Assembly (NCBI RefSeq): GCF_003957295.1
Contig: NZ_RQPJ01000003.1
Span: 62,001-126,000, forward strand
Length of the DNA: 64,000 nucleotides
From: Arenibacter aquaticus
Lineage (GTDB): Bacteria; Bacteroidota; Bacteroidia; Flavobacteriales; Flavobacteriaceae
Reading direction: 5' to 3'
Shown here: in pieces, positions 1 through 64,000 of the stretch
How positions within the stretch are numbered: position 1 is the stretch's first letter
How the letters are laid out: each line of letters opens with the position of its first letter
Made by a program: the position numbers and the translations under genes
The notes under the pieces: generated by a model
Told to the model about the DNA's origin: nothing
What the model saw: the letters and a program-made list of their open reading frames with translations, nothing else
Database searches by the model: none

Positions 1-461
1 TCCGTGTCCTGTAGTCGATAAAGACCACTAGTCTTTTCAAATTCATCATTTCCACGGTGGTTAACCATTACATAAAGACTATTAAAGGCATAGAGCAAAC
101 CTTGGGCGTACCCCATTTGAATAATCGAATCGGCCACTGTTTCCCCTGTCTGTATTTTTAACTTTTCTATTTTGGGTTGTAGCTCTTCGGAACCAATAGC
201 AGGTATTTCCATTCTATACAATGCTCCGTATTGGTCAGCGGTAATCAATCGATCTTTATTGTCGAAAGTCATGGCTACCCATGAGCCTTGGTCGTTATCG
301 GCCGGGCTATAGAGATGTTCGGCCTTAAAGCCAGGCTGTAATTTAAGCTTCGCCAATTTTGGATCTTGCTCTTGGTTACCGGCCGTGTCCATTTTCTTGG
401 AATCCTCACATGAAATGGACAGCAGCACGGTAACAATAAGTACGACAAATAGTCTCGTCAT
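1..461 (-). CDS. Sugar/sorbosone dehydrogenase-like lipoprotein (partial)
   Basis: The gene starts at 461 and runs off the left edge, so only about 153 N-terminal residues are visible. The N-terminus is a lipoprotein signal (MTRLFVVLIVTVLLSISC, lipid Cys at 18). The mature part begins with a phrase of the type LQPGFKAEHLYSP, then WVAMTFDNKDRLITADQYGALYR. That is the first blade of the PQQ/sorbosone-dehydrogenase-like beta-propellers that often carry a C-terminal haem domain in Bacteroidota. The family is inferred from this short stretch only; the catalytic part is outside the window. A terminator at 607-641 separates it from cstA, so it is probably its own transcription unit. Confidence 0.6.
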   Translation of the reverse strand, partial: MTRLFVVLIVTVLLSISCEDSKKMDTAGNQEQDPKLAKLKLQPGFKAEHLYSPADNDQGSWVAMTFDNKDRLITADQYGALYRMEIPAIGSEELQPKIEKLKIQTGETVADSIIQMGYAQGLLYAFNSLYVMVNHRGNDEFEKTSGLYRLQDT

Positions 462-606
462 AATGTTTGGTTTTTGATTAGGTGAGCTAATTTAATTAAA
501 AATTCGGGTTTAGAAAGTCACAAACAATAGAAGTAGTTTTATAATATAACAAATCAGCGACAACGTGTAATACCTAATAATATCTGCGAAAAGCATTTCA
601 ATAAAT

Positions 607-641
607 TAAAAAAGGAACAATAGTTACCCATTGCTCCTTTT
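607..641 (-). terminator. Rho-independent terminator after cstA
   Basis: The arms 610-621 and 630-641 pair at 11 of 12 positions around an 8-nt loop. On the minus strand the stem is followed by a run of six T. It lies 26 bases beyond the cstA stop codon. Confidence 0.75.
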
Positions 642-666
642 GCAAACAACTAACAAACTCAAACTT

Positions 667-2115
667 TTAACCCTCTTGCAACACCTTTACATTTCTTGAA
701 CTCTTTGAAATGGCTATCCAAAAAATAATGGTAATACCAAGTGTAATTAAAGCTCCGCCCATATAGGATATGTCAATGGCCAAATTAAAGCCTTCAGGGG
801 CAATTAATATATAGGTACTGCATACCATGGTCATAAAAATAGCGGGCAAAAATGTTATCCAAAAGAATTTATTGGCATGCAATAAATAAGCAGTTATGGT
901 CCAAAGAACTACCGTGGCCAAGGTTTGATTGCTCCAAGCAAAATAACGCCAAATAATACCAAAATCTATCTGGGTAAGTGCAAAAGCAACGATAAACAAG
1001 GGCAAACTTAGGTAAAGCCTGTTTTTAATCTTCTTTTGATCTGTTTTAAGGATATCGGCAAGAATCAATCGAGCCGACCTAAAAGCAGTGTCCCCGGATG
1101 TAATGGGGGCCGCAACAATACCCAATATAGCTAGTATCCCCCCTATCCTGCCCAACATATTTAATGATATTTCATTGGCTGCCCAAGCTGCATTATTGCC
1201 ATTGGCAAACATAGCCTCATTGAGCGATTCCACATTACCGAAAAAAGTCATGGCTGCGGCAGCCCATATCAATGCAACGATTCCCTCGGTAATCATGGTG
1301 CCATAAAAAATTCTTCTGCCCTGGCTCTCATTCTTCATACAACGCGCCATTAAAGGGGATTGTGTGGCATGAAAACCTGAAATAGCACCACAGGCTATGG
1401 TGACGAACAATATTGGAAACAATGGTGTTTCTTCCGGATTGTTTGTCATATTATGAAGATTCCCTGGAACAATTTCCGGTATGTGATAGTCTCCCAAAAA
1501 AAGCGCCGCAAGTAAGCCCACGGCCATCAGTAGCATGGCAAGGCCGAAAACAGGATACAACTTACCTATCATTTTATCTATTGGCAATAAAGTGGAGAGT
1601 ATATAATAGACCAATATTATCCCTACCCAAACCCAAAGGTTCCACATATTTCCGGTCATCCCATCTATGATCTTGGCAGGCCCCATTAGAAAAACAGTAC
1701 CTACAAACAGTAATAGGATTATAGTAAAGAACCGCATAAAGTGCTTCATTTGGGGACCAAGATATATACCTACCACCTCACTTATACTTAGGCCATTGTG
1801 CCGTACAGACAGCATCCCTGAAAAGTAATCGTGTACCGCCCCCGCAAAAATGCTTCCCAACACAATCCAAAGAAAAGCCGCAGGTCCGAACATGGCTCCG
1901 GCAATAGCGCCAAAAATAGGTCCCAATCCCGCTATATTTAGAAATTGAATCAGAAAAATCCTCCAAGTAGGCAAAGGCATATAATCTATATCATCACGTA
2001 AACTTTCGGCCGGGGTGGGACGATCTTTTTCTACACCAAATATCCGCTCCATTACTTTTCCATAGGTGAAATAGCCCAATATTAAAACAAGGATAGCGGT
2101 TACAAATGAAATCAT
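667..2115 (-). CDS. cstA: Carbon starvation protein A (CstA) family transporter
   Basis: A 482-residue polytopic inner-membrane protein. The N-terminal third carries the CstA signature: GPIFGAIAGAMFGPAAFLW, then AGAVHDYFSGMLSVRHNG. A conserved GFHATQSPLMARCM segment lies near residue 250 and SGDTAFRSARL near 340. CstA proteins import peptides and, in enterobacteria, pyruvate. This is the shorter form usual in Bacteroidota (E. coli CstA has about 700 residues). The start is 15 bases after the stop of the upstream flavoenzyme gene, so it is probably the last gene of the susC operon, and a terminator follows it. The substrate here is unknown. A transporter of small carbon compounds at the end of a PUL suggests uptake of an end product, which is inference. 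Confidence 0.93.
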   Translation of the reverse strand: MISFVTAILVLILGYFTYGKVMERIFGVEKDRPTPAESLRDDIDYMPLPTWRIFLIQFLNIAGLGPIFGAIAGAMFGPAAFLWIVLGSIFAGAVHDYFSGMLSVRHNGLSISEVVGIYLGPQMKHFMRFFTIILLLFVGTVFLMGPAKIIDGMTGNMWNLWVWVGIILVYYILSTLLPIDKMIGKLYPVFGLAMLLMAVGLLAALFLGDYHIPEIVPGNLHNMTNNPEETPLFPILFVTIACGAISGFHATQSPLMARCMKNESQGRRIFYGTMITEGIVALIWAAAAMTFFGNVESLNEAMFANGNNAAWAANEISLNMLGRIGGILAILGIVAAPITSGDTAFRSARLILADILKTDQKKIKNRLYLSLPLFIVAFALTQIDFGIIWRYFAWSNQTLATVVLWTITAYLLHANKFFWITFLPAIFMTMVCSTYILIAPEGFNLAIDISYMGGALITLGITIIFWIAISKSSRNVKVLQEG

Positions 2116-2130
2116 CTTTTAAATATTAAA

Positions 2131-3795
2131 TTACTCTACAATTTGTCCTTTGGACACCAAAACCTCCTTTAGTTTGGTATAGTCCACTTCTTGAACGGCT
2201 GAATTCTGATCAATGGCCAAGACGGCGGCAGCAGCAGCTGATTGCCCCAGTATCATAAATACAGGCTCCATTCTGATAGACCCAAAAGCAATATGGCTAG
2301 AAGATACACAAACGGGAACCAATAGGTTCTTACAATCTTCTTTTTTAGGTACCAATGAACCGTAGGAGATAGTATAAGGTCCGTTGGTACTTACTCCTAT
2401 ATCTCCCTCGTTCTGCACAAAACCATCGGGCTTTACATAGCGCTGCACATTATGGGAATCCATGGTATAAGATCCCATTCCAATAGGCTTGGGCGTAGGG
2501 CTCTTCTTCAACAATTCGTTCTCTGTCATCACAAACTCCCCTATCATTCGCCTTGCTTCCCTAACATAAATCTGATGTGGCCAGTTGCCATTATCCTTAA
2601 ACTCATCCTTGGAGAGTCCCCATTGCTGCATTTTGGTCTGTATATCTTCAGGAACCCTAGGATCATTGGCTACGAACCATAGTAAACCTTTTTGATAATT
2701 TTCATGCTCCTCAATAATCTCTTTTCTTCTCTCATAACTAGCCTCTGGATAATCGTAATTCATCCCTATATTATCACTACTAAAGGGACCGTGATTATTG
2801 GTGTCTGTCTTATGGTTGGGAATAGGATCAAATTTGTTGAACCATTCTTTCCAACCGTGTTCAAACACCCTTGCCAATAGCTCATACTGCATAGGATCAT
2901 ACCCTTCAGGTTTTGGAAATGGCACTCTATTTTCCGGATGATTGGTCATACACATCCTAAAACAATAGGCTTGGATCTTGTCATCCCCACTATACTTCTC
3001 CCCCGGATCCTCCCCGGATACCCTAGGTAACAATCCGCTAGATGGGTCTCCAGGAACTACATATGGTGAAATATCAGATTCAAACCAGTGATTATGGTGC
3101 AAGACACCGGTTTGAACTCCATTCCATTCCTCCCCGTATACATCCTTTCCTTCTCGCCCCACATGATAGCTTACACCTGCGGAGGCCATAAGATCACCTT
3201 CATAAGTAGCATCCAAAAATACAGCTCCTTTATAGGTCTTTCCTGACAGGGTGGTAATAGACGTTATTCTACCGTCCTCCATTACTACGCCGTTTTCCCT
3301 ATCCAACCACTCATCCCTATCAACACGGATCTTCTCTTCTGCCACCATATCCTCAAAAACCTGTTCGGCTACATGAGGTTCAAAAATCCACATGGTCCTA
3401 TTTTCCCCGTCCATTGCAGGGGTACCTTGGCCTTTATTGCCGTATTCCTCCTTTTTCTGCCAGTTCCAGGCCTCTTCAGTATTATAATGTTTCCATACTC
3501 TATGGTAGAATTCACGGGACAATCCCCCAATTACACTTTTATCACCTGTATCGGTAAACCCCAAACCTCCAGAAGACAATCCTCCCAAATGCTTATCAGG
3601 AGATACTACAATAACCGACTTCCCCGAGCGTTTTGCTTCTACGGCAGCAGAAATGGCCGCAGAGGTACCACCATAAATAACAATATCCGCCATGTTTTCA
3701 TCTTTGGGCGGCTTACTATCCTTACAGCTGCTAAAAAGGCCAGATACGATAACCATCAATATCACATAACCCATGTACTTTACTTTATAACCCAT
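2131..3795 (-). CDS. FAD-dependent oxidoreductase lipoprotein (FAD_oxidored family), copy 1
   Basis: A 554-residue protein. A lipobox FSSC puts the lipidated Cys at 24, so it is periplasmic or surface bound. The Rossmann FAD-binding segment [14 protein letters not shown] is at residues 37-50, followed by GGLSSGGLGFTDTG. The C-terminal part has the family block [18 protein letters not shown] and GQSAAAAA, which closes the FAD site. Members are often mis-named xanthan lyase; nothing here supports lyase activity. It is a close paralogue of the protein at 5446-7131. Each sits directly downstream of a sulfatase, which suggests oxidation of a desulfated sugar or similar hydroxy compound. The substrate cannot be read from sequence. 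Confidence 0.85.
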   Translation of the reverse strand: MGYKVKYMGYVILMVIVSGLFSSCKDSKPPKDENMADIVIYGGTSAAISAAVEAKRSGKSVIVVSPDKHLGGLSSGGLGFTDTGDKSVIGGLSREFYHRVWKHYNTEEAWNWQKKEEYGNKGQGTPAMDGENRTMWIFEPHVAEQVFEDMVAEEKIRVDRDEWLDRENGVVMEDGRITSITTLSGKTYKGAVFLDATYEGDLMASAGVSYHVGREGKDVYGEEWNGVQTGVLHHNHWFESDISPYVVPGDPSSGLLPRVSGEDPGEKYSGDDKIQAYCFRMCMTNHPENRVPFPKPEGYDPMQYELLARVFEHGWKEWFNKFDPIPNHKTDTNNHGPFSSDNIGMNYDYPEASYERRKEIIEEHENYQKGLLWFVANDPRVPEDIQTKMQQWGLSKDEFKDNGNWPHQIYVREARRMIGEFVMTENELLKKSPTPKPIGMGSYTMDSHNVQRYVKPDGFVQNEGDIGVSTNGPYTISYGSLVPKKEDCKNLLVPVCVSSSHIAFGSIRMEPVFMILGQSAAAAAVLAIDQNSAVQEVDYTKLKEVLVSKGQIVE

Positions 3796-3842
3796 TGTTT
3801 TAAATTTATAAAATTATTAATGTCTATACTTTATATTTCCTA

Positions 3843-5348
3843 TTATTTTGATGAGTTGCCTTGCACAATAGCAGCTAACGCTCCACTAAGTTCATGCGCC
3901 CTCCTCGGCAAACTGTCTATAAGATTATGTGCTTCCGAGAGGTCATTTTCCAGATTGTACAATTCTCCTTTACCCATGTTGGCACCATTGGGCTCTATAT
4001 ATTTCCATTTACCCATTCGCAATCCTTTATCCCCTCTTCCTGATTGGACAACTACAGAGGTTCTAATAGCTACTTCATCATCCCCTTTTAAAACGGGCAA
4101 CAAATTATAGCTATCTATCCCCTCATTTTCTTTTAAATCAAAATCCAATACTGCGGCAAGGGTAGCCATAATATCATTTAAGGCAAAAAGCTCTTTAGAA
4201 ATAGTATTGGCCGGAATATTTCCTGGCCATCGGGCAATAAAAGGTGTCCTAACACCACCCTCCCATACGGTTTGTTTGGTCCCTCTTAATTTTCCATTTG
4301 GGTTGTGAACTTGCTGATCGGCAACTTTTACCTCCATCTCCTTTAAATTGTTACTCACCTTAGAAAAGTCTGTTTCCCTACTTGTGGCAGTAAAAGTAGA
4401 CCCGTTATCACTGGCAAATAGTACCAAAGTATTATCGCTTAGCTGTAAGCTATCCAGCGTTTTTAAAAGCTTTCCAATGTAAAAATCCAATTCGTGAACA
4501 TAGTCTCCATAGAGTCCGGCATCGGTTGACCCTATAAAATTATCACTTACGGCCAATGGAATATGAGGTACGTAAGGAGCATAATAAAGAAAAAATGGGT
4601 TGTCTTTATCTTTATCCACGTGGTCCGTCAAAAATTGTGTGCTCCTATCCGTAATAAAAGAGAGGTACTGCTCTCTGGGGAATAGCTTTAAATGCTCCTT
4701 GTTCTGTGCAGCATCCACGTTATAGTAGTCGTGCTCCAGAATCCCCATAATCTTATTGCCCTCCAATACCCAGCATTCACTTGCACAACTGAATCCCAGC
4801 CAATGCTCAAATCCATGGTCCACAGGACCGCCACTGACCGGTCTGCTCAGATCTATATTGGCCCCATTGTTATCTGCTTTAAACTTGCCATAACCTACTG
4901 GTTTCTTCCCGTCCATTGTAGGGAAGCTTGCCCCTAAATGCCATTTGCCATAACCTGCGGTTGTATATCCCTTCTTTTCTAGCATTTGCATAAGGGTAAG
5001 TTGATCGGGTTCAATCAAAGACGGCTCATAATTGGACATGACCCCAGATTTCTTCCTACTTCTAAAAGGATAAGTCCCGGTCATCAATGCAAATCGGGAT
5101 GGGGAACATACCGAAACCGGACAATAAGCATCGGTCAGCCTTATGCCCCCCATAGCCAATTTATCAAGGTTGGGGGTTGGAATCAACGAATTTGGATTGT
5201 ATATCCCAAGGTCACCATAGCCCAAGTCATCGGCCAAGATTAAAACAATATTGGGATGGGCTTGTTTGGTGTTTTTATCTTGGCCACATGAAAGCAACAA
5301 CAACCCTAACACCATAAGCAGACACCTAAAAGGAAACGTCTTCCCCAT
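3843..5348 (-). CDS. Sulfatase (formylglycine-dependent, lipoprotein), copy 1
   Basis: About 501 residues from the chosen start. The start at 5348 gives a clean lipoprotein signal (MGKTFPFRCLLMVLGLLLLSC, Cys21). An in-frame ATG at 5465 would add 39 residues, bury the signal and overlap the upstream gene by 20 bases. The metal-site start is NIVLILADDLGYGD (D40, D41). The formylglycine motif is C-S-P-S-R with Cys81, followed by FALMTGTYP. Further family features are the GKWHLG motif and the HIPL and DNGS segments. It belongs to the S1 arylsulfatase family and removes sulfate esters from glycans or smaller molecules in the periplasm or at the cell surface. No maturase gene is in the window. It lies between the two flavoenzyme genes in the susC operon. 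Confidence 0.9.
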   Translation of the reverse strand: MGKTFPFRCLLMVLGLLLLSCGQDKNTKQAHPNIVLILADDLGYGDLGIYNPNSLIPTPNLDKLAMGGIRLTDAYCPVSVCSPSRFALMTGTYPFRSRKKSGVMSNYEPSLIEPDQLTLMQMLEKKGYTTAGYGKWHLGASFPTMDGKKPVGYGKFKADNNGANIDLSRPVSGGPVDHGFEHWLGFSCASECWVLEGNKIMGILEHDYYNVDAAQNKEHLKLFPREQYLSFITDRSTQFLTDHVDKDKDNPFFLYYAPYVPHIPLAVSDNFIGSTDAGLYGDYVHELDFYIGKLLKTLDSLQLSDNTLVLFASDNGSTFTATSRETDFSKVSNNLKEMEVKVADQQVHNPNGKLRGTKQTVWEGGVRTPFIARWPGNIPANTISKELFALNDIMATLAAVLDFDLKENEGIDSYNLLPVLKGDDEVAIRTSVVVQSGRGDKGLRMGKWKYIEPNGANMGKGELYNLENDLSEAHNLIDSLPRRAHELSGALAAIVQGNSSK

Positions 5349-5445
5349 GGAGTGGTAATGGCCATCCTTTCGCCAGCATTGTAGCAGTAACCTCCTTTGA
5401 AAATATGGTAACATCATAATACTCTGTGGTATAAACTGATAATAT

Positions 5446-7131
5446 TTATTTAATTCTTTGGCCATCCTTCAAAAGTCTGTCCCTTAAAATTGGGTACTGC
5501 ACTTCTTGGACATCGCTTTTGCCATCTATGGCCAAGGCCGCTGCAGTTGCTGCCGTTTGGCCCAAGACCATAAATACCGGTTCCATACGGATAGACCCAA
5601 AGGCAATATGGGTTGAACTTACACATACTGGGACAATAAGATTTTTGCATTCCTCTTTCTTAGGAACCAATGACCTATAACTTATGGGATAAGGTTTAAA
5701 ACCATGGGCTTCCACATTACCCTCGTTTTGCACATAGTCATTGGCATCTACATACCGTTGCACATTGTGGGAATCCATCCCATAGGCTGCCATACCTATG
5801 GCATCTTCTGCCACTTTTAACCCCTCACAATTATGTTGTGTCATAACATAATCGCTGATCATTCTCCGTGCCTCTCTTATATATAGCTGTTGTTGCCAGC
5901 CATCTGCCCTTTCAAATTCATCCTTTGTCGTTCCCCATCTAGATGCCTCTTTACGCACTTCTTCGGGGATACGGGGATGATTGGCCAGGGTCCACATAAG
6001 CCCCATTTGGTAGTTCCTATGATCCTCGATGATCTTTTCCCTCTCCGCATAAGAAGCCTCGGGGTAGTCATAATTCCTGCCGATATAATCGGTAGAAAAG
6101 CCGAACTTGTTGTTCGTATCGGTTTTTCTATTGGGCATACTGGAATTGATCCAGGGCAAAAGGGAATTGCCATAACTGTACATCTCTCTAATTGGCCCTT
6201 TTCTCGCCTCATAGTTACGGAAAAGAAGCTCGTAATTTATTTCATCGTAATTGGATGGTTTTTGAAAGGGTATTCGATTGTCCGGGTGATCGGTCAAACA
6301 CATCCTAAAACAGTAGGCCTGTATCTTTTTATCTCCTTCACTCTCCAATCCGGGTTTCTCATTAACATTTGGCAATAGTCCAGATGATGGGTCGCCTTTT
6401 ACCACATAGGGGTCTACTCCCGGAATAAAATTATGGTTAAATGCATTTTTGGAAACAAATCCGGTCAAGGCCCTATTAATGCTATTGGCCTGTACCCCGT
6501 TCAAGGTTTCCCCATACTCCTCGTTACTCTCCCTGCCCACGGTATAGGAAACTCCTGCCGCCGCCATTAGATCACCTTCATAAGTGGTGTCCAAAAATAC
6601 TTTGCCCTTAAAAGTCTTACCACTTTCCATGGTAATCGATTCAATTTCGCCATTTACTTTTTTAACACCTGAGGCTCTGTTCAAACGTTCGTTATAGACC
6701 ATTTTAATCTTTTCCTTGTCCATCATAGTCTTGTAAACAGAGAGGGCCGCGGAAGGTTCAAAGGTCCACATGGAGGCTTCGCCATCCTCGGTACGGGTTT
6801 GCCCCCCATCCATATAGTCCGATTTTTTCTCCCATTTCCAATTGTTGGGGTCATCGTAATATTTCTTGATGTTCTCATAGAACTCCCTGGAAATTCCTCC
6901 AATGGCCTGCTTATTGCCTATATCTGTTTGCCCCAACCCACCTGTAGTGAGCCCACCTATCCGATTGGTAGGTTCTATCAAAACAACAGATTTGCCCATC
7001 CTACTACTTTGAATGGCAGCTGCTACCCCGGCAGAGGTGCCCCCGTATATTACGATATCGTATTTTTTAGTTTGACCGTTTGATAATTGAACGACCACAA
7101 ACAACAAAAACAAGCTTAATAACTTTTTCAT
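5446..7131 (-). CDS. FAD-dependent oxidoreductase, secreted (FAD_oxidored family), copy 2
   Basis: A 561-residue protein with a type I signal peptide ([19 protein letters not shown]), unlike its lipoprotein paralogue at 2131-3795. The FAD-binding segment [15 protein letters not shown] is at about residues 25-39, followed by [14 protein letters not shown]. The C-terminal block [18 protein letters not shown] matches the paralogue nearly residue for residue. Its start is 3 bases after the stop of the upstream sulfatase gene, so the two are almost certainly co-translated. The pairing suggests the sulfatase product is the oxidoreductase substrate. That is inference from order, and the chemistry is unknown. 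Confidence 0.86.
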
Positions 7132-7134
7132 CTT

Positions 7135-8763
7135 CTATTTAATTATTGATTGGTTTAGTATTTCCTTTGGAAAATAATCCTTTGGGTAGTTGGGGCTGAA
7201 CATAATGTTTTCCCCTCTTCTTACCAGCTTGCCATCTTTTACCCATTTATGGCCGCGATCCCTCAAATGATCTATCATTTTTTGTCTCCATCGTTTCAAG
7301 CTTTTATTATATTCTGAAAGATTGGCCAAATTCTTTTTTTCTTTAGGGTCCTTAAGTAGATCAAAAAGCTGCTCTTCTCCAGTAACAGCATAATAGATGT
7401 ATTTATATCTTTCATCTGTTAAGCCTGTCCAGCTATTTTCCTTCCAATAGCATTGACCATGCTCCAGGTCCAGGACCTTACGCCACCCCTTATTATTTCC
7501 TTCAATAAGGGGTATCATACTCATACCATCCATTTCAGAGGGTACGGCAACCCCAGCTACGTCCAAAAAAGTAGGCAGTACATCCCTTAGTTCTACCAGT
7601 TCCTTTATAACTTGTCCACGGTCTGCGGTTAGCTCAATACTTTCAGGCCATCTTATAATCATGGGTACAGCTGCGGATCCTTCATAAGGGTAAGACTTTC
7701 GCCATAAGTGGTGGTCTCCCATCATATCCCCATGATCCGAGGAAACAACGATCAAGGTATTTTCCAACTCACCTTTCTTTTCCAACGCCGTTAGAATGTA
7801 TCCTATCTGTTCATCCAAAAAACTAATGGCAGCATAATAGCCCTTACGTGCATTTTCAACTATGCTGTCACTATAATTTCCTCGTGGGGCATTCAATTGT
7901 TGCTCCGGAGAAGGGATACTATTGAACTTTCCAAATTTATCTTCGGACCACTTACCTACATCGGCCAAGGGTATTTCCCTATTTTTATAGAAGTCCAGCC
8001 ATCTTTTGGGCGGGTCAAATGGTGGGTGCGGTCTATGAAAGGCTACTTTCAGAAAAAAGGGATCCTTGGAAGCGTGATCATTGATGAAATCTATAGCTTG
8101 ATTTGCCGTCCAAGCGGTGGGATGCAATTCATCATTATAAGGATATATTCCTGTACGATGATCTGTTGGTCCCAAGCCCGTACCATCAATTTTTAAATCA
8201 GGTGCCTTTTCCTTAAACCAAATATTATAATCGTTTTGGGGATGTCCCCAACCCTCACAAAGTTTTATTTCATGAAATCCGTGCATGAATTTGCTGTTGT
8301 CCAATTCACCCGGTTCCACTTTTAAGGCAACACTTCCTATAGGCTTGTAATGCAATTTCCCTGTAGCAAAGGTATAGTAACCAGCATCCCTCAGCATTTG
8401 TGGCATTTGGTATTTATACTTGGTTGCCATTGGAGCATAGGACAATAAGCCGTTCTTCCAAGGGGCCATTCCGGTCATCAGGGCCGCTCTAGCTGGTAAA
8501 CAGGTTGGAGTGGCGCTATAAGCCCTACTAAACAACGCTCCTTCTCTAGCTATTTGATCCAAATTGGGGGTATGTACAATATTGCTGTCTTCCCCTCCAA
8601 TATAATCTGACCGTAATTGGTCTGGAAATATAAATAGGATATTGGGCCGTTTCTTTTCTACATTTTGGGAATACACCTTAAGGGGAAAGACCAATATCCC
8701 TAAAATAAAGAGCACTGTAAACCTTAATGGGTTTACTTGTAATATGCTTGAATATGTGGTCAT
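7135..8763 (-). CDS. Sulfatase (formylglycine-dependent), copy 2
   Basis: 542 residues from the ATG at 8763. A GTG 36 bases further upstream is in frame but would place charged residues before the signal peptide (hydrophobic stretch FTVLFILGILVF, then VYSQN). The formylglycine motif is C-L-P-A-R with Cys88, followed by AALMTGMAPW. The metal site reads NILFIFPDQL, with Asp48-Gln49 in place of the more common Asp-Asp pair. VSSDHGDMMGDH and the C-terminal LFDLLKDPKEKKNL are typical of S1 sulfatases. It is clearly a different subfamily from the sulfatase at 3843-5348, so the two probably take different sulfate positions. It is the first enzyme gene after susD, separated from it by a strong hairpin. 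Confidence 0.92.
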   Translation of the reverse strand: MTTYSSILQVNPLRFTVLFILGILVFPLKVYSQNVEKKRPNILFIFPDQLRSDYIGGEDSNIVHTPNLDQIAREGALFSRAYSATPTCLPARAALMTGMAPWKNGLLSYAPMATKYKYQMPQMLRDAGYYTFATGKLHYKPIGSVALKVEPGELDNSKFMHGFHEIKLCEGWGHPQNDYNIWFKEKAPDLKIDGTGLGPTDHRTGIYPYNDELHPTAWTANQAIDFINDHASKDPFFLKVAFHRPHPPFDPPKRWLDFYKNREIPLADVGKWSEDKFGKFNSIPSPEQQLNAPRGNYSDSIVENARKGYYAAISFLDEQIGYILTALEKKGELENTLIVVSSDHGDMMGDHHLWRKSYPYEGSAAVPMIIRWPESIELTADRGQVIKELVELRDVLPTFLDVAGVAVPSEMDGMSMIPLIEGNNKGWRKVLDLEHGQCYWKENSWTGLTDERYKYIYYAVTGEEQLFDLLKDPKEKKNLANLSEYNKSLKRWRQKMIDHLRDRGHKWVKDGKLVRRGENIMFSPNYPKDYFPKEILNQSIIK

Positions 8764-8805
8764 TTTTTTAATAGTACTAGGCTTTTGGTATGTGGACACT
8801 ATGAA

Positions 8806-8837
8806 TATTACAGGCTTTTTAATAAAAGCCTGTAATA
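8806..8837 (-). promoter_or_regulatory. Perfect intercistronic hairpin between susD and sulfatase
   Basis: The arms 8806-8819 and 8824-8837 are perfect 14-bp complements around a 4-nt loop. The structure starts 22 bases after the susD stop and ends 43 bases before the sulfatase start. No long T-run follows it on the minus strand, so it does not look like a simple full terminator. A likely role is 3'-end protection of susCD mRNA or partial attenuation, giving more SusCD than enzymes. That role is inferred from position. Confidence 0.7.
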
Positions 8838-8858
8838 CATATTGTGTAAAATATTCAA

Positions 8859-10310
8859 TTAATAACCTGGGTTCTGATCTGCTTGGTTAACAGCAGGGTT
8901 ATTATTTATTTCATCTTCAGGTATGGGAAACAAAAGACGCTCATCAATAATAGTCTTGCCAGCAGCGGCAAATGCTTCTGTTACTTTACCCGTACGCTTT
9001 AAGTCGAACCAACGTCTTCTTTCCGTAATAAATTCATATGCCCGCTCTTGAATTACGGCATCCCTAAAGGCATCACTCCCCATCCCTGATGGATAGTCAA
9101 CTGCCGATACCGTTGTGGGATCAAAACCATAGGCCCGTCGCTTAATCATATTTAAGCGCTCCAAAGCCAAATCAGAAGGACCTCCCTCGGCCATACTGGC
9201 AGCTTCGGCATAAAACAAAAAGGCCTCGGTAAAACGATAGATTGGCACGCTATAGAGACTTATACCAGAGGTGTTGGTAATAAATTTCTTGAATAGCACA
9301 GGAGTGGTAGATGGCAGTGGAACCCATTCCCCTTCTGCATTTTGATATTCAGTGTAAAGATTAAAATTCTTTCTTAAATCATTTTCGTCCCAGCTATCCC
9401 CTATAAAGGAGTTCATATCCGGCAACCATGCAAACACACCACCAGAGGAGTAATTATAAGGAACATTGCCGGCCCTATGCAAATAATTGGGAATTGTAGA
9501 GCCTTTTGTTTCTGAGTGATGCATGGACATAATATCCTCTGTACTGGTATCTACGGCAAATATGTCATAAAAATCATCGGACTCTGTTACCGTGACCAAG
9601 GAGAATGGCCCATTGGTAATTAAATCATTGGCCTTTTCCGCTGCCCCTGTCCAATTCTCCGTAGTAAGGTAAACATGGGCTAGCAACATCTTAGCTGCCC
9701 ATTTGGAGGCACGGCCGGTCTCATCGCCCACTTCTCCCAAACCACTTTCAGCAGTTATAAGGTCTTGGATAATTAGATCATAGACCTCGCTCTCCGGTGC
9801 CCTAGGAGCCTCAACAGCACTTAAATCTACACTCTCATTCGTTTTCAAGGGTACAGCTCCCCACCCCCTTACCAATTCAAAATAACACAGAGCCCTTAAA
9901 TAATGGGCTTCGGCCAAAATACGCTGTTGGGTCTCCGCATTTATATCTTCAATGTTGGGAACGTTTGCCAAAACGGCATTTGCCCTATTTATAGTTGTAT
10001 AAAAAGACGACCAATTGGTTGCACACCTACCTATATTACGCTGGTCCAATATTTGGTCCCAGATAGTGATGGGTGCTTGGGATCCCCTACCAAATAAATA
10101 ATCACCGTGAAGTTCTGACATAAGGTAATTGGTTATCCCAAAAAAATCGTTTTGCATACCTGCATATACCCCGGCTATTGCCGCTTCGGCATCCTCTTCA
10201 TTTTTATAGAAATTGGCTTTGGAAACAAAATCCTTCGGCACTTCCTCCAGTGCTTTTTCACAAGCCGTAAACAACAAGGTTGTTAATATAATTAATATTG
10301 TATTTTTCAT
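8859..10310 (-). CDS. susD: SusD/RagB-like outer-membrane glycan-binding lipoprotein
   Basis: A 483-residue protein with a lipobox LFTAC (Cys17). The N-terminal part reads EEVPKDFVSKANFYKNEEDA, then AEAAIAGVYAG, a classic SusD start. The middle holds AEAHYLRALCYFELVRGWGAVPL, the first TPR-like helices. The C-terminal region has RLNMIKRRAYG and the family block ERAYEFITERRRWFDLKRTG, then FPIPEDEINNNPAV. It forms the lid of the SusC transporter and binds the imported ligand at the cell surface. It starts 18 bases after the susC stop. The ligand is unknown; two sulfatases downstream imply a sulfated one. Confidence 0.96.
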   Translation of the reverse strand: MKNTILIILTTLLFTACEKALEEVPKDFVSKANFYKNEEDAEAAIAGVYAGMQNDFFGITNYLMSELHGDYLFGRGSQAPITIWDQILDQRNIGRCATNWSSFYTTINRANAVLANVPNIEDINAETQQRILAEAHYLRALCYFELVRGWGAVPLKTNESVDLSAVEAPRAPESEVYDLIIQDLITAESGLGEVGDETGRASKWAAKMLLAHVYLTTENWTGAAEKANDLITNGPFSLVTVTESDDFYDIFAVDTSTEDIMSMHHSETKGSTIPNYLHRAGNVPYNYSSGGVFAWLPDMNSFIGDSWDENDLRKNFNLYTEYQNAEGEWVPLPSTTPVLFKKFITNTSGISLYSVPIYRFTEAFLFYAEAASMAEGGPSDLALERLNMIKRRAYGFDPTTVSAVDYPSGMGSDAFRDAVIQERAYEFITERRRWFDLKRTGKVTEAFAAAGKTIIDERLLFPIPEDEINNNPAVNQADQNPGY

Positions 10311-10328
10311 GATTTCTTACTTTAATAG

Positions 10329-13300
10329 TTAAAATCTAAATTTTAAACCTACGGCATAAATTTTTGCATTTGGATAGCTACTTTGATCATGCCCAAATCG
10401 CAATCTATCGGACACATTACTTGAATCTGTACCACGAGTATTGGCCTCTGGATCCAAGCCCGTATAATTGGTGAAAGTGAATAAATTGGTTCCCGAAACA
10501 TATATCTGAGCCATATCAATGCCCTTTAGTCCAAACTCTTGCACAGGCAAGTTATAGGCTAGGCGCATTGAGCGTATTCTTAAATAGCTTGCATCCTCTA
10601 TAAAGCGCTCGGACACCGTTATTTGAGTGGCACTGCTTATTTTTGGGTATTTGGCATCCGGATTTGGATTTTCCTCGGTCCAATAATTCCCTATGATATC
10701 CGTGAATTGGTTATTTCCACGCTGAAACGAATTTAAATGCGTACCATTGGTAGCATTGAACAATTCGTTTCCTTGCACTCCTTCCAAGGAAACGTTCAAT
10801 TCCAATCCTTTATAGGAAAAATTACTGGTAAGACCATAGATGAAGTCTGGATGGTAACTTCCAAGAATTACCCTATCCAAGGCATTAATAATACCATCGG
10901 GCACCCCATCTGGGCCACTAAGATCTTGGTATTTTATAAAGCCATTTTCGTCCAAACCATCTTCCCGCAATCCGTAAAATGCACCTAGGGGTTCACCTAC
11001 CCTGGCGATGTTGGCACTTGGCCAAACGGCACCTTGCCCAGCACCAAAAATATCACTGTCTCCGGCCAATTTAATTACTTCGTTCTTATTGGCTGAGAAC
11101 TGGGCCGACACATCCCATTGGAAGTCCCCCTTTAAAATATCTGCGTCTACACTAAGTTCTATACCGGAATTTTGAATTTCTCCCAGGTTCCTTAAAATGG
11201 ATCCAAAACCTACTGTAGGAGGCAAGGGAACCGATGCCAGTAAATCCTTAGTGTTCTTTTTATAGTAGTCAAATACAAATCGCAATCTATCCTGCAGTAT
11301 ATTTAAATCAAACCCTACATCCAACTGCCCAGTGGTTTCCCACTTTAGACTACTGTTGGAGATTCCGCTGGGAACAAACCCAATCACATCCGTTTGGTTA
11401 CCATAAATGTATTTGACCGAACTAAGTCTATCCAAAGACTGATAAGGATTAAGGGCCGTATTACCTGTAATACCATAACTGGCCCGTAACTTTAAGTTGT
11501 TGATTATTTTGTTTTCTTCTAAAAAGGGTTCATCCGATACACGCCAGGCTATGGCCCCAGATGGGAAATACCCCCATTTATGTTCATCCCCAAATCTTGA
11601 TGAACCATCTGCCCTTACACTAGCAGTAAACATGTATTTCCCGTCAAAAGAATAATTGACCCTGGATAAAAAGGAAGCCAAGGTCCAATCTGAGTAACCG
11701 GAATAAGGGTTTCCTATTGATTCTGCCGCGGCCAACTCATAATTTTCTGTAATATTATTGGCAAATCCACTAACACTTATCCCGGAATTCCTATTCATAT
11801 TAGTTTGATAGGTTGCTCCTCCTATTACGTTCACACTGTGTTTTTCATTAAAGAGCTTGGAATAAGTAAGTACATTTTCCGTTAAAAAGGAATTGGAATA
11901 GCTGTTGCTTTCAGATGCAGAACCCCTATCGTTGTTATAGATAATGGGTATAAAGGTCTCATTGGTATTATTTGCGTATTGTAAACCTACTAGCGTTTTA
12001 AAGGATAGTTCAGGGGTAAAGGTTACATCAAAATTGGCATTTGCCAAAACACTATTGGCAAAGGTGCGATTCTTTCTTAGAGTCCAAATTATTGGATTCC
12101 TCATATCGGCAGATCCAAAATTATAGGCTTGTTCTATGCGTGTTGGCAATCCACTTTCATCATAGATTGGCAAGGTTGGAGGTGCCGAGGCCGCTGCCGA
12201 CAACAAGGAATTTCCACGATTTCCATTATCTACAGGAACAGAATTTCGCTCCCTTCTGGATAATTGTAGGTTAACACCCATTTTTAGCCAACTCTTTAAT
12301 TCCTGATCAAGGTTTAATCTAACGGACCCTCTCTGTACTCCTGAATTCTCAATAATTCCTTCTTGGTCAAAATAGTTTCCAGAAATGGAATACCTACCTT
12401 TTTCCGAACTTCCAGAGAAGGTGACGGTATTGTTATTAACAGGGGCAACCCTAAAGATGGCATCCCACCAATCAGTTCCAGGGTTTTCAACCGTACTGGG
12501 ATCAAAAAAAGGATCCAAGCCCTCGTTCTTCAACCATTCATTTGCTATAGTGGCGTACTCTTTGGCATCCAATAAATCATAGCGGTTAATGGCCTCCTGC
12601 ATTCCAAAATAGCTATTTACCTCAATTTTGCTATCCTGTCCTTTAACGCCTTTTTTAGACGTTATAATTACAACACCATTAGCTCCCCTTGACCCATAAA
12701 TAGCCGTGGCGGAAGCATCCTTTAAAATATCTACGGATTCTATATCGGATGGATTCAAGAAATTGATACCCCCAGTAACAGGGAAACCATCCACTACATA
12801 CAAGGGTTGATTATCCCCTATCATAGAATTACCGCCCCTTATACGTACCTCTATCCTGGAACCAGGGGCGCCTGAGTTTTGGGATACCCTTACACCTGCT
12901 GCTCCCACCTTTAAGGCTTGCTCCATATTGTAGACAGGTACTGCCTCTAGGGTTTCGGTCTTGACCTGGGATACAGACCCCGTTAAATCTGCCTTTTTCA
13001 TTGTACCATATCCCACAACAACCACTTCTTCCAAGCCAGCTGCACTCTCCTCCAGTTCCACATTTAGCACAGACTGTCCGTTCACGGAAACTTCTTTTGT
13101 AGCATAACCAATATAGGAGACTATAAGAACAGCGTTCCCATTGGCCACAGCCATAACATAGTTCCCATCAAAATCGGACTGGGTACCGTTAGTTGTGCCT
13201 TTTTCAACAATACTGGCTCCGGGTAATGGTTGCCCATCCTTATCCCTAATAGATCCACTAACTTGAAATTGTATTGTTTTCCCTTCAATCTTAGGAGTAG

Positions 13301-13691
13301 GTTCCGGACTGGAAACAGCTTGGTTTACCTCTTTCTTTTTTAATAGAATTTTCCGGTCTTCTATGTCGTATAAAATATCCCTGCTAGTAAAAAGTATTTG
13401 CAAGACTCGTTTAATTGTAGCTTTCCTGACATTTATTGAAACTTTTCTCTTTAAATCTACCGTCTTGGTGCTAAAAATAAACTTGAATTCTGTATTCGCC
13501 TCTATCTCGTCAATAACCTCCTCAACAGTTGTATTCCCTAGATCCAAGGTAATCTTGGTTTTCTGTGAATACGAAGAATTGGCCTGCATTACAAAGGTTA
13601 CGGTAATTAAAAGAAGAAGCGATAACTTCATTTTTAAATCCAATTTTAAGGGCCAAGGGGATTTACCCCCCGACTTTGGTGGTTTTTTCAT
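10329..13691 (-). CDS. susC: SusC/RagA-type TonB-linked outer-membrane transporter with STN domain
   Basis: A 1120-residue protein. The signal peptide is at about 21-43 after a short basic lead; an ATG at 13631 could also serve as start. Domains in order: STN (signalling) at about 45-118, carboxypeptidase-D-like regulatory domain at 143-215, the SusC marker EEVVVVGYGT at 221-230, the plug, and a 22-strand-type barrel ending in aromatic FRF. The DPSDIESVDILKDASATAIYG-like plug segment is complete. The STN domain indicates that it signals through FecR and an ECF sigma factor, and both are encoded just upstream. It imports the substrate captured by SusD. Confidence 0.96.
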   Translation of the reverse strand: MKKPPKSGGKSPWPLKLDLKMKLSLLLLITVTFVMQANSSYSQKTKITLDLGNTTVEEVIDEIEANTEFKFIFSTKTVDLKRKVSINVRKATIKRVLQILFTSRDILYDIEDRKILLKKKEVNQAVSSPEPTPKIEGKTIQFQVSGSIRDKDGQPLPGASIVEKGTTNGTQSDFDGNYVMAVANGNAVLIVSYIGYATKEVSVNGQSVLNVELEESAAGLEEVVVVGYGTMKKADLTGSVSQVKTETLEAVPVYNMEQALKVGAAGVRVSQNSGAPGSRIEVRIRGGNSMIGDNQPLYVVDGFPVTGGINFLNPSDIESVDILKDASATAIYGSRGANGVVIITSKKGVKGQDSKIEVNSYFGMQEAINRYDLLDAKEYATIANEWLKNEGLDPFFDPSTVENPGTDWWDAIFRVAPVNNNTVTFSGSSEKGRYSISGNYFDQEGIIENSGVQRGSVRLNLDQELKSWLKMGVNLQLSRRERNSVPVDNGNRGNSLLSAAASAPPTLPIYDESGLPTRIEQAYNFGSADMRNPIIWTLRKNRTFANSVLANANFDVTFTPELSFKTLVGLQYANNTNETFIPIIYNNDRGSASESNSYSNSFLTENVLTYSKLFNEKHSVNVIGGATYQTNMNRNSGISVSGFANNITENYELAAAESIGNPYSGYSDWTLASFLSRVNYSFDGKYMFTASVRADGSSRFGDEHKWGYFPSGAIAWRVSDEPFLEENKIINNLKLRASYGITGNTALNPYQSLDRLSSVKYIYGNQTDVIGFVPSGISNSSLKWETTGQLDVGFDLNILQDRLRFVFDYYKKNTKDLLASVPLPPTVGFGSILRNLGEIQNSGIELSVDADILKGDFQWDVSAQFSANKNEVIKLAGDSDIFGAGQGAVWPSANIARVGEPLGAFYGLREDGLDENGFIKYQDLSGPDGVPDGIINALDRVILGSYHPDFIYGLTSNFSYKGLELNVSLEGVQGNELFNATNGTHLNSFQRGNNQFTDIIGNYWTEENPNPDAKYPKISSATQITVSERFIEDASYLRIRSMRLAYNLPVQEFGLKGIDMAQIYVSGTNLFTFTNYTGLDPEANTRGTDSSNVSDRLRFGHDQSSYPNAKIYAVGLKFRF

Positions 13692-13749
13692 AATTTTGAA
13701 TGTTTACTGGTGGTTATACTTAAATTTTAGGTTTGATCACTTTACGCAA

Positions 13750-13795
13750 TCGGGAAATGTTACAGCATTTTCCGATTTTTTTTTCGATGAATCGG
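13750..13795 (-). promoter_or_regulatory. Overlapping dyads and TTCATCGA element upstream of susC
   Basis: Three elements overlap in the 163-bp fecR-susC gap. An imperfect inverted repeat has arms 13750-13759 and 13766-13775 (9 of 10 paired, 6-nt loop). A second dyad is CCGATT (13772-13777) with AATCGG (13790-13795). The minus strand carries TTCATCGA at 13791-13784, 100 bases before the susC start. The same octamer occurs at similar distance and orientation upstream of four exopolysaccharide-locus genes. It could be an operator or activator site; no T-run supports a terminator. Confidence 0.5.
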
Positions 13796-13854
13796 TCTAT
13801 TATCCGCGTTAAGCAATCCATTTTTATTGGTTTTACTCCATGGGCATTACTGGT

Positions 13855-15021
13855 TTAGTTAATAATGATTTTATTGTCCAATATCTGATATTCTATTTGG
13901 TATACTTTATTAAAATAGTTAAACACCTGTTCTATGGTCTCATGCTTGGTTTCAATGGTAGCATTAAAAGTCTCGGTAGCCAATTTTGCATTATTGTTTA
14001 TTATCACCACATTGTAATGTCGTTCCAACTTTTGTATAATATTTTCAAAAGCCACATCCCTAAAAACTAGATTGCCTTTCATCCAAGATGTATAAATTGA
14101 GGTATTTACTTCTTGCTTGGAAATATTGCTTCCAGACTTATTGTACACCCCTTTAAATCCGGGTTTTAGAAAAACCTCTTCCTGCTGCTCCCCTGTTGGT
14201 CCTTTGGACTCTGTTAGACTAACCGATCCATCCAACAGAACAACCTCCGTATTGCGATCCTCCGGATAATTGGAAACATTGAATTTTGTGCCATGTACCA
14301 GTATATCAAGATTTTGGGCACTTACAATAAATGGATTTTGGTCACTGTGGGCCACATCAAAATAGGCTTCGCCCATTAAAAATACTTCCCGCTGTTTCCC
14401 TTCTAGGAAACTCACAGGATATCTTAAAGAGCTACCGGCATTCAAATGAACATTGGTGCCATCCGAAAGGGTTATAGTAAACTGCTTACCATTTGGAACA
14501 CTTAGGGTGTTAAAGGACAATTCCTTTATTTCATTGACATCTTGGTAGACCAACTTGTTTCCATTACTGGATCCTATAACCTTTCCTTTAGAATCCTTGA
14601 CCAAGGAGGCTCCATTCCCGGAAATAATTTCAATTTGCCCATTATCCAGTACCAACTGAATAGCTTCTGATCTGGGCTGTATGGCTTCCTTGGGTGTATT
14701 TATTAAAATATCACTCTTAATCAACACCCCAATACCTAGAAATATAATTGCAATGGCCGCATACTTCAATGCAGGGGCATACCTACGACCATAAAATACA
14801 TTTTTGTCTTTTCTTATCTCCTTCTGTAGCTGTTTCCTTAGTTTGTTTAAATCCGGATCGTTCATAGCCAATGTAATAGCATAGTGGGTTTTAACATAGT
14901 CCTTGAAAATTGCATAATTCCCTTCTTCCCCTATCCAATTGTTAAGCACGTCCAACTCCTCTGAATTAGAGGAACGATTTAGGAATTTAATAATTAGCTT
15001 TTCTATTTCTTCAGAGATCAT
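13855..15021 (-). CDS. FecR-type anti-sigma factor
   Basis: 388 residues from the ATG at 15021; a GTG 24 bases further upstream is less likely. The cytoplasmic N-terminal part (1-80) is the sigma-binding region. One membrane helix lies at about 85-102. The periplasmic FecR domain includes VPNGKQFTITLSDGTNVHLN and LEGKQREVFLMGEAYFDVAH. The C-terminal DUF4974 domain (about 315-388) resembles an STN fold and starts near GNLVFRDVAFENIIQKLERHY. It senses the occupied SusC through the STN domain and controls the ECF sigma factor. Unusually, it is divergent from the sigma gene and codirectional with susC. Confidence 0.93.
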   Translation of the reverse strand: MISEEIEKLIIKFLNRSSNSEELDVLNNWIGEEGNYAIFKDYVKTHYAITLAMNDPDLNKLRKQLQKEIRKDKNVFYGRRYAPALKYAAIAIIFLGIGVLIKSDILINTPKEAIQPRSEAIQLVLDNGQIEIISGNGASLVKDSKGKVIGSSNGNKLVYQDVNEIKELSFNTLSVPNGKQFTITLSDGTNVHLNAGSSLRYPVSFLEGKQREVFLMGEAYFDVAHSDQNPFIVSAQNLDILVHGTKFNVSNYPEDRNTEVVLLDGSVSLTESKGPTGEQQEEVFLKPGFKGVYNKSGSNISKQEVNTSIYTSWMKGNLVFRDVAFENIIQKLERHYNVVIINNNAKLATETFNATIETKHETIEQVFNYFNKVYQIEYQILDNKIIIN

Positions 15022-15098
15022 TTTATTACCACTCTTTTTAAACACTACAAAGCAAAATCACAATACCCTAACTTTTTATTTAATTATTTTCTATATTA

Positions 15099-15113
15099 AC
15101 ACAATATTTGTGT
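15099..15113. promoter_or_regulatory. Short palindrome in the fecR/sigma divergent gap
   Basis: ACACAA (15099-15104) and TTGTGT (15108-15113) form a perfect dyad with a 3-base centre, 26 bases before the sigma gene start and 78 bases before the fecR start. It overlaps a TATTTG that could be part of a -7 box. It is a candidate shared operator or promoter core. Confidence 0.3.
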
Positions 15114-15139
15114 CAATTTTACTAAAAGAATAATTTTTT

Positions 15140-15745
15140 ATGAGTTTCGACGACAACGCAACTTTGATAGAAAATCTCCAAATAGGTAATGAAAAGGCCT
15201 ATATGTTCCTGCTAGACACCTATCACAAAAGACTATATGCCTATGCCCTTTCTTTGCTACATGATTCTGCTATGGCAGAAGATATTGTACAAAATGTATT
15301 CTTAAAAACTTGGAAATCCAGAAAAAAACTAAATAAGCAGTTTGCAATAAAAAGTTTTCTATACAAAGCGGTATACAATGAATTTATAAACAGCTACCAA
15401 AAGAAGAAGGCTATGATGCTTTTGCAACAAAAATATATAGAATCCTTAGGGGAAGTGGTAGAGGAAACCGACGACAACCTTATAGAAAAGATGATCGCTA
15501 TTGTAAATGAGGAAATTAAAAAATTACCTCCTAAGTGTCAGAAGGTATTTGTATTAAGTAAAAAGGAAGGACTTACCAATGTAGAAATATCCGATCACCT
15601 CAATGTTTCCATTAAAACTGTGGAAGCTCAGATTACCAAGGCTTTCACAATACTGAGAAAAAGTTTGGGAAAGAAATATGAAATGATCTTTTTTGTCTTT
15701 TTTGGAACCACTGCCCTAAAAAAGAATATAGTCACAAACCCATAA
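15140..15745 (+). CDS. ECF-type RNA polymerase sigma factor
   Basis: A 201-residue protein. Region 2 spans about residues 22-88 (RLYAYALSLLHDSAMAEDIV, then QNVFLKTWKSR). Region 4 spans about 128-177 (LPPKCQKVFVLSKKEGLTNV with the helix-turn-helix SDHLNVSIKTVEAQI). There is no region 1 or 3, as in ECF sigmas. A short hydrophobic tail (MIFFVFFGTTAL) follows region 4 and is unusual. The natural partner is the divergently encoded FecR-like anti-sigma, and the target is presumably the susC operon. It faces the small unknown gene at 15795. Confidence 0.94.
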   Translation: MSFDDNATLIENLQIGNEKAYMFLLDTYHKRLYAYALSLLHDSAMAEDIVQNVFLKTWKSRKKLNKQFAIKSFLYKAVYNEFINSYQKKKAMMLLQQKYIESLGEVVEETDDNLIEKMIAIVNEEIKKLPPKCQKVFVLSKKEGLTNVEISDHLNVSIKTVEAQITKAFTILRKSLGKKYEMIFFVFFGTTALKKNIVTNP

Positions 15746-15794
15746 TAAATAGAGTCCCAACCCTGTACGTTATAACCTTACTGCCTTGTAGTTT

Positions 15795-16148
15795 CTATAG
15801 CATTCCTTTTTCTTGAAAAAGTTTATAGATCATTTTTTTCTCGGACAAATCAAAGGAACGTTCCTCAAACCAATCGTGAATGGTTATTTTTTCCTTTTCC
15901 TCTTCAGCTTTATGTAATATTTCATCTGTCACCAAGTGCCAATACATCCATTTATTAGTGGCAAGGGCATAGCCAATTTCATCATTGACCAAGGACCTCA
16001 CGGGTTTATTTTTTAAACGAACACCATTTTCCAACACCGCCAAGGTTTTTGTCAACCTTACTACCTCGGAAAATGAAAACCTCAAGAAATCCCCAAAACC
16101 GTCTTGACCCACATTATACAATTTATCGCCCACTTTTAACATTTCCAT
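15795..16148 (-). CDS. Hypothetical protein, 117 residues
   Basis: A small soluble protein with no signal peptide or membrane helix. It begins MEMLKVGDKLYNV, then has SEVVRLTKTLAVLENG, a short beta-rich start that resembles a small barrel. A helical acidic/basic tail contains HKAEEEKEKITIHDWFEERS. The family is not recognised. It is convergent with the sigma gene and separated from it by 49 bases. Codon use and composition look like the neighbouring genes, so it is probably real. Confidence 0.6.
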   Translation of the reverse strand: MEMLKVGDKLYNVGQDGFGDFLRFSFSEVVRLTKTLAVLENGVRLKNKPVRSLVNDEIGYALATNKWMYWHLVTDEILHKAEEEKEKITIHDWFEERSFDLSEKKMIYKLFQEKGML

Positions 16149-16345
16149 ATTCTAAAAAAAGGAAACAAAAATACCGCTCCCAGTCTTTTTAAAAAACCAT
16201 AAAAAAAAGAACTTATAAACATTAGTCCCTTGGCAGCCTATATCCAAATGCCAAGCTGACCAAAGCTATTTTTTTGCATATTTCCATGACTATATACCAA
16301 GCTTTTAAACAATTCTTTTACATTTGCCCCATAAATAAGATTATA

Positions 16346-16927
16346 ATGAGTATAAAACGGGATTTGGAAAAAAGAAGCAATGGCCAATGTGAACTCTGTA
16401 CAGCTACAGATAATTTGACCGTTTTAGAAGTACAGCCTGTAAAAAATGGTGGTTTGGACGGCAACCTTTTAGTGTGTGAAACCTGCAGGGAGCAAATTGA
16501 AAATCCCGATAAAACCGATCCCAATCATTGGCGCTGTTTAAACGATAGTATGTGGAGCGAGCATACCCCGGTCAAGGTTTTGGCATGGCGCATGTTGAGC
16601 CGACTAAAATCTGAAGGATGGCCACAAGACTTACTGGATATGCTGTATTTGGAAGATGAAGTATTGGAATGGGCGAAAGCCACTGGCGAAGGAGGCCCTT
16701 CTGAAAACCAAATCATCCACAGGGATAGCAATGGTGCCGTTTTGGAGGCAGGAGACAGTGTTGTTCTCATTAAAGACTTGCCGGTAAAGGGATCTAGTAT
16801 GGTTGCCAAAAGAGGTACTGCTGTAAGACGCATATCCTTGGACCACGAAAACGAAGAATACATTGAGGGTAAAGTAGATGGCCAGCAGATCGTAATTCTT
16901 ACCAAATACGTCAAAAAAACGTCTTAA
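16346..16927 (+). CDS. YjdM/PhnA-like zinc-ribbon protein
   Basis: 193 residues from the ATG at 16346; an earlier in-frame ATG at 16274 adds a hydrophobic unlikely lead. The N-terminal zinc ribbon has C15-x2-C18 and C44-x2-C47. The C-terminal PhnA domain (about 123-190) contains DSNGAVLEAGDSVVLIKDLP and VDGQQIVILTKYVKK. E. coli YjdM has only the second domain plus a shorter ribbon (111 residues). Despite its phosphonate-linked name the family function is not settled, and no phosphonate genes are nearby. Confidence 0.88.
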   Translation: MSIKRDLEKRSNGQCELCTATDNLTVLEVQPVKNGGLDGNLLVCETCREQIENPDKTDPNHWRCLNDSMWSEHTPVKVLAWRMLSRLKSEGWPQDLLDMLYLEDEVLEWAKATGEGGPSENQIIHRDSNGAVLEAGDSVVLIKDLPVKGSSMVAKRGTAVRRISLDHENEEYIEGKVDGQQIVILTKYVKKTS

Positions 16928-17066
16928 CGCCTTGTTACCGCAGCTTATCTGCCTTCTTTTGGCTGCCATTAGGAGAACGGTACATAATTGCTGGTTCAGC
17001 CTCGTTTCCCGTAATACCCCAACATACGGCATATAATGGAATTAATGCGTAAACATCAATTTTTCC

Positions 17067-18338
17067 ATGGCAAAAGAAGACCCATATGCTGCATTGAAAT
17101 ATAAGGAATTCAATGTATTTTTATTAGTGCGTTTTGCCATGGTATTTGCATGGTCCATGCAGTTCGTGGTTATTGAATGGGAAGTATATTCCTTGACCAA
17201 AAACCCCTTATCCTTGGGAATCATAGGATTAATGGAAGTAATCCCAGCTGTTTCCCTAGCCTTATTTGCCGGTCATGTGGTTGATCAAAAAGAAAAAAAG
17301 GGGTTGTTGGTAAAATGTATTTTGGGATTCTCTATAATAAGCCTTGGACTGTTTTTGCTCACCTGGCCAACAATAATAAAGGATTGGTCTAAGAATAGTA
17401 TTCTGTATGCCATCTATTTTCTAGTCTTTTTGGGCGGTATTGTCCGTGCCTTTCTAGGCCCTACTATTTTCTCCCTGTTTGCTTTAATTGTCCCAAAAAA
17501 AGTATACCCCAATGCAGCTACCTGGAGCAGTTCGGTATGGCAGATGGGGGCAGTACTTGGCCCCGCCTTGGCGGGATTGACCATTAATTGGATCGGGGTA
17601 CACTGGTCTATGTGCCTTATCTTTTTCTTTTCTTTGATGGCCCTAATTACCTTATCAAAAATAGAGAAAAAACCTATTTTAAATCCTAAGATTGGGGAAC
17701 CGGTGTTGGAGAGTCTAAAAGAGGGGGTGAAATTTGTATTTGGCACAAAAATAATATTGGGGGCCATTACCTTGGATATGGTAGCAGTGCTTTTTGGCGG
17801 AGCCATAGCCTTATTGCCCATATACGCCCAAGATATCCTTAAGGTAGGCCCGGAAGGCTTTGGTATACTACGCGCGGCACCAGCGGTTGGCGCCTTGGTT
17901 ATAATGTTTACCTCTGCCCACTTTCCGTTAAATAAAAAGGCGGGCCTAAAACTCTTGGGATCTATTTTTGGTTTTGGTATTTGCATTATCGTTTTTGGGA
18001 TTTCCACATCATTCTGGATTTCTGTGATAGCCCTATTCTTTAGTGGGGTAACAGACGGTATTTCTATGATAATAAGACAAACCATATTGCAATTAAGGAC
18101 TCCGGATGAAATGCGCGGCAGGGTGGCCTCGGTAAACTCCATGTTCGTTGGCTCTTCAAATGAACTGGGAGCTTTTGAGAGCGGACTTACCGCTAAATTG
18201 ATGGGAACGGTTACTGCAGTGGTTTTTGGCGGAAGTATGACCTTAATTACCGTACTCTTTACTGCTGCCATCTCCCCTACTTTTAGAAAGCTGGATCTTA
18301 GAAAAGATTTATTGGAGCATGAGAACAGTAGTCAGTAG
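17067..18338 (+). CDS. MFS transporter (EntS/MFS_3-like exporter)
   Basis: A 423-residue, 12-helix inner-membrane protein. It has the MFS_3 hallmarks VIEWEVYSLTKNPLSLGIIG in helix 1-2, GHVVDQKEKKG in the first cytoplasmic loop, and RTPDEMRGRVASVNSMFVGSS after helix 10. These are typical of enterobactin-exporter-like transporters that expel small molecules. The substrate is unknown. The last codons (Ser-Ser-Gln-stop) are read from the first copies of the heptamer repeat that follows, so the array reaches into the gene. Confidence 0.9.
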   Translation: MAKEDPYAALKYKEFNVFLLVRFAMVFAWSMQFVVIEWEVYSLTKNPLSLGIIGLMEVIPAVSLALFAGHVVDQKEKKGLLVKCILGFSIISLGLFLLTWPTIIKDWSKNSILYAIYFLVFLGGIVRAFLGPTIFSLFALIVPKKVYPNAATWSSSVWQMGAVLGPALAGLTINWIGVHWSMCLIFFFSLMALITLSKIEKKPILNPKIGEPVLESLKEGVKFVFGTKIILGAITLDMVAVLFGGAIALLPIYAQDILKVGPEGFGILRAAPAVGALVIMFTSAHFPLNKKAGLKLLGSIFGFGICIIVFGISTSFWISVIALFFSGVTDGISMIIRQTILQLRTPDEMRGRVASVNSMFVGSSNELGAFESGLTAKLMGTVTAVVFGGSMTLITVLFTAAISPTFRKLDLRKDLLEHENSSQ

Positions 18339-18430
18339 TCAGTGGTCAGTGGTCAGTGGTCAGTGGTCAGTGGTCAGTGGTCAGTGGTCAGTGGTCAGTG
18401 GTCAGTGGTCAGTGGTCAGTGGTCAGTGGT
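18327..18430. repeat. Heptamer tandem array (AGTGGTC)n
   Basis: About 15 consecutive copies of a 7-bp unit. The first two are AGTAGTC, then 12 are identical AGTGGTC, then a partial copy. It fills most of the gap between two convergent genes. The first two units supply the last codons and stop (TAG) of the MFS gene. A perfect array of this length should vary by slippage. There are no spacers, so it is not CRISPR. Confidence 0.97.
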
Positions 18431-18462
18431 TTAAAAGTTAAATAAACCTTTACGTTTATGGA

Positions 18463-18960
18463 CTAAACTATTTTAAATCCCTTTTGATCCGAAGTATAAA
18501 CAAACATCCATTCCGGTGTGGAGGGATCCTGACTTTCCGCAACACATTTAAATCCATTTTTCTCGTAAAAATAACGCAAACCTTCTTCCTCTATGGTGAG
18601 CCAAAAAGAGCGATCTGGATATTTATTTTTTATTGCCTCTAGCCATTTAGATCCCATAGATTGATTTCTGTAGTTGGGACCTACAAACAAAAAACCAATA
18701 TAATAGTATCCTAAAGCTAGGTATGGTGCCCCATTTTCAATTTCAAACTGGGTTCTATTTGGGGGCTCCTCAATAAAAACAATACCTCCCGCCATAATTT
18801 CCGCTGCATTCCGTAGCACGTAGATACAGCCATTTTCCTTACAATCTTCCCAAACCGGGCCTATTGTCTTCTGCCATTCCTCAGGCAGAATCCTAAAAAA
18901 AATATCGGGTTCATTTTTCAACACCTTTAATTCCACCCAATCAATTTTATTTACTACCAT
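18463..18960 (-). CDS. GNAT-family N-acetyltransferase
   Basis: 165 residues from the ATG at 18960; the TTG two codons upstream is not needed. The acetyl-CoA region reads YYYIGFLFVGPNYRNQSMGS, then KWLEAIKNKYPDRSFWLTI, and the C-terminal part has LRYFYEKNGFKCVAES, typical of the GNAT fold. The start is 12 bases after the stop of the ATP-grasp gene upstream, so they are probably one operon. The substrate is unknown. Confidence 0.85.
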   Translation of the reverse strand: MVVNKIDWVELKVLKNEPDIFFRILPEEWQKTIGPVWEDCKENGCIYVLRNAAEIMAGGIVFIEEPPNRTQFEIENGAPYLALGYYYIGFLFVGPNYRNQSMGSKWLEAIKNKYPDRSFWLTIEEEGLRYFYEKNGFKCVAESQDPSTPEWMFVYTSDQKGFKIV

Positions 18961-18972
18961 ATGCAACCGTCC

Positions 18973-20376
18973 TTATAATAAGCCCCATGACCATAAACGA
19001 TCAAAATCATCTGCCCATCTATCCCCAATATCAGTTCTATAGTAAACGTTGTTGATGATAATATTGCTCATTCTGTTCTGCATCATTTTTTGCGCATCCT
19101 TCATCGTTAGCCCCGTTCCCGTAACCAACAAGGCAATACCCGTATTGCCGGTAATCAACCATTCGTCATTAACCTTTTTAAGATGCATGGGATGCACTCC
19201 TTCTTTCATTTCCTTTTTAAATACGACCACAGAATCCTTGGAAAATAACTGAAAGGTCTTCTTATCCTCAAAAGGAAAAGGTGGCACTAGCATATAGGCT
19301 CCCACTTGAAAACCTTTTCTTGTATTGATCTTAAAGCATTGTCCTGAAGCCAATTTATAGAACATATTGCCGATGGGCTCCAATATACCGGCCCGCTGAA
19401 TAAATAACTGGGGATAACCAAATCTAGAAGTAAATTCCAAAGGATAAATTCCGTTGCCATTCACAATGCAGTTGATATCCAATTGACCTATAAATCCTTC
19501 TAAGGCCAATGAACTTTCAAACTTTTTTAGGGTGGCATCAAAAATTGGAGAATCCTTGGTCCAAAACATACTGGAACCCATTTCACCGGTTGATACACCC
19601 AATTCTTTTGGAAACAGTTTCTTATGCTCAAATGTTATATTAATGGGGTATATAAACTCTTTACCATTAAAGTATGCTGATACAGATACCTCTACTCCCT
19701 TTACCTTACGTTGCAATTGAAAGTTCCCAAAATGGTTTCCCCAAGATTGCTCATAGGCCTTTAGCACCCGTATCACATCCAAACCTTCATCATCACTCCC
19801 AACAAAAAGCAATTGCTTGTATTCCTGGGTTTCCCCTGAAGGCTTTATGACATAGGCGTTGGGGTTAGCCTTCACAAATTCTATAGCATCCTGAAAGTTC
19901 ATAAACTCTTTGGATGGCAAAATTTTAACCCCATGTTTTTTTAATTGGGACTGACCAAAATCGCGATCCAGTTCCAACTGATCGGTGTATTGGGTACCAC
20001 CTAGCACCAGTTTGCCTAGAGCTCTAAGTTCGGTACATATTTTACCATAACCGGTATAGTCAAAAATTATTAGATCCGCCCAATCAATATGGGTCTTCCA
20101 GTCCTTGACCTTTTGCACAAAACCATAGCCGATTTCCCTGGAAGGCTTATCCTCTATATACATTTTAACGGCATGCCCCTCATTTAAAATAGCCATGGCT
20201 AGATCCAAGGTTTCTCCCCACCTTGAAACAATAAGGAAATTGCCTTTGTTGGGAATATTATAATTTAAATTTTCTTTTTTCAAGTTATTACTATAGGAAT
20301 TAAGAATTAGTCTTTTTTTTATAAAGGGGCCAAAGTAAATGGGATAAGTGTCACTATGCTGGATTATAGAGGCCAT
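18973..20376 (-). CDS. PurD-like (GARS-type) ATP-grasp ligase, orphan
   Basis: A 467-residue protein. The N-terminal domain (about 45-135) has NFLIVSRWGETLDLAMAIL and ADLIIFDYTG, like the pre-ATP-grasp Rossmann part of glycinamide ribonucleotide synthetase. The ATP-grasp part has NAYVIKPSGETQEYKQLLF, VKGVEVSVSAYFNG, and the metal/ATP block QLDINCIVNGNGIYPLEFTS. No purine genes are nearby and the partner is a GNAT, so true PurD activity is doubtful. It more likely joins a carboxylate and an amine in an unknown small molecule. The first 30 residues may be over-called. Confidence 0.8.
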   Translation of the reverse strand: MASIIQHSDTYPIYFGPFIKKRLILNSYSNNLKKENLNYNIPNKGNFLIVSRWGETLDLAMAILNEGHAVKMYIEDKPSREIGYGFVQKVKDWKTHIDWADLIIFDYTGYGKICTELRALGKLVLGGTQYTDQLELDRDFGQSQLKKHGVKILPSKEFMNFQDAIEFVKANPNAYVIKPSGETQEYKQLLFVGSDDEGLDVIRVLKAYEQSWGNHFGNFQLQRKVKGVEVSVSAYFNGKEFIYPINITFEHKKLFPKELGVSTGEMGSSMFWTKDSPIFDATLKKFESSLALEGFIGQLDINCIVNGNGIYPLEFTSRFGYPQLFIQRAGILEPIGNMFYKLASGQCFKINTRKGFQVGAYMLVPPFPFEDKKTFQLFSKDSVVVFKKEMKEGVHPMHLKKVNDEWLITGNTGIALLVTGTGLTMKDAQKMMQNRMSNIIINNVYYRTDIGDRWADDFDRLWSWGLL

Positions 20377-20703
20377 TAGGCTTTTTTAAACCTACAGGAA
20401 ATAAAACAATTCCCGAAAAAATTCGTTTATATACTTTGAGCTCCCTTGGATTGGGATTCATAAACATAGAGACTGTTTACTCCCATAGGAATAAGATTGG
20501 TATCAATGTAGTAAGCAAGAGCCCATTATAGAATAATTTGAAACAAATATATAGCAAATATAAATGTGAAATCAATAATTATTTAAGGGCCCTTTAAATA
20601 TTTTATTTACCTAAATACCCCTAATATTTTAGCAACTCTTTTAAGTGTTTATAGCAAATAAGTTTTATTAGAAACCTTATTTTTGAACAAAATTTTATAA
20701 TTC
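20377..20703. other. Gene-free gap with palindrome and -7 box
   Basis: A 327-bp AT-rich gap between divergent genes. It contains an imperfect palindrome centred on GGGCCC (20577-20602), about 100 bases before the phosphatase gene. It also contains a Bacteroidota-type -7 box TATTTTTG at 20678-20685, 18 bases before the start codon. No convincing -33 TTG was found at the expected spacing. No coding sequence was seen. Confidence 0.4.
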
Positions 20704-21444
20704 ATGTTTAGCTTCTTTAGCAAGAAAAAATTTTTAGTCGATTATTTGGGTAATTTTGTGGATATCCATAACCACATTTTGCCCGGCATAGACGATGGGG
20801 CCAAAACCGTAACCGATTCGGTACAACTCATTAAAGAGTTTTCTAATCTGGGTATCAATAAATTTGTTGCCACCCCGCATATTATGCACAACTATTATCC
20901 CAATGATAAGGATAGTATACAGGCTGCGCACACTAAAGTTTTGGATAGCTTGCTTAAGGAGAAAATGAAAAACATCAGCCTTGATGTGGCAGCAGAGCAT
21001 ATGATAGATGCCAATTTTGATATCATACTCGATAAAAAAGAGGTGATGCCTTTACGAAATAGGTACCTATTAATAGAAATGTCTTATCTACAGCCTTCCA
21101 TTAACTTTGATGAAGCCATTCAAAACATTGCTTTTCATAGGTATTTCCCAATATTGGCCCACCCGGAAAGATATGCCTTTTTACATCTTAACTCCTCCAA
21201 GTTTATGAAATACAAGCAAAGTGGGATTCTCTTACAGATGAACCTTTTATCGCTGGGACAATATTATGGAAAGGATGTACAAAAAAAAGCGTATAAATTA
21301 CTTCAGAATGGCTTAATAGACTACGTTGCCTCCGATGTTCATAACCTAAATCAATTACATAGTTTAAAGGAGTTGGAGATAAAAAGCAGTCATATAAAAT
21401 TACTCTTGCCTGTTATTGAACGAACCATCAATGACTTCTATTAA
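20704..21444 (+). CDS. PHP-family protein-tyrosine phosphatase (CpsB/YwqE type)
   Basis: A 246-residue protein. The PHP metal site opens with VDIHNHILPGIDDGAKT (H22, H24, D30, D31). Further metal ligands lie in VATPHIMHNYYP (His near 59), ILAHPERYAF and YVASDVHNL. The family removes phosphate from the C-terminal Tyr cluster of BY-kinases that control polymer length and export. Its target is very probably the Wzc encoded tail-to-tail at 21455-23836. The split onto opposite strands allows kinase and phosphatase to be set independently. Confidence 0.92.
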   Translation: MFSFFSKKKFLVDYLGNFVDIHNHILPGIDDGAKTVTDSVQLIKEFSNLGINKFVATPHIMHNYYPNDKDSIQAAHTKVLDSLLKEKMKNISLDVAAEHMIDANFDIILDKKEVMPLRNRYLLIEMSYLQPSINFDEAIQNIAFHRYFPILAHPERYAFLHLNSSKFMKYKQSGILLQMNLLSLGQYYGKDVQKKAYKLLQNGLIDYVASDVHNLNQLHSLKELEIKSSHIKLLLPVIERTINDFY

Positions 21445-21454
21445 ACCAACCACC

Positions 21455-23836
21455 TTAAAAGGTCCACCATTTTTTATGGGATTTCCCATAGCCGTAACCA
21501 TAGGAACCACCATAACCTAAATTAGATACTTTAACGTTGTTCACTACAAAGGACAATCCGTTCAACTTTCCTTCATTTTTTAGTTTTACCGGGAAATCCA
21601 ATACCTTTTTCTCGGTTACCCCAGCTTTGGTCACATAGATAATATGGTCTGCATATTCCGTTATCAACAAGGTATCCGTTACCACCATTAAAGGAGCTGT
21701 ATCTACAATTACGTAATCGTATTTTTCAGATACCTCTTCCAATAGTTCCTTCATACGGTTACTCATTAAAAGTTCTGCCGGATTGGGTGGTATTTTACCG
21801 GAGTAGATTACATCAATGGTATTGGTATGCACCAACATGCTATTAATAATATCTTTGGTATTCAGTTCTGAATCATATAAATATTCCGTTAGCCCAATGT
21901 CGCGATTGCGCGAAGAGGTAGTACCACCCAATTTATCTACATTTTTATTGGTAAAGAAACTATATAACTTTGGATTTCTAATATCTGCTCCTATCAACAA
22001 TACTTTTTTGTTGGTACTGGCCAATATCATGGATAAGTTGGAAGAAAGAAAGGTCTTTCCTTCCCCTGGTACCGACGAGGTAATATAAATTAAGTTCCCT
22101 TTTCCTCCATTATTTTTGGACTTAATCATGTAATCTATATTGGTCCTGATAATCCGTAAAGATTCTGCCAAAATGGAACGATCGTCCTTGCCTACCAATT
22201 TTTCCTCCTTCTTACCAAGCTTGGGAAGTTCACCCAAGACAGGAATATCCGTGATCTGCTTTTCCAAGGAAGTTTTGCTATGCACCTTGTTATCCAAGAG
22301 GTCATTGGCATATATTACAGAAAAAGGTACAATAAGGCCAAAAATAAAGAAGGCCATATATACAATTTTCTTATTGGGAGATACAGGCATAGGGCTCACG
22401 CTATAAGAACGGTCTATTACCTTGGACTTGGGCGTGGCCGATGCAAAGGTTATCTGAGACTCCTCCCGTTTCTCCAATAGATAGAGGTATAAAGATTCTG
22501 TGGTCTGCTGTTTTCTTCCAATATCCCTCAACGCACGTTGATTTTTGGGAGCAGCGTACAATCTAGAGTTAACTTTGGATAGTTGGCTACTAAGGCTGTT
22601 TACCTGAAGCCCCAGGTTATTGGTCATACTTCCCAAACTGGATTGCATAGAGCGTTTAAGACCCTCCAATTGTTGGTCCAAGTTCACAATAATGGGGTTT
22701 TTTTCATTGGAGCTTTTAAGTAACCGTTTCCTTTCGGCCACCAATTCGTTGTATTTTGCGGTAGTACTGGCTATAGAAGGATCGGACAGCCCAACATTGG
22801 AAGGCAGCACCTCATAGCCTTCCTGGTTCTCCACCAAGTCTTTCATAGAAGAGGCTATATCCAATTGCAGCGCAGCATTTTGCAATTCTTGCTGACTGCT
22901 GGCACTCACCGTTAAATTAACACTGGATTGGGAAGCAATATCGGTAATTCCCCTATTGGACTTAAACTCCTCTTCATTTTGGTCCTCTTCAGAAAGGTCC
23001 GAATAGATATCCGCTATCCTATCGTTGATGAACTCGGAGGTCTTATCGGCTATAGCCTTACGATCTGCAATGGCATTATTGTTATAGGTATCTATAAGAG
23101 TATTGATAATATCATTGGCCTTTTGCTGAATGGGATCGTTCAACGAAATATTTAAGATATTGGAATATTCCGCGGCCGGTGAGACATTAATTTTAAATTG
23201 ATATTGTTGGGCCACCATGGCTACCGGGGTAACATCTACCCTATACTTCTTATCCTTATAGGCCGATATGTCCTCTACTGCAGGGGTAATTACGATATCC
23301 CCAATAGAAGTGGAGATATTTTTTCCATAGGCATAGGGCTTTAAGGGAACATCTTCACTCTCTGCATACCCAAAAGTGGTATCATTAGAGAGGGTTATAT
23401 AAAACCCCATATGGGCATTGTTCACCACGGAGTCTTGCGCAATAAAGTTAATCTTAAAGGGCGGGTTCTTATATACCTCAGAATCCAAAATTTTCCCCAA
23501 AGAGGTAATCTTAACGTTCAACCCCAATTTTTGCACTACCTCTATAAGGTTAGACCTAGAATTGATTATTTCAATCTCATCCTCAACCTTATTGCTGCCA
23601 CCGGGCATCATCCCTAAATCTTGAAACGCACTGAATTCTGCATTGGAGTTTTTATCATCCAATATCTGTATTTTTGCCTGGGCCGCATATTCCGGTACCG
23701 AATAACGCAATTTTACATAAGCCAAAGCCAGGAATACCATTACGGAAAACACAAACCACTTCCAGTGTTTGGTATATGTAGATACTATTTCCTTTAAACC
23801 GTTGTCCTTGGATAGATTTTGAGAATTCAAACCCAT
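21455..23836 (-). CDS. wzc: Wzc-type polysaccharide co-polymerase with BY-kinase domain
   Basis: A 793-residue inner-membrane protein. A first membrane helix lies at about 31-50 (WFVFSVMVFLALAYVKL), then a large periplasmic Wzz domain with coiled coil (about 270-470), and a second helix near 505 (IVYMAFFIFGLIVPFSVIY). The kinase domain has Walker A SSVPGEGKTFLSSNL near residue 590, Walker A' VLLIGADIRNPK and Walker B VIVDTAPLM near 710. The C-terminus is Tyr-rich (NLGYGGSYGYGYGKSHKK), the autophosphorylation cluster. It sets chain length and works with Wza; last gene of the operon. Confidence 0.96.
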   Translation of the reverse strand: MGLNSQNLSKDNGLKEIVSTYTKHWKWFVFSVMVFLALAYVKLRYSVPEYAAQAKIQILDDKNSNAEFSAFQDLGMMPGGSNKVEDEIEIINSRSNLIEVVQKLGLNVKITSLGKILDSEVYKNPPFKINFIAQDSVVNNAHMGFYITLSNDTTFGYAESEDVPLKPYAYGKNISTSIGDIVITPAVEDISAYKDKKYRVDVTPVAMVAQQYQFKINVSPAAEYSNILNISLNDPIQQKANDIINTLIDTYNNNAIADRKAIADKTSEFINDRIADIYSDLSEEDQNEEEFKSNRGITDIASQSSVNLTVSASSQQELQNAALQLDIASSMKDLVENQEGYEVLPSNVGLSDPSIASTTAKYNELVAERKRLLKSSNEKNPIIVNLDQQLEGLKRSMQSSLGSMTNNLGLQVNSLSSQLSKVNSRLYAAPKNQRALRDIGRKQQTTESLYLYLLEKREESQITFASATPKSKVIDRSYSVSPMPVSPNKKIVYMAFFIFGLIVPFSVIYANDLLDNKVHSKTSLEKQITDIPVLGELPKLGKKEEKLVGKDDRSILAESLRIIRTNIDYMIKSKNNGGKGNLIYITSSVPGEGKTFLSSNLSMILASTNKKVLLIGADIRNPKLYSFFTNKNVDKLGGTTSSRNRDIGLTEYLYDSELNTKDIINSMLVHTNTIDVIYSGKIPPNPAELLMSNRMKELLEEVSEKYDYVIVDTAPLMVVTDTLLITEYADHIIYVTKAGVTEKKVLDFPVKLKNEGKLNGLSFVVNNVKVSNLGYGGSYGYGYGKSHKKWWTF

Positions 23837-23855
23837 TATTTTAAGCGTATAATTT

Positions 23856-24635
23856 TTAATTTCTTGTAATCAGTACTATGGCTGAGGTAATTACTATAGA
23901 TGCAATAGAAAGGGCTATAGAAGACCTATTATCCAAAGATGCAGAGGACACCAGCGATTTATTGGGCTCTACATATACCACATCGTTTTGGGTTAGGTAA
24001 TACACAGGGGAATTCAAGGACTCTTTGGCTGTCAAATCAATTCGGGTATATACCTTAGTTCCGTTAAAGTCCCTAATTACCATAACGTTATTACGCATAC
24101 CTTTAATGTTGAGGTCACCCGCCAAGCCCAATGCTTCCAAGATGGTGATTTGCTCTCCGTTCACAAAATAGGTTCCTGGCCTGTTCACCGCCCCCAATAC
24201 GGTCACTGAAAAATTTCTAAGACGAATGTTAATGATGGGGTCCTTTAAATAGTCTTTTAGCTTTTCGGTAAGCAAGGCTTTTGCCTCTGCTGGGGTAAGG
24301 CCCAACAATTTTACACTTCCCAAGACAGGAAAATCTATTTCTCCGTTCTTATCTATAATATAATCTAACTGCTCTGGTCTTAAACCGCCTTCCTGACTTG
24401 ACCTTATTATATTAAAGGGAACACTGGCCTGTGGGTCCAGGGTAGAGACATTAATTCCCACCACATCATCTACCTTAAAACGATTTTCATAAGAATTGTC
24501 ACTAACAATGGTTTCAAACTCACTGGCATTTTGGAAATACACTACCTCTTTTTTGGAGGCACAGGAAGAAAGAACAACAATGGATACGGCCAAGGCAAAT
24601 GCTTTTGAGCCAAGCCTTTTAATTTTTTTAAGCAT
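23856..24635 (-). CDS. wza: Wza-type polysaccharide export lipoprotein
   Basis: A 259-residue protein with lipobox LSSC (Cys25). The Poly_export domain covers about 50-130 (KVDDVVGINVSTLDP, NGEIDFPVLGSVKLLGLTPA). An SLBB domain follows (FSVTVLGAVNRPGTYFVNGE, then ITILEALGLAGD). A C-terminal hydrophobic helix (about 239-257) is shorter than the amphipathic helix of E. coli Wza, as usual in Bacteroidota. It forms the outer-membrane/periplasmic export channel docked on Wzc. The stop is 19 bases before wzc. Confidence 0.95.
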   Translation of the reverse strand: MLKKIKRLGSKAFALAVSIVVLSSCASKKEVVYFQNASEFETIVSDNSYENRFKVDDVVGINVSTLDPQASVPFNIIRSSQEGGLRPEQLDYIIDKNGEIDFPVLGSVKLLGLTPAEAKALLTEKLKDYLKDPIINIRLRNFSVTVLGAVNRPGTYFVNGEQITILEALGLAGDLNIKGMRNNVMVIRDFNGTKVYTRIDLTAKESLNSPVYYLTQNDVVYVEPNKSLVSSASLDNRSSIALSIASIVITSAIVLITRN

Positions 24636-24671
24636 AGTTAAGTAGATTTCTGGTACAAGTATAGTGAAAAA

Positions 24672-26627
24672 TTACGATTGCAAAATTTTCTTGGATAGGA
24701 TTGTATCGGTAGCCTCTTGGGTAACCCTAACATTTTTACCGTTCTTTTTATCCAGTTTACACAACTCAGAATTATTGGAAACGTATTCCGGCACAATTTC
24801 TTTCATCAGTTTCACGGTATTCTCGTTAAAAAACATATTGGAAACACAGAGTTCATTTATCCTGGATTTGGTCTCTTCATATAAGAGCTCCCTAGACTTG
24901 CTGATCATAATTTTTTTATGGTAGGTAGGCATGGTATCCTCTCCATTGGCCAGCAATTCCTCATACAGTTTCTCTCCCGGCCTAAGACCCGTAATCTTGA
25001 TATCAATATCTTCTGGATATTTAAGTCCGGACAATTTTATCATATTTTTGGCCAGATCAAATATTTTTACGGACTCTCCCATATCAAAAATAAATATCTC
25101 GCCCCCTTGACCCATTCCTCCAGCTTCCAACACCAATTGCGCGGCTTCAGGGATGGTCATAAAGTATCGTGTAATATCTTTGTGGGTCACGGTCAAAGGC
25201 CCGCCTTTTTCTATCTGCTTTTTAAAGAGCGGAATAACAGAACCATTGGATCCCAATACATTTCCGAAACGTGTGGTTATAAACTTCGTTTTCTTATATT
25301 GCTCGGCACAGCTAATATACATCTCGGCAATCCTCTTGGTGGCCCCCATTACATTGGTAGGGTTTACCGCCTTATCTGTAGAGACAAAAATGAACTTTTC
25401 AACATTGTTGTCCAAAGAAAGATCAACAATTACCTTGGTACCTGCCACATTTATTTTTATTGCTTCATAAGAATTGTATTCCATTAAAGGCACATGCTTA
25501 TAGGCTGCGGCATGGAAAACCATATGGGGTTTGTACTCCTGGAAAATAGCAGACATTCTATTCTTGTCACGAATATCCCCTACAATTGGAATAAAATTGT
25601 GAAACCCATTTTGCTTAAGCTCCTGTTGAAGATCGTACAAGGCCGATTCTGCCTGATCTATTACAATTAGGGATTTGTATTCGTAATTGGCAATCTGCCT
25701 CACCAACTCGCTCCCAATGGAACCTGCACCACCGGTAACCAATACTACCTTATCCTTTAATTCATTGGAAATTCTTTTGTTCTTAATGGTTATAGGGACT
25801 CTATCTAACAAATCCTCTATCTGAACCTGCTTTATTTGGGAAATTTTAAGTTCTCCATTAATCCAATCCTCTATAGGCGGTACTATTTTCACCTGTACAG
25901 GAAAATCTACCAATCCTTCTACCAACTCCCGAAGACGATTCTGATCTATATTTTGAATAGAAAAAATGATTTCCGTTATATCATGGGCCTTTATAAAATG
26001 TTCTGTAAGTGCTTTGGGACCATATACCCGGACCCCATTGATATTTTTACCGACCTTTTCATTATCCTTGTCTATATAGCCCACCACCTTGGATATACTC
26101 CCGCTATGGCTTGTCAGTGCATTTTGGGTTAGTATTCCGGATTCACCGGCACCGTAGATAATTACGTTCTTGGTAATCTTAAATTGCTTTACAAAATTAT
26201 AATAGGCTGTCTTAAAGACGTAACGAGAAGCCGTCAAAGCAATAAAATTCAACAAGCTATGAATAATTATGATTGATAAGGGAACCGTAAAGCCCTCCAT
26301 AATATCCATTTCCCTATTTAGGATTACCATAAAAATGGTAATAATACTGGACAGGCAAATTGCATTAAAAATGTTGTACACATCCCTTACTCCGGTATGC
26401 CTCACCACCCCCTTGTAGGACCCTGTAATTATAAAGGATATGGCACCGATGGCCACAACAAACGGCAGTTGCAATAGCAATTTACTACTATCAAAATTTA
26501 GGGTTAGGTTAAAACGTATTAGGTAAGAAAACACAAAGGTAATGGACACCAACATTAGGTCAATTGCCAAAACAATCCATTTGGAGGTATATCTTTGCGC
26601 TCTATTGGTTAAGTAATGTTGTATCAT
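24672..26627 (-). CDS. capD: Membrane-bound UDP-HexNAc 4,6-dehydratase (WbpM/PglF/CapD family)
   Basis: A 651-residue protein. Four to five membrane helices occupy about residues 1-130, followed by a CoA-binding-like Rossmann part (NVIIYGAGESGILTQNAL). A second Rossmann SDR domain starts near residue 292 (VVLVTGGAGSIGSELVRQI). The catalytic region STDKAVNPTNVMGATKR has Met in place of the usual SDR Tyr (M-x3-K), characteristic of WbpM/PglF-type 4,6-dehydratases. It makes UDP-4-keto-6-deoxy-HexNAc. Its start overlaps the aminotransferase stop by 4 bases, implying coupled translation and substrate hand-over to that enzyme. Confidence 0.94.
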   Translation of the reverse strand: MIQHYLTNRAQRYTSKWIVLAIDLMLVSITFVFSYLIRFNLTLNFDSSKLLLQLPFVVAIGAISFIITGSYKGVVRHTGVRDVYNIFNAICLSSIITIFMVILNREMDIMEGFTVPLSIIIIHSLLNFIALTASRYVFKTAYYNFVKQFKITKNVIIYGAGESGILTQNALTSHSGSISKVVGYIDKDNEKVGKNINGVRVYGPKALTEHFIKAHDITEIIFSIQNIDQNRLRELVEGLVDFPVQVKIVPPIEDWINGELKISQIKQVQIEDLLDRVPITIKNKRISNELKDKVVLVTGGAGSIGSELVRQIANYEYKSLIVIDQAESALYDLQQELKQNGFHNFIPIVGDIRDKNRMSAIFQEYKPHMVFHAAAYKHVPLMEYNSYEAIKINVAGTKVIVDLSLDNNVEKFIFVSTDKAVNPTNVMGATKRIAEMYISCAEQYKKTKFITTRFGNVLGSNGSVIPLFKKQIEKGGPLTVTHKDITRYFMTIPEAAQLVLEAGGMGQGGEIFIFDMGESVKIFDLAKNMIKLSGLKYPEDIDIKITGLRPGEKLYEELLANGEDTMPTYHKKIMISKSRELLYEETKSRINELCVSNMFFNENTVKLMKEIVPEYVSNNSELCKLDKKNGKNVRVTQEATDTILSKKILQS

Positions 26628-27757
26628 TTGGTCATGGTTTTTAAAATTACTTCAACTACCCTATCCAAGTCCTCTCTTTGAAGGTTGGAACCACTGGGCA
26701 GACATAATCCCTTTTCAAAAAGCTCTTCAGAAGTACCATCAACATACCGATCACAAGCTTCAAAAACAGGCTGCATATGCATCGGCTTCCATAAAGGTCG
26801 TGATTCTATCTCAACTTCCTGTAGGGCTAGCCTAATTTTTTCACGAATTTGTATAGATGGTGTCAAAATACAGCTAAGCCACCTATTAGAGTACATTTCT
26901 GGCATTTCTTCAAGAAATTCAAATGCCGTAATATGCCCAAGTTTTTCCTTATAGTATTCAAAATTGGCCCTTCTTGCAGCTACCCTATCATCCAGGACTT
27001 CCATTTGACCCCTGCCTATCCCGGCAAGAATGTTGCTCATCCTGTAATTATAGCCCACGGAAGAATGCTGGTAGTGCGGGGCGTTGTCCCTAGCCTGTGT
27101 AGCCAAAAATATAGCTTTATCCTTATATTCTTTTTTCTTTGATACCAAGGCACCTCCCCCTGAGGTAGTTATTATTTTATTGCCATTAAAGGATAATACG
27201 CCAACATCACCAAAACTTCCACATTTTTCTCCCCCAAAGGTACTCCCCAAAGCTTCCGCACTGTCTTCGAGTACTGGAATTCCATAGAATTCCGCAATAT
27301 CCCGGACCTCCTTAACTTTATAAGGCATACCATATAAGTGCACCGCTATGATGGCCTTTGGTTTTTTACCTTTTCTAATCCTATCTTCTATAGCGCACTT
27401 TAAAAGTACAGGTGAAATATTCCAGGTATCCTTTTCACTGTCCACAAAAATTGGTGTGGCACCTAGATGGCATATAGGGTTGGCCGAAGCTGAAAAAGTA
27501 AAACTTTGGCACAATACCTCATCCCCGCTGGAGACCCCTAACAAAATTAACCCTAGATGAATGGCAGCCGTTCCCGAACTTAGGGCAGCAACACTTACCC
27601 CATTGTCCAGATAATTTTCAATACTGCCTTCAAAAGCATTTACATTGGGTCCCAAAGGAGCCACCCAATTGGTGTCAAAAGCCTCTTGGACATAGTGTTG
27701 CTCCTTTTCCCCCATATGGGGTGAAGAAAGCCAGATCTTGGTACTTGTGATGGTCAT
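26624..27757 (-). CDS. DegT/DnrJ/EryC1-type sugar aminotransferase (PglE/EpsN-like)
   Basis: A 377-residue PLP enzyme. The PLP lysine is K194 in LSFNGNKIITTSGGG; the phosphate/pyridine site includes SSGTAAIHLGL and VLEDSAEALGS (D165). The YNYRMSNILAGIGRGQMEVL motif is typical of sugar 4-aminotransferases. With the dehydratase it would make a UDP-4-amino-4,6-dideoxy sugar (bacillosamine-type precursor); the exact sugar is inference. It is the first gene of the wza-wzc operon. A TATTTTTG box lies 31 bases upstream. Confidence 0.92.
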   Translation of the reverse strand: MTITSTKIWLSSPHMGEKEQHYVQEAFDTNWVAPLGPNVNAFEGSIENYLDNGVSVAALSSGTAAIHLGLILLGVSSGDEVLCQSFTFSASANPICHLGATPIFVDSEKDTWNISPVLLKCAIEDRIRKGKKPKAIIAVHLYGMPYKVKEVRDIAEFYGIPVLEDSAEALGSTFGGEKCGSFGDVGVLSFNGNKIITTSGGGALVSKKKEYKDKAIFLATQARDNAPHYQHSSVGYNYRMSNILAGIGRGQMEVLDDRVAARRANFEYYKEKLGHITAFEFLEEMPEMYSNRWLSCILTPSIQIREKIRLALQEVEIESRPLWKPMHMQPVFEACDRYVDGTSEELFEKGLCLPSGSNLQREDLDRVVEVILKTMTK

Positions 27758-28169
27758 TTATGTTTAGTGTTTGTTTAAAGTACTAACACAAAAATATACA
27801 TACTTTTCTGTATTGGTCCATGAAATCCACTAATTTCGTTTAAGAATAAAAAATATCGTTCAAGTGCCTTAAAATTTATATTCACCCTAGGAATTGCCCT
27901 TTAAACGCAAAGGATACTTTAAGTTATATATTTATTAAAATGATTATCACAAGCCAGAAAAAAACTGGTAATCTAATGAGAAGCCCCTTTTCCCTTAAAA
28001 ACAAATAACATCCCCATTCACTATTTATGACCGGAATTGACATATACCTTGGTAATTAATATGTATGTATAGGTGGTCAATCAATGTTAGGCATCTTTAC
28101 AATAGATCCTCCATCTTAAAATTTTGAATATATATACAATGACCCAACCCAATGCCTGCTGTCCTATCT

Positions 28170-28213
28170 ATTTTACACTTAACAGGCGCAATTAAATTTA
28201 ACCTGTGTAAAAT
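28170..28213. promoter_or_regulatory. Inverted repeat ATTTTACAC / GTGTAAAAT
   Basis: Two perfect 9-bp complementary arms at 28170-28178 and 28205-28213, separated by 26 bases. The inner flanks AACAGG and CCTG are also partly complementary. It lies in the divergent gap between the wza operon and lyase 1. Its spacing is too wide for a terminator hairpin without a T-run; it may be a regulator site. Confidence 0.3.
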
Positions 28214-28373
28214 GTGCCTTCTTTTAATTGGACAGAGGTTCTCTATTTAATACAAATATCACCGCTACCATAAGATTAAGCTACTTACAATAGCTACATA
28301 TACAGTAGGATAAACCCTAGGACTTCCCTTGCTTATCAATAATTTTAACAAAATATCTTAAAAAAAAGTGTAT

Positions 28374-28506
28374 TTCATCGAAAAAAGAACTTTTAAAAAT
28401 CCAAACCCCTAAAAAGAAACGTAAAACCACAGATGCAACGAAAAAGTGCATTTCATCGAAAATACTGTTTATTTTACCGATGATATTTAAAAAATAGATA
28501 ATATTG
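28374..28506 (+). promoter_or_regulatory. Paired TTCATCGA elements and -7-like box upstream of lyase 1
   Basis: TTCATCGA occurs at 28374-28381 and 28452-28459, 78 bases apart. The second is followed by an inverted core CGATGA at 28478-28483. A one-mismatch -7 box TAATATTG lies at 28499-28506. The element nearest the gene starts 97 bases before the ATG. The stretch aligns without gaps to 31944-32029 upstream of lyase 2, including the block AAACGTAAAACC (28417-28428 and 31987-31998), which supports function. Confidence 0.6.
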
Positions 28507-28548
28507 TGAACCCCAATCAATTATCACTGAAAAAAAAGTCTTAAACTT

Positions 28549-30294
28549 ATGAAATTTCACCCCACGAATGTATTTCAAGTGACCTTAGTGTGCTTTGTTC
28601 TTTTTTTAAGTTTTTCATGCAACAAGGATTCCGATCTTTTAGCGGAATATGTTGTGGAACAACCCAAAGCCTTTTTGGTAAATGACCAGGTAATTACCTT
28701 GGCCAACAGTCCTGTTACCATAGACCCTCTTAGTAATGATAGCTTTGACGATAAAGATAATGTGGTCATTACCGAGGTTACTCCACCTACCATTGGCAAT
28801 GCCGTGGTAAATGAGGACAACACTATTACCTATACCCCTGACCCTGATGAAACGGGTACGGATCAATTTGATTACTCCACTACAGTAACCAACCCTGACA
28901 ATACAGTGACCGAAGAGACCGGATCGGTAACGGTAACAGTAACCGACAAGACCCCTACGGAGGAACCTGTGGAAATGGGCCCTCTAAAGGCTTTTCCCTC
29001 AGCATATGGAGCTGGTTCGAATGTAACAGGTGGACGCGGAGGAAAAGTTCTACATGTAACTAACCTCAATGCAAGTGGCGATGGCTCATTAAAAGCTGCA
29101 TTGGAAAGTAGTGGTCCTGCCTACATCGTGTTTGATATTTCTGGAGTAATAAATTTACCACGAAATGGAATTGTTATTTCCGGAGCCGAAGATAAAACAG
29201 TATTGGGACAAACCGCACCTGAAGGTGGAATAACCTTAACAGGTGGCAAATTTAGATTTAACCACTCCAAAAACCTAATAATTAGATATCTTAGAAGTCG
29301 ACCTAGACTTGATAAAAATGGAAGTCTTACTTCTTCAGATGATGCGCACACCTCTGCATTTCTTTTCTACGGCACCGATGGGCTCATATTAGATCATGTT
29401 TCAGCCTCTTTTGCGCATGATAAAGGGATTAATTTTTACAACAACGACGGAATTGCCCCGAAGACAAGAAATATTACCGTATCAAATTCGTTAATTGCAG
29501 ATAGTAATACTATGATGAATTTAGGCAATAACCCTCAAGCGGACATGACCAATTGCCAAAATTTTTCGGTAATCTACAACCTATTTGGAAATTCGAGACA
29601 TAGAACACCAAATATGGAGGCGTTAGGATATGGTGAGATCATAAACAATGTAGTGCACGGATGGGGAGCAAGACTTTCAAATGTGTACAATGGCTTACTA
29701 TTAAACCACATTGGTAATTATTACAAGAACCCCGGATTGGGGGTAGTGGATAACAAACATCAACAAGTTGGTGTTTCTGCTGTGCCCCTCATATACACAA
29801 GTAGTAATTTTTATACAAATAGATTAACTGGTTCGGATAACGAAGATAATAGAGTAATTTGGTCGTACTTCAAAAACAAAACTCAACTTAATTCTTCCTT
29901 CTTCGTGTCTACAATGCACCCTAGGACAATTCCCAACCCATCACCTATCTTATCTGCTCAGGAAGCTTATGACAAAATATTAGCAGATGTTGGTGCCAAT
30001 AAATATTTGGATAATGAAGGAATTCCACAAAAATATATAGATGATTACGACCAAAGTGTTATATCCAATGTCAAAAACAACCGAAGGGTCGAGCCCTTAA
30101 ACACTTCAAACTGGAAACTTCCCGAATTGCCAAGTAACGAAAGGTCTTCCTCTTACGATTCAGATAAGGACGGTATGGCAGATGCCTGGGAAATAAGACT
30201 ATTTGGGGATCTTTCGAAAGAGGCTACAGGAACTGACGCTTCAAGTGAATATACCAATATTGAAGTATTTGCTTATCAAGTAGATTTCGAATAG
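28549..30294 (+). CDS. PL1 pectate-lyase-like lipoprotein 1
   Basis: A 581-residue protein with lipid Cys24 (LSFSC). One cadherin/Ig-like domain lies at about 40-133. The right-handed beta-helix domain starts near 145 with AYGAGSNVTGGRGGKVLHV, then TNLNASGDGSLKAAL, the PL1 opening. Putative calcium/active-site features are SSDDAHTS (about 262-269), LDHVSASFAHDKG (281-293) and NSRHRTPN (348-355), where the Arg is the expected catalytic base. The C-terminal DSDKDGMADAWE resembles a calcium loop. PL1 enzymes eliminate across 4-linked uronates. Its place between two halves of an exopolysaccharide locus suggests the cell's own uronate-rich polymer as substrate, which is inference. Confidence 0.88.
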   Translation: MKFHPTNVFQVTLVCFVLFLSFSCNKDSDLLAEYVVEQPKAFLVNDQVITLANSPVTIDPLSNDSFDDKDNVVITEVTPPTIGNAVVNEDNTITYTPDPDETGTDQFDYSTTVTNPDNTVTEETGSVTVTVTDKTPTEEPVEMGPLKAFPSAYGAGSNVTGGRGGKVLHVTNLNASGDGSLKAALESSGPAYIVFDISGVINLPRNGIVISGAEDKTVLGQTAPEGGITLTGGKFRFNHSKNLIIRYLRSRPRLDKNGSLTSSDDAHTSAFLFYGTDGLILDHVSASFAHDKGINFYNNDGIAPKTRNITVSNSLIADSNTMMNLGNNPQADMTNCQNFSVIYNLFGNSRHRTPNMEALGYGEIINNVVHGWGARLSNVYNGLLLNHIGNYYKNPGLGVVDNKHQQVGVSAVPLIYTSSNFYTNRLTGSDNEDNRVIWSYFKNKTQLNSSFFVSTMHPRTIPNPSPILSAQEAYDKILADVGANKYLDNEGIPQKYIDDYDQSVISNVKNNRRVEPLNTSNWKLPELPSNERSSSYDSDKDGMADAWEIRLFGDLSKEATGTDASSEYTNIEVFAYQVDFE

Positions 30295-30314
30295 CTCAAG
30301 GCTTACATAAACTT

Positions 30315-30358
30315 AAAAAGGCCAGCTACTAAAGTAAAGTAATTGGCCTTTTTTTGAT
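30315..30358 (+). terminator. Terminator after lyase 1
   Basis: The arms 30315-30324 (AAAAAGGCCA) and 30344-30353 (TGGCCTTTTT) are perfect complements over 10 bp with a 19-nt loop, ending in a T-run. It begins 20 bases after the lyase 1 stop codon. Confidence 0.8.
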
Positions 30359-30787
30359 TTAAATTTTATATTAATTATTACTTAAAATCATTAAAAGAAG
30401 GCGTCTAAATTAAAAATCAAGTATATTCCCTGAAAGTTTTATTTAAAAACCTTATGCACCCATCTAGCTTGTGTTAATCAGACTACTTATACCCTTTCAG
30501 TTATAACAAACCTATTTCCCAGACTTCTATCAACCAACATTGGATAATTACCTATTTGTAAATCTGATTATGGAAATAATAGACTGGGAGTCGCATACTA
30601 CAGTGTTACGAACCTCACCCAACAGAGTCCTGAACCCTCCCGATGCAATCCTCTCTACCAATTAAGTACATAGGCAAAATTGATATTTTACTTAATGCCT
30701 CCTTACATATCAAATCCTATTACTTAGATACTGTCTTCCGCCCTATGAATTACACCGTTCAGTTCCATTGTTTTAAATAGTCTAGAA

Positions 30788-31308
30788 TTAGAATGATTCG
30801 AGAAGAGGTTCAATATGGCTGCGGTATAAGAGGGCGATATTATTAAGTCTCAGAAAAGTATTGTACTCTTTGGTTACACCCGCCAGTTTAGCTCTTTCAC
30901 ATGAGGCATATATAAACTACATCAATCTAAATAACGATGAAACTGATTCTCTGATGTAAAAGCATCGATATTATCTAGTTTAGAAATCAAAGCATGGCAG
31001 CTAATATGCCAATACAGGAAACACTCCTAAATTAGTTGACCAAATTCTTTTATTTTAGCTGAAAAAGTAATGCAATCTGACTATGAACTCGTTTTTTTCT
31101 ATATCTTCCATTTTTGCCAACCGTACTTGTATCTAAAAATAACCAGTTCTCCTGGTTAATACCGCTCGTAATCATGAACTGAAGCCTTTATAGAAATATA
31201 CTCTACTCCTTCTTCCTAAATTTTCACCTCTAAACAATTATGTCGTAATACGGCTTTAAAACTTTTAATATCCGACAGTAATCTGTTCAGAAATACATAC
31301 TTATCCAT
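30788..31308 (-). pseudogene. Decayed gene of unknown family
   Basis: Read on the minus strand, several coding-like fragments follow each other in different frames, broken by stops. 31308-31156 reads MDKYVFLNRLLSDIKSFKAV and, after one stop, EGVEYISIKASVHDYERY. 31175-31050 reads INQENWLFLDTSTVGKNGRY. 30993-30922 reads ALISKLDNIDAFTSENQFHR. 30910-30788 reads ERAKLAGVTKEYNTFLRLNN, then IALLYRSHIEPLLESF. Composition and flow look like one former protein of 150 residues or more, broken by frameshifts. I do not recognise the family. Chance open frames cannot be fully excluded. Confidence 0.4.
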
Positions 31309-31943
31309 TACATAGATTCCTTCTAGATTTTGGTTTCCCACTTCCTTATAGAAATAGGCTTATATAAATGGTTCACCAAAATTTCAGACCTAGAAGTCGT
31401 GAAAATACTTCATACTACAAATGTTACATAAAAATGCAGACAAAAATTTTTTATGGACTTCGATACCTGCATAGGTTACTCCTCTGGTATGACCCATTTA
31501 GTTGATTTATGATGTTTCCATGCCTTGATATAATTTAGTTATAATTATAAAATTTAAAAACATGTAAAAAACATCACTAGTTTTTTCCCTTAATCATATA
31601 AACTTCAATTAAATTCAGATACTATAGTCCTAGTAACTTCTAGACAAGAAATGGAGAATCCAAATTGACACTAAAAAATACTCACTGCTCAATAAAACTT
31701 ATTCTTTTTTCAGATCAAAAAAGATTTTAAGAGACCAATCTGAACCTACATTATCTTCCTTTGTACTTAACCCATTTCAACCGTCCTCCTAATTTAATTC
31801 CAATTTTATCTTTAACTATAAATCCAAACTCTAAATAAACGAAACTTAACTCACTACCCAACCCATACTACATTATAAATTCACCAAAATTCAATTAACA
31901 TATTTTTGGGAAATTAAAAAGTAAATCTTAAAAAAAAGGGTAG

Positions 31944-32053
31944 TTCATCGAAAATGGAAAAACGAAACATCCATACCCCCAAAACCAAACGTAAAACCTC
32001 TATCACAACAAAATTGCGTCATTCATCTAAAAAATTTACCGTTTGTCGATGAA
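31944..32053 (+). promoter_or_regulatory. Paired TTCATCGA-type elements upstream of lyase 2
   Basis: TTCATCGA at 31944-31951 and the variant TTCATCTA at 32022-32029 are 78 bases apart, exactly as upstream of lyase 1. The second is followed by an inverted TCGATGAA at 32046-32053, preceded by ACCGTT. The nearest direct element starts 89 bases before the ATG. A conserved TGTGAACCCC follows in both lyase leaders (28505 and 32072). Confidence 0.6.
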
Positions 32054-32110
32054 GTTATGAAAACAAAAAAATGTGAACCCCAAAATTATTATTAATCTAA
32101 AGTTTTACTT

Positions 32111-34195
32111 ATGACATTCACCCCCAAAACCCTAATGCGTTTAAGCCTACTCACCTATGTCCTATTTTTAAGTTATTCCTGCAACAAGGATTCCGACCTA
32201 TTGGCCGAATACGTTATTGAGGAAAATCCAATAAGCGATGACCCCACAGAAGTGGTCATTGATCTGGAAAATGCCTTGATTGCCACTAACGAGGATGTAG
32301 CGGTGTCTTTTAACCTGCTTAACAATACAAGTAGCACAAGAAAAGGCAGAAGAAGATACAAAAGCAATACCGAGCCCAAACATGGAAAATTTACCATAGA
32401 AAAAGACAGTATAGCCGTATATACCCCTACGGGCGATTTTAATGGTGAGGACGAGGTTGAGATTACCTTGGAAGTCATCAATGAAGACGAAACCATCACA
32501 GAGGAGGTGGTGGACTTAGAGCTGACCGTAGCCCCTGTGGAAGATGTGGTACAGGATACCATTATCATTACCCAAGAGGAACCCGTAATCATTGAACCGT
32601 TAGAAAACGATACCTTTAATGAAGAGAGTGAGGTAATAATTACCGAAGTAAGTCAACCAGCAAATGGTACGGCAGAGATCAATGAGGATAACACCATTAC
32701 CTATACGCCCAATACAACTACTTCCGAGGAGACAAACACGGAAGAAGATCCTAGTGCAGCGGAAGACAGCTTCACCTACACTACATCGGTAACCAACCCT
32801 GACAATACGGTATCCGAAGAGACCGGTTCGATTTCGGTAACAGTGACCGATAAGGCCCCAACAGAGGAAACTATTGACATGGGAATCCTTAAAGCCTTTC
32901 CTACCGCCTATGGGGCTGGTTCTGATGTAACTGGTGGCCGCGGTGGAAAAGTTCTACATGTAACCAATCTCAACGCCAGTGGCGATGGCTCGCTGAAGGC
33001 TGCCTTGGAGACGTCTGGGCCAGCATATATTGTGTTTGATGTCTCAGGAGTAATAAATTTACCAACCAACGGGATTGTAATTTCTAAAGCAGAGGACAAA
33101 ACAGTATTGGGGCAGACCGCCCCACAAGGTGGAATTACCTTGACGGGTGGTAAATTTCGATTTAACCATTCTAGGAATTTAATAATTAGATACATAAGAA
33201 GCCGCCCAAGACTTGACAAGACCGGTAGCTTAACCTCTTCTGATGATGCGCACACCTCAGCATTCCTTTTTTATGGTACCGATGGTGTGATTTTAGATCA
33301 CGTTTCTGCATCATTTGCTCATGACAAAGGAATTAACTTTTATAACAATGATGGAAATGCTCCAAACACAAAAAGAATTACTGTTCAGAATTCATTGATT
33401 GCAGATAGCAATACCATGATGAATCTGGGAAACAATCCACAAGCAGATATGACGAATTGCCAAGATTTTTCAGTTATTTACAATTTATTTGGTAACTCTC
33501 GCCATAGAACTCCAAACATGGAAGCCTTAGGGTACGGCGAAATCATAAATAATGTCGTGCACGGATGGGGATCTAGACTGTCAAATGTATATAACGGTGT
33601 TATACTTAACCATATTGGTAATTACTATAAGAATCCCGGTCTTGGAGAAGTTGACAACAAACATCAGCAGGTAGGAGTTTCGGCTGTGCCATTAATATAC
33701 ACAAGTAATAATTTTTACAGCAACAGGTTGTCAGGTTCAGACAACGAAGATAATAGGGTGATATGGTCATACTTCCAGAACAAGACCCAGTTGAACTCTT
33801 CATTTTTTGTTTCCAGTATGCACCCAAGAACAATTCCAAACCCTTCACCAATCTTATCTGCTCAAGAAGCCTATGACAAAATCATAGCGGATGTTGGTGC
33901 GAACAAATATTTAGACGCCCAAGGTGAACCTCAATTTTACATAGATGATTATGACAAGAGTGTAATAAATAATGTCAAAAATAATATTAGAGTAACACCT
34001 TTGAATACATCTAACTGGAGACTTCCCGAACTTCCAAATAACAATAGATTATCTTCATTTGACACAGATAACGATGGAATGGCAGACGCATGGGAAAATA
34101 GAGTTTTTGGAGATTTATCCAAAGAAGCCACAGGAAATGACGCATCAGATAGTTATACCAATATAGAGGTTTATGCCTACCAGGTAGACTTCTAA
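32111..34195 (+). CDS. PL1 pectate-lyase-like lipoprotein 2
   Basis: A 694-residue paralogue of the protein at 28549-30294, with lipid Cys24 (LSYSC). It has two cadherin/Ig-like domains (about 45-145 and 150-250) where the paralogue has one. The extra one contains a basic loop RKGRRRYKSN and acidic linkers. The beta-helix domain repeats the same key segments: VTGGRGGKVLHVTNLNASGD, SSDDAHTSAFLFYG, LDHVSASFAHDKG, NSRHRTPNMEALGYGE, and the C-terminal DTDNDGMADAWE. The catalytic parts of the two are nearly identical, so they probably cut the same linkage, with different placement by the extra domain. It has its own conserved regulatory region and terminator. Confidence 0.88.
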   Translation: MTFTPKTLMRLSLLTYVLFLSYSCNKDSDLLAEYVIEENPISDDPTEVVIDLENALIATNEDVAVSFNLLNNTSSTRKGRRRYKSNTEPKHGKFTIEKDSIAVYTPTGDFNGEDEVEITLEVINEDETITEEVVDLELTVAPVEDVVQDTIIITQEEPVIIEPLENDTFNEESEVIITEVSQPANGTAEINEDNTITYTPNTTTSEETNTEEDPSAAEDSFTYTTSVTNPDNTVSEETGSISVTVTDKAPTEETIDMGILKAFPTAYGAGSDVTGGRGGKVLHVTNLNASGDGSLKAALETSGPAYIVFDVSGVINLPTNGIVISKAEDKTVLGQTAPQGGITLTGGKFRFNHSRNLIIRYIRSRPRLDKTGSLTSSDDAHTSAFLFYGTDGVILDHVSASFAHDKGINFYNNDGNAPNTKRITVQNSLIADSNTMMNLGNNPQADMTNCQDFSVIYNLFGNSRHRTPNMEALGYGEIINNVVHGWGSRLSNVYNGVILNHIGNYYKNPGLGEVDNKHQQVGVSAVPLIYTSNNFYSNRLSGSDNEDNRVIWSYFQNKTQLNSSFFVSSMHPRTIPNPSPILSAQEAYDKIIADVGANKYLDAQGEPQFYIDDYDKSVINNVKNNIRVTPLNTSNWRLPELPNNNRLSSFDTDNDGMADAWENRVFGDLSKEATGNDASDSYTNIEVYAYQVDF

Positions 34196-34219
34196 TTTCA
34201 ATCCTAATTAAAATATTAC

Positions 34220-34254
34220 AGCCTGCAATTCGATATGTTTTGCAGGCTTTTTTT
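34220..34254 (+). terminator. Terminator after lyase 2
   Basis: The arms 34220-34228 (AGCCTGCAA) and 34240-34248 (TTGCAGGCT) are perfect 9-bp complements with an 11-nt loop, followed by six more T. It begins 25 bases after the lyase 2 stop. Confidence 0.88.
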
Positions 34255-34441
34255 GTTGCCACCTTATACAAATTCAAGTATTATACAAATTTCTTCCATT
34301 TAAAGGTGCCCGACCCCTTCTATGCCACATCACCGTAAATCTTTTCTATAAATTTATCCATAGCCAGTATTTTATTTCAATAAAATATGCAAATTTGTAC
34401 AATCTTTTATTTTCACTACAACCTTTCAATTTAAAAAGTAA

Positions 34442-35473
34442 ATGAACGTACTAATAACTGGAGCTGCCGGATTTATAGGTTTTTATGTTGCCAAAACCCT
34501 GATTTCAAATGGTCATAGGGTCGTAGGACTGGATAGCATTAACGACTATTATGATATTAACCTAAAATATGCCCGTTTAAAACAGCTAGGGATATTACGA
34601 AACAAGGCAGAACAGTTTGGAGCAATAAGTAGAAGTGAAACCCATCCAGACTCCTTTTCCTTTATACGTCTAAACCTTGAAGATAGAGAGGCATTGCCCA
34701 AATTGTTTAAAAATGAAAATTTTGATGCTGTATGCAATCTAGCTGCCCAGGCCGGGGTGCGTTATAGTCTGGAAAATTCTGAGGCCTATATAGACAGTAA
34801 TATTGTAGGTTTTTTGAATATCTTGGAATGCTGTAGAAACAACAATATTAAACACCTTGTATATGCCAGTAGCTCCAGCGTTTACGGACTCAACAAAAAG
34901 ATTCCTTTCGAAACTACGGATAACGTGGACCACCCTATTAGCCTTTATGCGGCTACCAAAAAAAGCAACGAACTCATGGCCCATACCTACAGTCATTTAT
35001 ACGGCTTTGCTACCACTGGCCTAAGGTTCTTTACCGTCTACGGTCCATGGGGCAGACCGGATATGGCCATGTTCCTCTTTACGGATGCCATGGTACAGGG
35101 CAGACCCATAAAGGTATTCAACCAAGGGCAAATGGAGCGCGATTTCACCTATATAGACGATATTACCGAAGGAGTAGTGAGAATTTTGGAAAAAGATATT
35201 AAACCGCGCATTACCAAAGGGGAAAAATACAAGGTCTACAATATAGGAAACAACAATTCGGTTAAACTCCTCCACTTCATAGAGGCCATAGAAGAAAAAT
35301 TGGGGATAAAGGCCCAAAAAGAATTACTTCCCATGCAGCCCGGAGATGTAGAAAAGACCTGGGCAAATGTAGACGAACTCATAAAGGATTATGACTACCG
35401 CCCCAATACATCTATTAAGAAAGGGGTGGGCAATTTTGTTTCCTGGTATAAAGAGTATTACAATATTAATTAA
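34442..35473 (+). CDS. UDP-glucuronate 4-epimerase (SDR family)
   Basis: A 343-residue extended SDR. The NAD site is VLITGAAGFIGFYVA at residues 3-17. The substrate region DSINDYYDINLKYARLKQL is the signature of UDP-GlcA 4-epimerases (LspL/Cap1J group). AAQAGVRYSLENSEAYIDSN and the catalytic SSSSVYG plus YAATKKSNE (Y-x3-K) follow, then YGPWGRPDMAMFLF. It converts UDP-GlcA, made by the Ugd enzyme at 36683, to UDP-GalA. It opens the plus-strand operon half, but a gap of about 200 bp with its own promoter element separates it from wbpP. Confidence 0.92.
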   Translation: MNVLITGAAGFIGFYVAKTLISNGHRVVGLDSINDYYDINLKYARLKQLGILRNKAEQFGAISRSETHPDSFSFIRLNLEDREALPKLFKNENFDAVCNLAAQAGVRYSLENSEAYIDSNIVGFLNILECCRNNNIKHLVYASSSSVYGLNKKIPFETTDNVDHPISLYAATKKSNELMAHTYSHLYGFATTGLRFFTVYGPWGRPDMAMFLFTDAMVQGRPIKVFNQGQMERDFTYIDDITEGVVRILEKDIKPRITKGEKYKVYNIGNNNSVKLLHFIEAIEEKLGIKAQKELLPMQPGDVEKTWANVDELIKDYDYRPNTSIKKGVGNFVSWYKEYYNIN

Positions 35474-35586
35474 CTAGAATTAAAGGAAAAATAATTTATA
35501 GATCAACCAGCCCAAAGCTGCCTCAATAACAAAGAATTCTCGAAATTATGATCTACTGAGAAAACGAAGCACGAATTAAGTTTCAT

Positions 35587-35642
35587 TTCATCGAGTTTAT
35601 CACGACTTAAAATAATAATAACATCATTTTAAATTACTTTTG
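35587..35642 (+). promoter_or_regulatory. TTCATCGA element and -7 box upstream of wbpP
   Basis: TTCATCGA lies at 35587-35594, 86 bases before the chosen ATG. A perfect Bacteroidota -7 box TACTTTTG lies at 35635-35642, 30 bases before the ATG. No clear -33 TTG is at the right spacing, consistent with an activator-dependent promoter. This probably drives the main plus-strand operon. Confidence 0.55.
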
Positions 35643-35672
35643 AACACCTTTGCACCTCAAAAGAAAAGCAAC

Positions 35673-36668
35673 ATGAACAGTACATTACCACAAATACATT
35701 CCAAATTTCATATATTGGTCACCGGAGGAGCTGGGTTTATAGGATCCAATCTATGTGAAACACTACTAACAAACGGGAATACAGTCACTTGTTTGGATAA
35801 TTTTGCTACCGGAAAGCGGGAAAACATTGCCCCTCTACTTTCCAATCCTAAATTTAAGCTTGTAGAAGGTGATATACGAAACCTGGGCGATTGCCAAAAG
35901 GCCTGCAAAGGTGTTGACTATATTTTACATCAGGCCGCTTTGGGCTCGGTACCCCGGTCTATAAATGACCCTATCACCAGTAATGAGGTAAATGTTTCCG
36001 GTTTTTTAAATATGTTGGTGGCTGCACGGGATGCCGAGGTAAAACGCTTTGTATACGCAGCCAGTTCTTCCACCTACGGGGATTCCAAATCCTTGCCCAA
36101 GGTAGAGGATATCATAGGTAAACCGCTTTCCCCCTATGCCATCACTAAATATGTGAACGAACTTTATGCCGATATCTTTAGCAAGACCTATGGCTTGGAG
36201 ACTGTAGGCCTTCGTTATTTTAATGTTTTTGGTCGTAAACAGGATCCAAACGGAGCCTATGCAGCGGTTATCCCAAAATTTGTAATGCAACTGATGAAAC
36301 ATGAGTCTCCAGTTATTAATGGAGATGGCAGCTACTCCCGTGATTTCACCTATATAGACAATGTGGTACAAATGAACCTAAGGGCTATTGGCACTGACAA
36401 TAAAGAAGCCGTAAACACCGTTTACAATGTAGCCTATGGGGAACGTACAGATCTGAATGAACTGGTTGGACTGCTAAAGAAGTTTTTGAGTGAATACGAC
36501 CCTAAAATTGCCGATGTGGAAATTAAATATGGTCCTAACAGGCAGGGAGATGTTCCCCACTCCCTGGCCTCAATTGATAAAGCTAGGAACTTATTGGGTT
36601 ATGACCCTGAGTACAACATTGAAACAGGATTAAAAGAGGCCGTAAAATGGTATTGGGATAATTTATAA
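35673..36668 (+). CDS. wbpP: UDP-N-acetylglucosamine 4-epimerase (WbpP/TviC-like)
   Basis: 331 residues from the ATG at 35673; a TTG 33 bases upstream overlaps the -7 box and is rejected. The NAD motif is [36 protein letters not shown] is the WbpP-group substrate motif, followed by [10 protein letters not shown] and YAITKYVNE (Y-x3-K), then [20 protein letters not shown]. It interconverts UDP-GlcNAc and UDP-GalNAc. With the downstream WbpO/TviB-like dehydrogenase it predicts UDP-GalNAcA. The stop is 14 bases before ugd. Confidence 0.9.
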
Positions 36669-36682
36669 AAAAATTTAACTGT

Positions 36683-38011
36683 ATGAATTTAACTGTTATT
36701 GGGACTGGCTATGTAGGCCTGGTTAGTGGTACGTGTTTTGCAGAAATGGGAAACAGAGTTACCTGTGTGGACATCGATTCAAAAAAAATTGAAAACCTGG
36801 AAAAGGGAATTATCCCCATTTACGAACCTGGTTTGGAAGCCATGGTGAGCCGTAATGTTCAGAATAAAACCCTGCATTTTAGTACCGACCTAAGTGCTAA
36901 CTTGGACAAATGTGATATTGCCTTTATAGCCGTGGGTACGCCCATGGGACAGGACGGATCTGCAGATCTCCAATATGTATTACAGGTAGCCAAGGAAATA
37001 GGGACTTCCATGCAGCACCCGTTAATTGTGGTAGATAAATCTACCGTTCCAGTAGGCACGGCAGATAAGGTAAAGGCTACTATACAGGAAGCCTTGGATA
37101 AAAGAGGACTTGCTATAGATTTTGAGGTAGTCTCCAACCCTGAATTTTTAAAGGAAGGAGATGCTATTAGCGACTTTATGAAACCAGACAGGGTAGTTAT
37201 TGGGGCCGATAATGATGAGGCCGCAAAAAAAATGAGAACCCTATACAGTCCCTTCTTTAGAAGTAGTGTAGATCGCTTGATACAAATGGACGTACGTTCT
37301 GCCGAAATGACCAAATATGTAGCCAATGCCATGTTGGCGACCAAAATTTCATTTATGAACGAAATTGCCAATATCTGTGAATTGGTGGGTGCCGATGTCA
37401 ACAAGGTCCGTATTGGAATAGGGTCCGATAGCCGAATTGGCTATAGCTTTATCTACCCTGGTAGTGGCTATGGTGGCTCTTGTTTCCCAAAGGATGTAAA
37501 GGCCTTAAAAAAGACCGCTGAAGAACACGGGTATACGGCACAATTGATCAACTCGGTAGAGGAGGTAAACAACAAGCAAAAATTTGTTATAGCCCAAAAG
37601 GTAGTCAATAGATTTGGGGAAGATTTAACAGGCAAAACCTTTGCGGTCTGGGGACTGGCTTTTAAACCGGAAACAGATGATATGCGGGAAGCTCCGGCCA
37701 TATACGTTATTAAGGAATTGGTGAAGCGGGGTGCCAGCATACAGGCCTATGATCCAAAAGCCATGGAGGAAGCTCAGCATTTTTATCTTAAAGATATTAA
37801 GGAGGTAAGCTATTGTAACTCCAAGTACGAGACCCTTAAAAATGCCGATGCCATGATCTTGTTAACAGAATGGAAGGAATTTAGGTCCCCTGATTTTGAA
37901 GAATTAAAGGTACAGCTCAATGCCCCCATTATATTTGATGGCCGAAACCAATACAATGATGCCCTTATGAAGGAACGAGGCTTTGAATACTACCAAATAG
38001 GAAAAAAATAA
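36683..38011 (+). CDS. ugd: UDP-glucose 6-dehydrogenase
   Basis: A 442-residue protein. The NAD motif is VIGTGYVGLVSGTCFAEMG at the N-terminus. The catalytic Cys is in YPGSGYGGSCFPKDVKALKK (near residue 264). The C-terminal UDP-binding domain has FAVWGLAFKPETDDMREAPA. It oxidises UDP-glucose twice to UDP-GlcA, the substrate of the epimerase at 34442. Cytoplasmic; probably cotranscribed with the flanking epimerase and dehydrogenase genes. Confidence 0.96.
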   Translation: MNLTVIGTGYVGLVSGTCFAEMGNRVTCVDIDSKKIENLEKGIIPIYEPGLEAMVSRNVQNKTLHFSTDLSANLDKCDIAFIAVGTPMGQDGSADLQYVLQVAKEIGTSMQHPLIVVDKSTVPVGTADKVKATIQEALDKRGLAIDFEVVSNPEFLKEGDAISDFMKPDRVVIGADNDEAAKKMRTLYSPFFRSSVDRLIQMDVRSAEMTKYVANAMLATKISFMNEIANICELVGADVNKVRIGIGSDSRIGYSFIYPGSGYGGSCFPKDVKALKKTAEEHGYTAQLINSVEEVNNKQKFVIAQKVVNRFGEDLTGKTFAVWGLAFKPETDDMREAPAIYVIKELVKRGASIQAYDPKAMEEAQHFYLKDIKEVSYCNSKYETLKNADAMILLTEWKEFRSPDFEELKVQLNAPIIFDGRNQYNDALMKERGFEYYQIGKK

Positions 38012-38048
38012 ATCATATATCCAACAATTAGAAACATAAATTAAAAAC

Positions 38049-39329
38049 ATGAGCAATATCAAAATAGCTGTATTAGGATTGGGATATGTAGGATTACCTT
38101 TGGCCCGTTTGTTTGCCACTAAATATCCAACTATTGGATTTGACATCAATCAATCGCGGGTAAAAGAGTTACAGGCCGGAAAAGATCATACCTTGGAGGT
38201 AGCAGACGAGGTGCTACAAGCCGTATTGACCGATACCCTAAATATGGAGACTGGGCTATATTGTTCCCATGACCTAGCGGATATTGCCGATTGTAATTAC
38301 TATATTGTTACAGTACCCACTCCTGTAGATAGTACCAACCGCCCCATCTTAACTCCCTTGTACAAGGCCAGTGAAACAGTTGGCAAGGTGCTAAAAAAAG
38401 GAGATATCGTAGTATATGAATCTACCGTATATCCTGGGGTTACAGAAGATGAATGTATCCCGGTTTTGGAAAAAATTAGTGGTTTAAAATACAATGAAGA
38501 CTTTTTTGCCGGTTATTCCCCAGAACGGATCAATCCTGGAGATAAGGAGCATACCGTAGAAAAAATCCTCAAGGTAACCTCTGGATCTACTCCTGAAATT
38601 GGAGAAAAAGTAAATGAGCTCTATGCCTCTGTAATTACTGCCGGGACCCATTTGGCTCCTAATATAAAAGTAGCAGAGGCTGCCAAGGTAATTGAAAATT
38701 CGCAACGCGACATAAATATTGCCTTTGTAAACGAATTGGCCAAGATCTTTAATCTTATGGGCATAGACACCCATGATGTGTTGGAGGCCGCTGGGACCAA
38801 ATGGAACTTCTTGCCTTTTAAACCCGGTTTGGTAGGCGGACATTGTATAGGGGTAGATCCCTACTACTTGGCCCAAAAGGCCCAAGAATACGGATACCAC
38901 CCCGAAATAATTTTGGCGGGAAGACGTATGAACGATGGCATGGGGAAATATGTAGCTTCAGAAGTGGTGAAACTCATGGTACAAAACGATATCAAGGTAA
39001 AAGGATCCAATATTTTGGTATTGGGTATCACCTTTAAGGAAAATTGCCCGGATGTAAGGAACACCAAGGCGGTTGACGTTATTCGTAATCTAAAAAGCTA
39101 CGGTGCCAATATTACCACTTATGACCCTTGGGCCTCACCGGAAGAAGTATCTCATGAATACGGGCTAACCACTACCAAAGAATTGCCAAAGGAAAAATTT
39201 GACGCCGTTGTGCTGGCAGTAGCACATAAAGAATTTTTAGAACTCGAATTACATGATTGCTGTACTGAAAATGGTGTAATCTACGATGTAAAAGGAATTC
39301 TAAAAGGTAAGGCACATAGTCGACTTTAA
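38049..39329 (+). CDS. wbpO: UDP-N-acetyl-hexosamine 6-dehydrogenase (WbpO/TviB-like)
   Basis: A 426-residue protein. The NAD motif is IAVLGLGYVGLPLARLFA. The segment TVPTPVDSTNRPILTPLYKA and the catalytic Cys in KPGLVGGHCIGVDPYYLAQK mark the UDP-HexNAc branch of the dehydrogenase family, not the glucose branch. VLGITFKENCPDVRNTKAVD is the C-terminal domain marker. WbpO and TviB act on UDP-GalNAc; the adjacent WbpP-like epimerase supports that here, though UDP-GlcNAc (WbpA) cannot be excluded. Confidence 0.92.
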   Translation: MSNIKIAVLGLGYVGLPLARLFATKYPTIGFDINQSRVKELQAGKDHTLEVADEVLQAVLTDTLNMETGLYCSHDLADIADCNYYIVTVPTPVDSTNRPILTPLYKASETVGKVLKKGDIVVYESTVYPGVTEDECIPVLEKISGLKYNEDFFAGYSPERINPGDKEHTVEKILKVTSGSTPEIGEKVNELYASVITAGTHLAPNIKVAEAAKVIENSQRDINIAFVNELAKIFNLMGIDTHDVLEAAGTKWNFLPFKPGLVGGHCIGVDPYYLAQKAQEYGYHPEIILAGRRMNDGMGKYVASEVVKLMVQNDIKVKGSNILVLGITFKENCPDVRNTKAVDVIRNLKSYGANITTYDPWASPEEVSHEYGLTTTKELPKEKFDAVVLAVAHKEFLELELHDCCTENGVIYDVKGILKGKAHSRL

Positions 39330-39347
39330 TCGAAAAATATAGAGTAA

Positions 39348-40700
39348 TTGAAAATTTCTAAATTAAATCTTGAAGGTAGTTTTCAATTTTTAAAAAAAAA
39401 TCTGAACCAACAGTTTATTAAAAATGTAATAACTGTTGGTTTTGTCAGCTTATTGATAAAGGCACTGGGATTTTACAAGGAATTGGTAATCGCCCAGGAG
39501 TTTGGATTATCTGAATTATTGGACACCTTTCTAATCGCCATTTTAATACCTGGTTTTATAAGTACTGTTTTTTTAAGTTCTTATAAGAATGTATTTATTC
39601 CAAACTATATTTCCGAATTAAAACAAAAAGGAGATATTAGCTCTTTTCAAACGACGAGCTTTTTGGTTACCCTATCTATTGGGCTTTTTTTTATATTAAT
39701 TACTTATTTGTTTTCTGATGTATATCTGGAAACCTTTTTTGCCGGCCACACCAACTCGTACTACGACTTAATTAAGTTACAACTGCACTATATACTTCCC
39801 TGCTTGATATTTTGGGCCGTTTCCTCTTTACTTACTGGTCTTTTAAATATAGATAACGAATATTTTTTCGCGTCCTTCGGGTCCTTATTTATGACCATAA
39901 GTATTATTGTGTGTTTATTATTTTTTAAAGAGGCCTTAAAAGAAAAGGTTTTGGCAGTAGGCATGCTCATCGGAAGTTTTCTGGATTTTCTCTTTCTTTT
40001 AGGGATTTCCATTAAACGGAAAATTATACATATTGGAACGCCCGATTTTAAAAGTAAAAATATACGTATCCTCATAAAACAGGTCCCGGCCAAGATATCC
40101 TCTTCCTTAATCAACGGTCTAAACCCAATTGTGGACCAGTATTTTTCCGCCCAATTGGTTGTAGGGTCTATCGCCGCCTTAAGTTATGGTCTAAAAATTC
40201 CGGCATTTATAATTGGGCTAATCGGTATAGCCTTAGGCAATGTACTACTACCCTATTTCTCTAGTCAAGCCGTAGAAAACTACCAAAAGACTTATAAGCT
40301 CTTGCAAAAAATGCTGCTATACAATTTTATTGGCTGCACATTATTGGCGTTGGGCTTAATTCTATTCTCCGAACCTATTGTTTCCTTAGTATACGAAAGA
40401 AATGCATTTAAACCAGATGATACTCAAATAGTCTATAGGGTACAACAAATGTATTTATTGCAAATTCCTTTTTATGTTATGGGCATGATTATGAACCGTT
40501 ACCTCACAGCCATTAATAAAAATAATTTTTTAGTGGTTACCTCAACAATAAGTTTGCTTTTAAATATTATTTTAAATTATATTCTAATTAGGGCCATGGG
40601 CTTATACGGTCTGGCCTTGGGAACTTCTATTGTTTCCTTAACCAATACCGTCGTAATTTATTTTTATATTAATAGAATAAACAAATTGCAACATGTTTAG
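39348..40700 (+). CDS. Polysaccharide flippase, MurJ/MviN-like (Wzx role)
   Basis: A 450-residue protein with about 12-14 membrane helices. It opens NVITVGFVSLLIKALGFYKE, then LVIAQEFGLSELLDTFLIA, the MurJ-like start, and has later LPYFSSQAVENY and YERNAFKPDD segments typical of the family. An in-frame stop sits directly before a TTG at 39348 and no in-frame ATG occurs for well over 100 codons, so TTG is the start. It would flip the lipid-linked repeat unit. The last 8 bases overlap the GT2 gene. Confidence 0.88.
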   Translation: MKISKLNLEGSFQFLKKNLNQQFIKNVITVGFVSLLIKALGFYKELVIAQEFGLSELLDTFLIAILIPGFISTVFLSSYKNVFIPNYISELKQKGDISSFQTTSFLVTLSIGLFFILITYLFSDVYLETFFAGHTNSYYDLIKLQLHYILPCLIFWAVSSLLTGLLNIDNEYFFASFGSLFMTISIIVCLLFFKEALKEKVLAVGMLIGSFLDFLFLLGISIKRKIIHIGTPDFKSKNIRILIKQVPAKISSSLINGLNPIVDQYFSAQLVVGSIAALSYGLKIPAFIIGLIGIALGNVLLPYFSSQAVENYQKTYKLLQKMLLYNFIGCTLLALGLILFSEPIVSLVYERNAFKPDDTQIVYRVQQMYLLQIPFYVMGMIMNRYLTAINKNNFLVVTSTISLLLNIILNYILIRAMGLYGLALGTSIVSLTNTVVIYFYINRINKLQHV

Positions 40701-41586
40701 TGTTATTACCCCTACATACAACAGAGAAAACACCTTAGAGCGTGTGTATGATTCCCTTAAGGCCCAAACCTTTAAAAATTTTCATTGGGTAATAGTAGAT
40801 GATGCCAGTACGGATAACACCGAGGAATTGGTGTACAAATGGATTAAGCAAAATCCCGAGCTAAATATTGAGTACTTTAAGTTACCTGAAAACAAAGGAA
40901 AGCCATATGCCCTTAATTTTGGTTTTGATTATTGTAAAGAACCTATCACCATTATAGCCGACAGTGATGACTCCTTTGAACCCCATACCTTGTCTGATTT
41001 AAAAGCAATTTGGGATACTGTAGATAACTCCATAAACGGAGATAGAATAGCTTCTGTATGGACTTTGGTAAAGGACGAGAACAATCAACTGGTAGGAGAA
41101 GAATTCCCAAAAGATTTTTGGCAAGTAAGTTTTAAGGAACGTATTTTAGATTTAAAAAGACCTACCAAAGGAGAAAAATGGCATAGTTGGCGAACAGCAA
41201 TACTTCAGGACTATAAGATGTGTTACAACCCCAATTCCTTTATAGGCGAAAGTGCCACCTGGTATAGAATAAACAAAGACTATGATTTTTTATGTCTAAA
41301 CCGTATTCACAGAAAATACTGGCATACGGAAGATGGGCTTATTCATCAAAAAAAGTCCAAATTAAAAACAGCTAAAATTAAATATTATACTTCATACCAT
41401 CAATTAAAACCTTCTACACTTGGTGAATTAATACGATATCCCCATTTAAGAACCCTTGCTTTTGAATTCACCAACGCCAGCTTTTATTATTCTGATAAAT
41501 ATAAAAAGCTTAGTTTATGGAAAAGAGGTTTGTGTTTTTTACTATTCCTATCAAAAATACCTAAACGCCTAATATCCAAAATATGA
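40693..41586 (+). CDS. Family 2 glycosyltransferase
   Basis: A 297-residue cytoplasmic GT-A enzyme. It opens FSVITPTYNRENTLERVYDS, has VIVDDASTDNTEE (nucleotide site) and the DxD-type metal motif IADSDDSFEP. The C-terminal part is basic (KLSLWKRGLCFLLF), suggesting membrane association. It adds one sugar to the lipid-linked unit. It overlaps the flippase gene by 8 bases and the polymerase gene by 4. Confidence 0.93.
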   Translation: MFSVITPTYNRENTLERVYDSLKAQTFKNFHWVIVDDASTDNTEELVYKWIKQNPELNIEYFKLPENKGKPYALNFGFDYCKEPITIIADSDDSFEPHTLSDLKAIWDTVDNSINGDRIASVWTLVKDENNQLVGEEFPKDFWQVSFKERILDLKRPTKGEKWHSWRTAILQDYKMCYNPNSFIGESATWYRINKDYDFLCLNRIHRKYWHTEDGLIHQKKSKLKTAKIKYYTSYHQLKPSTLGELIRYPHLRTLAFEFTNASFYYSDKYKKLSLWKRGLCFLLFLSKIPKRLISKI

Positions 41587-42674
41587 TAGAAATAATCAAG
41601 TGGTTCTGTTTAGGGTTAATTGTACTTAACGCCCCTACTTTTGGTTTACATGCATTTGGTTCAGCTGCTGGAAGTATACTTAGTGCCTTGACTTTTGGAA
41701 TGCCCTTGGTTTATGCTATATTGGTAAAAAATGTTCACATTTTAAAAATATATCTAGCCATTGGCCTTGGTTATTTCTTAATATCCGGTATCCAGTTTTA
41801 TAATGGTGTTGAGTCCGATTATTTTAGTAAATTCTACAAGTTTCTAATATTAGTAATACTAGGAGGAGCTATTGCCAAAAACACTAGTAAAAAAGAATTG
41901 TTCTGGTTATTAATAATAGGATCCAGTTCTGTTATAGCCAATGCCATCTTTTTTACTGATACATATGGAAGGTACAGTGGTTTTTATTTAGACCCCAACG
42001 CAGCAGGCTTTATTTGTATCACTGGATATGGCTTATCCTATGGCATGGAAAAGGGAAAACTAAAACTTTTGGGTCAGTTCATATTTACTTTTGCCGGCTT
42101 TCTCACCTTTTCTAGAACCTTTATTCTTTTGTGGATTCTTCTCAACCTAATAGCTTTAAAGATAAATCCAAAAAATATTAGAATTTTTGCAATAGGTGCC
42201 GTGGTAATAATTTTGCTCATTTCCTTTTCTGAGGCATTAAAACTAAATGTAGTACGGTTTAATCAATTAAAAGCCTTGGTTTCCAATGAAAAAGTGTCCA
42301 CCCAAGAACTCAATGAGGATTCAAGGACTGCCACATGGGCTACGTTTTATGACTATGTTTTAGACAAACCTTTATTAGGAAATGGTTATGGATCTTTTCA
42401 AACAAATGGACTAAATAGGGTTGGCCCACACAATTCCTTTCTTTTGGTAATTGGTGAAGCTGGTGTTTTTATTTTATTAATTTTTCTTGGATATCACATA
42501 TATCTATTGTACCAAGGCGCCTACTTATTTACCTCGTCACCACACATTGTAATGATGACAATTGGTTTATTTTTATTTTTGTTGACCAATCACAATTATT
42601 TTACGGCCTACTATTTAATACTACTGTCCATGTGGATCTTAACACAAATAAAACAGCCATTAGATGAAAATTGA
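41583..42674 (+). CDS. O-antigen ligase/polymerase-like protein (Wzy role)
   Basis: A 363-residue protein with about 10 membrane helices. The large periplasmic loop has the Wzy_C pattern: SRTATWATFYDYVLDKPLLG, then NGYGSF and GPHNSFLLVIGEAGVF. It would polymerise the flipped repeat unit in the periplasm. Start and stop overlap the neighbouring glycosyltransferase genes by 4 and 11 bases, so they are translationally coupled. Confidence 0.88.
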   Translation: MIEIIKWFCLGLIVLNAPTFGLHAFGSAAGSILSALTFGMPLVYAILVKNVHILKIYLAIGLGYFLISGIQFYNGVESDYFSKFYKFLILVILGGAIAKNTSKKELFWLLIIGSSSVIANAIFFTDTYGRYSGFYLDPNAAGFICITGYGLSYGMEKGKLKLLGQFIFTFAGFLTFSRTFILLWILLNLIALKINPKNIRIFAIGAVVIILLISFSEALKLNVVRFNQLKALVSNEKVSTQELNEDSRTATWATFYDYVLDKPLLGNGYGSFQTNGLNRVGPHNSFLLVIGEAGVFILLIFLGYHIYLLYQGAYLFTSSPHIVMMTIGLFLFLLTNHNYFTAYYLILLSMWILTQIKQPLDEN

Positions 42675-43743
42675 TTTTATAATAGGCTCCCTAACTGGAG
42701 GCGGAGCGGAGCGCGTTTTGGTTTTACTTGCTAATTATTTTGTTGAAAATGGACATACGGTAAGGATAATTACATTTTATGATGGGGATGCTTATGAGTT
42801 GGATTCCAGAATTTCCCGTGTTAGATTACACGGAGGCAAAATAAAGAATCATAAAATTAGGAGTTTAAAAAATTTAATTGGTTTCTATAGGATAAAAGAC
42901 AACAGGCCCAACGTAATAATATCCTTTATCACCCAAACCAACCTAGTATCCATAATTGTTGCCAAAATTTATGACATCAACATAATTGTATCAGAACACA
43001 ATAGTTACCTGAGAGCACAGCACCCCAAGTATCTTACCAATTTTACCCGTACTTTTTTATATCCGTTGGCCAATTACCTTACTGTTCTAACAAGTTTTGA
43101 CATAGAGTATTATAAAAAGAAAAAGGTTAATGTAGTTGTAATGCCCAATCCTTGTTCCTTTGCCCCCATTGTTGAACATAATAAAACTAAAGATAAAACA
43201 ATACTAGCAATAGGAAATTTAGATAGATATCACCACAAAGGTTTCGACAATCTCTTAACATTAATAGCTCCAGTACTTCATAATCACAAGGATTGGACTT
43301 TAAAAATTATTGGTGGCGGGGAAAAGGGCTTAAAATTTTTAACCAAATTAGTAAATCAACACAACATTCAAGATCAAGTAATCTTCACTGGATTTAGAAA
43401 GGATGTCAATCAAATAATGCAGCGGTCCGAAGTTTTCATTCTTTCTTCTCGTTATGAAGGACTTCCAATGGTATTGTTAGAAGCCATGTCCCAAGGGATG
43501 GCCTGTATCGCCTATGACTGCAAAACCGGACCAGCGGATATTATTGAAAATGGTAAAAATGGATTATTGATTGAAGATCAAAATAGTGAAGCCATGCAAA
43601 AAGAATTATCAAAACTACTTCACGACAATGCCCTACGCAATAAATTAAGAAACCATGCCGTTCAAAGCTTGAATAGATTTTCGATGGAAAATATTGGCCA
43701 GCAGTGGGAACAAATATTTAGCAAATTGCCGATACGCGAATAA
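42664..43743 (+). CDS. Family 4 glycosyltransferase
   Basis: A 359-residue GT-B enzyme. The N-terminal acceptor domain opens IDFIIGSLTGGGAERVLVLL. The donor domain holds GNLDRYHHKGFDNLL and the E-x7-E motif in YEGLPMVLLEAMSQGMA. No signal peptide; acts on the cytoplasmic face. The specific linkage is unknown. It overlaps the polymerase gene by 11 bases. Confidence 0.93.
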   Translation: MKIDFIIGSLTGGGAERVLVLLANYFVENGHTVRIITFYDGDAYELDSRISRVRLHGGKIKNHKIRSLKNLIGFYRIKDNRPNVIISFITQTNLVSIIVAKIYDINIIVSEHNSYLRAQHPKYLTNFTRTFLYPLANYLTVLTSFDIEYYKKKKVNVVVMPNPCSFAPIVEHNKTKDKTILAIGNLDRYHHKGFDNLLTLIAPVLHNHKDWTLKIIGGGEKGLKFLTKLVNQHNIQDQVIFTGFRKDVNQIMQRSEVFILSSRYEGLPMVLLEAMSQGMACIAYDCKTGPADIIENGKNGLLIEDQNSEAMQKELSKLLHDNALRNKLRNHAVQSLNRFSMENIGQQWEQIFSKLPIRE

Positions 43744-43769
43744 AGAGATTAAATCATTAATAAACTATT

Positions 43770-44324
43770 ATGAGCTTAGTTAGTATATTTAAATTGTTAA
43801 AAGACTATTATCTTAGATTCTCAAAAACTGGTGTGGACTACGCTAGATATAAAGGTGTAAAGGTAGGAAATGATTGCAGAATATTTACGACCTCACTTGG
43901 TACGGAGCCATGGCTAATCTCTATTGGTAATAAGGTCACGGTTACTTCCGGAGTCCGGTTTCTAACCCATGACGGATCTACATGGTTGTTTAATGATGAA
44001 AAAGGTAGACGTGAATTATTTAAAAGAGTCAAGGTAGGAAACAACGTCTTTATAGGTATCAATTCCATCATCATGCCGGGAGTAGTAATAGAAGACAAAG
44101 TAATTGTTGCTGCTGGCAGCGTAGTTACTAAATCCGTACCATCAGGTGTTATTGTGGGCGGAAATCCTGCGAGAATAATTGGTGACTATAAAAAGCATGA
44201 AGAAAACATTCTAAAAAACTGTGTTTCCAGACAAGAAATGGACTTCTCTAAAGATTACAGGCCTAGAGTAGAAGAAGTTGTAGATACTAGCACAAAAAAT
44301 TATATGAAAAAACAACCCAGTTAA
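43770..44324 (+). CDS. Hexapeptide-repeat O-acyltransferase (LbH/XAT type)
   Basis: A 184-residue protein. Left-handed beta-helix repeats include [20 protein letters not shown] and [20 protein letters not shown], then [10 protein letters not shown], the usual close of sugar acetyltransferases. [20 protein letters not shown] contains the catalytic His region. It probably acetylates a sugar of the repeat unit. Its stop directly abuts the start of the next glycosyltransferase gene. Confidence 0.9.
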
Positions 44325-45434
44325 ATGAATTATTCCTCAAAAATAAAAATTACTTTTATATTACCTTCATTACGTGCAGGGGGAGCCGAACGTGTAATGT
44401 CATTTGTTGCCCAAAATATTAATTCAAAAATATTTGATGTTACTCTTCTCATTGTAGGATATGAAAAAGATAGTCAGTACAATGTCAGTGGAATTAATCT
44501 CATCTTTCTGAATGAATCCAGAGTTTTAAAGGCTATACCTAAGTTACTTCGATATTTATGGATCTCAAAACAAGATATCATAATTAGTGCCATTGGACAC
44601 CTTAATACTGTTATGGGCTTATTATCTATATTCACTCCTAAGACTAAATTTATTGCAAGAGAAGTAAATGTAAACAGTGTGTTAAAAGAACATTCAGAAA
44701 ATAAACCACTAGTTGGCTTTCATTTCATAAGCTCATTAAGTAAAAGGTTTATGGACAAAATAATTTGTCAATCCAATGATATGGCTGCTGATGTTATAAA
44801 TAATTCTAAGGTCAATAAAAATAAAATTATCATTATCAATAATCCCATATCTAAAAAATTTCAAGCAAAAAAGGACGACAACCAAAACTTCAGCGAATTA
44901 TTAAAATTTATTACAGTGGGTAGGTTGGCTAAGCAAAAAGGGCATCTACGTATACTTGAAGCCTTACATAAGCTAAATATCCCTTTTCATTATACCATTG
45001 TGGGAGATGGCCCAGAAAAAGACGTCATTTTTGATACTATTTCGGAATATGAACTTGACACAAGCGTTACGCATATACCTTATACGACCAAGGTAGAAGA
45101 GTATTTGGCCAAGAATGATATATTTTTACAAGGGTCATATGTTGAAGGATTTCCAAACGCACTATTAGAAAGCTGTGCCGTTGGCACCCCTGTTCTGGCC
45201 TTTGAGGCTCCGGGTGGGATTGACGAAATAATTGAAGAGGGAGTTAATGGATACATAGCTCATTCCATTGAGGACTATGTTAATAAAATAGAATTATTAA
45301 GTAAATCGTTAAAGGTTCTTAAACCTCGTCAGGTTAGTAACTCGGTATTATCCAAGTACAGTTCAGAAAAAATACTATCACAGTACGAAAATCTATTCAT
45401 TAGTCTTATTGAACCTAATAACCTAAATACATGA
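44325..45434 (+). CDS. Family 4 glycosyltransferase
   Basis: A 369-residue GT-B protein. It opens KITFILPSLRAGGAERVMSF. The donor domain has FITVGRLAKQKGHLRILEAL, IVGDGPEKD and the E-x7-E motif in YVEGFPNALLESCAVG. The start codon follows the acyltransferase stop with no gap, and the stop overlaps the next gene by 4 bases (ATGA). Confidence 0.93.
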   Translation: MNYSSKIKITFILPSLRAGGAERVMSFVAQNINSKIFDVTLLIVGYEKDSQYNVSGINLIFLNESRVLKAIPKLLRYLWISKQDIIISAIGHLNTVMGLLSIFTPKTKFIAREVNVNSVLKEHSENKPLVGFHFISSLSKRFMDKIICQSNDMAADVINNSKVNKNKIIIINNPISKKFQAKKDDNQNFSELLKFITVGRLAKQKGHLRILEALHKLNIPFHYTIVGDGPEKDVIFDTISEYELDTSVTHIPYTTKVEEYLAKNDIFLQGSYVEGFPNALLESCAVGTPVLAFEAPGGIDEIIEEGVNGYIAHSIEDYVNKIELLSKSLKVLKPRQVSNSVLSKYSSEKILSQYENLFISLIEPNNLNT

Positions 45435-46522
45435 AAGTTCTACAATTAATTAATTCGTTGGCTGCTGGAGGTGCTGAAAAATTGTTAGTCGATTCTGTTA
45501 TTGGGTATCATAACCGAGGAATTAAAGTAGACATTCTACTTTTGCGGGGAGGGTCATCACCCTTTACAGATAAACTAAAAAAATACCCGAATATCAAAAT
45601 TTATGATTTAGGAATAAAAACAAATGTTTACAATCCAAAACTTATATTTTTTCTTCATAAGCACTTCAAAAATTACGATATTATTCATGTTCATCTATTT
45701 CCTGCATTGTACTGGGCTTCGTTTACTAGGTTTTTCAATAAATCCAAATACAAAATGCTCCTAACAGAGCATAGTACCAATAATAAAAGAAGGAACAATC
45801 CCCTATTTCAATTTGTTGATAAAATAATATATAAACAATATGATTACATTGTCCCTATATCGGATTCCGCTTCAAAAAACTTAAAAAATCATTTGGGTCT
45901 TTCATATAACAATATCAAAACAATCAACAATGGAATAGACCTTAAAATAATTCGAAATGCTAAAGCCTATTCAAAAAGTAGTCTTAATTTAAATGAAGAG
46001 GATTTTGTGCTAATTCAAGTGTCCAGTTTTCGGTACCCAAAAGACCAGAAAACGGTAATAAAGGCATTGAACTTTTTGCCAAAAAATGTTCATTTATTAT
46101 TGGTTGGAGAGGGCCCCTTAAAACAGGAAGCTCAAGATTTTACCCACTTATTGAACTTATCCAACAGAGTACATTTTTTAAATTTAAGAACTGATGTGCC
46201 AGAACTTCTTAAAACAGCAGATATAGCAATACTTTCATCCCATTATGAAGGACTATCATTATCAAGTGTTGAAGGGCTCGCATCGGGAAAGCCATTCCTT
46301 TCCACAGAGGCGCCCGGATTAACAGACGTAGTGGAAGGCGCTGGACTTCTATTCCCAATTGGTGATGAGCAAAAGTTAGCAGAAATCATTACTAAACTAA
46401 AAAATGAGGAATCTTTCTATTCTGAAATATCTAAAAAAGGAGTAGAAAGATCCAAGAATTACGACATAGAATTGATGATAGATCAATATTTAGAACTTTA
46501 CTATATCATGGTAAAAAATTAG
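45431..46522 (+). CDS. Family 4 glycosyltransferase
   Basis: A 363-residue GT-B protein. It opens KVLQLINSLAAGGAEKLLVD. HVHLFPALYWAS and LTEHSTNNKRR lie in the acceptor domain. The donor domain has LLVGEGPLKQEAQD and E-x7-E in YEGLSLSSVEGLASG. It is the third of four GT4 genes in this run. Confidence 0.93.
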   Translation: MKVLQLINSLAAGGAEKLLVDSVIGYHNRGIKVDILLLRGGSSPFTDKLKKYPNIKIYDLGIKTNVYNPKLIFFLHKHFKNYDIIHVHLFPALYWASFTRFFNKSKYKMLLTEHSTNNKRRNNPLFQFVDKIIYKQYDYIVPISDSASKNLKNHLGLSYNNIKTINNGIDLKIIRNAKAYSKSSLNLNEEDFVLIQVSSFRYPKDQKTVIKALNFLPKNVHLLLVGEGPLKQEAQDFTHLLNLSNRVHFLNLRTDVPELLKTADIAILSSHYEGLSLSSVEGLASGKPFLSTEAPGLTDVVEGAGLLFPIGDEQKLAEIITKLKNEESFYSEISKKGVERSKNYDIELMIDQYLELYYIMVKN

Positions 46523-46578
46523 CCATACAGTGAATAAACAAGAATTACCAGTTCATTTAAAATGCCAATTAGTTTAGA

Positions 46579-47730
46579 ATGCAAAAAAAAATAATTAGAA
46601 TCACTACGGTTCCCATGTCTTTGGGGGGATTGCTTACAGGACAACTTAAATACATGTCCAACCATTATGAGGTTGTTGGTATCTCCTCTTACGAGAACGG
46701 AAAACTAGACTTAATAGGGCAACAAGAAGGCATACGGGTACTGCCAGTGAACATGACTCGTACCATTACGCCCTTTAAAGACCTAAAAGCTATTTGGCAA
46801 CTTTATAGGATCTTTAAAAAAGAAAAACCCTATATTGTCCATACCCATACTCCCAAAGCCGGAACAGTGGGGATGATAGCCGCTTTTTTGGCCGGAGTGC
46901 CCCATAGGCTGCACACCATTGCCGGATTACCCCTGTTGGAAGCCCGTGGCAGCAAAAGGAAAATACTGGATCTGGTAGAAAAACTAACCTACTCCTGTGC
47001 CACCATGATCTACCCCAATTCCTTTGGCATGAAGGATATTATCCTGGAAAACAAATACACAACCCAAAACAAACTAAAAGTAATAGGCCAAGGAAGCTCT
47101 AACGGCATAGATACCAAACAATTTGACCCAAAGGTGGTGAGCGATACTGCTAAGAAGGAATTACGCACCTCCCTAGGGATTAATGAGGAAGACTTTGTTT
47201 ATGTCTTTGTAGGTAGAATGGTCACGGATAAAGGCGTAAATGAACTGGTAAGAACCTTCGCTAAATTAACTAAACAGATAAAGAACATAAAATTGGTTTT
47301 GGTGGGTCCCCATGAGAAATCCTTGGACCCCTTATTGGATGAAACCGAAAACCTAATTGCCACTAATCCAGATATCATTGAGGTAGGCCATCAAAAGGAT
47401 GTACGTCCATTCTTTGCCATGGCAGACGTTCTTTCATTTCCAAGCTATAGGGAAGGGTTTCCAAATGTAGTAATGCAGGCCGGTGCCATGGGTATTCCTT
47501 CTATAGTATCAAATATTAATGGTTGTAATGAGATTATACAGGATGGTGTTAACGGGTATATAGTACCCTCAAAAGATGAAGAAAGCCTTTACAAGTCCAT
47601 GCTTCGAATTTACAATAACAAACAAGAAGGCATTGTTTTTAACCCCACTGAAATTAGGGATCTAATCAAAGAAAGATATCAGAGGACCACTATTTGGAAG
47701 GCCATATTGGAAGAATACAATTCTTTATAG
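46579..47730 (+). CDS. Family 4 glycosyltransferase with Gln in the E-x7-E position
   Basis: A 383-residue GT-B protein. It opens IIRITTVPMSLGGLLTGQLK; the acceptor domain has IVHTHTPKAGTVGMIAAFLA. The donor domain has VFVGRMVTDKGVNELVRTFA and YREGFPNVVMQAGAMG, where the second Glu of the usual E-x7-E motif is Gln. This group is common in EPS clusters next to the initiating transferase and often adds the second sugar; that role is inferred. It is separated by 56 bases from the preceding gene. Confidence 0.92.
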   Translation: MQKKIIRITTVPMSLGGLLTGQLKYMSNHYEVVGISSYENGKLDLIGQQEGIRVLPVNMTRTITPFKDLKAIWQLYRIFKKEKPYIVHTHTPKAGTVGMIAAFLAGVPHRLHTIAGLPLLEARGSKRKILDLVEKLTYSCATMIYPNSFGMKDIILENKYTTQNKLKVIGQGSSNGIDTKQFDPKVVSDTAKKELRTSLGINEEDFVYVFVGRMVTDKGVNELVRTFAKLTKQIKNIKLVLVGPHEKSLDPLLDETENLIATNPDIIEVGHQKDVRPFFAMADVLSFPSYREGFPNVVMQAGAMGIPSIVSNINGCNEIIQDGVNGYIVPSKDEESLYKSMLRIYNNKQEGIVFNPTEIRDLIKERYQRTTIWKAILEEYNSL

Positions 47731-47795
47731 TTCTGCTTTCTTCTCCTGTACTATGGGCATATTTCAATTTGTATATTTGACATATAAAAGGAGAT

Positions 47796-48404
47796 ATGGA
47801 TAAACAAAACCACATACAATGGGCTATATTGTGTACCGGCTGGGGGAGAAATGCCAAAGACATTATAAAGGCCCTGCACAAGGATAACAATAGTTTGGCC
47901 TCCAGGATTAATTTACTGATATACGGGCAAGAACCTTGTGGTGCAGCCGAAGAAGCCAAAAAACACGAAATTGAGACCCTACTGGTTAGAAGATCAGATT
48001 TCCCAACAATGGAAGCCTATCAAAATCATATATTATTACTGCTAAAGAAAAAAAGTATAGACCGTGTGTTCCTTTTAAATTACAAGTACCGCATACGTGA
48101 AGCTCTGTTACAAGGATTTCCCAATAGAATATACAACGTACACCCCTCCCTATTTCCCAGTTTTTTAGGTACCAAAACAGCCATACAGGATGCTTTGGAC
48201 TATGGGGTTAAAATTACCGGTATTACAACACACATTATAGACCATGAACTGGACAAGGGAACCATTTTACAACAGCAGGCTATAAAGATTAAGGCTGGGG
48301 ATACCTTTGAAACTCTTTACCCTAAATTTGCCAAAAAGGGCAAAAAAATAATTCTTAGAACTATGCGCGATGCAGAACAAGAGGTGAGGAAACCTAAAAA
48401 ATAA
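47796..48404 (+). CDS. Formyltransferase-family protein (probable sugar N-formyltransferase)
   Basis: A 202-residue protein of the formyl_transf_N fold. The catalytic triad region is present: Asn and His in YNVHPSLFPSFLGTKT, and Asp in THIIDHELDKGTILQQ. This matches the N-x-H...D arrangement of PurN-type enzymes. The purine role is unlikely because it sits between a glycosyltransferase and the initiating sugar transferase. The likely substrate is the amino group of the UDP-4-amino sugar made by the aminotransferase at 26624. Confidence 0.8.
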   Translation: MDKQNHIQWAILCTGWGRNAKDIIKALHKDNNSLASRINLLIYGQEPCGAAEEAKKHEIETLLVRRSDFPTMEAYQNHILLLLKKKSIDRVFLLNYKYRIREALLQGFPNRIYNVHPSLFPSFLGTKTAIQDALDYGVKITGITTHIIDHELDKGTILQQQAIKIKAGDTFETLYPKFAKKGKKIILRTMRDAEQEVRKPKK

Positions 48405-48423
48405 TTATTTCATCGATAAATAA
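48405..48423 (+). promoter_or_regulatory. TTCATCGA element within a palindrome upstream of the sugar transferase
   Basis: TTATTT (48405-48410) and AAATAA (48418-48423) flank CATCGAT, so the element TTCATCGA at 48409-48416 sits in a dyad. It starts 102 bases before the ATG at 48511. A one-mismatch -7 box TATCTTAG lies at 48446-48453. It may give the initiating transferase its own promoter. Confidence 0.45.
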
Positions 48424-48510
48424 CGTTACACTCATTTGGGGATATTATCTTAGTGGCCAAATACGGGAGATAAGATTTACCGTTAATTAAGAACACCATT
48501 CCAGCCAATT

Positions 48511-49143
48511 ATGTACAAGCTAATTTTTAAGCGAACCATAGATCTCTTTCTTTCCATTTTTGGATTTTTGGTCCTATTGCCAATTACCATCATTGTCTAT
48601 ATCATTCTCTTGTTTACCAATAAGGGGAAGCCACTTTTTCTACAACCTAGACCTGGCAAAAACGAAAAAGTTTTTAACATCTATAAGTTTAAGACCATGA
48701 GCGATGCTACGGATCCCCAAGGGAGGCTTCTACCGGATGAGGATCGTATTACTAAATTTGGAACCTTTTTAAGAAAAACCTCCTTAGATGAGATCCCGCA
48801 ACTGATAAACATTATCAAGGGAGACATGAGCCTTATAGGCCCTAGACCACTAAGGGTACGATATTTGCCCTATTATACCAAGGAAGAAAGTATACGCCAT
48901 ACCGTTAGGCCAGGTATTACCGGATTGGCACAGGTGTCTGGGCGCAACTTCCTTGATTGGGACAAGAGGTTGCAAAAAGATATTGAATACGTAAATAACA
49001 TGTCCTTTAAACAAGATTTTAACATCCTGGTCAAAACCTTTGTGAGCGTAATCACTTCCAAAGACGTAGCTTTGGACGGGGAATCTGGTATGCAGGACTT
49101 TGATGTGCTTAGGCAGAATTTGCACAAAAAAGAAAAGTGTTAG
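48511..49143 (+). CDS. Initiating sugar-phosphate transferase (PglC-like, bacterial_transf family)
   Basis: A 210-residue monotopic membrane protein. One N-terminal hydrophobic re-entrant helix (LFLSIFGFLVLLPITIIVYI) is followed by the catalytic domain: FLQPRPGKNEKVFNIYKFKT, the Asp-Glu pair in TSLDEIPQLINIIKGDMSLI, GPRPL, and RPGITGLAQVSGRN. The short form without the extra membrane helices of WcaJ matches PglC. It transfers the first sugar-1-phosphate to undecaprenyl phosphate. With the dehydratase and aminotransferase present, a bacillosamine-like first sugar is plausible. Confidence 0.94.
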   Translation: MYKLIFKRTIDLFLSIFGFLVLLPITIIVYIILLFTNKGKPLFLQPRPGKNEKVFNIYKFKTMSDATDPQGRLLPDEDRITKFGTFLRKTSLDEIPQLINIIKGDMSLIGPRPLRVRYLPYYTKEESIRHTVRPGITGLAQVSGRNFLDWDKRLQKDIEYVNNMSFKQDFNILVKTFVSVITSKDVALDGESGMQDFDVLRQNLHKKEKC

Positions 49144-49378
49144 CTAAGGTTTTAAACACTTTTTAACCATGGAAACTTGCTTATGCTAAGCTTGCTGTTT
49201 TCAAAACTTCCTAGCACTCAGCCGTAAAATTGATTTAGCTATGGTGTAAGCATTATAGCATATACCTCTAAAACTACAATTTTCATAATTTTAAACATCT
49301 TATTTTATTATTATATAAATACCTTTTAGGTATTATTGCGTATATTAAAACCATTAACCACCAAAGCCTAAACCCTTG

Positions 49379-50623
49379 ATGGAAACCCCTTTTAATTCGG
49401 ACTGGTTTGTAAAAACCTGGTTAAAGCACTTTAAAAATTCCGCTGCACCAATAAAATTTGAGTTTATTGATGGGGTCCAATTCTTCAAAAAAAATAAATT
49501 ACCCATCTATATCAATATTGGTAAAAATTTGACCAAAGGATTTAATTATACCATTAATCCTGATAAAATTAAACTTGGTAATAGGGTACTTTTAATTTAT
49601 GATATACCCTCCTATTACAATTTACCTTCTACAAAGCAGTATAAAAAGCTTAAAATTAAGAACATTTCCCAATACAACGGGTATTTTACGTCTCTGAACA
49701 AATACCAACATCTTGATGACTTTATTGAACAGAACTATAGTTCATCACGCAGAAAAATGCTCAGGAGACGCTATAATGGATTAATAAAGAGTTTTGACAT
49801 AAGAACCCAAATGTTTTTTGGAGATATTACTTTAGATACTTACAACGATTTATTTGATAAGCTCTATGAATTATTGGATAAACGATTTAAAGAAAAACAA
49901 ACCGAGTATCACATATTGTCCAAATGGGATTATATCAAAGAACTGAGCTATCCCATGATTCTCAATAAAGAATTGGCTTTGTTTGTTATGTACGATGAAG
50001 AGGAGCCTATTGGTATACGCCTATGTTTCCAACATCAAAATAGGCTAATTGGAGCAATTCCCATTTATAATACCGACTTTGCAAAGTTTGGCTTGGGCAA
50101 TATCTTGACTTTTAAGTTAATTGAATGGTGCCTTCAAAATAACATTGAAGTATTTGATTCCTCAAAGGGCGATTACGGTATAAAAAAACAAATTAGTGAT
50201 ACTGTTTACAGTTATGATTATCACGTATTATATAATCCTAAATCCCTTATTTCCTGTTCCCTAGCTTTAGGCCTTATATATACCTTTCAATTAAAACAAT
50301 ACTTACGTAACAAAAACCTACATACATTTTATCACCGTATAAAGTATAAACTAAAGGGAAAATCAACCAAAAAATCAAACAAGACATCTAACTATCAAAT
50401 CATTGAAGACGTATTTGATATTAAGAAGGAAGAAAATATTACGGTCATTGATTATAAAGAAAGAAGGTATTCTTATTTAAATAAAATAATCTGCGATTTC
50501 CTTTATGCTTCCGGTGAAAGAAAAAAAGACCTTAGAACCTATAAAAAAAAAGATACCAATATCTACTACCTTGTTGGCAAATTTAAGCAACAAAAAGTAA
50601 TGGCTATACCCTATTTAGACTAG
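49379..50623 (+). CDS. GNAT/FemAB-like acyl or aminoacyl transferase (Acetyltransf_6-like)
   Basis: 414 residues from the ATG at 49379. The central part YSSSRRKMLRRRYNGLIKSF, TYNDLFDKLYELLDKRFKEK and FVMYDEEEPIGIRLCFQHQN, with GNILTFKLIEWCLQNNIEVF, DSSKGDYGIKKQ, resembles the double-GNAT fold (FemAB/BcsL-type) seen in EPS clusters. The usual role is N- or O-acylation of a glycan precursor; the donor is unknown. It converges with the CapK-like gene and the two coding ends overlap by 20 bases. Confidence 0.78.
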   Translation: METPFNSDWFVKTWLKHFKNSAAPIKFEFIDGVQFFKKNKLPIYINIGKNLTKGFNYTINPDKIKLGNRVLLIYDIPSYYNLPSTKQYKKLKIKNISQYNGYFTSLNKYQHLDDFIEQNYSSSRRKMLRRRYNGLIKSFDIRTQMFFGDITLDTYNDLFDKLYELLDKRFKEKQTEYHILSKWDYIKELSYPMILNKELALFVMYDEEEPIGIRLCFQHQNRLIGAIPIYNTDFAKFGLGNILTFKLIEWCLQNNIEVFDSSKGDYGIKKQISDTVYSYDYHVLYNPKSLISCSLALGLIYTFQLKQYLRNKNLHTFYHRIKYKLKGKSTKKSNKTSNYQIIEDVFDIKKEENITVIDYKERRYSYLNKIICDFLYASGERKKDLRTYKKKDTNIYYLVGKFKQQKVMAIPYLD

Positions 50624-51962
50624 GTTTCTTAGAATTTGTTGCATCCCTATTCCGGCTTTTCATAGCGTTATTGATAACCAGCTTTCGCTTGCCAGAACGC
50701 AACAAAGGTATATCATCTACATAGACTACCTTAATTTTGGCATCCTCACCAAAGTATTCCCTATATCTATTTATAAGTTTTTCCTCGTTGGCATAATCAA
50801 AACGGTCCGAAACCTTTAACTTTATAACATATTCATTATTCTCCTCCTCAATAAATTGAAACTGATCTATCTCACTAAACTGAAGAATATGATGAACAAT
50901 ATGGGAAGAAACGTACTCCCCTTTTGTATTGGTAAACATATCCATTTTTCTACCTTCAATTTGAGAAAACACAAGTCGGCCTTCAGCATCCCTTGCCATA
51001 CATCCAATATCCCCTGTGTCATATCTAACCATAGGCATACAGTAATTAAATAAGTCTGTAACCACAATCCTTCCCGACTCTCCTTCTTTTACAGGTATAT
51101 CCTTGTTCAAGTCCAGAATTTCAATATGATAACTGGCCCAATTAATTTCAAAATTTCTGCTTCCGTATGGTTGTTGGGCAATGATTCCATTTTCCGAATT
51201 GGAATAACGGGATACTATTTCCGCATTAAAATATTTTTGCACACCCTCTCTAACATAATCATCCAATCCTTCGGCAATGGCAATGACGGAATTTACCTTG
51301 GTGTTTAAAGGTTTAGCATTGTTGGCATCCATATGTTTAATAATAGATCGCAGGGCCGAGGTATAGGCCAATAAGCTTTTTGTACTTTTATCCCTGCCAA
51401 ATCTCTGAAGCCAGCTTTCTATCTCCTTTTCTCCAAGGTCATCTACAGACTGCATGTCTATATTTTGCATCCAGGATAACCAATCGCTCTTTTTATATTG
51501 CTTGTCCCATAACCTTAGATAGTACAACCTTTCCCCTACATTAAAACCCGTTTTCTTCGCAAAATAAATGGTATCTGCTGTATTGCGAGCCCTTTTATTT
51601 TTATCGTGAAAAATGTTAAAAGGATTCCCCGTAGACCCACTGGTAGACACTTTGTGCTGTTTCTTATCCTGATAGATATTGCTTTTAAATGATTCAAAAT
51701 TATCCCTCATCAAAGCCTTGTCCACAACCGGAAAATCTTCCAGGACATTCCCTTCCCTCTCAAGGATTTTATAAAATGGGACAGTTTTGGCTGCATGCTC
51801 CAACAATTCTTTCAAATAGGTATTGTGCCTATCAATAGCTCCCTCATTAGGGTAGTTCTCCTGTATAAAAGCAATATCATTTAAATGCCCTTTAATACTC
51901 CCTCCTTTTAAAAAATCTGCGGTACAAAACAGCGCACTTCTTGCAAATTCCAATATTTTCAT
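50604..51962 (-). CDS. CapK/phenylacetate-CoA-ligase-like adenylate-forming enzyme 1
   Basis: A 452-residue ANL-superfamily protein. The nucleotide loop is VSTSGSTGNPFNIF (about 104-117). RYSNSENGIIAQQ and MPMVRYDTGDIGCMA are further core motifs, and the C-terminal SGKRKLVINN holds the expected catalytic Lys. Members without an obvious CoA role are common in capsule clusters and are thought to activate an acyl or amino acid for glycan decoration. It is closely related to the protein at 61776-63083. Confidence 0.87.
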   Translation of the reverse strand: MKILEFARSALFCTADFLKGGSIKGHLNDIAFIQENYPNEGAIDRHNTYLKELLEHAAKTVPFYKILEREGNVLEDFPVVDKALMRDNFESFKSNIYQDKKQHKVSTSGSTGNPFNIFHDKNKRARNTADTIYFAKKTGFNVGERLYYLRLWDKQYKKSDWLSWMQNIDMQSVDDLGEKEIESWLQRFGRDKSTKSLLAYTSALRSIIKHMDANNAKPLNTKVNSVIAIAEGLDDYVREGVQKYFNAEIVSRYSNSENGIIAQQPYGSRNFEINWASYHIEILDLNKDIPVKEGESGRIVVTDLFNYCMPMVRYDTGDIGCMARDAEGRLVFSQIEGRKMDMFTNTKGEYVSSHIVHHILQFSEIDQFQFIEEENNEYVIKLKVSDRFDYANEEKLINRYREYFGEDAKIKVVYVDDIPLLRSGKRKLVINNAMKSRNRDATNSKKPSLNRV

Positions 51963-52024
51963 ATTAATCTCTCAATTTAACTTTATTCTATGTGGGGGAA
52001 TCTATCTTGGCAAATTTATAGTTC

Positions 52025-52384
52025 TTAATTTGTCCCTTTCTGGGAACTTACATATACAATACCATCTTGTATACTATCTATAACATACGAATACTTCTCA
52101 TCATATGCTTCCGGTATCTGCAAATATCTGGCGTAACGGGTACCCGCTGCTGAACAATATATTAGCGGATCATCTTTTAGAGGATCATAATCCAGCATCT
52201 TATACTCCGACGTATCCTTGGGCCTTAAATCATTAAACTTCATTGAAAACAATACTACATTGGTAAAGCTTACATCAGTACTATTTATAACCCTAATATG
52301 TGTAGATTGTGGCTCCCGTATTTCATTTTTATTTGCACAAAACACTATAAAAACAAAGGCTCCGAGTACAAAAAGTAATCTCAT
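52025..52384 (-). CDS. Small exported hypothetical protein
   Basis: A 119-residue protein. The hydrophobic start MRLLFVLGAFVFIVFC is a signal or imperfect lipobox (Phe at -1 is unusual). The mature part reads STHIRVINSTDVSFTNVVLF, an Ig-like beta pattern, and YEKYSYVID-type strands near the end. No family recognised. It stands alone, 62 bases after the CapK-like start on the same strand. Confidence 0.55.
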   Translation of the reverse strand: MRLLFVLGAFVFIVFCANKNEIREPQSTHIRVINSTDVSFTNVVLFSMKFNDLRPKDTSEYKMLDYDPLKDDPLIYCSAAGTRYARYLQIPEAYDEKYSYVIDSIQDGIVYVSSQKGTN

Positions 52385-52724
52385 AACAATATAGTTTTAA
52401 AAGTGAAACAATTAAAGCAACAAAAAGATATACTGATTGCCAAATACTTATAGTCAAAATTACATCTTTTAAATGCTTTATTGATCCAAAATCTGTTAAT
52501 AACCAAAAAAATCTTTGAACTACATCTAATCTCAAAAAATTACATAAAAGCCCCAATAAACCTAATTTTAAGCTTATTTTTATTTAAAGATTTAAGTATA
52601 ATTGCTTTTTTCAACATCTTTATATTCCTACAATAAACCAAGGTAATACATTAAGATATAGCCATACCAAAATAACAAAGACAGCGTTAACCATATAGAA
52701 TATTCCTTATTTTAGGTCCACACA
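52385..52724. other. Gene-free 340-bp divergent gap
   Basis: An AT-rich stretch between a minus-strand and a plus-strand gene. I see no coding sequence, strong dyad or clear TAnnTTTG box. It presumably holds promoters for both neighbours. Confidence 0.4.
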
Positions 52725-54962
52725 ATGAAAAGCAGCCTTATTGTTTTATTTCTATTTTTCAATTATCTATCATTCAGTCAGTTACAAATAAAAGGAACTG
52801 TATTGGAGTTTAACTTGGATAACAAAGAAAAGGTACTCTCAAATGTAAATGTTCTATGGCTGGATAGCAATATAGGCACTACAACCAATGAATTGGGCGA
52901 GTTTGCAATTCCCTATAAAAAAGAATACCAAAAATTAGTGGTAAGCTACGTCGGTTTTAAAACAGATACCATTACCGTAAACAGGCCAAATCTAGGAAAA
53001 ATATGGCTACATCCTGATGTGGAATTAGAGGAGGTTGTGGTGAGAAAAAAACTGAATCCTATTCAGAAGTCACTTTTCAATGTGCAAAATGTGGTAACTG
53101 TAGATAGTAGGGAAATGCTTAAAGCGGCCTGCTGCAACCTATCGGAAAGCTTTGAAACCAACCCTTCTGTTGACGTGAACATTTCCGATGCCGTTACAGG
53201 TGCCAAACAAATTCAAATGCTTGGCCTTAACAGTCCCTATCTATTATTTACACAAGAAAACATGCCCTCTATAAGAGGAGCGTCACAGATCTATGGCCTG
53301 TCTTTCATTCCCGGTTCTTGGATAGAAAGTATTCAGATTACCAAAGGGGCCGGAAGTGTTCTAAATGGATTTGAGAGTATTTCTGGCCAAATAAACAGTG
53401 AGTTGGTAAAACCGTTGACAGACAGTGAACTATTCCTAAATATGTATGCGAACAATTATGAACGCTATGAACTAAACACCCGATACAATACTGTGCTTAA
53501 CGATAAATTGGCTGCAGGTATTTATCTACATGCCAATTTAAGGGATGGCATCATAGACCGGAATGCCGACAATTTTCTGGATACCCCCTTGGCCAAGCAG
53601 ATCAATTTTATGAATAGGTGGCAATTTTTGGATCCTGATAAAGGGTGGGTTAGTTTTTTAAATGCCCAGTTCCTTCTGGACGAAAAACAGACAGGGGAAA
53701 AAAACTTTGACCCAAAGACTGATCAATTCACAAACAATGCATGGGGAAGCGAGGTTAAAACCAATAGATTGGATATTTCTGCCAAACTAGGTTATGTTTT
53801 TCCTGAATTGCCCTACCAAAGTTTTGGGTATCAGACTGCCTTTAGCCATCACGACCAAAACTCCTATTACGGCCTTAACCTCTATGATATAAAACATACC
53901 TCCTATTATTCCAATGCTATTTTTAATAGTATTATTGGAAGTACCCAACACAAATTTAAAACCGGACTTAGTTTTAATCACGACCGTTTTGAAGAAAACG
54001 TGAATACCACCAATTATGATCGCATAGACAATTCCGTTGGAGCTTTCTTTGAATATACCTATGACAACTTGGAGAAATTAAGTTTTGTTGCGGGACTAAG
54101 GTTGGATAACCACAATAGATTGGGAACCTTTATTACCCCTCGCCTACATCTAAGGTATTCCTTATGGAATAAGGCCAGTTTAAGGTTGTCTACAGGACGT
54201 GGAAAACGGGCTTCCAATATATTTGCAGAAAACCAACAGCTCTTTGCTTCTTCCAGAGCCATTAACATTGTAAACAATAGTGGTAACCTATATTCCTTAC
54301 ATCCGGAAACTGCCTGGAATACGGGAATTGGTTTCGTACAAAAGCTCTATCTTTGGAATAGGGCCATGGATCTTTCGTTGGATTTTTACAGAATTGCATT
54401 TACTGATCAGGTTATTGTAGATTGGGAAAATCCACGGGCCATATCTTTTTACAACCTAAGCGGTAAAAGTGTTTCCAAAAGTTTGCAAGTAGACTTAAGC
54501 TATGAGCTTATACAAAACATGAACCTACGCCTTACCTACAAGAATTATGACGTAAAAGTAGATTATCAATCCGGCAGCCTGCAAAAACCATTACAACCCT
54601 TACATAGATTTTTTACGAACTTAAGTTATGAAACCCCAAGAAAATACAGACAGCGCCACTGGCGAATGGATTTCACCTTGCACTGGCAAGGTGAACAAAG
54701 GTTGCCTAACACCACCACAAATGCAACAGCTTACCAACTCCCAGCTAAGACAGCCGCATATAGTATTATTAATTCCCAATTAACTAGAGCGGTCAATGAA
54801 AAGTTTGAGGTTTATCTTGGTGGTGAGAATATTGGCAATACAACCCAAAAAAAACCAATTTTAAGTGCAGAGGATCCCTTTGGCCCTTATTTTGATAGTA
54901 CCGTATTATTTGCCCCTGTATTGGGCGAAACCTATTATTTGGGCTTCCGATACAGACTATAA
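52725..54962 (+). CDS. TonB-dependent receptor, probable metal (copper?) uptake
   Basis: A 745-residue outer-membrane protein. Signal peptide to about residue 18; a carboxypeptidase-like regulatory domain at about 20-100; plug from about 120 with QIQMLGLNSPYLLFTQENMP and ITKGAGSVLNGFESISGQIN; then the barrel, ending YYLGFRYRL. It is not a SusC (no SusD, too short). The plug has a Cys-Cys pair (C136-C137 in KAACCNLSES). The gene downstream encodes a heavy-metal-associated protein, pointing to a metal ligand; which metal is inference. Confidence 0.9.
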   Translation: MKSSLIVLFLFFNYLSFSQLQIKGTVLEFNLDNKEKVLSNVNVLWLDSNIGTTTNELGEFAIPYKKEYQKLVVSYVGFKTDTITVNRPNLGKIWLHPDVELEEVVVRKKLNPIQKSLFNVQNVVTVDSREMLKAACCNLSESFETNPSVDVNISDAVTGAKQIQMLGLNSPYLLFTQENMPSIRGASQIYGLSFIPGSWIESIQITKGAGSVLNGFESISGQINSELVKPLTDSELFLNMYANNYERYELNTRYNTVLNDKLAAGIYLHANLRDGIIDRNADNFLDTPLAKQINFMNRWQFLDPDKGWVSFLNAQFLLDEKQTGEKNFDPKTDQFTNNAWGSEVKTNRLDISAKLGYVFPELPYQSFGYQTAFSHHDQNSYYGLNLYDIKHTSYYSNAIFNSIIGSTQHKFKTGLSFNHDRFEENVNTTNYDRIDNSVGAFFEYTYDNLEKLSFVAGLRLDNHNRLGTFITPRLHLRYSLWNKASLRLSTGRGKRASNIFAENQQLFASSRAINIVNNSGNLYSLHPETAWNTGIGFVQKLYLWNRAMDLSLDFYRIAFTDQVIVDWENPRAISFYNLSGKSVSKSLQVDLSYELIQNMNLRLTYKNYDVKVDYQSGSLQKPLQPLHRFFTNLSYETPRKYRQRHWRMDFTLHWQGEQRLPNTTTNATAYQLPAKTAAYSIINSQLTRAVNEKFEVYLGGENIGNTTQKKPILSAEDPFGPYFDSTVLFAPVLGETYYLGFRYRL

Positions 54963-55017
54963 ATTAATCTCTATAAAATTGCTCTTTAAAAATTGTTACG
55001 TACTAAAACTTAAAAAT

Positions 55018-55401
55018 ATGTTTACAACTAAAACCTTCGGTAAAATTATATGGATGGCTTCCATTCTATTGGTAAGCGTTCAATTAAATGCCCAAGATAA
55101 GAACAAAAAGGTCTCATTTGAGGTGAAAGGCAACTGCGGCATGTGTAAAGCCCGTATAGAAAAAGCCGCCTTAAAAGTAAAGGGTGTGAAATATGTAAAT
55201 TGGGATATCCCTTCCAAAAAAATAACCCTTATATTGGATGAAAATAAATGCAGCCCTATGGATGTAAGAAAGGCCATTGCACTAAAAGGGCACGACACCG
55301 ATTCTACCAAAGCAGATATCAAAACATATAACAATCTACCGGCATGCTGTAAATATAGGGACCCAAACAGTATTCATATGGATCACGGTACAAAACACTA
55401 A
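55018..55401 (+). CDS. Exported heavy-metal-associated (HMA) domain protein
   Basis: 127 residues from the ATG at 55018, giving a signal peptide ending near NAQ (residue 26). The HMA fold has the C-x2-C metal site at C40 and C43 (GNCGMCKARIEKAALKVKG). The C-terminal tail has a second Cys pair (C110-C111 in LPACCKYRD) and a His-rich end (HMDHGTKH), also good metal ligands. A longer in-frame version would overlap the receptor gene and lose the signal. It likely binds Cu(I) or a similar soft metal in the periplasm, in one operon with the receptor. Confidence 0.88.
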   Translation: MFTTKTFGKIIWMASILLVSVQLNAQDKNKKVSFEVKGNCGMCKARIEKAALKVKGVKYVNWDIPSKKITLILDENKCSPMDVRKAIALKGHDTDSTKADIKTYNNLPACCKYRDPNSIHMDHGTKH

Positions 55402-55410
55402 ACTCCCAAT

Positions 55411-55445
55411 AGCAAAAAAGGCGACCTCAAGGTCGCCGTTTTGGT
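55411..55445. terminator. Bidirectional terminator
   Basis: GGCGACCT (55420-55427) and AGGTCGCC (55430-55437) pair perfectly. A run of six A precedes it, which is a T-run for the minus strand; GTTTTGG follows on the plus strand. It lies between the convergent HMA and tyrosinase genes and probably ends both. Confidence 0.85.
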
Positions 55446-55460
55446 TGTATTACAGTATTC

Positions 55461-56825
55461 CTATAACTTAACCACTCGTTTGGCCATTAAAATATCGCCA
55501 TTGGCGTCTACCACTTTAATGACATAAAAACCAGAGGATAATCCATATAGGTTATTAATGATTATATTATCAGTATTTTGAAAAGCTTCCTGTCTTATAA
55601 GCATCCCCATCATATTGTACACCTCAACACTACAATTTGTTTTCTTATTTAAGTTAATGGTGATCTTTTCGGTGAAAGGGTTAGGATAGGGTTGTATAAT
55701 AACTGGGGTGTCATCCTTGTTATCTTCTTCCCAAACTATAGGTTTGTTTATATTGGCATCAAAATCATAAGGCTTATTTAACCTTGGTTTTTCTCCATAA
55801 AAAGTCTTGCCCGTAAGGCCATTTTCCTGATCGATAGCGGCTATAAAATTAGAACCGGCAGCAGCTTCAAAGCCGGGCAGCAACCGCACTTCATTTACGG
55901 ATTCCATTCTACAACTAGATCCATTGGGCACAATAAAATTATCCCCTGCCTCAATTACAAACTGGTAATAAAATACCTCTTCTGGCCTATAAGTATTGCT
56001 AACAATGTAATTATCTAGCTCAGCCAGCCCATTGACCCCAAAAAACACTCCCAAAGACCTTGAGTCGGTAATATCGTTAGGGTTAACGAGCGGTAGGGTT
56101 TGACCATCATAAACATAAGTTCCATCATATCGTAACATAGAGGTTGTTAAGAATGAAGAACTTTGATGTATTTCTTCCCAATTGTGCCATACCCAATCTA
56201 CAAAAGAGTGGTGAAAATAAAAGATTGGATCTCTTGGTGACAAAGGTGTTGGCATGGCCCCTCCCGTCCATACGTGTGCACCCCTATGAACCGGTCTTCT
56301 TTCCAATTCATTGGAAAATTCGAAGAAATCTGTCATAGCATATAAGTTGGTTACGTCCTGCGGAGTAGGCAATGGTCCATTACCCCCTAAATTTCTATTT
56401 AAATTCCAGTTGGCGTTAAAACTCCCCAAAAAATCCTGATCCCACAACGGGGATGTAGTGGATTGATCTATGGAAGTGTCCCACCAAGCCAAACTAATAT
56501 CTGGGTTAATATCCTGTACAGCCTGCTCCATTTCAAACATTTGTCGCCTGTGCCAAGCCAAAAATATCTCCCGTTCCGGTTCATCTGGCAGGTTAAAATG
56601 TAAATCCAGACGGGTTTCATCCGTTGTATTATCAAAGTTAAAGAAGTCACTATGAAAGTTGGCTAGGTCATTAAAAAGATCCGGACCGTTCCTTAACTCA
56701 TAAAAAGCATCCACCAATTCGGTTTTTTCATAGTCTGTCATTTCTTGATAATTCTTTCGTATGCTCTGCGCAACAAGACTGTTGGCAAAACATAAAAAAA
56801 TCAATATCCTGTAAATGTGTTTCAT
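55461..56825 (-). CDS. Secreted tyrosinase (type-3 copper oxidase) with T9SS sorting domain
   Basis: A 454-residue protein with a signal peptide to about residue 20. The CuA ligands are H58 (NFHSDFF), H76 (DLHFNLP) and H92 (LAWHRRQMFEME). The CuB ligands are H180 and H184 (RPVHRGAHVWTGG) plus His in IFYFHHSFVDWVWHN. The C-terminal 80 residues are a Por/type A sorting domain (QPYPNPFTEKITINL, then GLSSGFYVIKVVDANGD, KRVVKL), so it is exported by T9SS and released or anchored at the surface. It oxidises phenols. It lies 23 bases after the fibronectin-domain gene, in the same operon. Confidence 0.94.
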   Translation of the reverse strand: MKHIYRILIFLCFANSLVAQSIRKNYQEMTDYEKTELVDAFYELRNGPDLFNDLANFHSDFFNFDNTTDETRLDLHFNLPDEPEREIFLAWHRRQMFEMEQAVQDINPDISLAWWDTSIDQSTTSPLWDQDFLGSFNANWNLNRNLGGNGPLPTPQDVTNLYAMTDFFEFSNELERRPVHRGAHVWTGGAMPTPLSPRDPIFYFHHSFVDWVWHNWEEIHQSSSFLTTSMLRYDGTYVYDGQTLPLVNPNDITDSRSLGVFFGVNGLAELDNYIVSNTYRPEEVFYYQFVIEAGDNFIVPNGSSCRMESVNEVRLLPGFEAAAGSNFIAAIDQENGLTGKTFYGEKPRLNKPYDFDANINKPIVWEEDNKDDTPVIIQPYPNPFTEKITINLNKKTNCSVEVYNMMGMLIRQEAFQNTDNIIINNLYGLSSGFYVIKVVDANGDILMAKRVVKL

Positions 56826-56848
56826 AAATATCTGTACTTAGACCTATT

Positions 56849-58951
56849 TTATCTTTTCTCTTCCATAGCTTTTTCCAATTCCGCTATCTTTTGGGAAATG
56901 GATTCCAGCTTTTTATTTTGCTCTTCAAGGGCCTTGATCTTTTTCTCCTGTGCCAAGGTATACAAGGTTAATTCCTCAATTTTTCGCAACAACTTGGCAT
57001 TCATCTTCCCTATATCAATTCCACTTTGCTCTACTTGTGCGGCACTGGGCATGTTTAACAAATAGCCATTAGCCTGTATATGTGCTTCCACCTCTTCCAA
57101 TGTTGGTAAATTATAACTATTTTCAAAAACATAGTCGGGCCAATTCACCTGTAGCTTTACATTCACTTCTTCTGCCACTACACTCCCGGCTACCGCTAAT
57201 TGATATCCCTGGGTATTGGTGGTTCCTATTCCCACATTCCTATTGGCGAAAAGATCCCTTGCGTTCCAGTCTACCGTGGCCAAATTCGCATTTTCCGAAG
57301 TGTAGTCCACTACCCCGGTACCGGTAGTTGTAACGTTGGCCGTATTACTGACTGCAGATACATTGCCCGCGGCATCCCTGGCCGTAACCGTAAAGGCATA
57401 GGAGGTATTTTGGGTAAGCCCTGTTACATTAAAAGTGGTGGCTCCATTGGTGGTACCAATACTGGCTCCGTCTTGAAGTATAGTATACCCTGTAACCCCT
57501 ACATTATCGGTTGAGGCATCCCAAGAAAGATCGGTAGTAGTATTGGTAGTATTGGCAGCCGTAAGATTAGTGGGCGCTGAGGGCGATTCACCATCGGCAG
57601 CTGTATCCGTTGTCACGTTGGCTGTATTACTGGCCGCTGAAACATTACCGGCTGCATCACTGGCCGTAACAGTAAAGGCGTAACTGGTATTTTGTGTAAG
57701 TCCTGTTACATTAAAGTTAGTGGCCCCATTGGTAGTCCCTATGCTGGCACCATCCTGCAATATAGTATATCCCGTAACCCCTACATTATCAGTGGAGGCA
57801 TTCCAAGAAAGATTGGTGGTAGTGGTAGTGGTTCCACTGGCCGTTAAATTGGAAGGTGCGCTAGGCGGTTGATTGTCCGCTGCTGTTTCCGTTGTCACGT
57901 TGGCCGTATTACTGGCCGCTGAAACGTTGCCCGCCGCATCACTTGCGGTAACCGTAAAGGCGTAACTCGTATTTTGTGTAAGTCCCGTAACATTAAAAGT
58001 AGTGGCCCCACTGGTGGTCCCAATACTAACACCATCCTGTAAAATGGTATATCCCGTAACCCCTACATTATCGGTGGAGGCATTCCAAGAAAGATTGGTG
58101 GTAGTGGTAGTGGTTCCACTGGCCGTTAAATTGGAAGGTGCGCTAGGCGGTTGATTGTCCGCTGCAGTTTCCGTTGTCACGTTGGCCGTATTACTGGCCG
58201 CTGAAACGTTACCTGCTGCATCACTTGCGGTAACCGTAAAGGCGTAACTGGTATTTTGTGTAAGTCCCGTAACATTAAAAGTAGTGGCTCCATTGGTGGT
58301 CCCTATGCTGGCACCATCTTGCAATATGGTATATCCCGTAACCCCTACATTATCGGTGGAAGCATTCCAAGAAAGATTGGTGGTAGTGGTAGTGGTTCCA
58401 CTGGCCGTTAAATTGGACGGTGCGCTAGGCGCTTCTGTATCCGCCCCACTTCCTTGTAAGGTTATGGACACATTGTCTATTAATACCTCGGTTCCTGCTT
58501 GTCCTCCACTCCAAGGGGCTGCATATACCCTAATTTCTGGAGATGTAGTAGTAGCTGTTAAGGACCAAGTATATTGGGTCCAATTACTTCCTGTTATTGC
58601 GGTGGTTGAAAAATTGGAAAATCCCGACCAATTGGCGAAAGCCGGACGAAAGCTTAAATTTCCTTCCCTGGCCCAAATACTAATATCATACACTTCCCCT
58701 ACTACTGCCGTGAAGGTATATCCTGCATACCCCCCGGTAGACCCATTTAATGCAACACTAATTGAAAAAGATCCCGCAAAGGGGTTTACCGCACTACTGG
58801 TAGCAATGGCCCTATTGTTGGTAGTCCACCCCGTAACGGTGTTGGCCTCATTGTCTATTGAGGCAGCATTGGCCTGGGTATGTAAATTTTGCGCACTCAC
58901 CCCCAAAACCATAAAAAATAATACAAAAAATAGTAATTTTTCTGATTTCAT
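56849..58951 (-). CDS. Secreted modular protein: N-terminal carbohydrate-binding-like domain, four FN3 repeats, coiled-coil end
   Basis: A 700-residue protein with a signal peptide to about residue 20. Residues 22-168 form a jelly-roll, CBM-like domain (GYAGYTFTAVVGEVYDISIW, VLIDNVSITLQG). Four fibronectin type III domains follow from residue 176, in units of 94 residues that are nearly identical. The C-terminal part (about 570-700) starts NVGIGTTNTQGYQLAVAGSV, continues NWPDYVFENSYNLPTLEEVE and ends in a coiled coil (KIEELTLYTLAQEKKIKALE). That end module also closes the unrelated repeat protein at 60055. No T9SS sorting domain was seen. It precedes tyrosinase in an operon. Confidence 0.88.
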   Translation of the reverse strand: MKSEKLLFFVLFFMVLGVSAQNLHTQANAASIDNEANTVTGWTTNNRAIATSSAVNPFAGSFSISVALNGSTGGYAGYTFTAVVGEVYDISIWAREGNLSFRPAFANWSGFSNFSTTAITGSNWTQYTWSLTATTTSPEIRVYAAPWSGGQAGTEVLIDNVSITLQGSGADTEAPSAPSNLTASGTTTTTTNLSWNASTDNVGVTGYTILQDGASIGTTNGATTFNVTGLTQNTSYAFTVTASDAAGNVSAASNTANVTTETAADNQPPSAPSNLTASGTTTTTTNLSWNASTDNVGVTGYTILQDGVSIGTTSGATTFNVTGLTQNTSYAFTVTASDAAGNVSAASNTANVTTETAADNQPPSAPSNLTASGTTTTTTNLSWNASTDNVGVTGYTILQDGASIGTTNGATNFNVTGLTQNTSYAFTVTASDAAGNVSAASNTANVTTDTAADGESPSAPTNLTAANTTNTTTDLSWDASTDNVGVTGYTILQDGASIGTTNGATTFNVTGLTQNTSYAFTVTARDAAGNVSAVSNTANVTTTGTGVVDYTSENANLATVDWNARDLFANRNVGIGTTNTQGYQLAVAGSVVAEEVNVKLQVNWPDYVFENSYNLPTLEEVEAHIQANGYLLNMPSAAQVEQSGIDIGKMNAKLLRKIEELTLYTLAQEKKIKALEEQNKKLESISQKIAELEKAMEEKR
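57317..58426 (-). repeat. Four 282-bp FN3-coding tandem repeats
   Basis: The period is 282 bp (94 codons), shown by recurring blocks such as GGAAGGTGCG at 57851 and 58133. The three upstream copies are nearly identical; the copy nearest the 3' end of the gene is more diverged. Recombination between copies should change domain number. Confidence 0.9.
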
Positions 58952-59413
58952 AAATATATTGATAACATGTTAAAACTTGAATGAACTTAGTGGGGGAATT
59001 AGCTATAAAATTAACATTTATTAAGATGACTGTGCACATTAATCTACGAACGGTAAACTATTCCCTATAAGATGCACTCATTGGTGTATAATCTTCCTAA
59101 AACGGACTTGGAAATACACTGAAATTTTAGGGATGATGTGGTATTATTTTTCGTTAATAAACTGAATTGACAAAATTAAAGGCACTATAATACAGATTCT
59201 TACGTCAAAACAAGAAAAAACAACCAAATTCCAAACTGGACTACACTTATAAAAAACAAGTAACTTAACAAAAATTCATTAAGTCTTCATATCCCAAATT
59301 ATACTACATTTGTCGATAATTTCTCATCTTTTAACTAAAGTTCCCTTAATTGGAGTACCCAATTTGTACCTTTAACTTTTTAACCATTTTAAACTTATCC
59401 TTATTTATAAATT
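58952..59413. other. Gene-free 462-bp divergent gap
   Basis: AT-rich, no coding sequence seen. A perfect -7 box TACATTTG lies at 59305-59312 on the plus strand, about 100 bases before the lipoprotein gene. It is followed by GTCGATAA, reminiscent of the inverted TCGATGA element at 32046 but not matching it exactly. Confidence 0.35.
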
Positions 59414-60019
59414 ATGCGAATAACATGGCTTTTAAGAATTGCTTTTTCTTTGTTGTTTACCACGGCCTTCATTGGCTGTAGTCCTGAAGATGGGGCAGAT
59501 GGTCTTAATGGAACAAACGGTATAGATGGTATTGATGGTTCCAATGGTTACAACGGACTTATAAAAACCTTGGTTGAACAACCAGGGGACAATTGCTCCA
59601 ACGGTGGGTTTAGCTTACAGTCTGGTCTGGATAGTAATGCCAATGGCACTTTGGACGCTAACGAAGTGACCAGTACAGAATACCTTTGCAACGGTGACAA
59701 TGCAGATATAACCTATAAGTCCTATGTTGCACTACTTAGCCAGTCCGGAACCGAAAACCCCAGCTCGGTGGTATTGGAAAACACCTTGGATCTGGGTATT
59801 AATTGGATAAGGGAATCACAGGGCAAATATGTGGGTACCTTGGACAAGGACATAACCATAGGTAAGACAGTAATATTTTATACTACGCCAACAACCCATA
59901 CAGGGGTTAGAGGGGAAATAATAAGTGACAACCAGGTAAGGATTGAACTACAGAACGGCACAAATGCCTTTATGGACAACTTCACCAATTTATCTTTTGA
60001 ACTAAGACAATACGAATAA
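59414..60019 (+). CDS. Collagen-like lipoprotein
   Basis: A 201-residue protein with lipobox FIGC (Cys22). About seven Gly-x-y triplets follow (GADGLNGTNGIDGIDGSNGY). Next comes a block of the kind DNCSNGGFSLQSGLDSNANG, TLDANEVTSTEYLCNGDN, with two Cys and an EF-hand-like Asp loop, common in Bacteroidota surface lipoproteins. The last 90 residues form a small beta domain. Function unknown, probably surface structure. The repeat protein gene starts 35 bases later. Confidence 0.8.
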   Translation: MRITWLLRIAFSLLFTTAFIGCSPEDGADGLNGTNGIDGIDGSNGYNGLIKTLVEQPGDNCSNGGFSLQSGLDSNANGTLDANEVTSTEYLCNGDNADITYKSYVALLSQSGTENPSSVVLENTLDLGINWIRESQGKYVGTLDKDITIGKTVIFYTTPTTHTGVRGEIISDNQVRIELQNGTNAFMDNFTNLSFELRQYE

Positions 60020-60054
60020 TGCATTTACTGCATAGCCTTTACAAAACTTCTAAT

Positions 60055-61554
60055 ATGAAAAAATATTACATAATACCCTTCTTATTTCTTGGTACCCTCT
60101 ACGGTTACGGACAGGGAAATTACTTTCCCGCCTCAGGAAATGTTGGCATAGGTACCTTAACACCAAGCTACAACTTAGAGGTATCCGGAACCTTTAGTGC
60201 ATCGGAAATATTTGTAAATGGTACCGCTGTACAAAGCTCGCCATGGACACTAAACGGATCCAATACATATTTTAACACAGGACGTGTAGGTATTGGGACC
60301 GTAAATCCTAGCTATGCCTTGGATGTTTCAGGGACTATCAATGCAACGGAGCTCCTGATAGACGGAGCCGCTTTACCTACCTCACCGTGGTCCCTATCCG
60401 GTCAACATACCTTTTACAATAGTGGCAATGTGGGGATAGGAACAAGTAGTCCCAATTATTCCCTAGACGTAGCCGGAACCATTAATGCCAATAACCTATT
60501 GCTAAATGGTGACCCACTTCCCAGCTCGCCATGGTCAGTGCTTGGAGCAAACACCTTTTACAACAGTGGCAATGTTGGGATTGGAACCAATAGCCCCAAT
60601 TTTGCTTTGGACGTAGCCGGAACTGTAAATGCTACTAATTTATTGATCAATGGAGCTGAACTCCCTTCCTCTCCATGGAATCTATCTGGTAACAATGCTT
60701 TTTACAACTCCGGAAATGTTGGAATAGGAATAGAAAACCCCAATTATGCATTGGATGTTGATGGCACCATTAATGCCACCAATATATTGATAAACGGGGC
60801 TGCACTTCCAAGTTCGCCTTGGACATCCTCCGGATCCAACACCTACCTGAACAGTGGAAATGTAGGGATAGGAACCAACAACCCTGACTACGAACTGGAT
60901 GTTGATGGTACCATTAATGCTAGCGAATTACTGATCAATGGAGCAGCACTTCCAAGTTCGCCTTGGATATCCTCTGGATCCAACACCTACCTGAACAGTG
61001 GAAATGTAGGGATAGGAACCAACAGCCCTGACTACGAACTGGATGTTGATGGTACTATTAATGCTAGCGAATTACTGGTCAATGGAGCAGCACTTCCCGG
61101 GTCGCCCTGGACAGTGTCCGGATCCAATTTACTTTATGATACCGGCGGAGTAGGTATTGGCATAGCCAGTATCCCCAACGGATACGAATTGGCCGTTGCT
61201 GGTGAAATAATTACTGAAGGCGTAACCGTAAAGTTACAGAGTAGTGGCTGGCCCGATTTTGTATTTACCAAAAGTTATGACTTGCCAACCCTTAGGTCTG
61301 TGGAACAATTCATAGAGGACAACGGACATCTGGAGCACATTCCCAGTGCTGCCGAGGTGGGTGCCAACGGCATTGATCTTGGGGAGATGAACCGCAAATT
61401 GCTTCAAAAAATTGAGGAATTAACACTTTACACTATTCAACAACAGAAAGAAATTGAGGAACTTAAGAAAGTAAACACTACTTTAAATAAAAATAATAAC
61501 ACCCTACAGAACATATTAGAGAGAATGGAGAAATTGGAGAAACAACTTAAGTAA
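60055..61554 (+). CDS. Secreted repeat protein with seven 48-residue repeats and coiled-coil end
   Basis: 499 residues from the ATG at 60055, giving a signal peptide (MKKYYIIPFLFLGTLYGYG). An in-frame ATG at 60019 overlaps the previous stop and is rejected. Seven 48-residue repeats start at residue 28, each of the type GNVGIGTNSPNYALDVDGTI, NATNLLINGAALPSSPW. These resemble the beta-solenoid stalk of phage tail-fibre-like proteins. The last 120 residues (SGWPDFVFTKSYDLPTLRSV, IDLGEMNRKLLQKIEELTLY) match the C-terminal module of the protein at 56849. Probably a trimeric fibre at the cell surface, which is inference. Confidence 0.85.
   Translation: MKKYYIIPFLFLGTLYGYGQGNYFPASGNVGIGTLTPSYNLEVSGTFSASEIFVNGTAVQSSPWTLNGSNTYFNTGRVGIGTVNPSYALDVSGTINATELLIDGAALPTSPWSLSGQHTFYNSGNVGIGTSSPNYSLDVAGTINANNLLLNGDPLPSSPWSVLGANTFYNSGNVGIGTNSPNFALDVAGTVNATNLLINGAELPSSPWNLSGNNAFYNSGNVGIGIENPNYALDVDGTINATNILINGAALPSSPWTSSGSNTYLNSGNVGIGTNNPDYELDVDGTINASELLINGAALPSSPWISSGSNTYLNSGNVGIGTNSPDYELDVDGTINASELLVNGAALPGSPWTVSGSNLLYDTGGVGIGIASIPNGYELAVAGEIITEGVTVKLQSSGWPDFVFTKSYDLPTLRSVEQFIEDNGHLEHIPSAAEVGANGIDLGEMNRKLLQKIEELTLYTIQQQKEIEELKKVNTTLNKNNNTLQNILERMEKLEKQLK
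60136..61143 (+). repeat. Seven 144-bp tandem repeats
   Basis: Each unit is 48 codons long with no length change across seven copies (60136-61143). Units 6 and 7 are almost identical at DNA level, pointing to recent duplication or conversion. Confidence 0.92.
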
Positions 61555-61775
61555 ACATTATCCTTTTGAAGTAACATTTAGAAATGACCTTTTTAACAAC
61601 ATGTAGCACATGCGACAACAGTATAAGGCCCCTATTTAATAGTTCTTTAAAACAATATGTAACATCTTATACAGTTTATACTATGTAATCCTTTGTAAAA
61701 CTCTTTGTAAAATTAATGGCAATGCCGTTATTTGAGCAAAATTAGGTTTTATCTCAATTAATTTAATATCCGTTT

Positions 61776-63083
61776 ATGGGAATATTGTTTTGGCTTAGAA
61801 ATTCTTTTTTTTGGACTATGGATGCCTTAAAAGGCAGCTCAGTAAAAAAAGACTTTCTTCAAATAGAGACTTGTTTTAAATTGTCCTCCTTCGAGGAGCT
61901 TCAGCAGCACAATAAACCTATTCTAAAGCATCTACTGAATACGGCTGTAAGTGAATCCACTTTTTATAAAAAATATGCGGGATATAAGAGCTTGAGAGAT
62001 TTTCCGGTTGTTGACAAACATATTATCAAGAAAAACTTTGACGAGATAAGCATATCCGACAAAACCAAGGAGAAATTATTTACAGTAAGCACCAGTGGTT
62101 CTACCGGTACCCCTTTCAAAATTTTTCAATCTAAAAGAAAAAAAACACGCAATACGGCAGACACCCTTTATTTTGCGAATTCCGCGGGATATTTTCTTGG
62201 GCATCAATTATTATATCTTCGCCTCTGGTCTGCCTACTACCGTAAAAGTAACTTTTTGGCCAAACTACAAAATATAAGGCAACTAGACGTTCAAGATCTA
62301 GATGAGCCATATATTGAAAAATTGATTGAAGAGTTAAAAAAAGACAAATCCATAAAAGGATGGTTGGGCTACCCCTCTGGTTTTGAAAAAATATGTAATT
62401 ATTTGGACAAAACTGGTTCTGGACAATTGGACTGCAATATACAGTCTATTATCGCGATGTCTGAAGGTCTCAGTCACTATGTAAAAAGCAAAATGGAATA
62501 TTATTTTCAGGCCCCTGTAGTGTCTAGATATAGCAACGTTGAAAACGGTATTATCGCCCAGCAAAAACCAGGAGAAAAATACTTTACCATAAACTGGGCC
62601 AGTTACCACGTGGAAATATTGGATATCAATAAGGATATTCCTGTAAAAACTGGTGAAATTGGTAGAATTGTGGTCACCGATCTTTACAATACTGCTACCC
62701 CCATGATCCGCTACGATACAGGAGATCTTGGTTCTTTTTCCTTCCTAAAAGACCAGCATAACAAATTTCCAATGCTGAGTAGCGTACAAGGGAGAAAAAT
62801 GGACGTGCTATTGGATACCAACGGCAATTTAGTGAGTCCTTTTAAAATGTATAATTACCTTCATGACTATCCTGAATTGGACCAAGTTCAGTTTATCCAA
62901 TCTGGCAAAAACAGGTATACCATAAAAATAAATAAAAAAGGAAGCTTTAAAAGAGAGAATGAATTTGTTTATCTTTTTAAAAAAGATATGGGAAAAGACG
63001 CTGTAATTTCTATTGAATATGTTGATGAAATTCCTTTACTAAAATCAGGAAAAAGAAAATTAACAGTAAACCTTTGCCAATAA
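61776..63083 (+). CDS. CapK/phenylacetate-CoA-ligase-like adenylate-forming enzyme 2
   Basis: A 435-residue paralogue of the protein at 50604-51962. The motifs are the same: VSTSGSTGTPFKIFQ, RYSNVENGIIAQQKPGEKYF, TPMIRYDTGDLG and the C-terminal Lys motif LLKSGKRKLTVN. The long INWASYHVEILDINKDIPVK stretch is shared too. It probably activates an acyl group for attachment to the polysaccharide. The ATP-grasp gene follows 124 bases later, a pairing seen in other polysaccharide clusters. Confidence 0.87.
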   Translation: MGILFWLRNSFFWTMDALKGSSVKKDFLQIETCFKLSSFEELQQHNKPILKHLLNTAVSESTFYKKYAGYKSLRDFPVVDKHIIKKNFDEISISDKTKEKLFTVSTSGSTGTPFKIFQSKRKKTRNTADTLYFANSAGYFLGHQLLYLRLWSAYYRKSNFLAKLQNIRQLDVQDLDEPYIEKLIEELKKDKSIKGWLGYPSGFEKICNYLDKTGSGQLDCNIQSIIAMSEGLSHYVKSKMEYYFQAPVVSRYSNVENGIIAQQKPGEKYFTINWASYHVEILDINKDIPVKTGEIGRIVVTDLYNTATPMIRYDTGDLGSFSFLKDQHNKFPMLSSVQGRKMDVLLDTNGNLVSPFKMYNYLHDYPELDQVQFIQSGKNRYTIKINKKGSFKRENEFVYLFKKDMGKDAVISIEYVDEIPLLKSGKRKLTVNLCQ

Positions 63084-63207
63084 GCTATTAGCATGTACAT
63101 ATTGGGGCCAACATATGTTATTACTTATTACCCCCAAAACCGATTAAATCCTAATAAAAGACAACAGTAATACAGAAACCAATAAACTATCCATATCAAC
63201 TATTATT

Positions 63208-64000
63208 ATGAAAACTACCAATATTCTCTTTACCTGTGCCGGAAGAAGGAATTATTTGATCAATTATTTTAAGGAAGCCCTTAATGGTCGCGGAAAGATA
63301 ATCGCCGTGGACAATCAAACCAACGCCCCTGCCCTTATTGACGCTGACATAGCCTTACAAGTTTCCAGCATTTATTCGGACACCTATATAGACGAACTAA
63401 AAGATATATGCTCCCAATATAAAGTAAGCGCCATAATATCCTTGAATGACCTAGAACTCCCCATACTCTCGAAAAATAAAAGTGAAATTGAGAAATGTGG
63501 AGCCAAAGTTATAGTTTCCAATGAAAAGGCTATAAATATTTCCTTTGACAAATGGAAAACCTTTCAGTTTTTGAAAGAAAATAATTTACTTACCCCTGCC
63601 ACTTATATAGATATAGATTTGGCCCTAAAAGACCTAAAGTCCAATACATTGCAATTTCCCTTAATCTTAAAGCCTAGATGGGGAAGTGCCTCTATAGGCA
63701 TTGAAATTGTAGAGAATGAAGAAGAGCTGGAATACGCATATCGATTATTGAAAATTAAATTGACCCGATCCATTTTAAACAAGGCTAGTGAAGAAGACGT
63801 CAACAGCGCCATTCTAATACAGGAAATGATTAAAGGAACCGAATACGGCATGGATGTTGTTAACAATTTATCTGGAGAATATTTTGGCACCTTTGCCCGT
63901 GAAAAACTATCCATGAGATCAGGAGAAACCGACAAGGCCAAATCGGTCATTAGTCCAGCACTTAATGAGATAGGCGAAAAGATTGCCAAAAATTTGAACC
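63208..64000 (+). CDS. ATP-grasp carboxylate-amine ligase (partial)
   Basis: It starts at the ATG at 63208 and runs off the right edge; 264 residues are visible. The N-terminal pre-ATP-grasp domain opens NILFTCAGRRNYLINYFKEA and has IIAVDNQTNAPALIDADIAL. The ATP-grasp domain has FPLILKPRWGSASIGIEIVE and AILIQEMIKGTEYGMDVVNN. The family joins a carboxylate to an amine through an acylphosphate, and such genes next to CapK-like genes occur in polysaccharide clusters, where they may add an amino acid. The metal-binding end is outside the window. Confidence 0.85.
   Translation, partial: MKTTNILFTCAGRRNYLINYFKEALNGRGKIIAVDNQTNAPALIDADIALQVSSIYSDTYIDELKDICSQYKVSAIISLNDLELPILSKNKSEIEKCGAKVIVSNEKAINISFDKWKTFQFLKENNLLTPATYIDIDLALKDLKSNTLQFPLILKPRWGSASIGIEIVENEEELEYAYRLLKIKLTRSILNKASEEDVNSAILIQEMIKGTEYGMDVVNNLSGEYFGTFAREKLSMRSGETDKAKSVISPALNEIGEKIAKNLN

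Follow-up and report, generated by a model that had tools for sequence, protein, structure and literature searches.

Do the two lyases, the polymer operon, the sugar-transferase gene and the susC/PUL of this locus answer to a single regulator? The question is raised by an octamer, TTCATCGA, which a first-pass annotation had noticed upstream of genes and taken as the mark of one regulon. It bears on the Flavobacteriaceae, which play an important part in the turnover of marine polysaccharides and for which, to our knowledge, few transcription-factor sites have been described.

The octamer in the window and in orthologous promoters

We found seven exact copies of TTCATCGA in the window (i.e., the whole 64-kb stretch analysed), at positions 13784 (minus strand), 28374, 28452, 31944, 32046 (minus strand), 35587 and 48409, whereas 100 shuffles of the window averaged 1.14 copies and never exceeded 4. 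All seven lie between genes and none in coding sequence according to our own gene list, while intergenic sequence makes up 12.5% of the window; when this intergenic sequence was shuffled 300 times, any octamer with at least 3 G/C reached seven copies in 1% of the shuffles. The recurrence of a shared word upstream of genes was thus confirmed, and re-reading of the promoters bore out its distances to the start codon (97, 89, 86, 102 and 100 bp for lyase 1, lyase 2, wbpP, the sugar transferase and susC, respectively). The accompanying claim that no copy falls inside a gene held for the window but not genome-wide, where 49 of 76 bare octamers are within open frames; octamer-free genes are therefore a trait of the window and not of the word. 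The density of the octamer was higher in the window than in the remainder of the genome (Poisson P 3e-5).

Lyase 1 (28549..30294, plus strand), with sequence matches to pectate lyase 9buj and VexL 6fi2, is preceded by two plus-strand copies: a distal one at 28374..28381 (inside GTGTATTTCATCGAAAA) and a proximal one at 28452..28459 (inside GTGCATTTCATCGAAAATA), the latter backed by conservation and by the extended-motif scan. An exact octamer pair 77-78 bp apart was present before lyase 1 in 12 of 18 genomes of the genus, its own included. Further along the same strand, a degenerate second half-site, TTTTACCG (28472..28479), follows 21 bp downstream of TTTCATCG, and a -7 box, TAATATTG (28499..28506), lies 48 bp from it. 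Lyase 2 (32111..34195, plus strand; sequence match to VexL 6fi2) has an exact distal copy at 31944..31951 (plus strand) and, 78 bp after it, the proximal variant TTCATCTA at 32022..32029 (plus strand), which the first-pass annotation had read correctly; between this variant and the gene, TTTACCGTTTGTCGATGAA (32035..32053, no strand assigned) combines a degenerate half-site with the inverted octamer at 32046-32053. In all seven relatives examined, one exact octamer stands ~171-178 bp before the start of lyase 2, i.e., the distal copy alone is kept, and the proximal variant was not seen there as such. Because the two lyase promoters look homologous by eye, their copies are not independent of each other. 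The octamer pair is kept in lyase promoters of several genomes in which the catalytic part does not align, and in two other genera (L497 and L533) genes with the same N-terminus (by eye) carry the site.

The third conserved case is the wbpP-type epimerase (35673..36668, plus strand; the name is that of the first-pass annotation), the first gene of the polymer operon. Its promoter has an exact octamer at 35587..35594 (plus strand) and a -7 box, TACTTTTG, at 35635..35642 (plus strand), 49 bp from TTTCATCG; we took ATG 35673 as the start, since the longer TTG frame begins within the -7 box. Among 19 wbpP promoter sequences, the octamer was exact in 7 genomes (own included), had one mismatch in 4 and was absent from 8. 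For the sugar transferase, with an exact octamer at 48409..48416 (plus strand) and a putative -7 box, TATCTTAG, at 48446..48453 (plus strand; 38 bp from TTTCATCG), only a variant, TTCATCGG, was found in the closest orthologues, at 95 bp in three of three copies from two genomes, and the exact octamer was absent from the promoters of 7 more distant sugar transferases. Upstream of susC (octamer at 13784..13791, minus strand), none of 10 orthologous promoters contained the word, and these 10 have a different conserved block in common. We therefore rejected susC/PUL as a regulon member and judged this copy to be lineage-specific or due to chance. The proposal of one regulon thus stands for the two lyases and the wbpP operon, whose copies are kept in relatives, is weak for the sugar transferase and fails for the PUL.

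The extended motif across the genus and family

Genome-wide, the bare octamer had 76 matches against 148 for the reversed word; it is rarer than its control, and we rejected its enrichment at this scale. By contrast, the extended form TGYATTTCATCGAW had 110 matches and its reversed control 1 in 18 genomes of the genus, and across the family (60 genomes, one per genus) the extended form TGYATTTCATCGAWAA had 101 matches against none for its control, with at least one match in 40 of the 60. The conserved stretch in both scans is ~16 bp long and asymmetric. Most classified sites in the genus were intergenic (80 out of 86), and 15 of 71 family sites were located within genes.

These counts bear on whether the octamers are common only through promoter duplication (the lyases) and chance (the rest). 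In favour of such a history, the lyase promoters do look paralogous, the susC copy is not conserved and the reversed word outnumbers the bare octamer genome-wide; the near-empty controls of the extended motif in both genus and family, and the conservation of the wbpP copy, which is independent of the lyases, speak against it and make it extremely improbable. We instead read the motif as a putative, undescribed activator operator. Judging from the sequences compared, TTCATCGA is most probably the core of an asymmetric half-site, approximately GTGYATTTCATCGAWAA, for one putative transcription activator conserved in the family.

Site architecture and candidate regulators

A second half-site was found at +20 to +22 bp for 28 of 70 sites, against an average of 1.9 and at most 5 in the control. 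The half-site of the putative operator thus occurs singly or as a head-to-tail repeat at ~21 bp. Where a -7 box is recognisable, it mostly starts 47-50 bp downstream of the motif; specifically, a sigma-A -7 box began in this interval at 13 of 76 sites, against 0.53 expected. The offset is 58-59 bp at small RNA promoters and 72 bp in 13 of 16 members of the T9SS class, while most sites have no recognisable box and three site classes are entirely without one. Strict helical phasing of the box was not supported, given the 72-bp offset of the T9SS class and the lack of a sharp peak when the offsets were tested for a period. The box is the same as the sigma-A -7 box (TAnnTTTG, at -12 to -5) of the Flavobacterium psychrophilum transcription map (PMC9723704), which, in the part available to us, concerns sigma-factor motifs and other sRNAs and not the present operator or RNA family. 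With the box at -12 to -5 and usually starting ~48 bp downstream of the half-site core, the octamer core would be placed near -60.

This spacing also bears on whether the octamer might instead belong to a leader RNA or serve an alternative sigma factor. Lying 86-102 bp before the start codon, it could fall in a 5' leader, and many sites show no recognisable downstream -7 box; at lyase 1, wbpP and most box-bearing RNA promoters, however, a sigma-A-type -7 box is found 48-59 bp downstream of the core, so that the octamer would lie upstream of transcription. We thus regard a leader-RNA or alternative-sigma element as very unlikely and retain the operator.

Both LytTR and AraC types are possible as its regulator. 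In LytTR-type tandem sites (e.g., those of AgrA and AlgR), a direct repeat ~two helical turns apart lies upstream of the core promoter, and the half-site consensus is [TA][AC][CA]GTTN[AG][TG]. It is quite possible that a response regulator of the LytTR type occupies two half-sites here, arranged head to tail and spaced by two helical turns: the repeat period of 20-22 bp (the 28 of 70 sites above) fits the ~21-22 bp expected of a LytTR tandem site, and degenerate half-sites resemble the consensus, with by-eye fits of 8/9 for ACCGATGAT and 9/9 for ACCGTTTGT (32038-32046), compared with 6/9 for ATCGATGAA. On the other hand, the conserved core reads GAT where the consensus reads GTT and, unlike LytTR sites, the core (TTCATCGA/TCGATGAA) is longer and flanked by conserved TGYA. 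In one genome of the genus (L380) the site stands before a LytTR regulator gene and, in another genus (L475), before a LytS-type kinase with a receiver-domain frame next to it downstream, but the octamer was absent from the promoter of that LytTR gene in the 16 other genomes with the promoter in view. With the octamer in 1 of 17 genomes, we rejected this gene, the one LytTR gene checked, as a conserved autoregulated regulator, and we found no regulator gene before which the site is conserved. The earlier guess at a LytTR protein accordingly gains from the ~21-bp direct repeat and loses from the gene itself.

An AraC/XylS-type activator, with TGCA and CGATAA contacts one turn apart in each half-site and a 21-bp tandem near -35, seems unlikely but deserves mention, since tandem operators of this type have an asymmetric ~16-bp half-site and a 21-bp repeat. 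The octamer sites seem alike in both respects. Downstream proteins were mostly viewed as N-terminal stretches, and no linked AraC-type gene appeared among the selected ones run on Pfam. A pure direct-repeat binder does not predict the palindromic form of the site that RNA promoters of the window's genus carry.

A multicopy small RNA and the proposed circuit

The strongest targets of the motif are found outside the window, at a multicopy ~73-nt RNA behind purF (51 of 59 arrays). It has a near-invariant predicted 5' hairpin, for which alignment folding gave no compensatory pairs, and an intrinsic terminator (GC-rich stem, then T-run) in all 36 aligned copies, which have 30 distinct 5' arms. At locus L026, Rfam returned a tRNA only and no sRNA family at gathering score (STnc40, in the terminator region, scored 37 against 45), and among the matches listed in a literature search, no title or abstract opening was about the motif or the purF RNA.

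Complementarity to this RNA at the start codon was found in 6 of 79 frames downstream of the motif and in 8 of 908 others (overlap-filtered frames included), a result equalled by 1 of 400 shuffled RNAs; the exact-complement test thus separated the two sets of frames. Duplex energies were not convincing as proof of pairing between RNA and lyase leaders, as shuffle fractions, calculated for five of 18 leaders, ranged from 0.046 to 0.76. The two lyases of the window, at -24.2 and -25.0, outranked each of the 40 other genes there, the best of which reached -24.1, and 22 FGH small-protein starts as a group did not differ from background in energy (P 0.34) or longest exact match (P 0.09).

The family resembles the FopS sRNAs of Bacteroides thetaiotaomicron (PMC11697453) in being a multicopy Bacteroidota sRNA family with a terminator, and FopS pairs near start codons. 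Unlike FopS, as far as the part of that report available to us goes, the RNA described here is predicted to form a hairpin at its 5' end, occurs in tandem arrays, many of them behind purF, and carries the octamer-based putative operator in its promoter.

One regulator seems to use the site family-wide for secreted enzymes, a polymer cluster and small regulatory RNAs. The computation shows the sequence of the site, its enrichment, its mostly intergenic placement, the repeat spacing and the conservation; we infer binding of a protein to the site, activation, and a single protein for all sites. In the window, this regulator would act on both polymer lyases and on the operon that begins with wbpP; elsewhere, its targets would be small secreted proteins, lipoproteins and the multicopy RNA family, whose members may in turn base-pair with start codons within that regulon. 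More tentatively, and with some doubt on our part, an activator on GTGYATTTCATCGA repeats might induce surface and matrix genes together with a multicopy base-pairing RNA that caps their translation, a second RNA acting as sponge for the first. The XRE/S24 regulator and the TPR kinase beside the putative sponge RNA were set aside as candidates: the site falls between that RNA and the XRE gene, a position that does not bear on whether either of them is the regulator. In the Gac-Rsm and LuxO-Qrr systems, several redundant sRNAs are under a single regulator, which through them also controls surface and matrix genes. The proposed circuit would share this layout, but differs in having no assigned protein or phosphorelay and an RNA that looks to be of the base-pairing type.

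If true, this would be a Qrr- or Rsm-like, family-wide circuit forming an incoherent feed-forward loop. The motif, which has a near-zero background and occurs in 40 of the 60 genera sampled, offers a handle on a global regulon in which the making and cleavage of polymers and the secreted proteins would be tied to a conserved family of small RNAs, and it would make the regulator findable by one pull-down.

The octamer in the window and its extended form across the family

The word TTCATCGA occurs seven times as an exact copy in the window, against 1.14 expected, and by our gene list every one of the seven falls between genes and outside coding sequence, in a stretch with an intergenic share of 12.5%. 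In 300 shuffles of the intergenic DNA, 1% yielded seven copies of any octamer that has three or more G/C. Our recheck reproduced the positions, orientations and start-codon distances recorded for the octamers in the first-pass annotation. The genome-wide enrichment that it had suggested checking was not found for the bare octamer: the 5.23-Mb genome has 76 copies of it and 148 of the reversed word. A crude prediction of open frames puts 27 of the 76 octamer copies between genes (P = 2e-7 against 12.5%). The window also holds, at the end of the MFS gene (18338-18429), 13 head-to-tail 7-bp units that read CCACTGA on the minus strand.

A longer consensus emerged from the flanks of intergenic octamer copies. 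Its form TGYATTTCATCGAW has 110 matches in 18 genomes of the genus (reversed control: 1), and 80 of the 86 classified sites are intergenic; the 24 left out of this classification belong to the lyase locus (16) and to the locus of a small RNA behind purF (8). The form TGYATTTCATCGAWAA has 101 matches in 60 family genomes, one per genus (reversed control: 0), and is found in 40 of them. The family loci analysed number 70 with our own genome included; the classification of 71 family sites, made without it, placed 44 between genes, 12 in the final 20 bp of the upstream gene and 15 within genes. We read the octamer as the core of a probable operator, so far undescribed, whose regulon would span the family.

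Conservation of the octamer at the five genes

Lyase 1 has a relative in all 18 genus genomes, 12 of which carry an exact octamer pair upstream at 77-78 bp spacing, while the remaining six have octamer copies at other spacings or variants only. In several genomes the lyase-1 alignment is limited to the first ~140 residues, so that promoter and N-terminus persist and the catalytic part differs; the gene at 28549-30294 and its relatives (loci L078-L085) would be a case of modular exchange, with different lyase domains placed behind a constant promoter. For lyase 2, the distal octamer is exact, 171-178 bp before the start, in all seven relatives examined, and the proximal copy is variable. Among 19 aligned wbpP promoter sequences the octamer is exact in seven genomes (own included), present as one-mismatch variants in four and missing from the other eight, where the upstream DNA differs. 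All three orthologous copies of the sugar transferase (genomes G009 and G013) have TTCATCGG 95 bp before the start; seven more distant sugar transferases lack an exact octamer, one having two one-mismatch words.

The PUL had been proposed to join polymer synthesis and the two lyases in one regulon, but its membership is not supported, since none of 10 orthologous susC promoters has the octamer. In its place, the susC orthologues have CGGAAAATGCTGTAACATTTCCCG-type DNA in common. Upstream of susC behind FecR (13700-13790, minus strand; loci L322-L331 and L340), CGGAAAATGCTGTAACATTTCCCG and AAGTATAACCA form a conserved palindrome-like block, unrelated to the octamer.

Site anatomy, promoter spacing and downstream genes

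Of 70 family sites, 28 have a second half-site (at least 6 of 8 matches) 20-22 bp downstream; control offsets averaged 1.9 and reached at most 5 (P = 1e-25). The resulting 21-bp direct repeat would suit a regulator of the LytTR or AraC type. A LytTR gene in genome G011 and a gene for a LytS-type kinase in G062 are indeed preceded by the site; the LytTR gene was rejected as a conserved bearer of the site, as only one of 17 promoters in view has the octamer.

Accepting TAnnTTTG, TAnnTTAG and TAnnATTG as forms of the sigma-A -7 box, we found a box starting 47-50 bp after TTTCATCG at 13 of 76 family sites (0.53 expected); TAnnTTTG alone accounted for 5 (0.05 expected). The offset is 48 bp at lyase 1, 49 bp at wbpP and 38 bp, with a weaker box, at the sugar transferase, 58-59 bp in 29 of 34 boxes at the RNA promoters of named genomes, and 72 bp in 13 of 16 cases of the T9SS class. 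No recognisable -7 box accompanies the sites of three classes (CAP, methyltransferase, TetR), and a period test on the offsets gave no sharp peak; together with the T9SS offset of 72, these results speak against a single spacing rule. PMC9723704 places the -7 box at -12 to -5, so that an offset of 48 bp would bring the core to about -60 and the second half-site to about -39 to -32, a predicted placement that is an activator position. At loci L347, L353, L375, L394 and L411, where the downstream gene looks by eye like a methyltransferase gene, a GTAAGTnTTTACTTAC-type palindrome adjoins the motif and is possibly a second regulator site.

Recurrent downstream genes encode T9SS-sorted small proteins, CAP-domain lipoproteins, DUF4382 lipoproteins and a subtilase (each identified by Pfam on one example), as well as 5-FCL/uvrC, LRR proteins and a ~85-residue protein with a C..FGH motif (named by eye only). 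The last lies downstream of the motif at L470, L471, L476, L500, L506, L508, L512, L513 and L529, and its genes are often, by eye, beside a BrnQ-like transporter; the single protein scanned, from L512, had no Pfam match.

Small RNAs associated with the motif

The strongest motif sites stand upstream of RNAs of ~73 nt that follow purF. This multicopy RNA family occurs in each of the 18 genus genomes and in at least 80 stretches, assigned by their titles to genera of Flavobacteriaceae or to uncultured members of Flavobacteriaceae and Bacteroidetes. Our own genome has two tandem genes with terminators downstream of purF (L026:2000-2400), where no sRNA family in Rfam reached the cut-off, and the sites there are two perfect palindromes 30 bp apart. 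The RNA combines a predicted 5' hairpin that hardly varies, a single-stranded GUAAGAUUUGGGG stretch and a terminator; the terminator is present in 36 of 36 copies, with a stem of varying sequence (30 distinct arms). Behind a purF-like C-terminus we recognised 59 arrays, and 51 of them have an exact copy of the octamer, forward or inverted, at no more than 140 bp.

A second RNA, in 16 of 18 genomes (around position 1500 of L461 in our own genome, plus 15 orthologous loci), bears a CCCAAATCTTA core complementary to the single-stranded GUAAGAUUUGGGG region, with a predicted pairing of -22.8 kcal/mol for the one pair computed. Allowing one mismatch, the motif lies upstream of it in 9 of 16 genomes and is absent there in our own. 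From this complementarity, the second RNA is likely a sponge or target of the purF RNA.

We also hypothesise that the purF RNA may feed back on the regulon by pairing at its start codons. As motif frames we took open frames of 75 codons or more with a start 25-210 bp past the motif, and matched frames against one consensus RNA instead of the RNA of each genome. Around the start codon, a perfect complement of 10 nt or longer occurred in 6 of 79 motif frames against 8 of 908 others (P = 4e-4), or 7 of 687 with overlapping frames removed (P = 1e-3), and an 8-nt complement in 18 of 79 against 62 of 908, related genes in all three comparisons not being independent. One of 400 shuffled RNA queries reached six matches of at least 10 nt. 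The longest complement, 15 nt, directly precedes the start codon of a C..FGH protein, a class of which a few genes show long complementarity, and the start context ACTTATG (complement of CAUAAGU in the RNA) is found at 20 of 388 starts, of which 14 belong to lyases, judging by position. Duplex energies gave no support for pairing at the lyases or the C..FGH class. The best lead to come from the octamer is the purF-RNA family itself, which lies outside the window.
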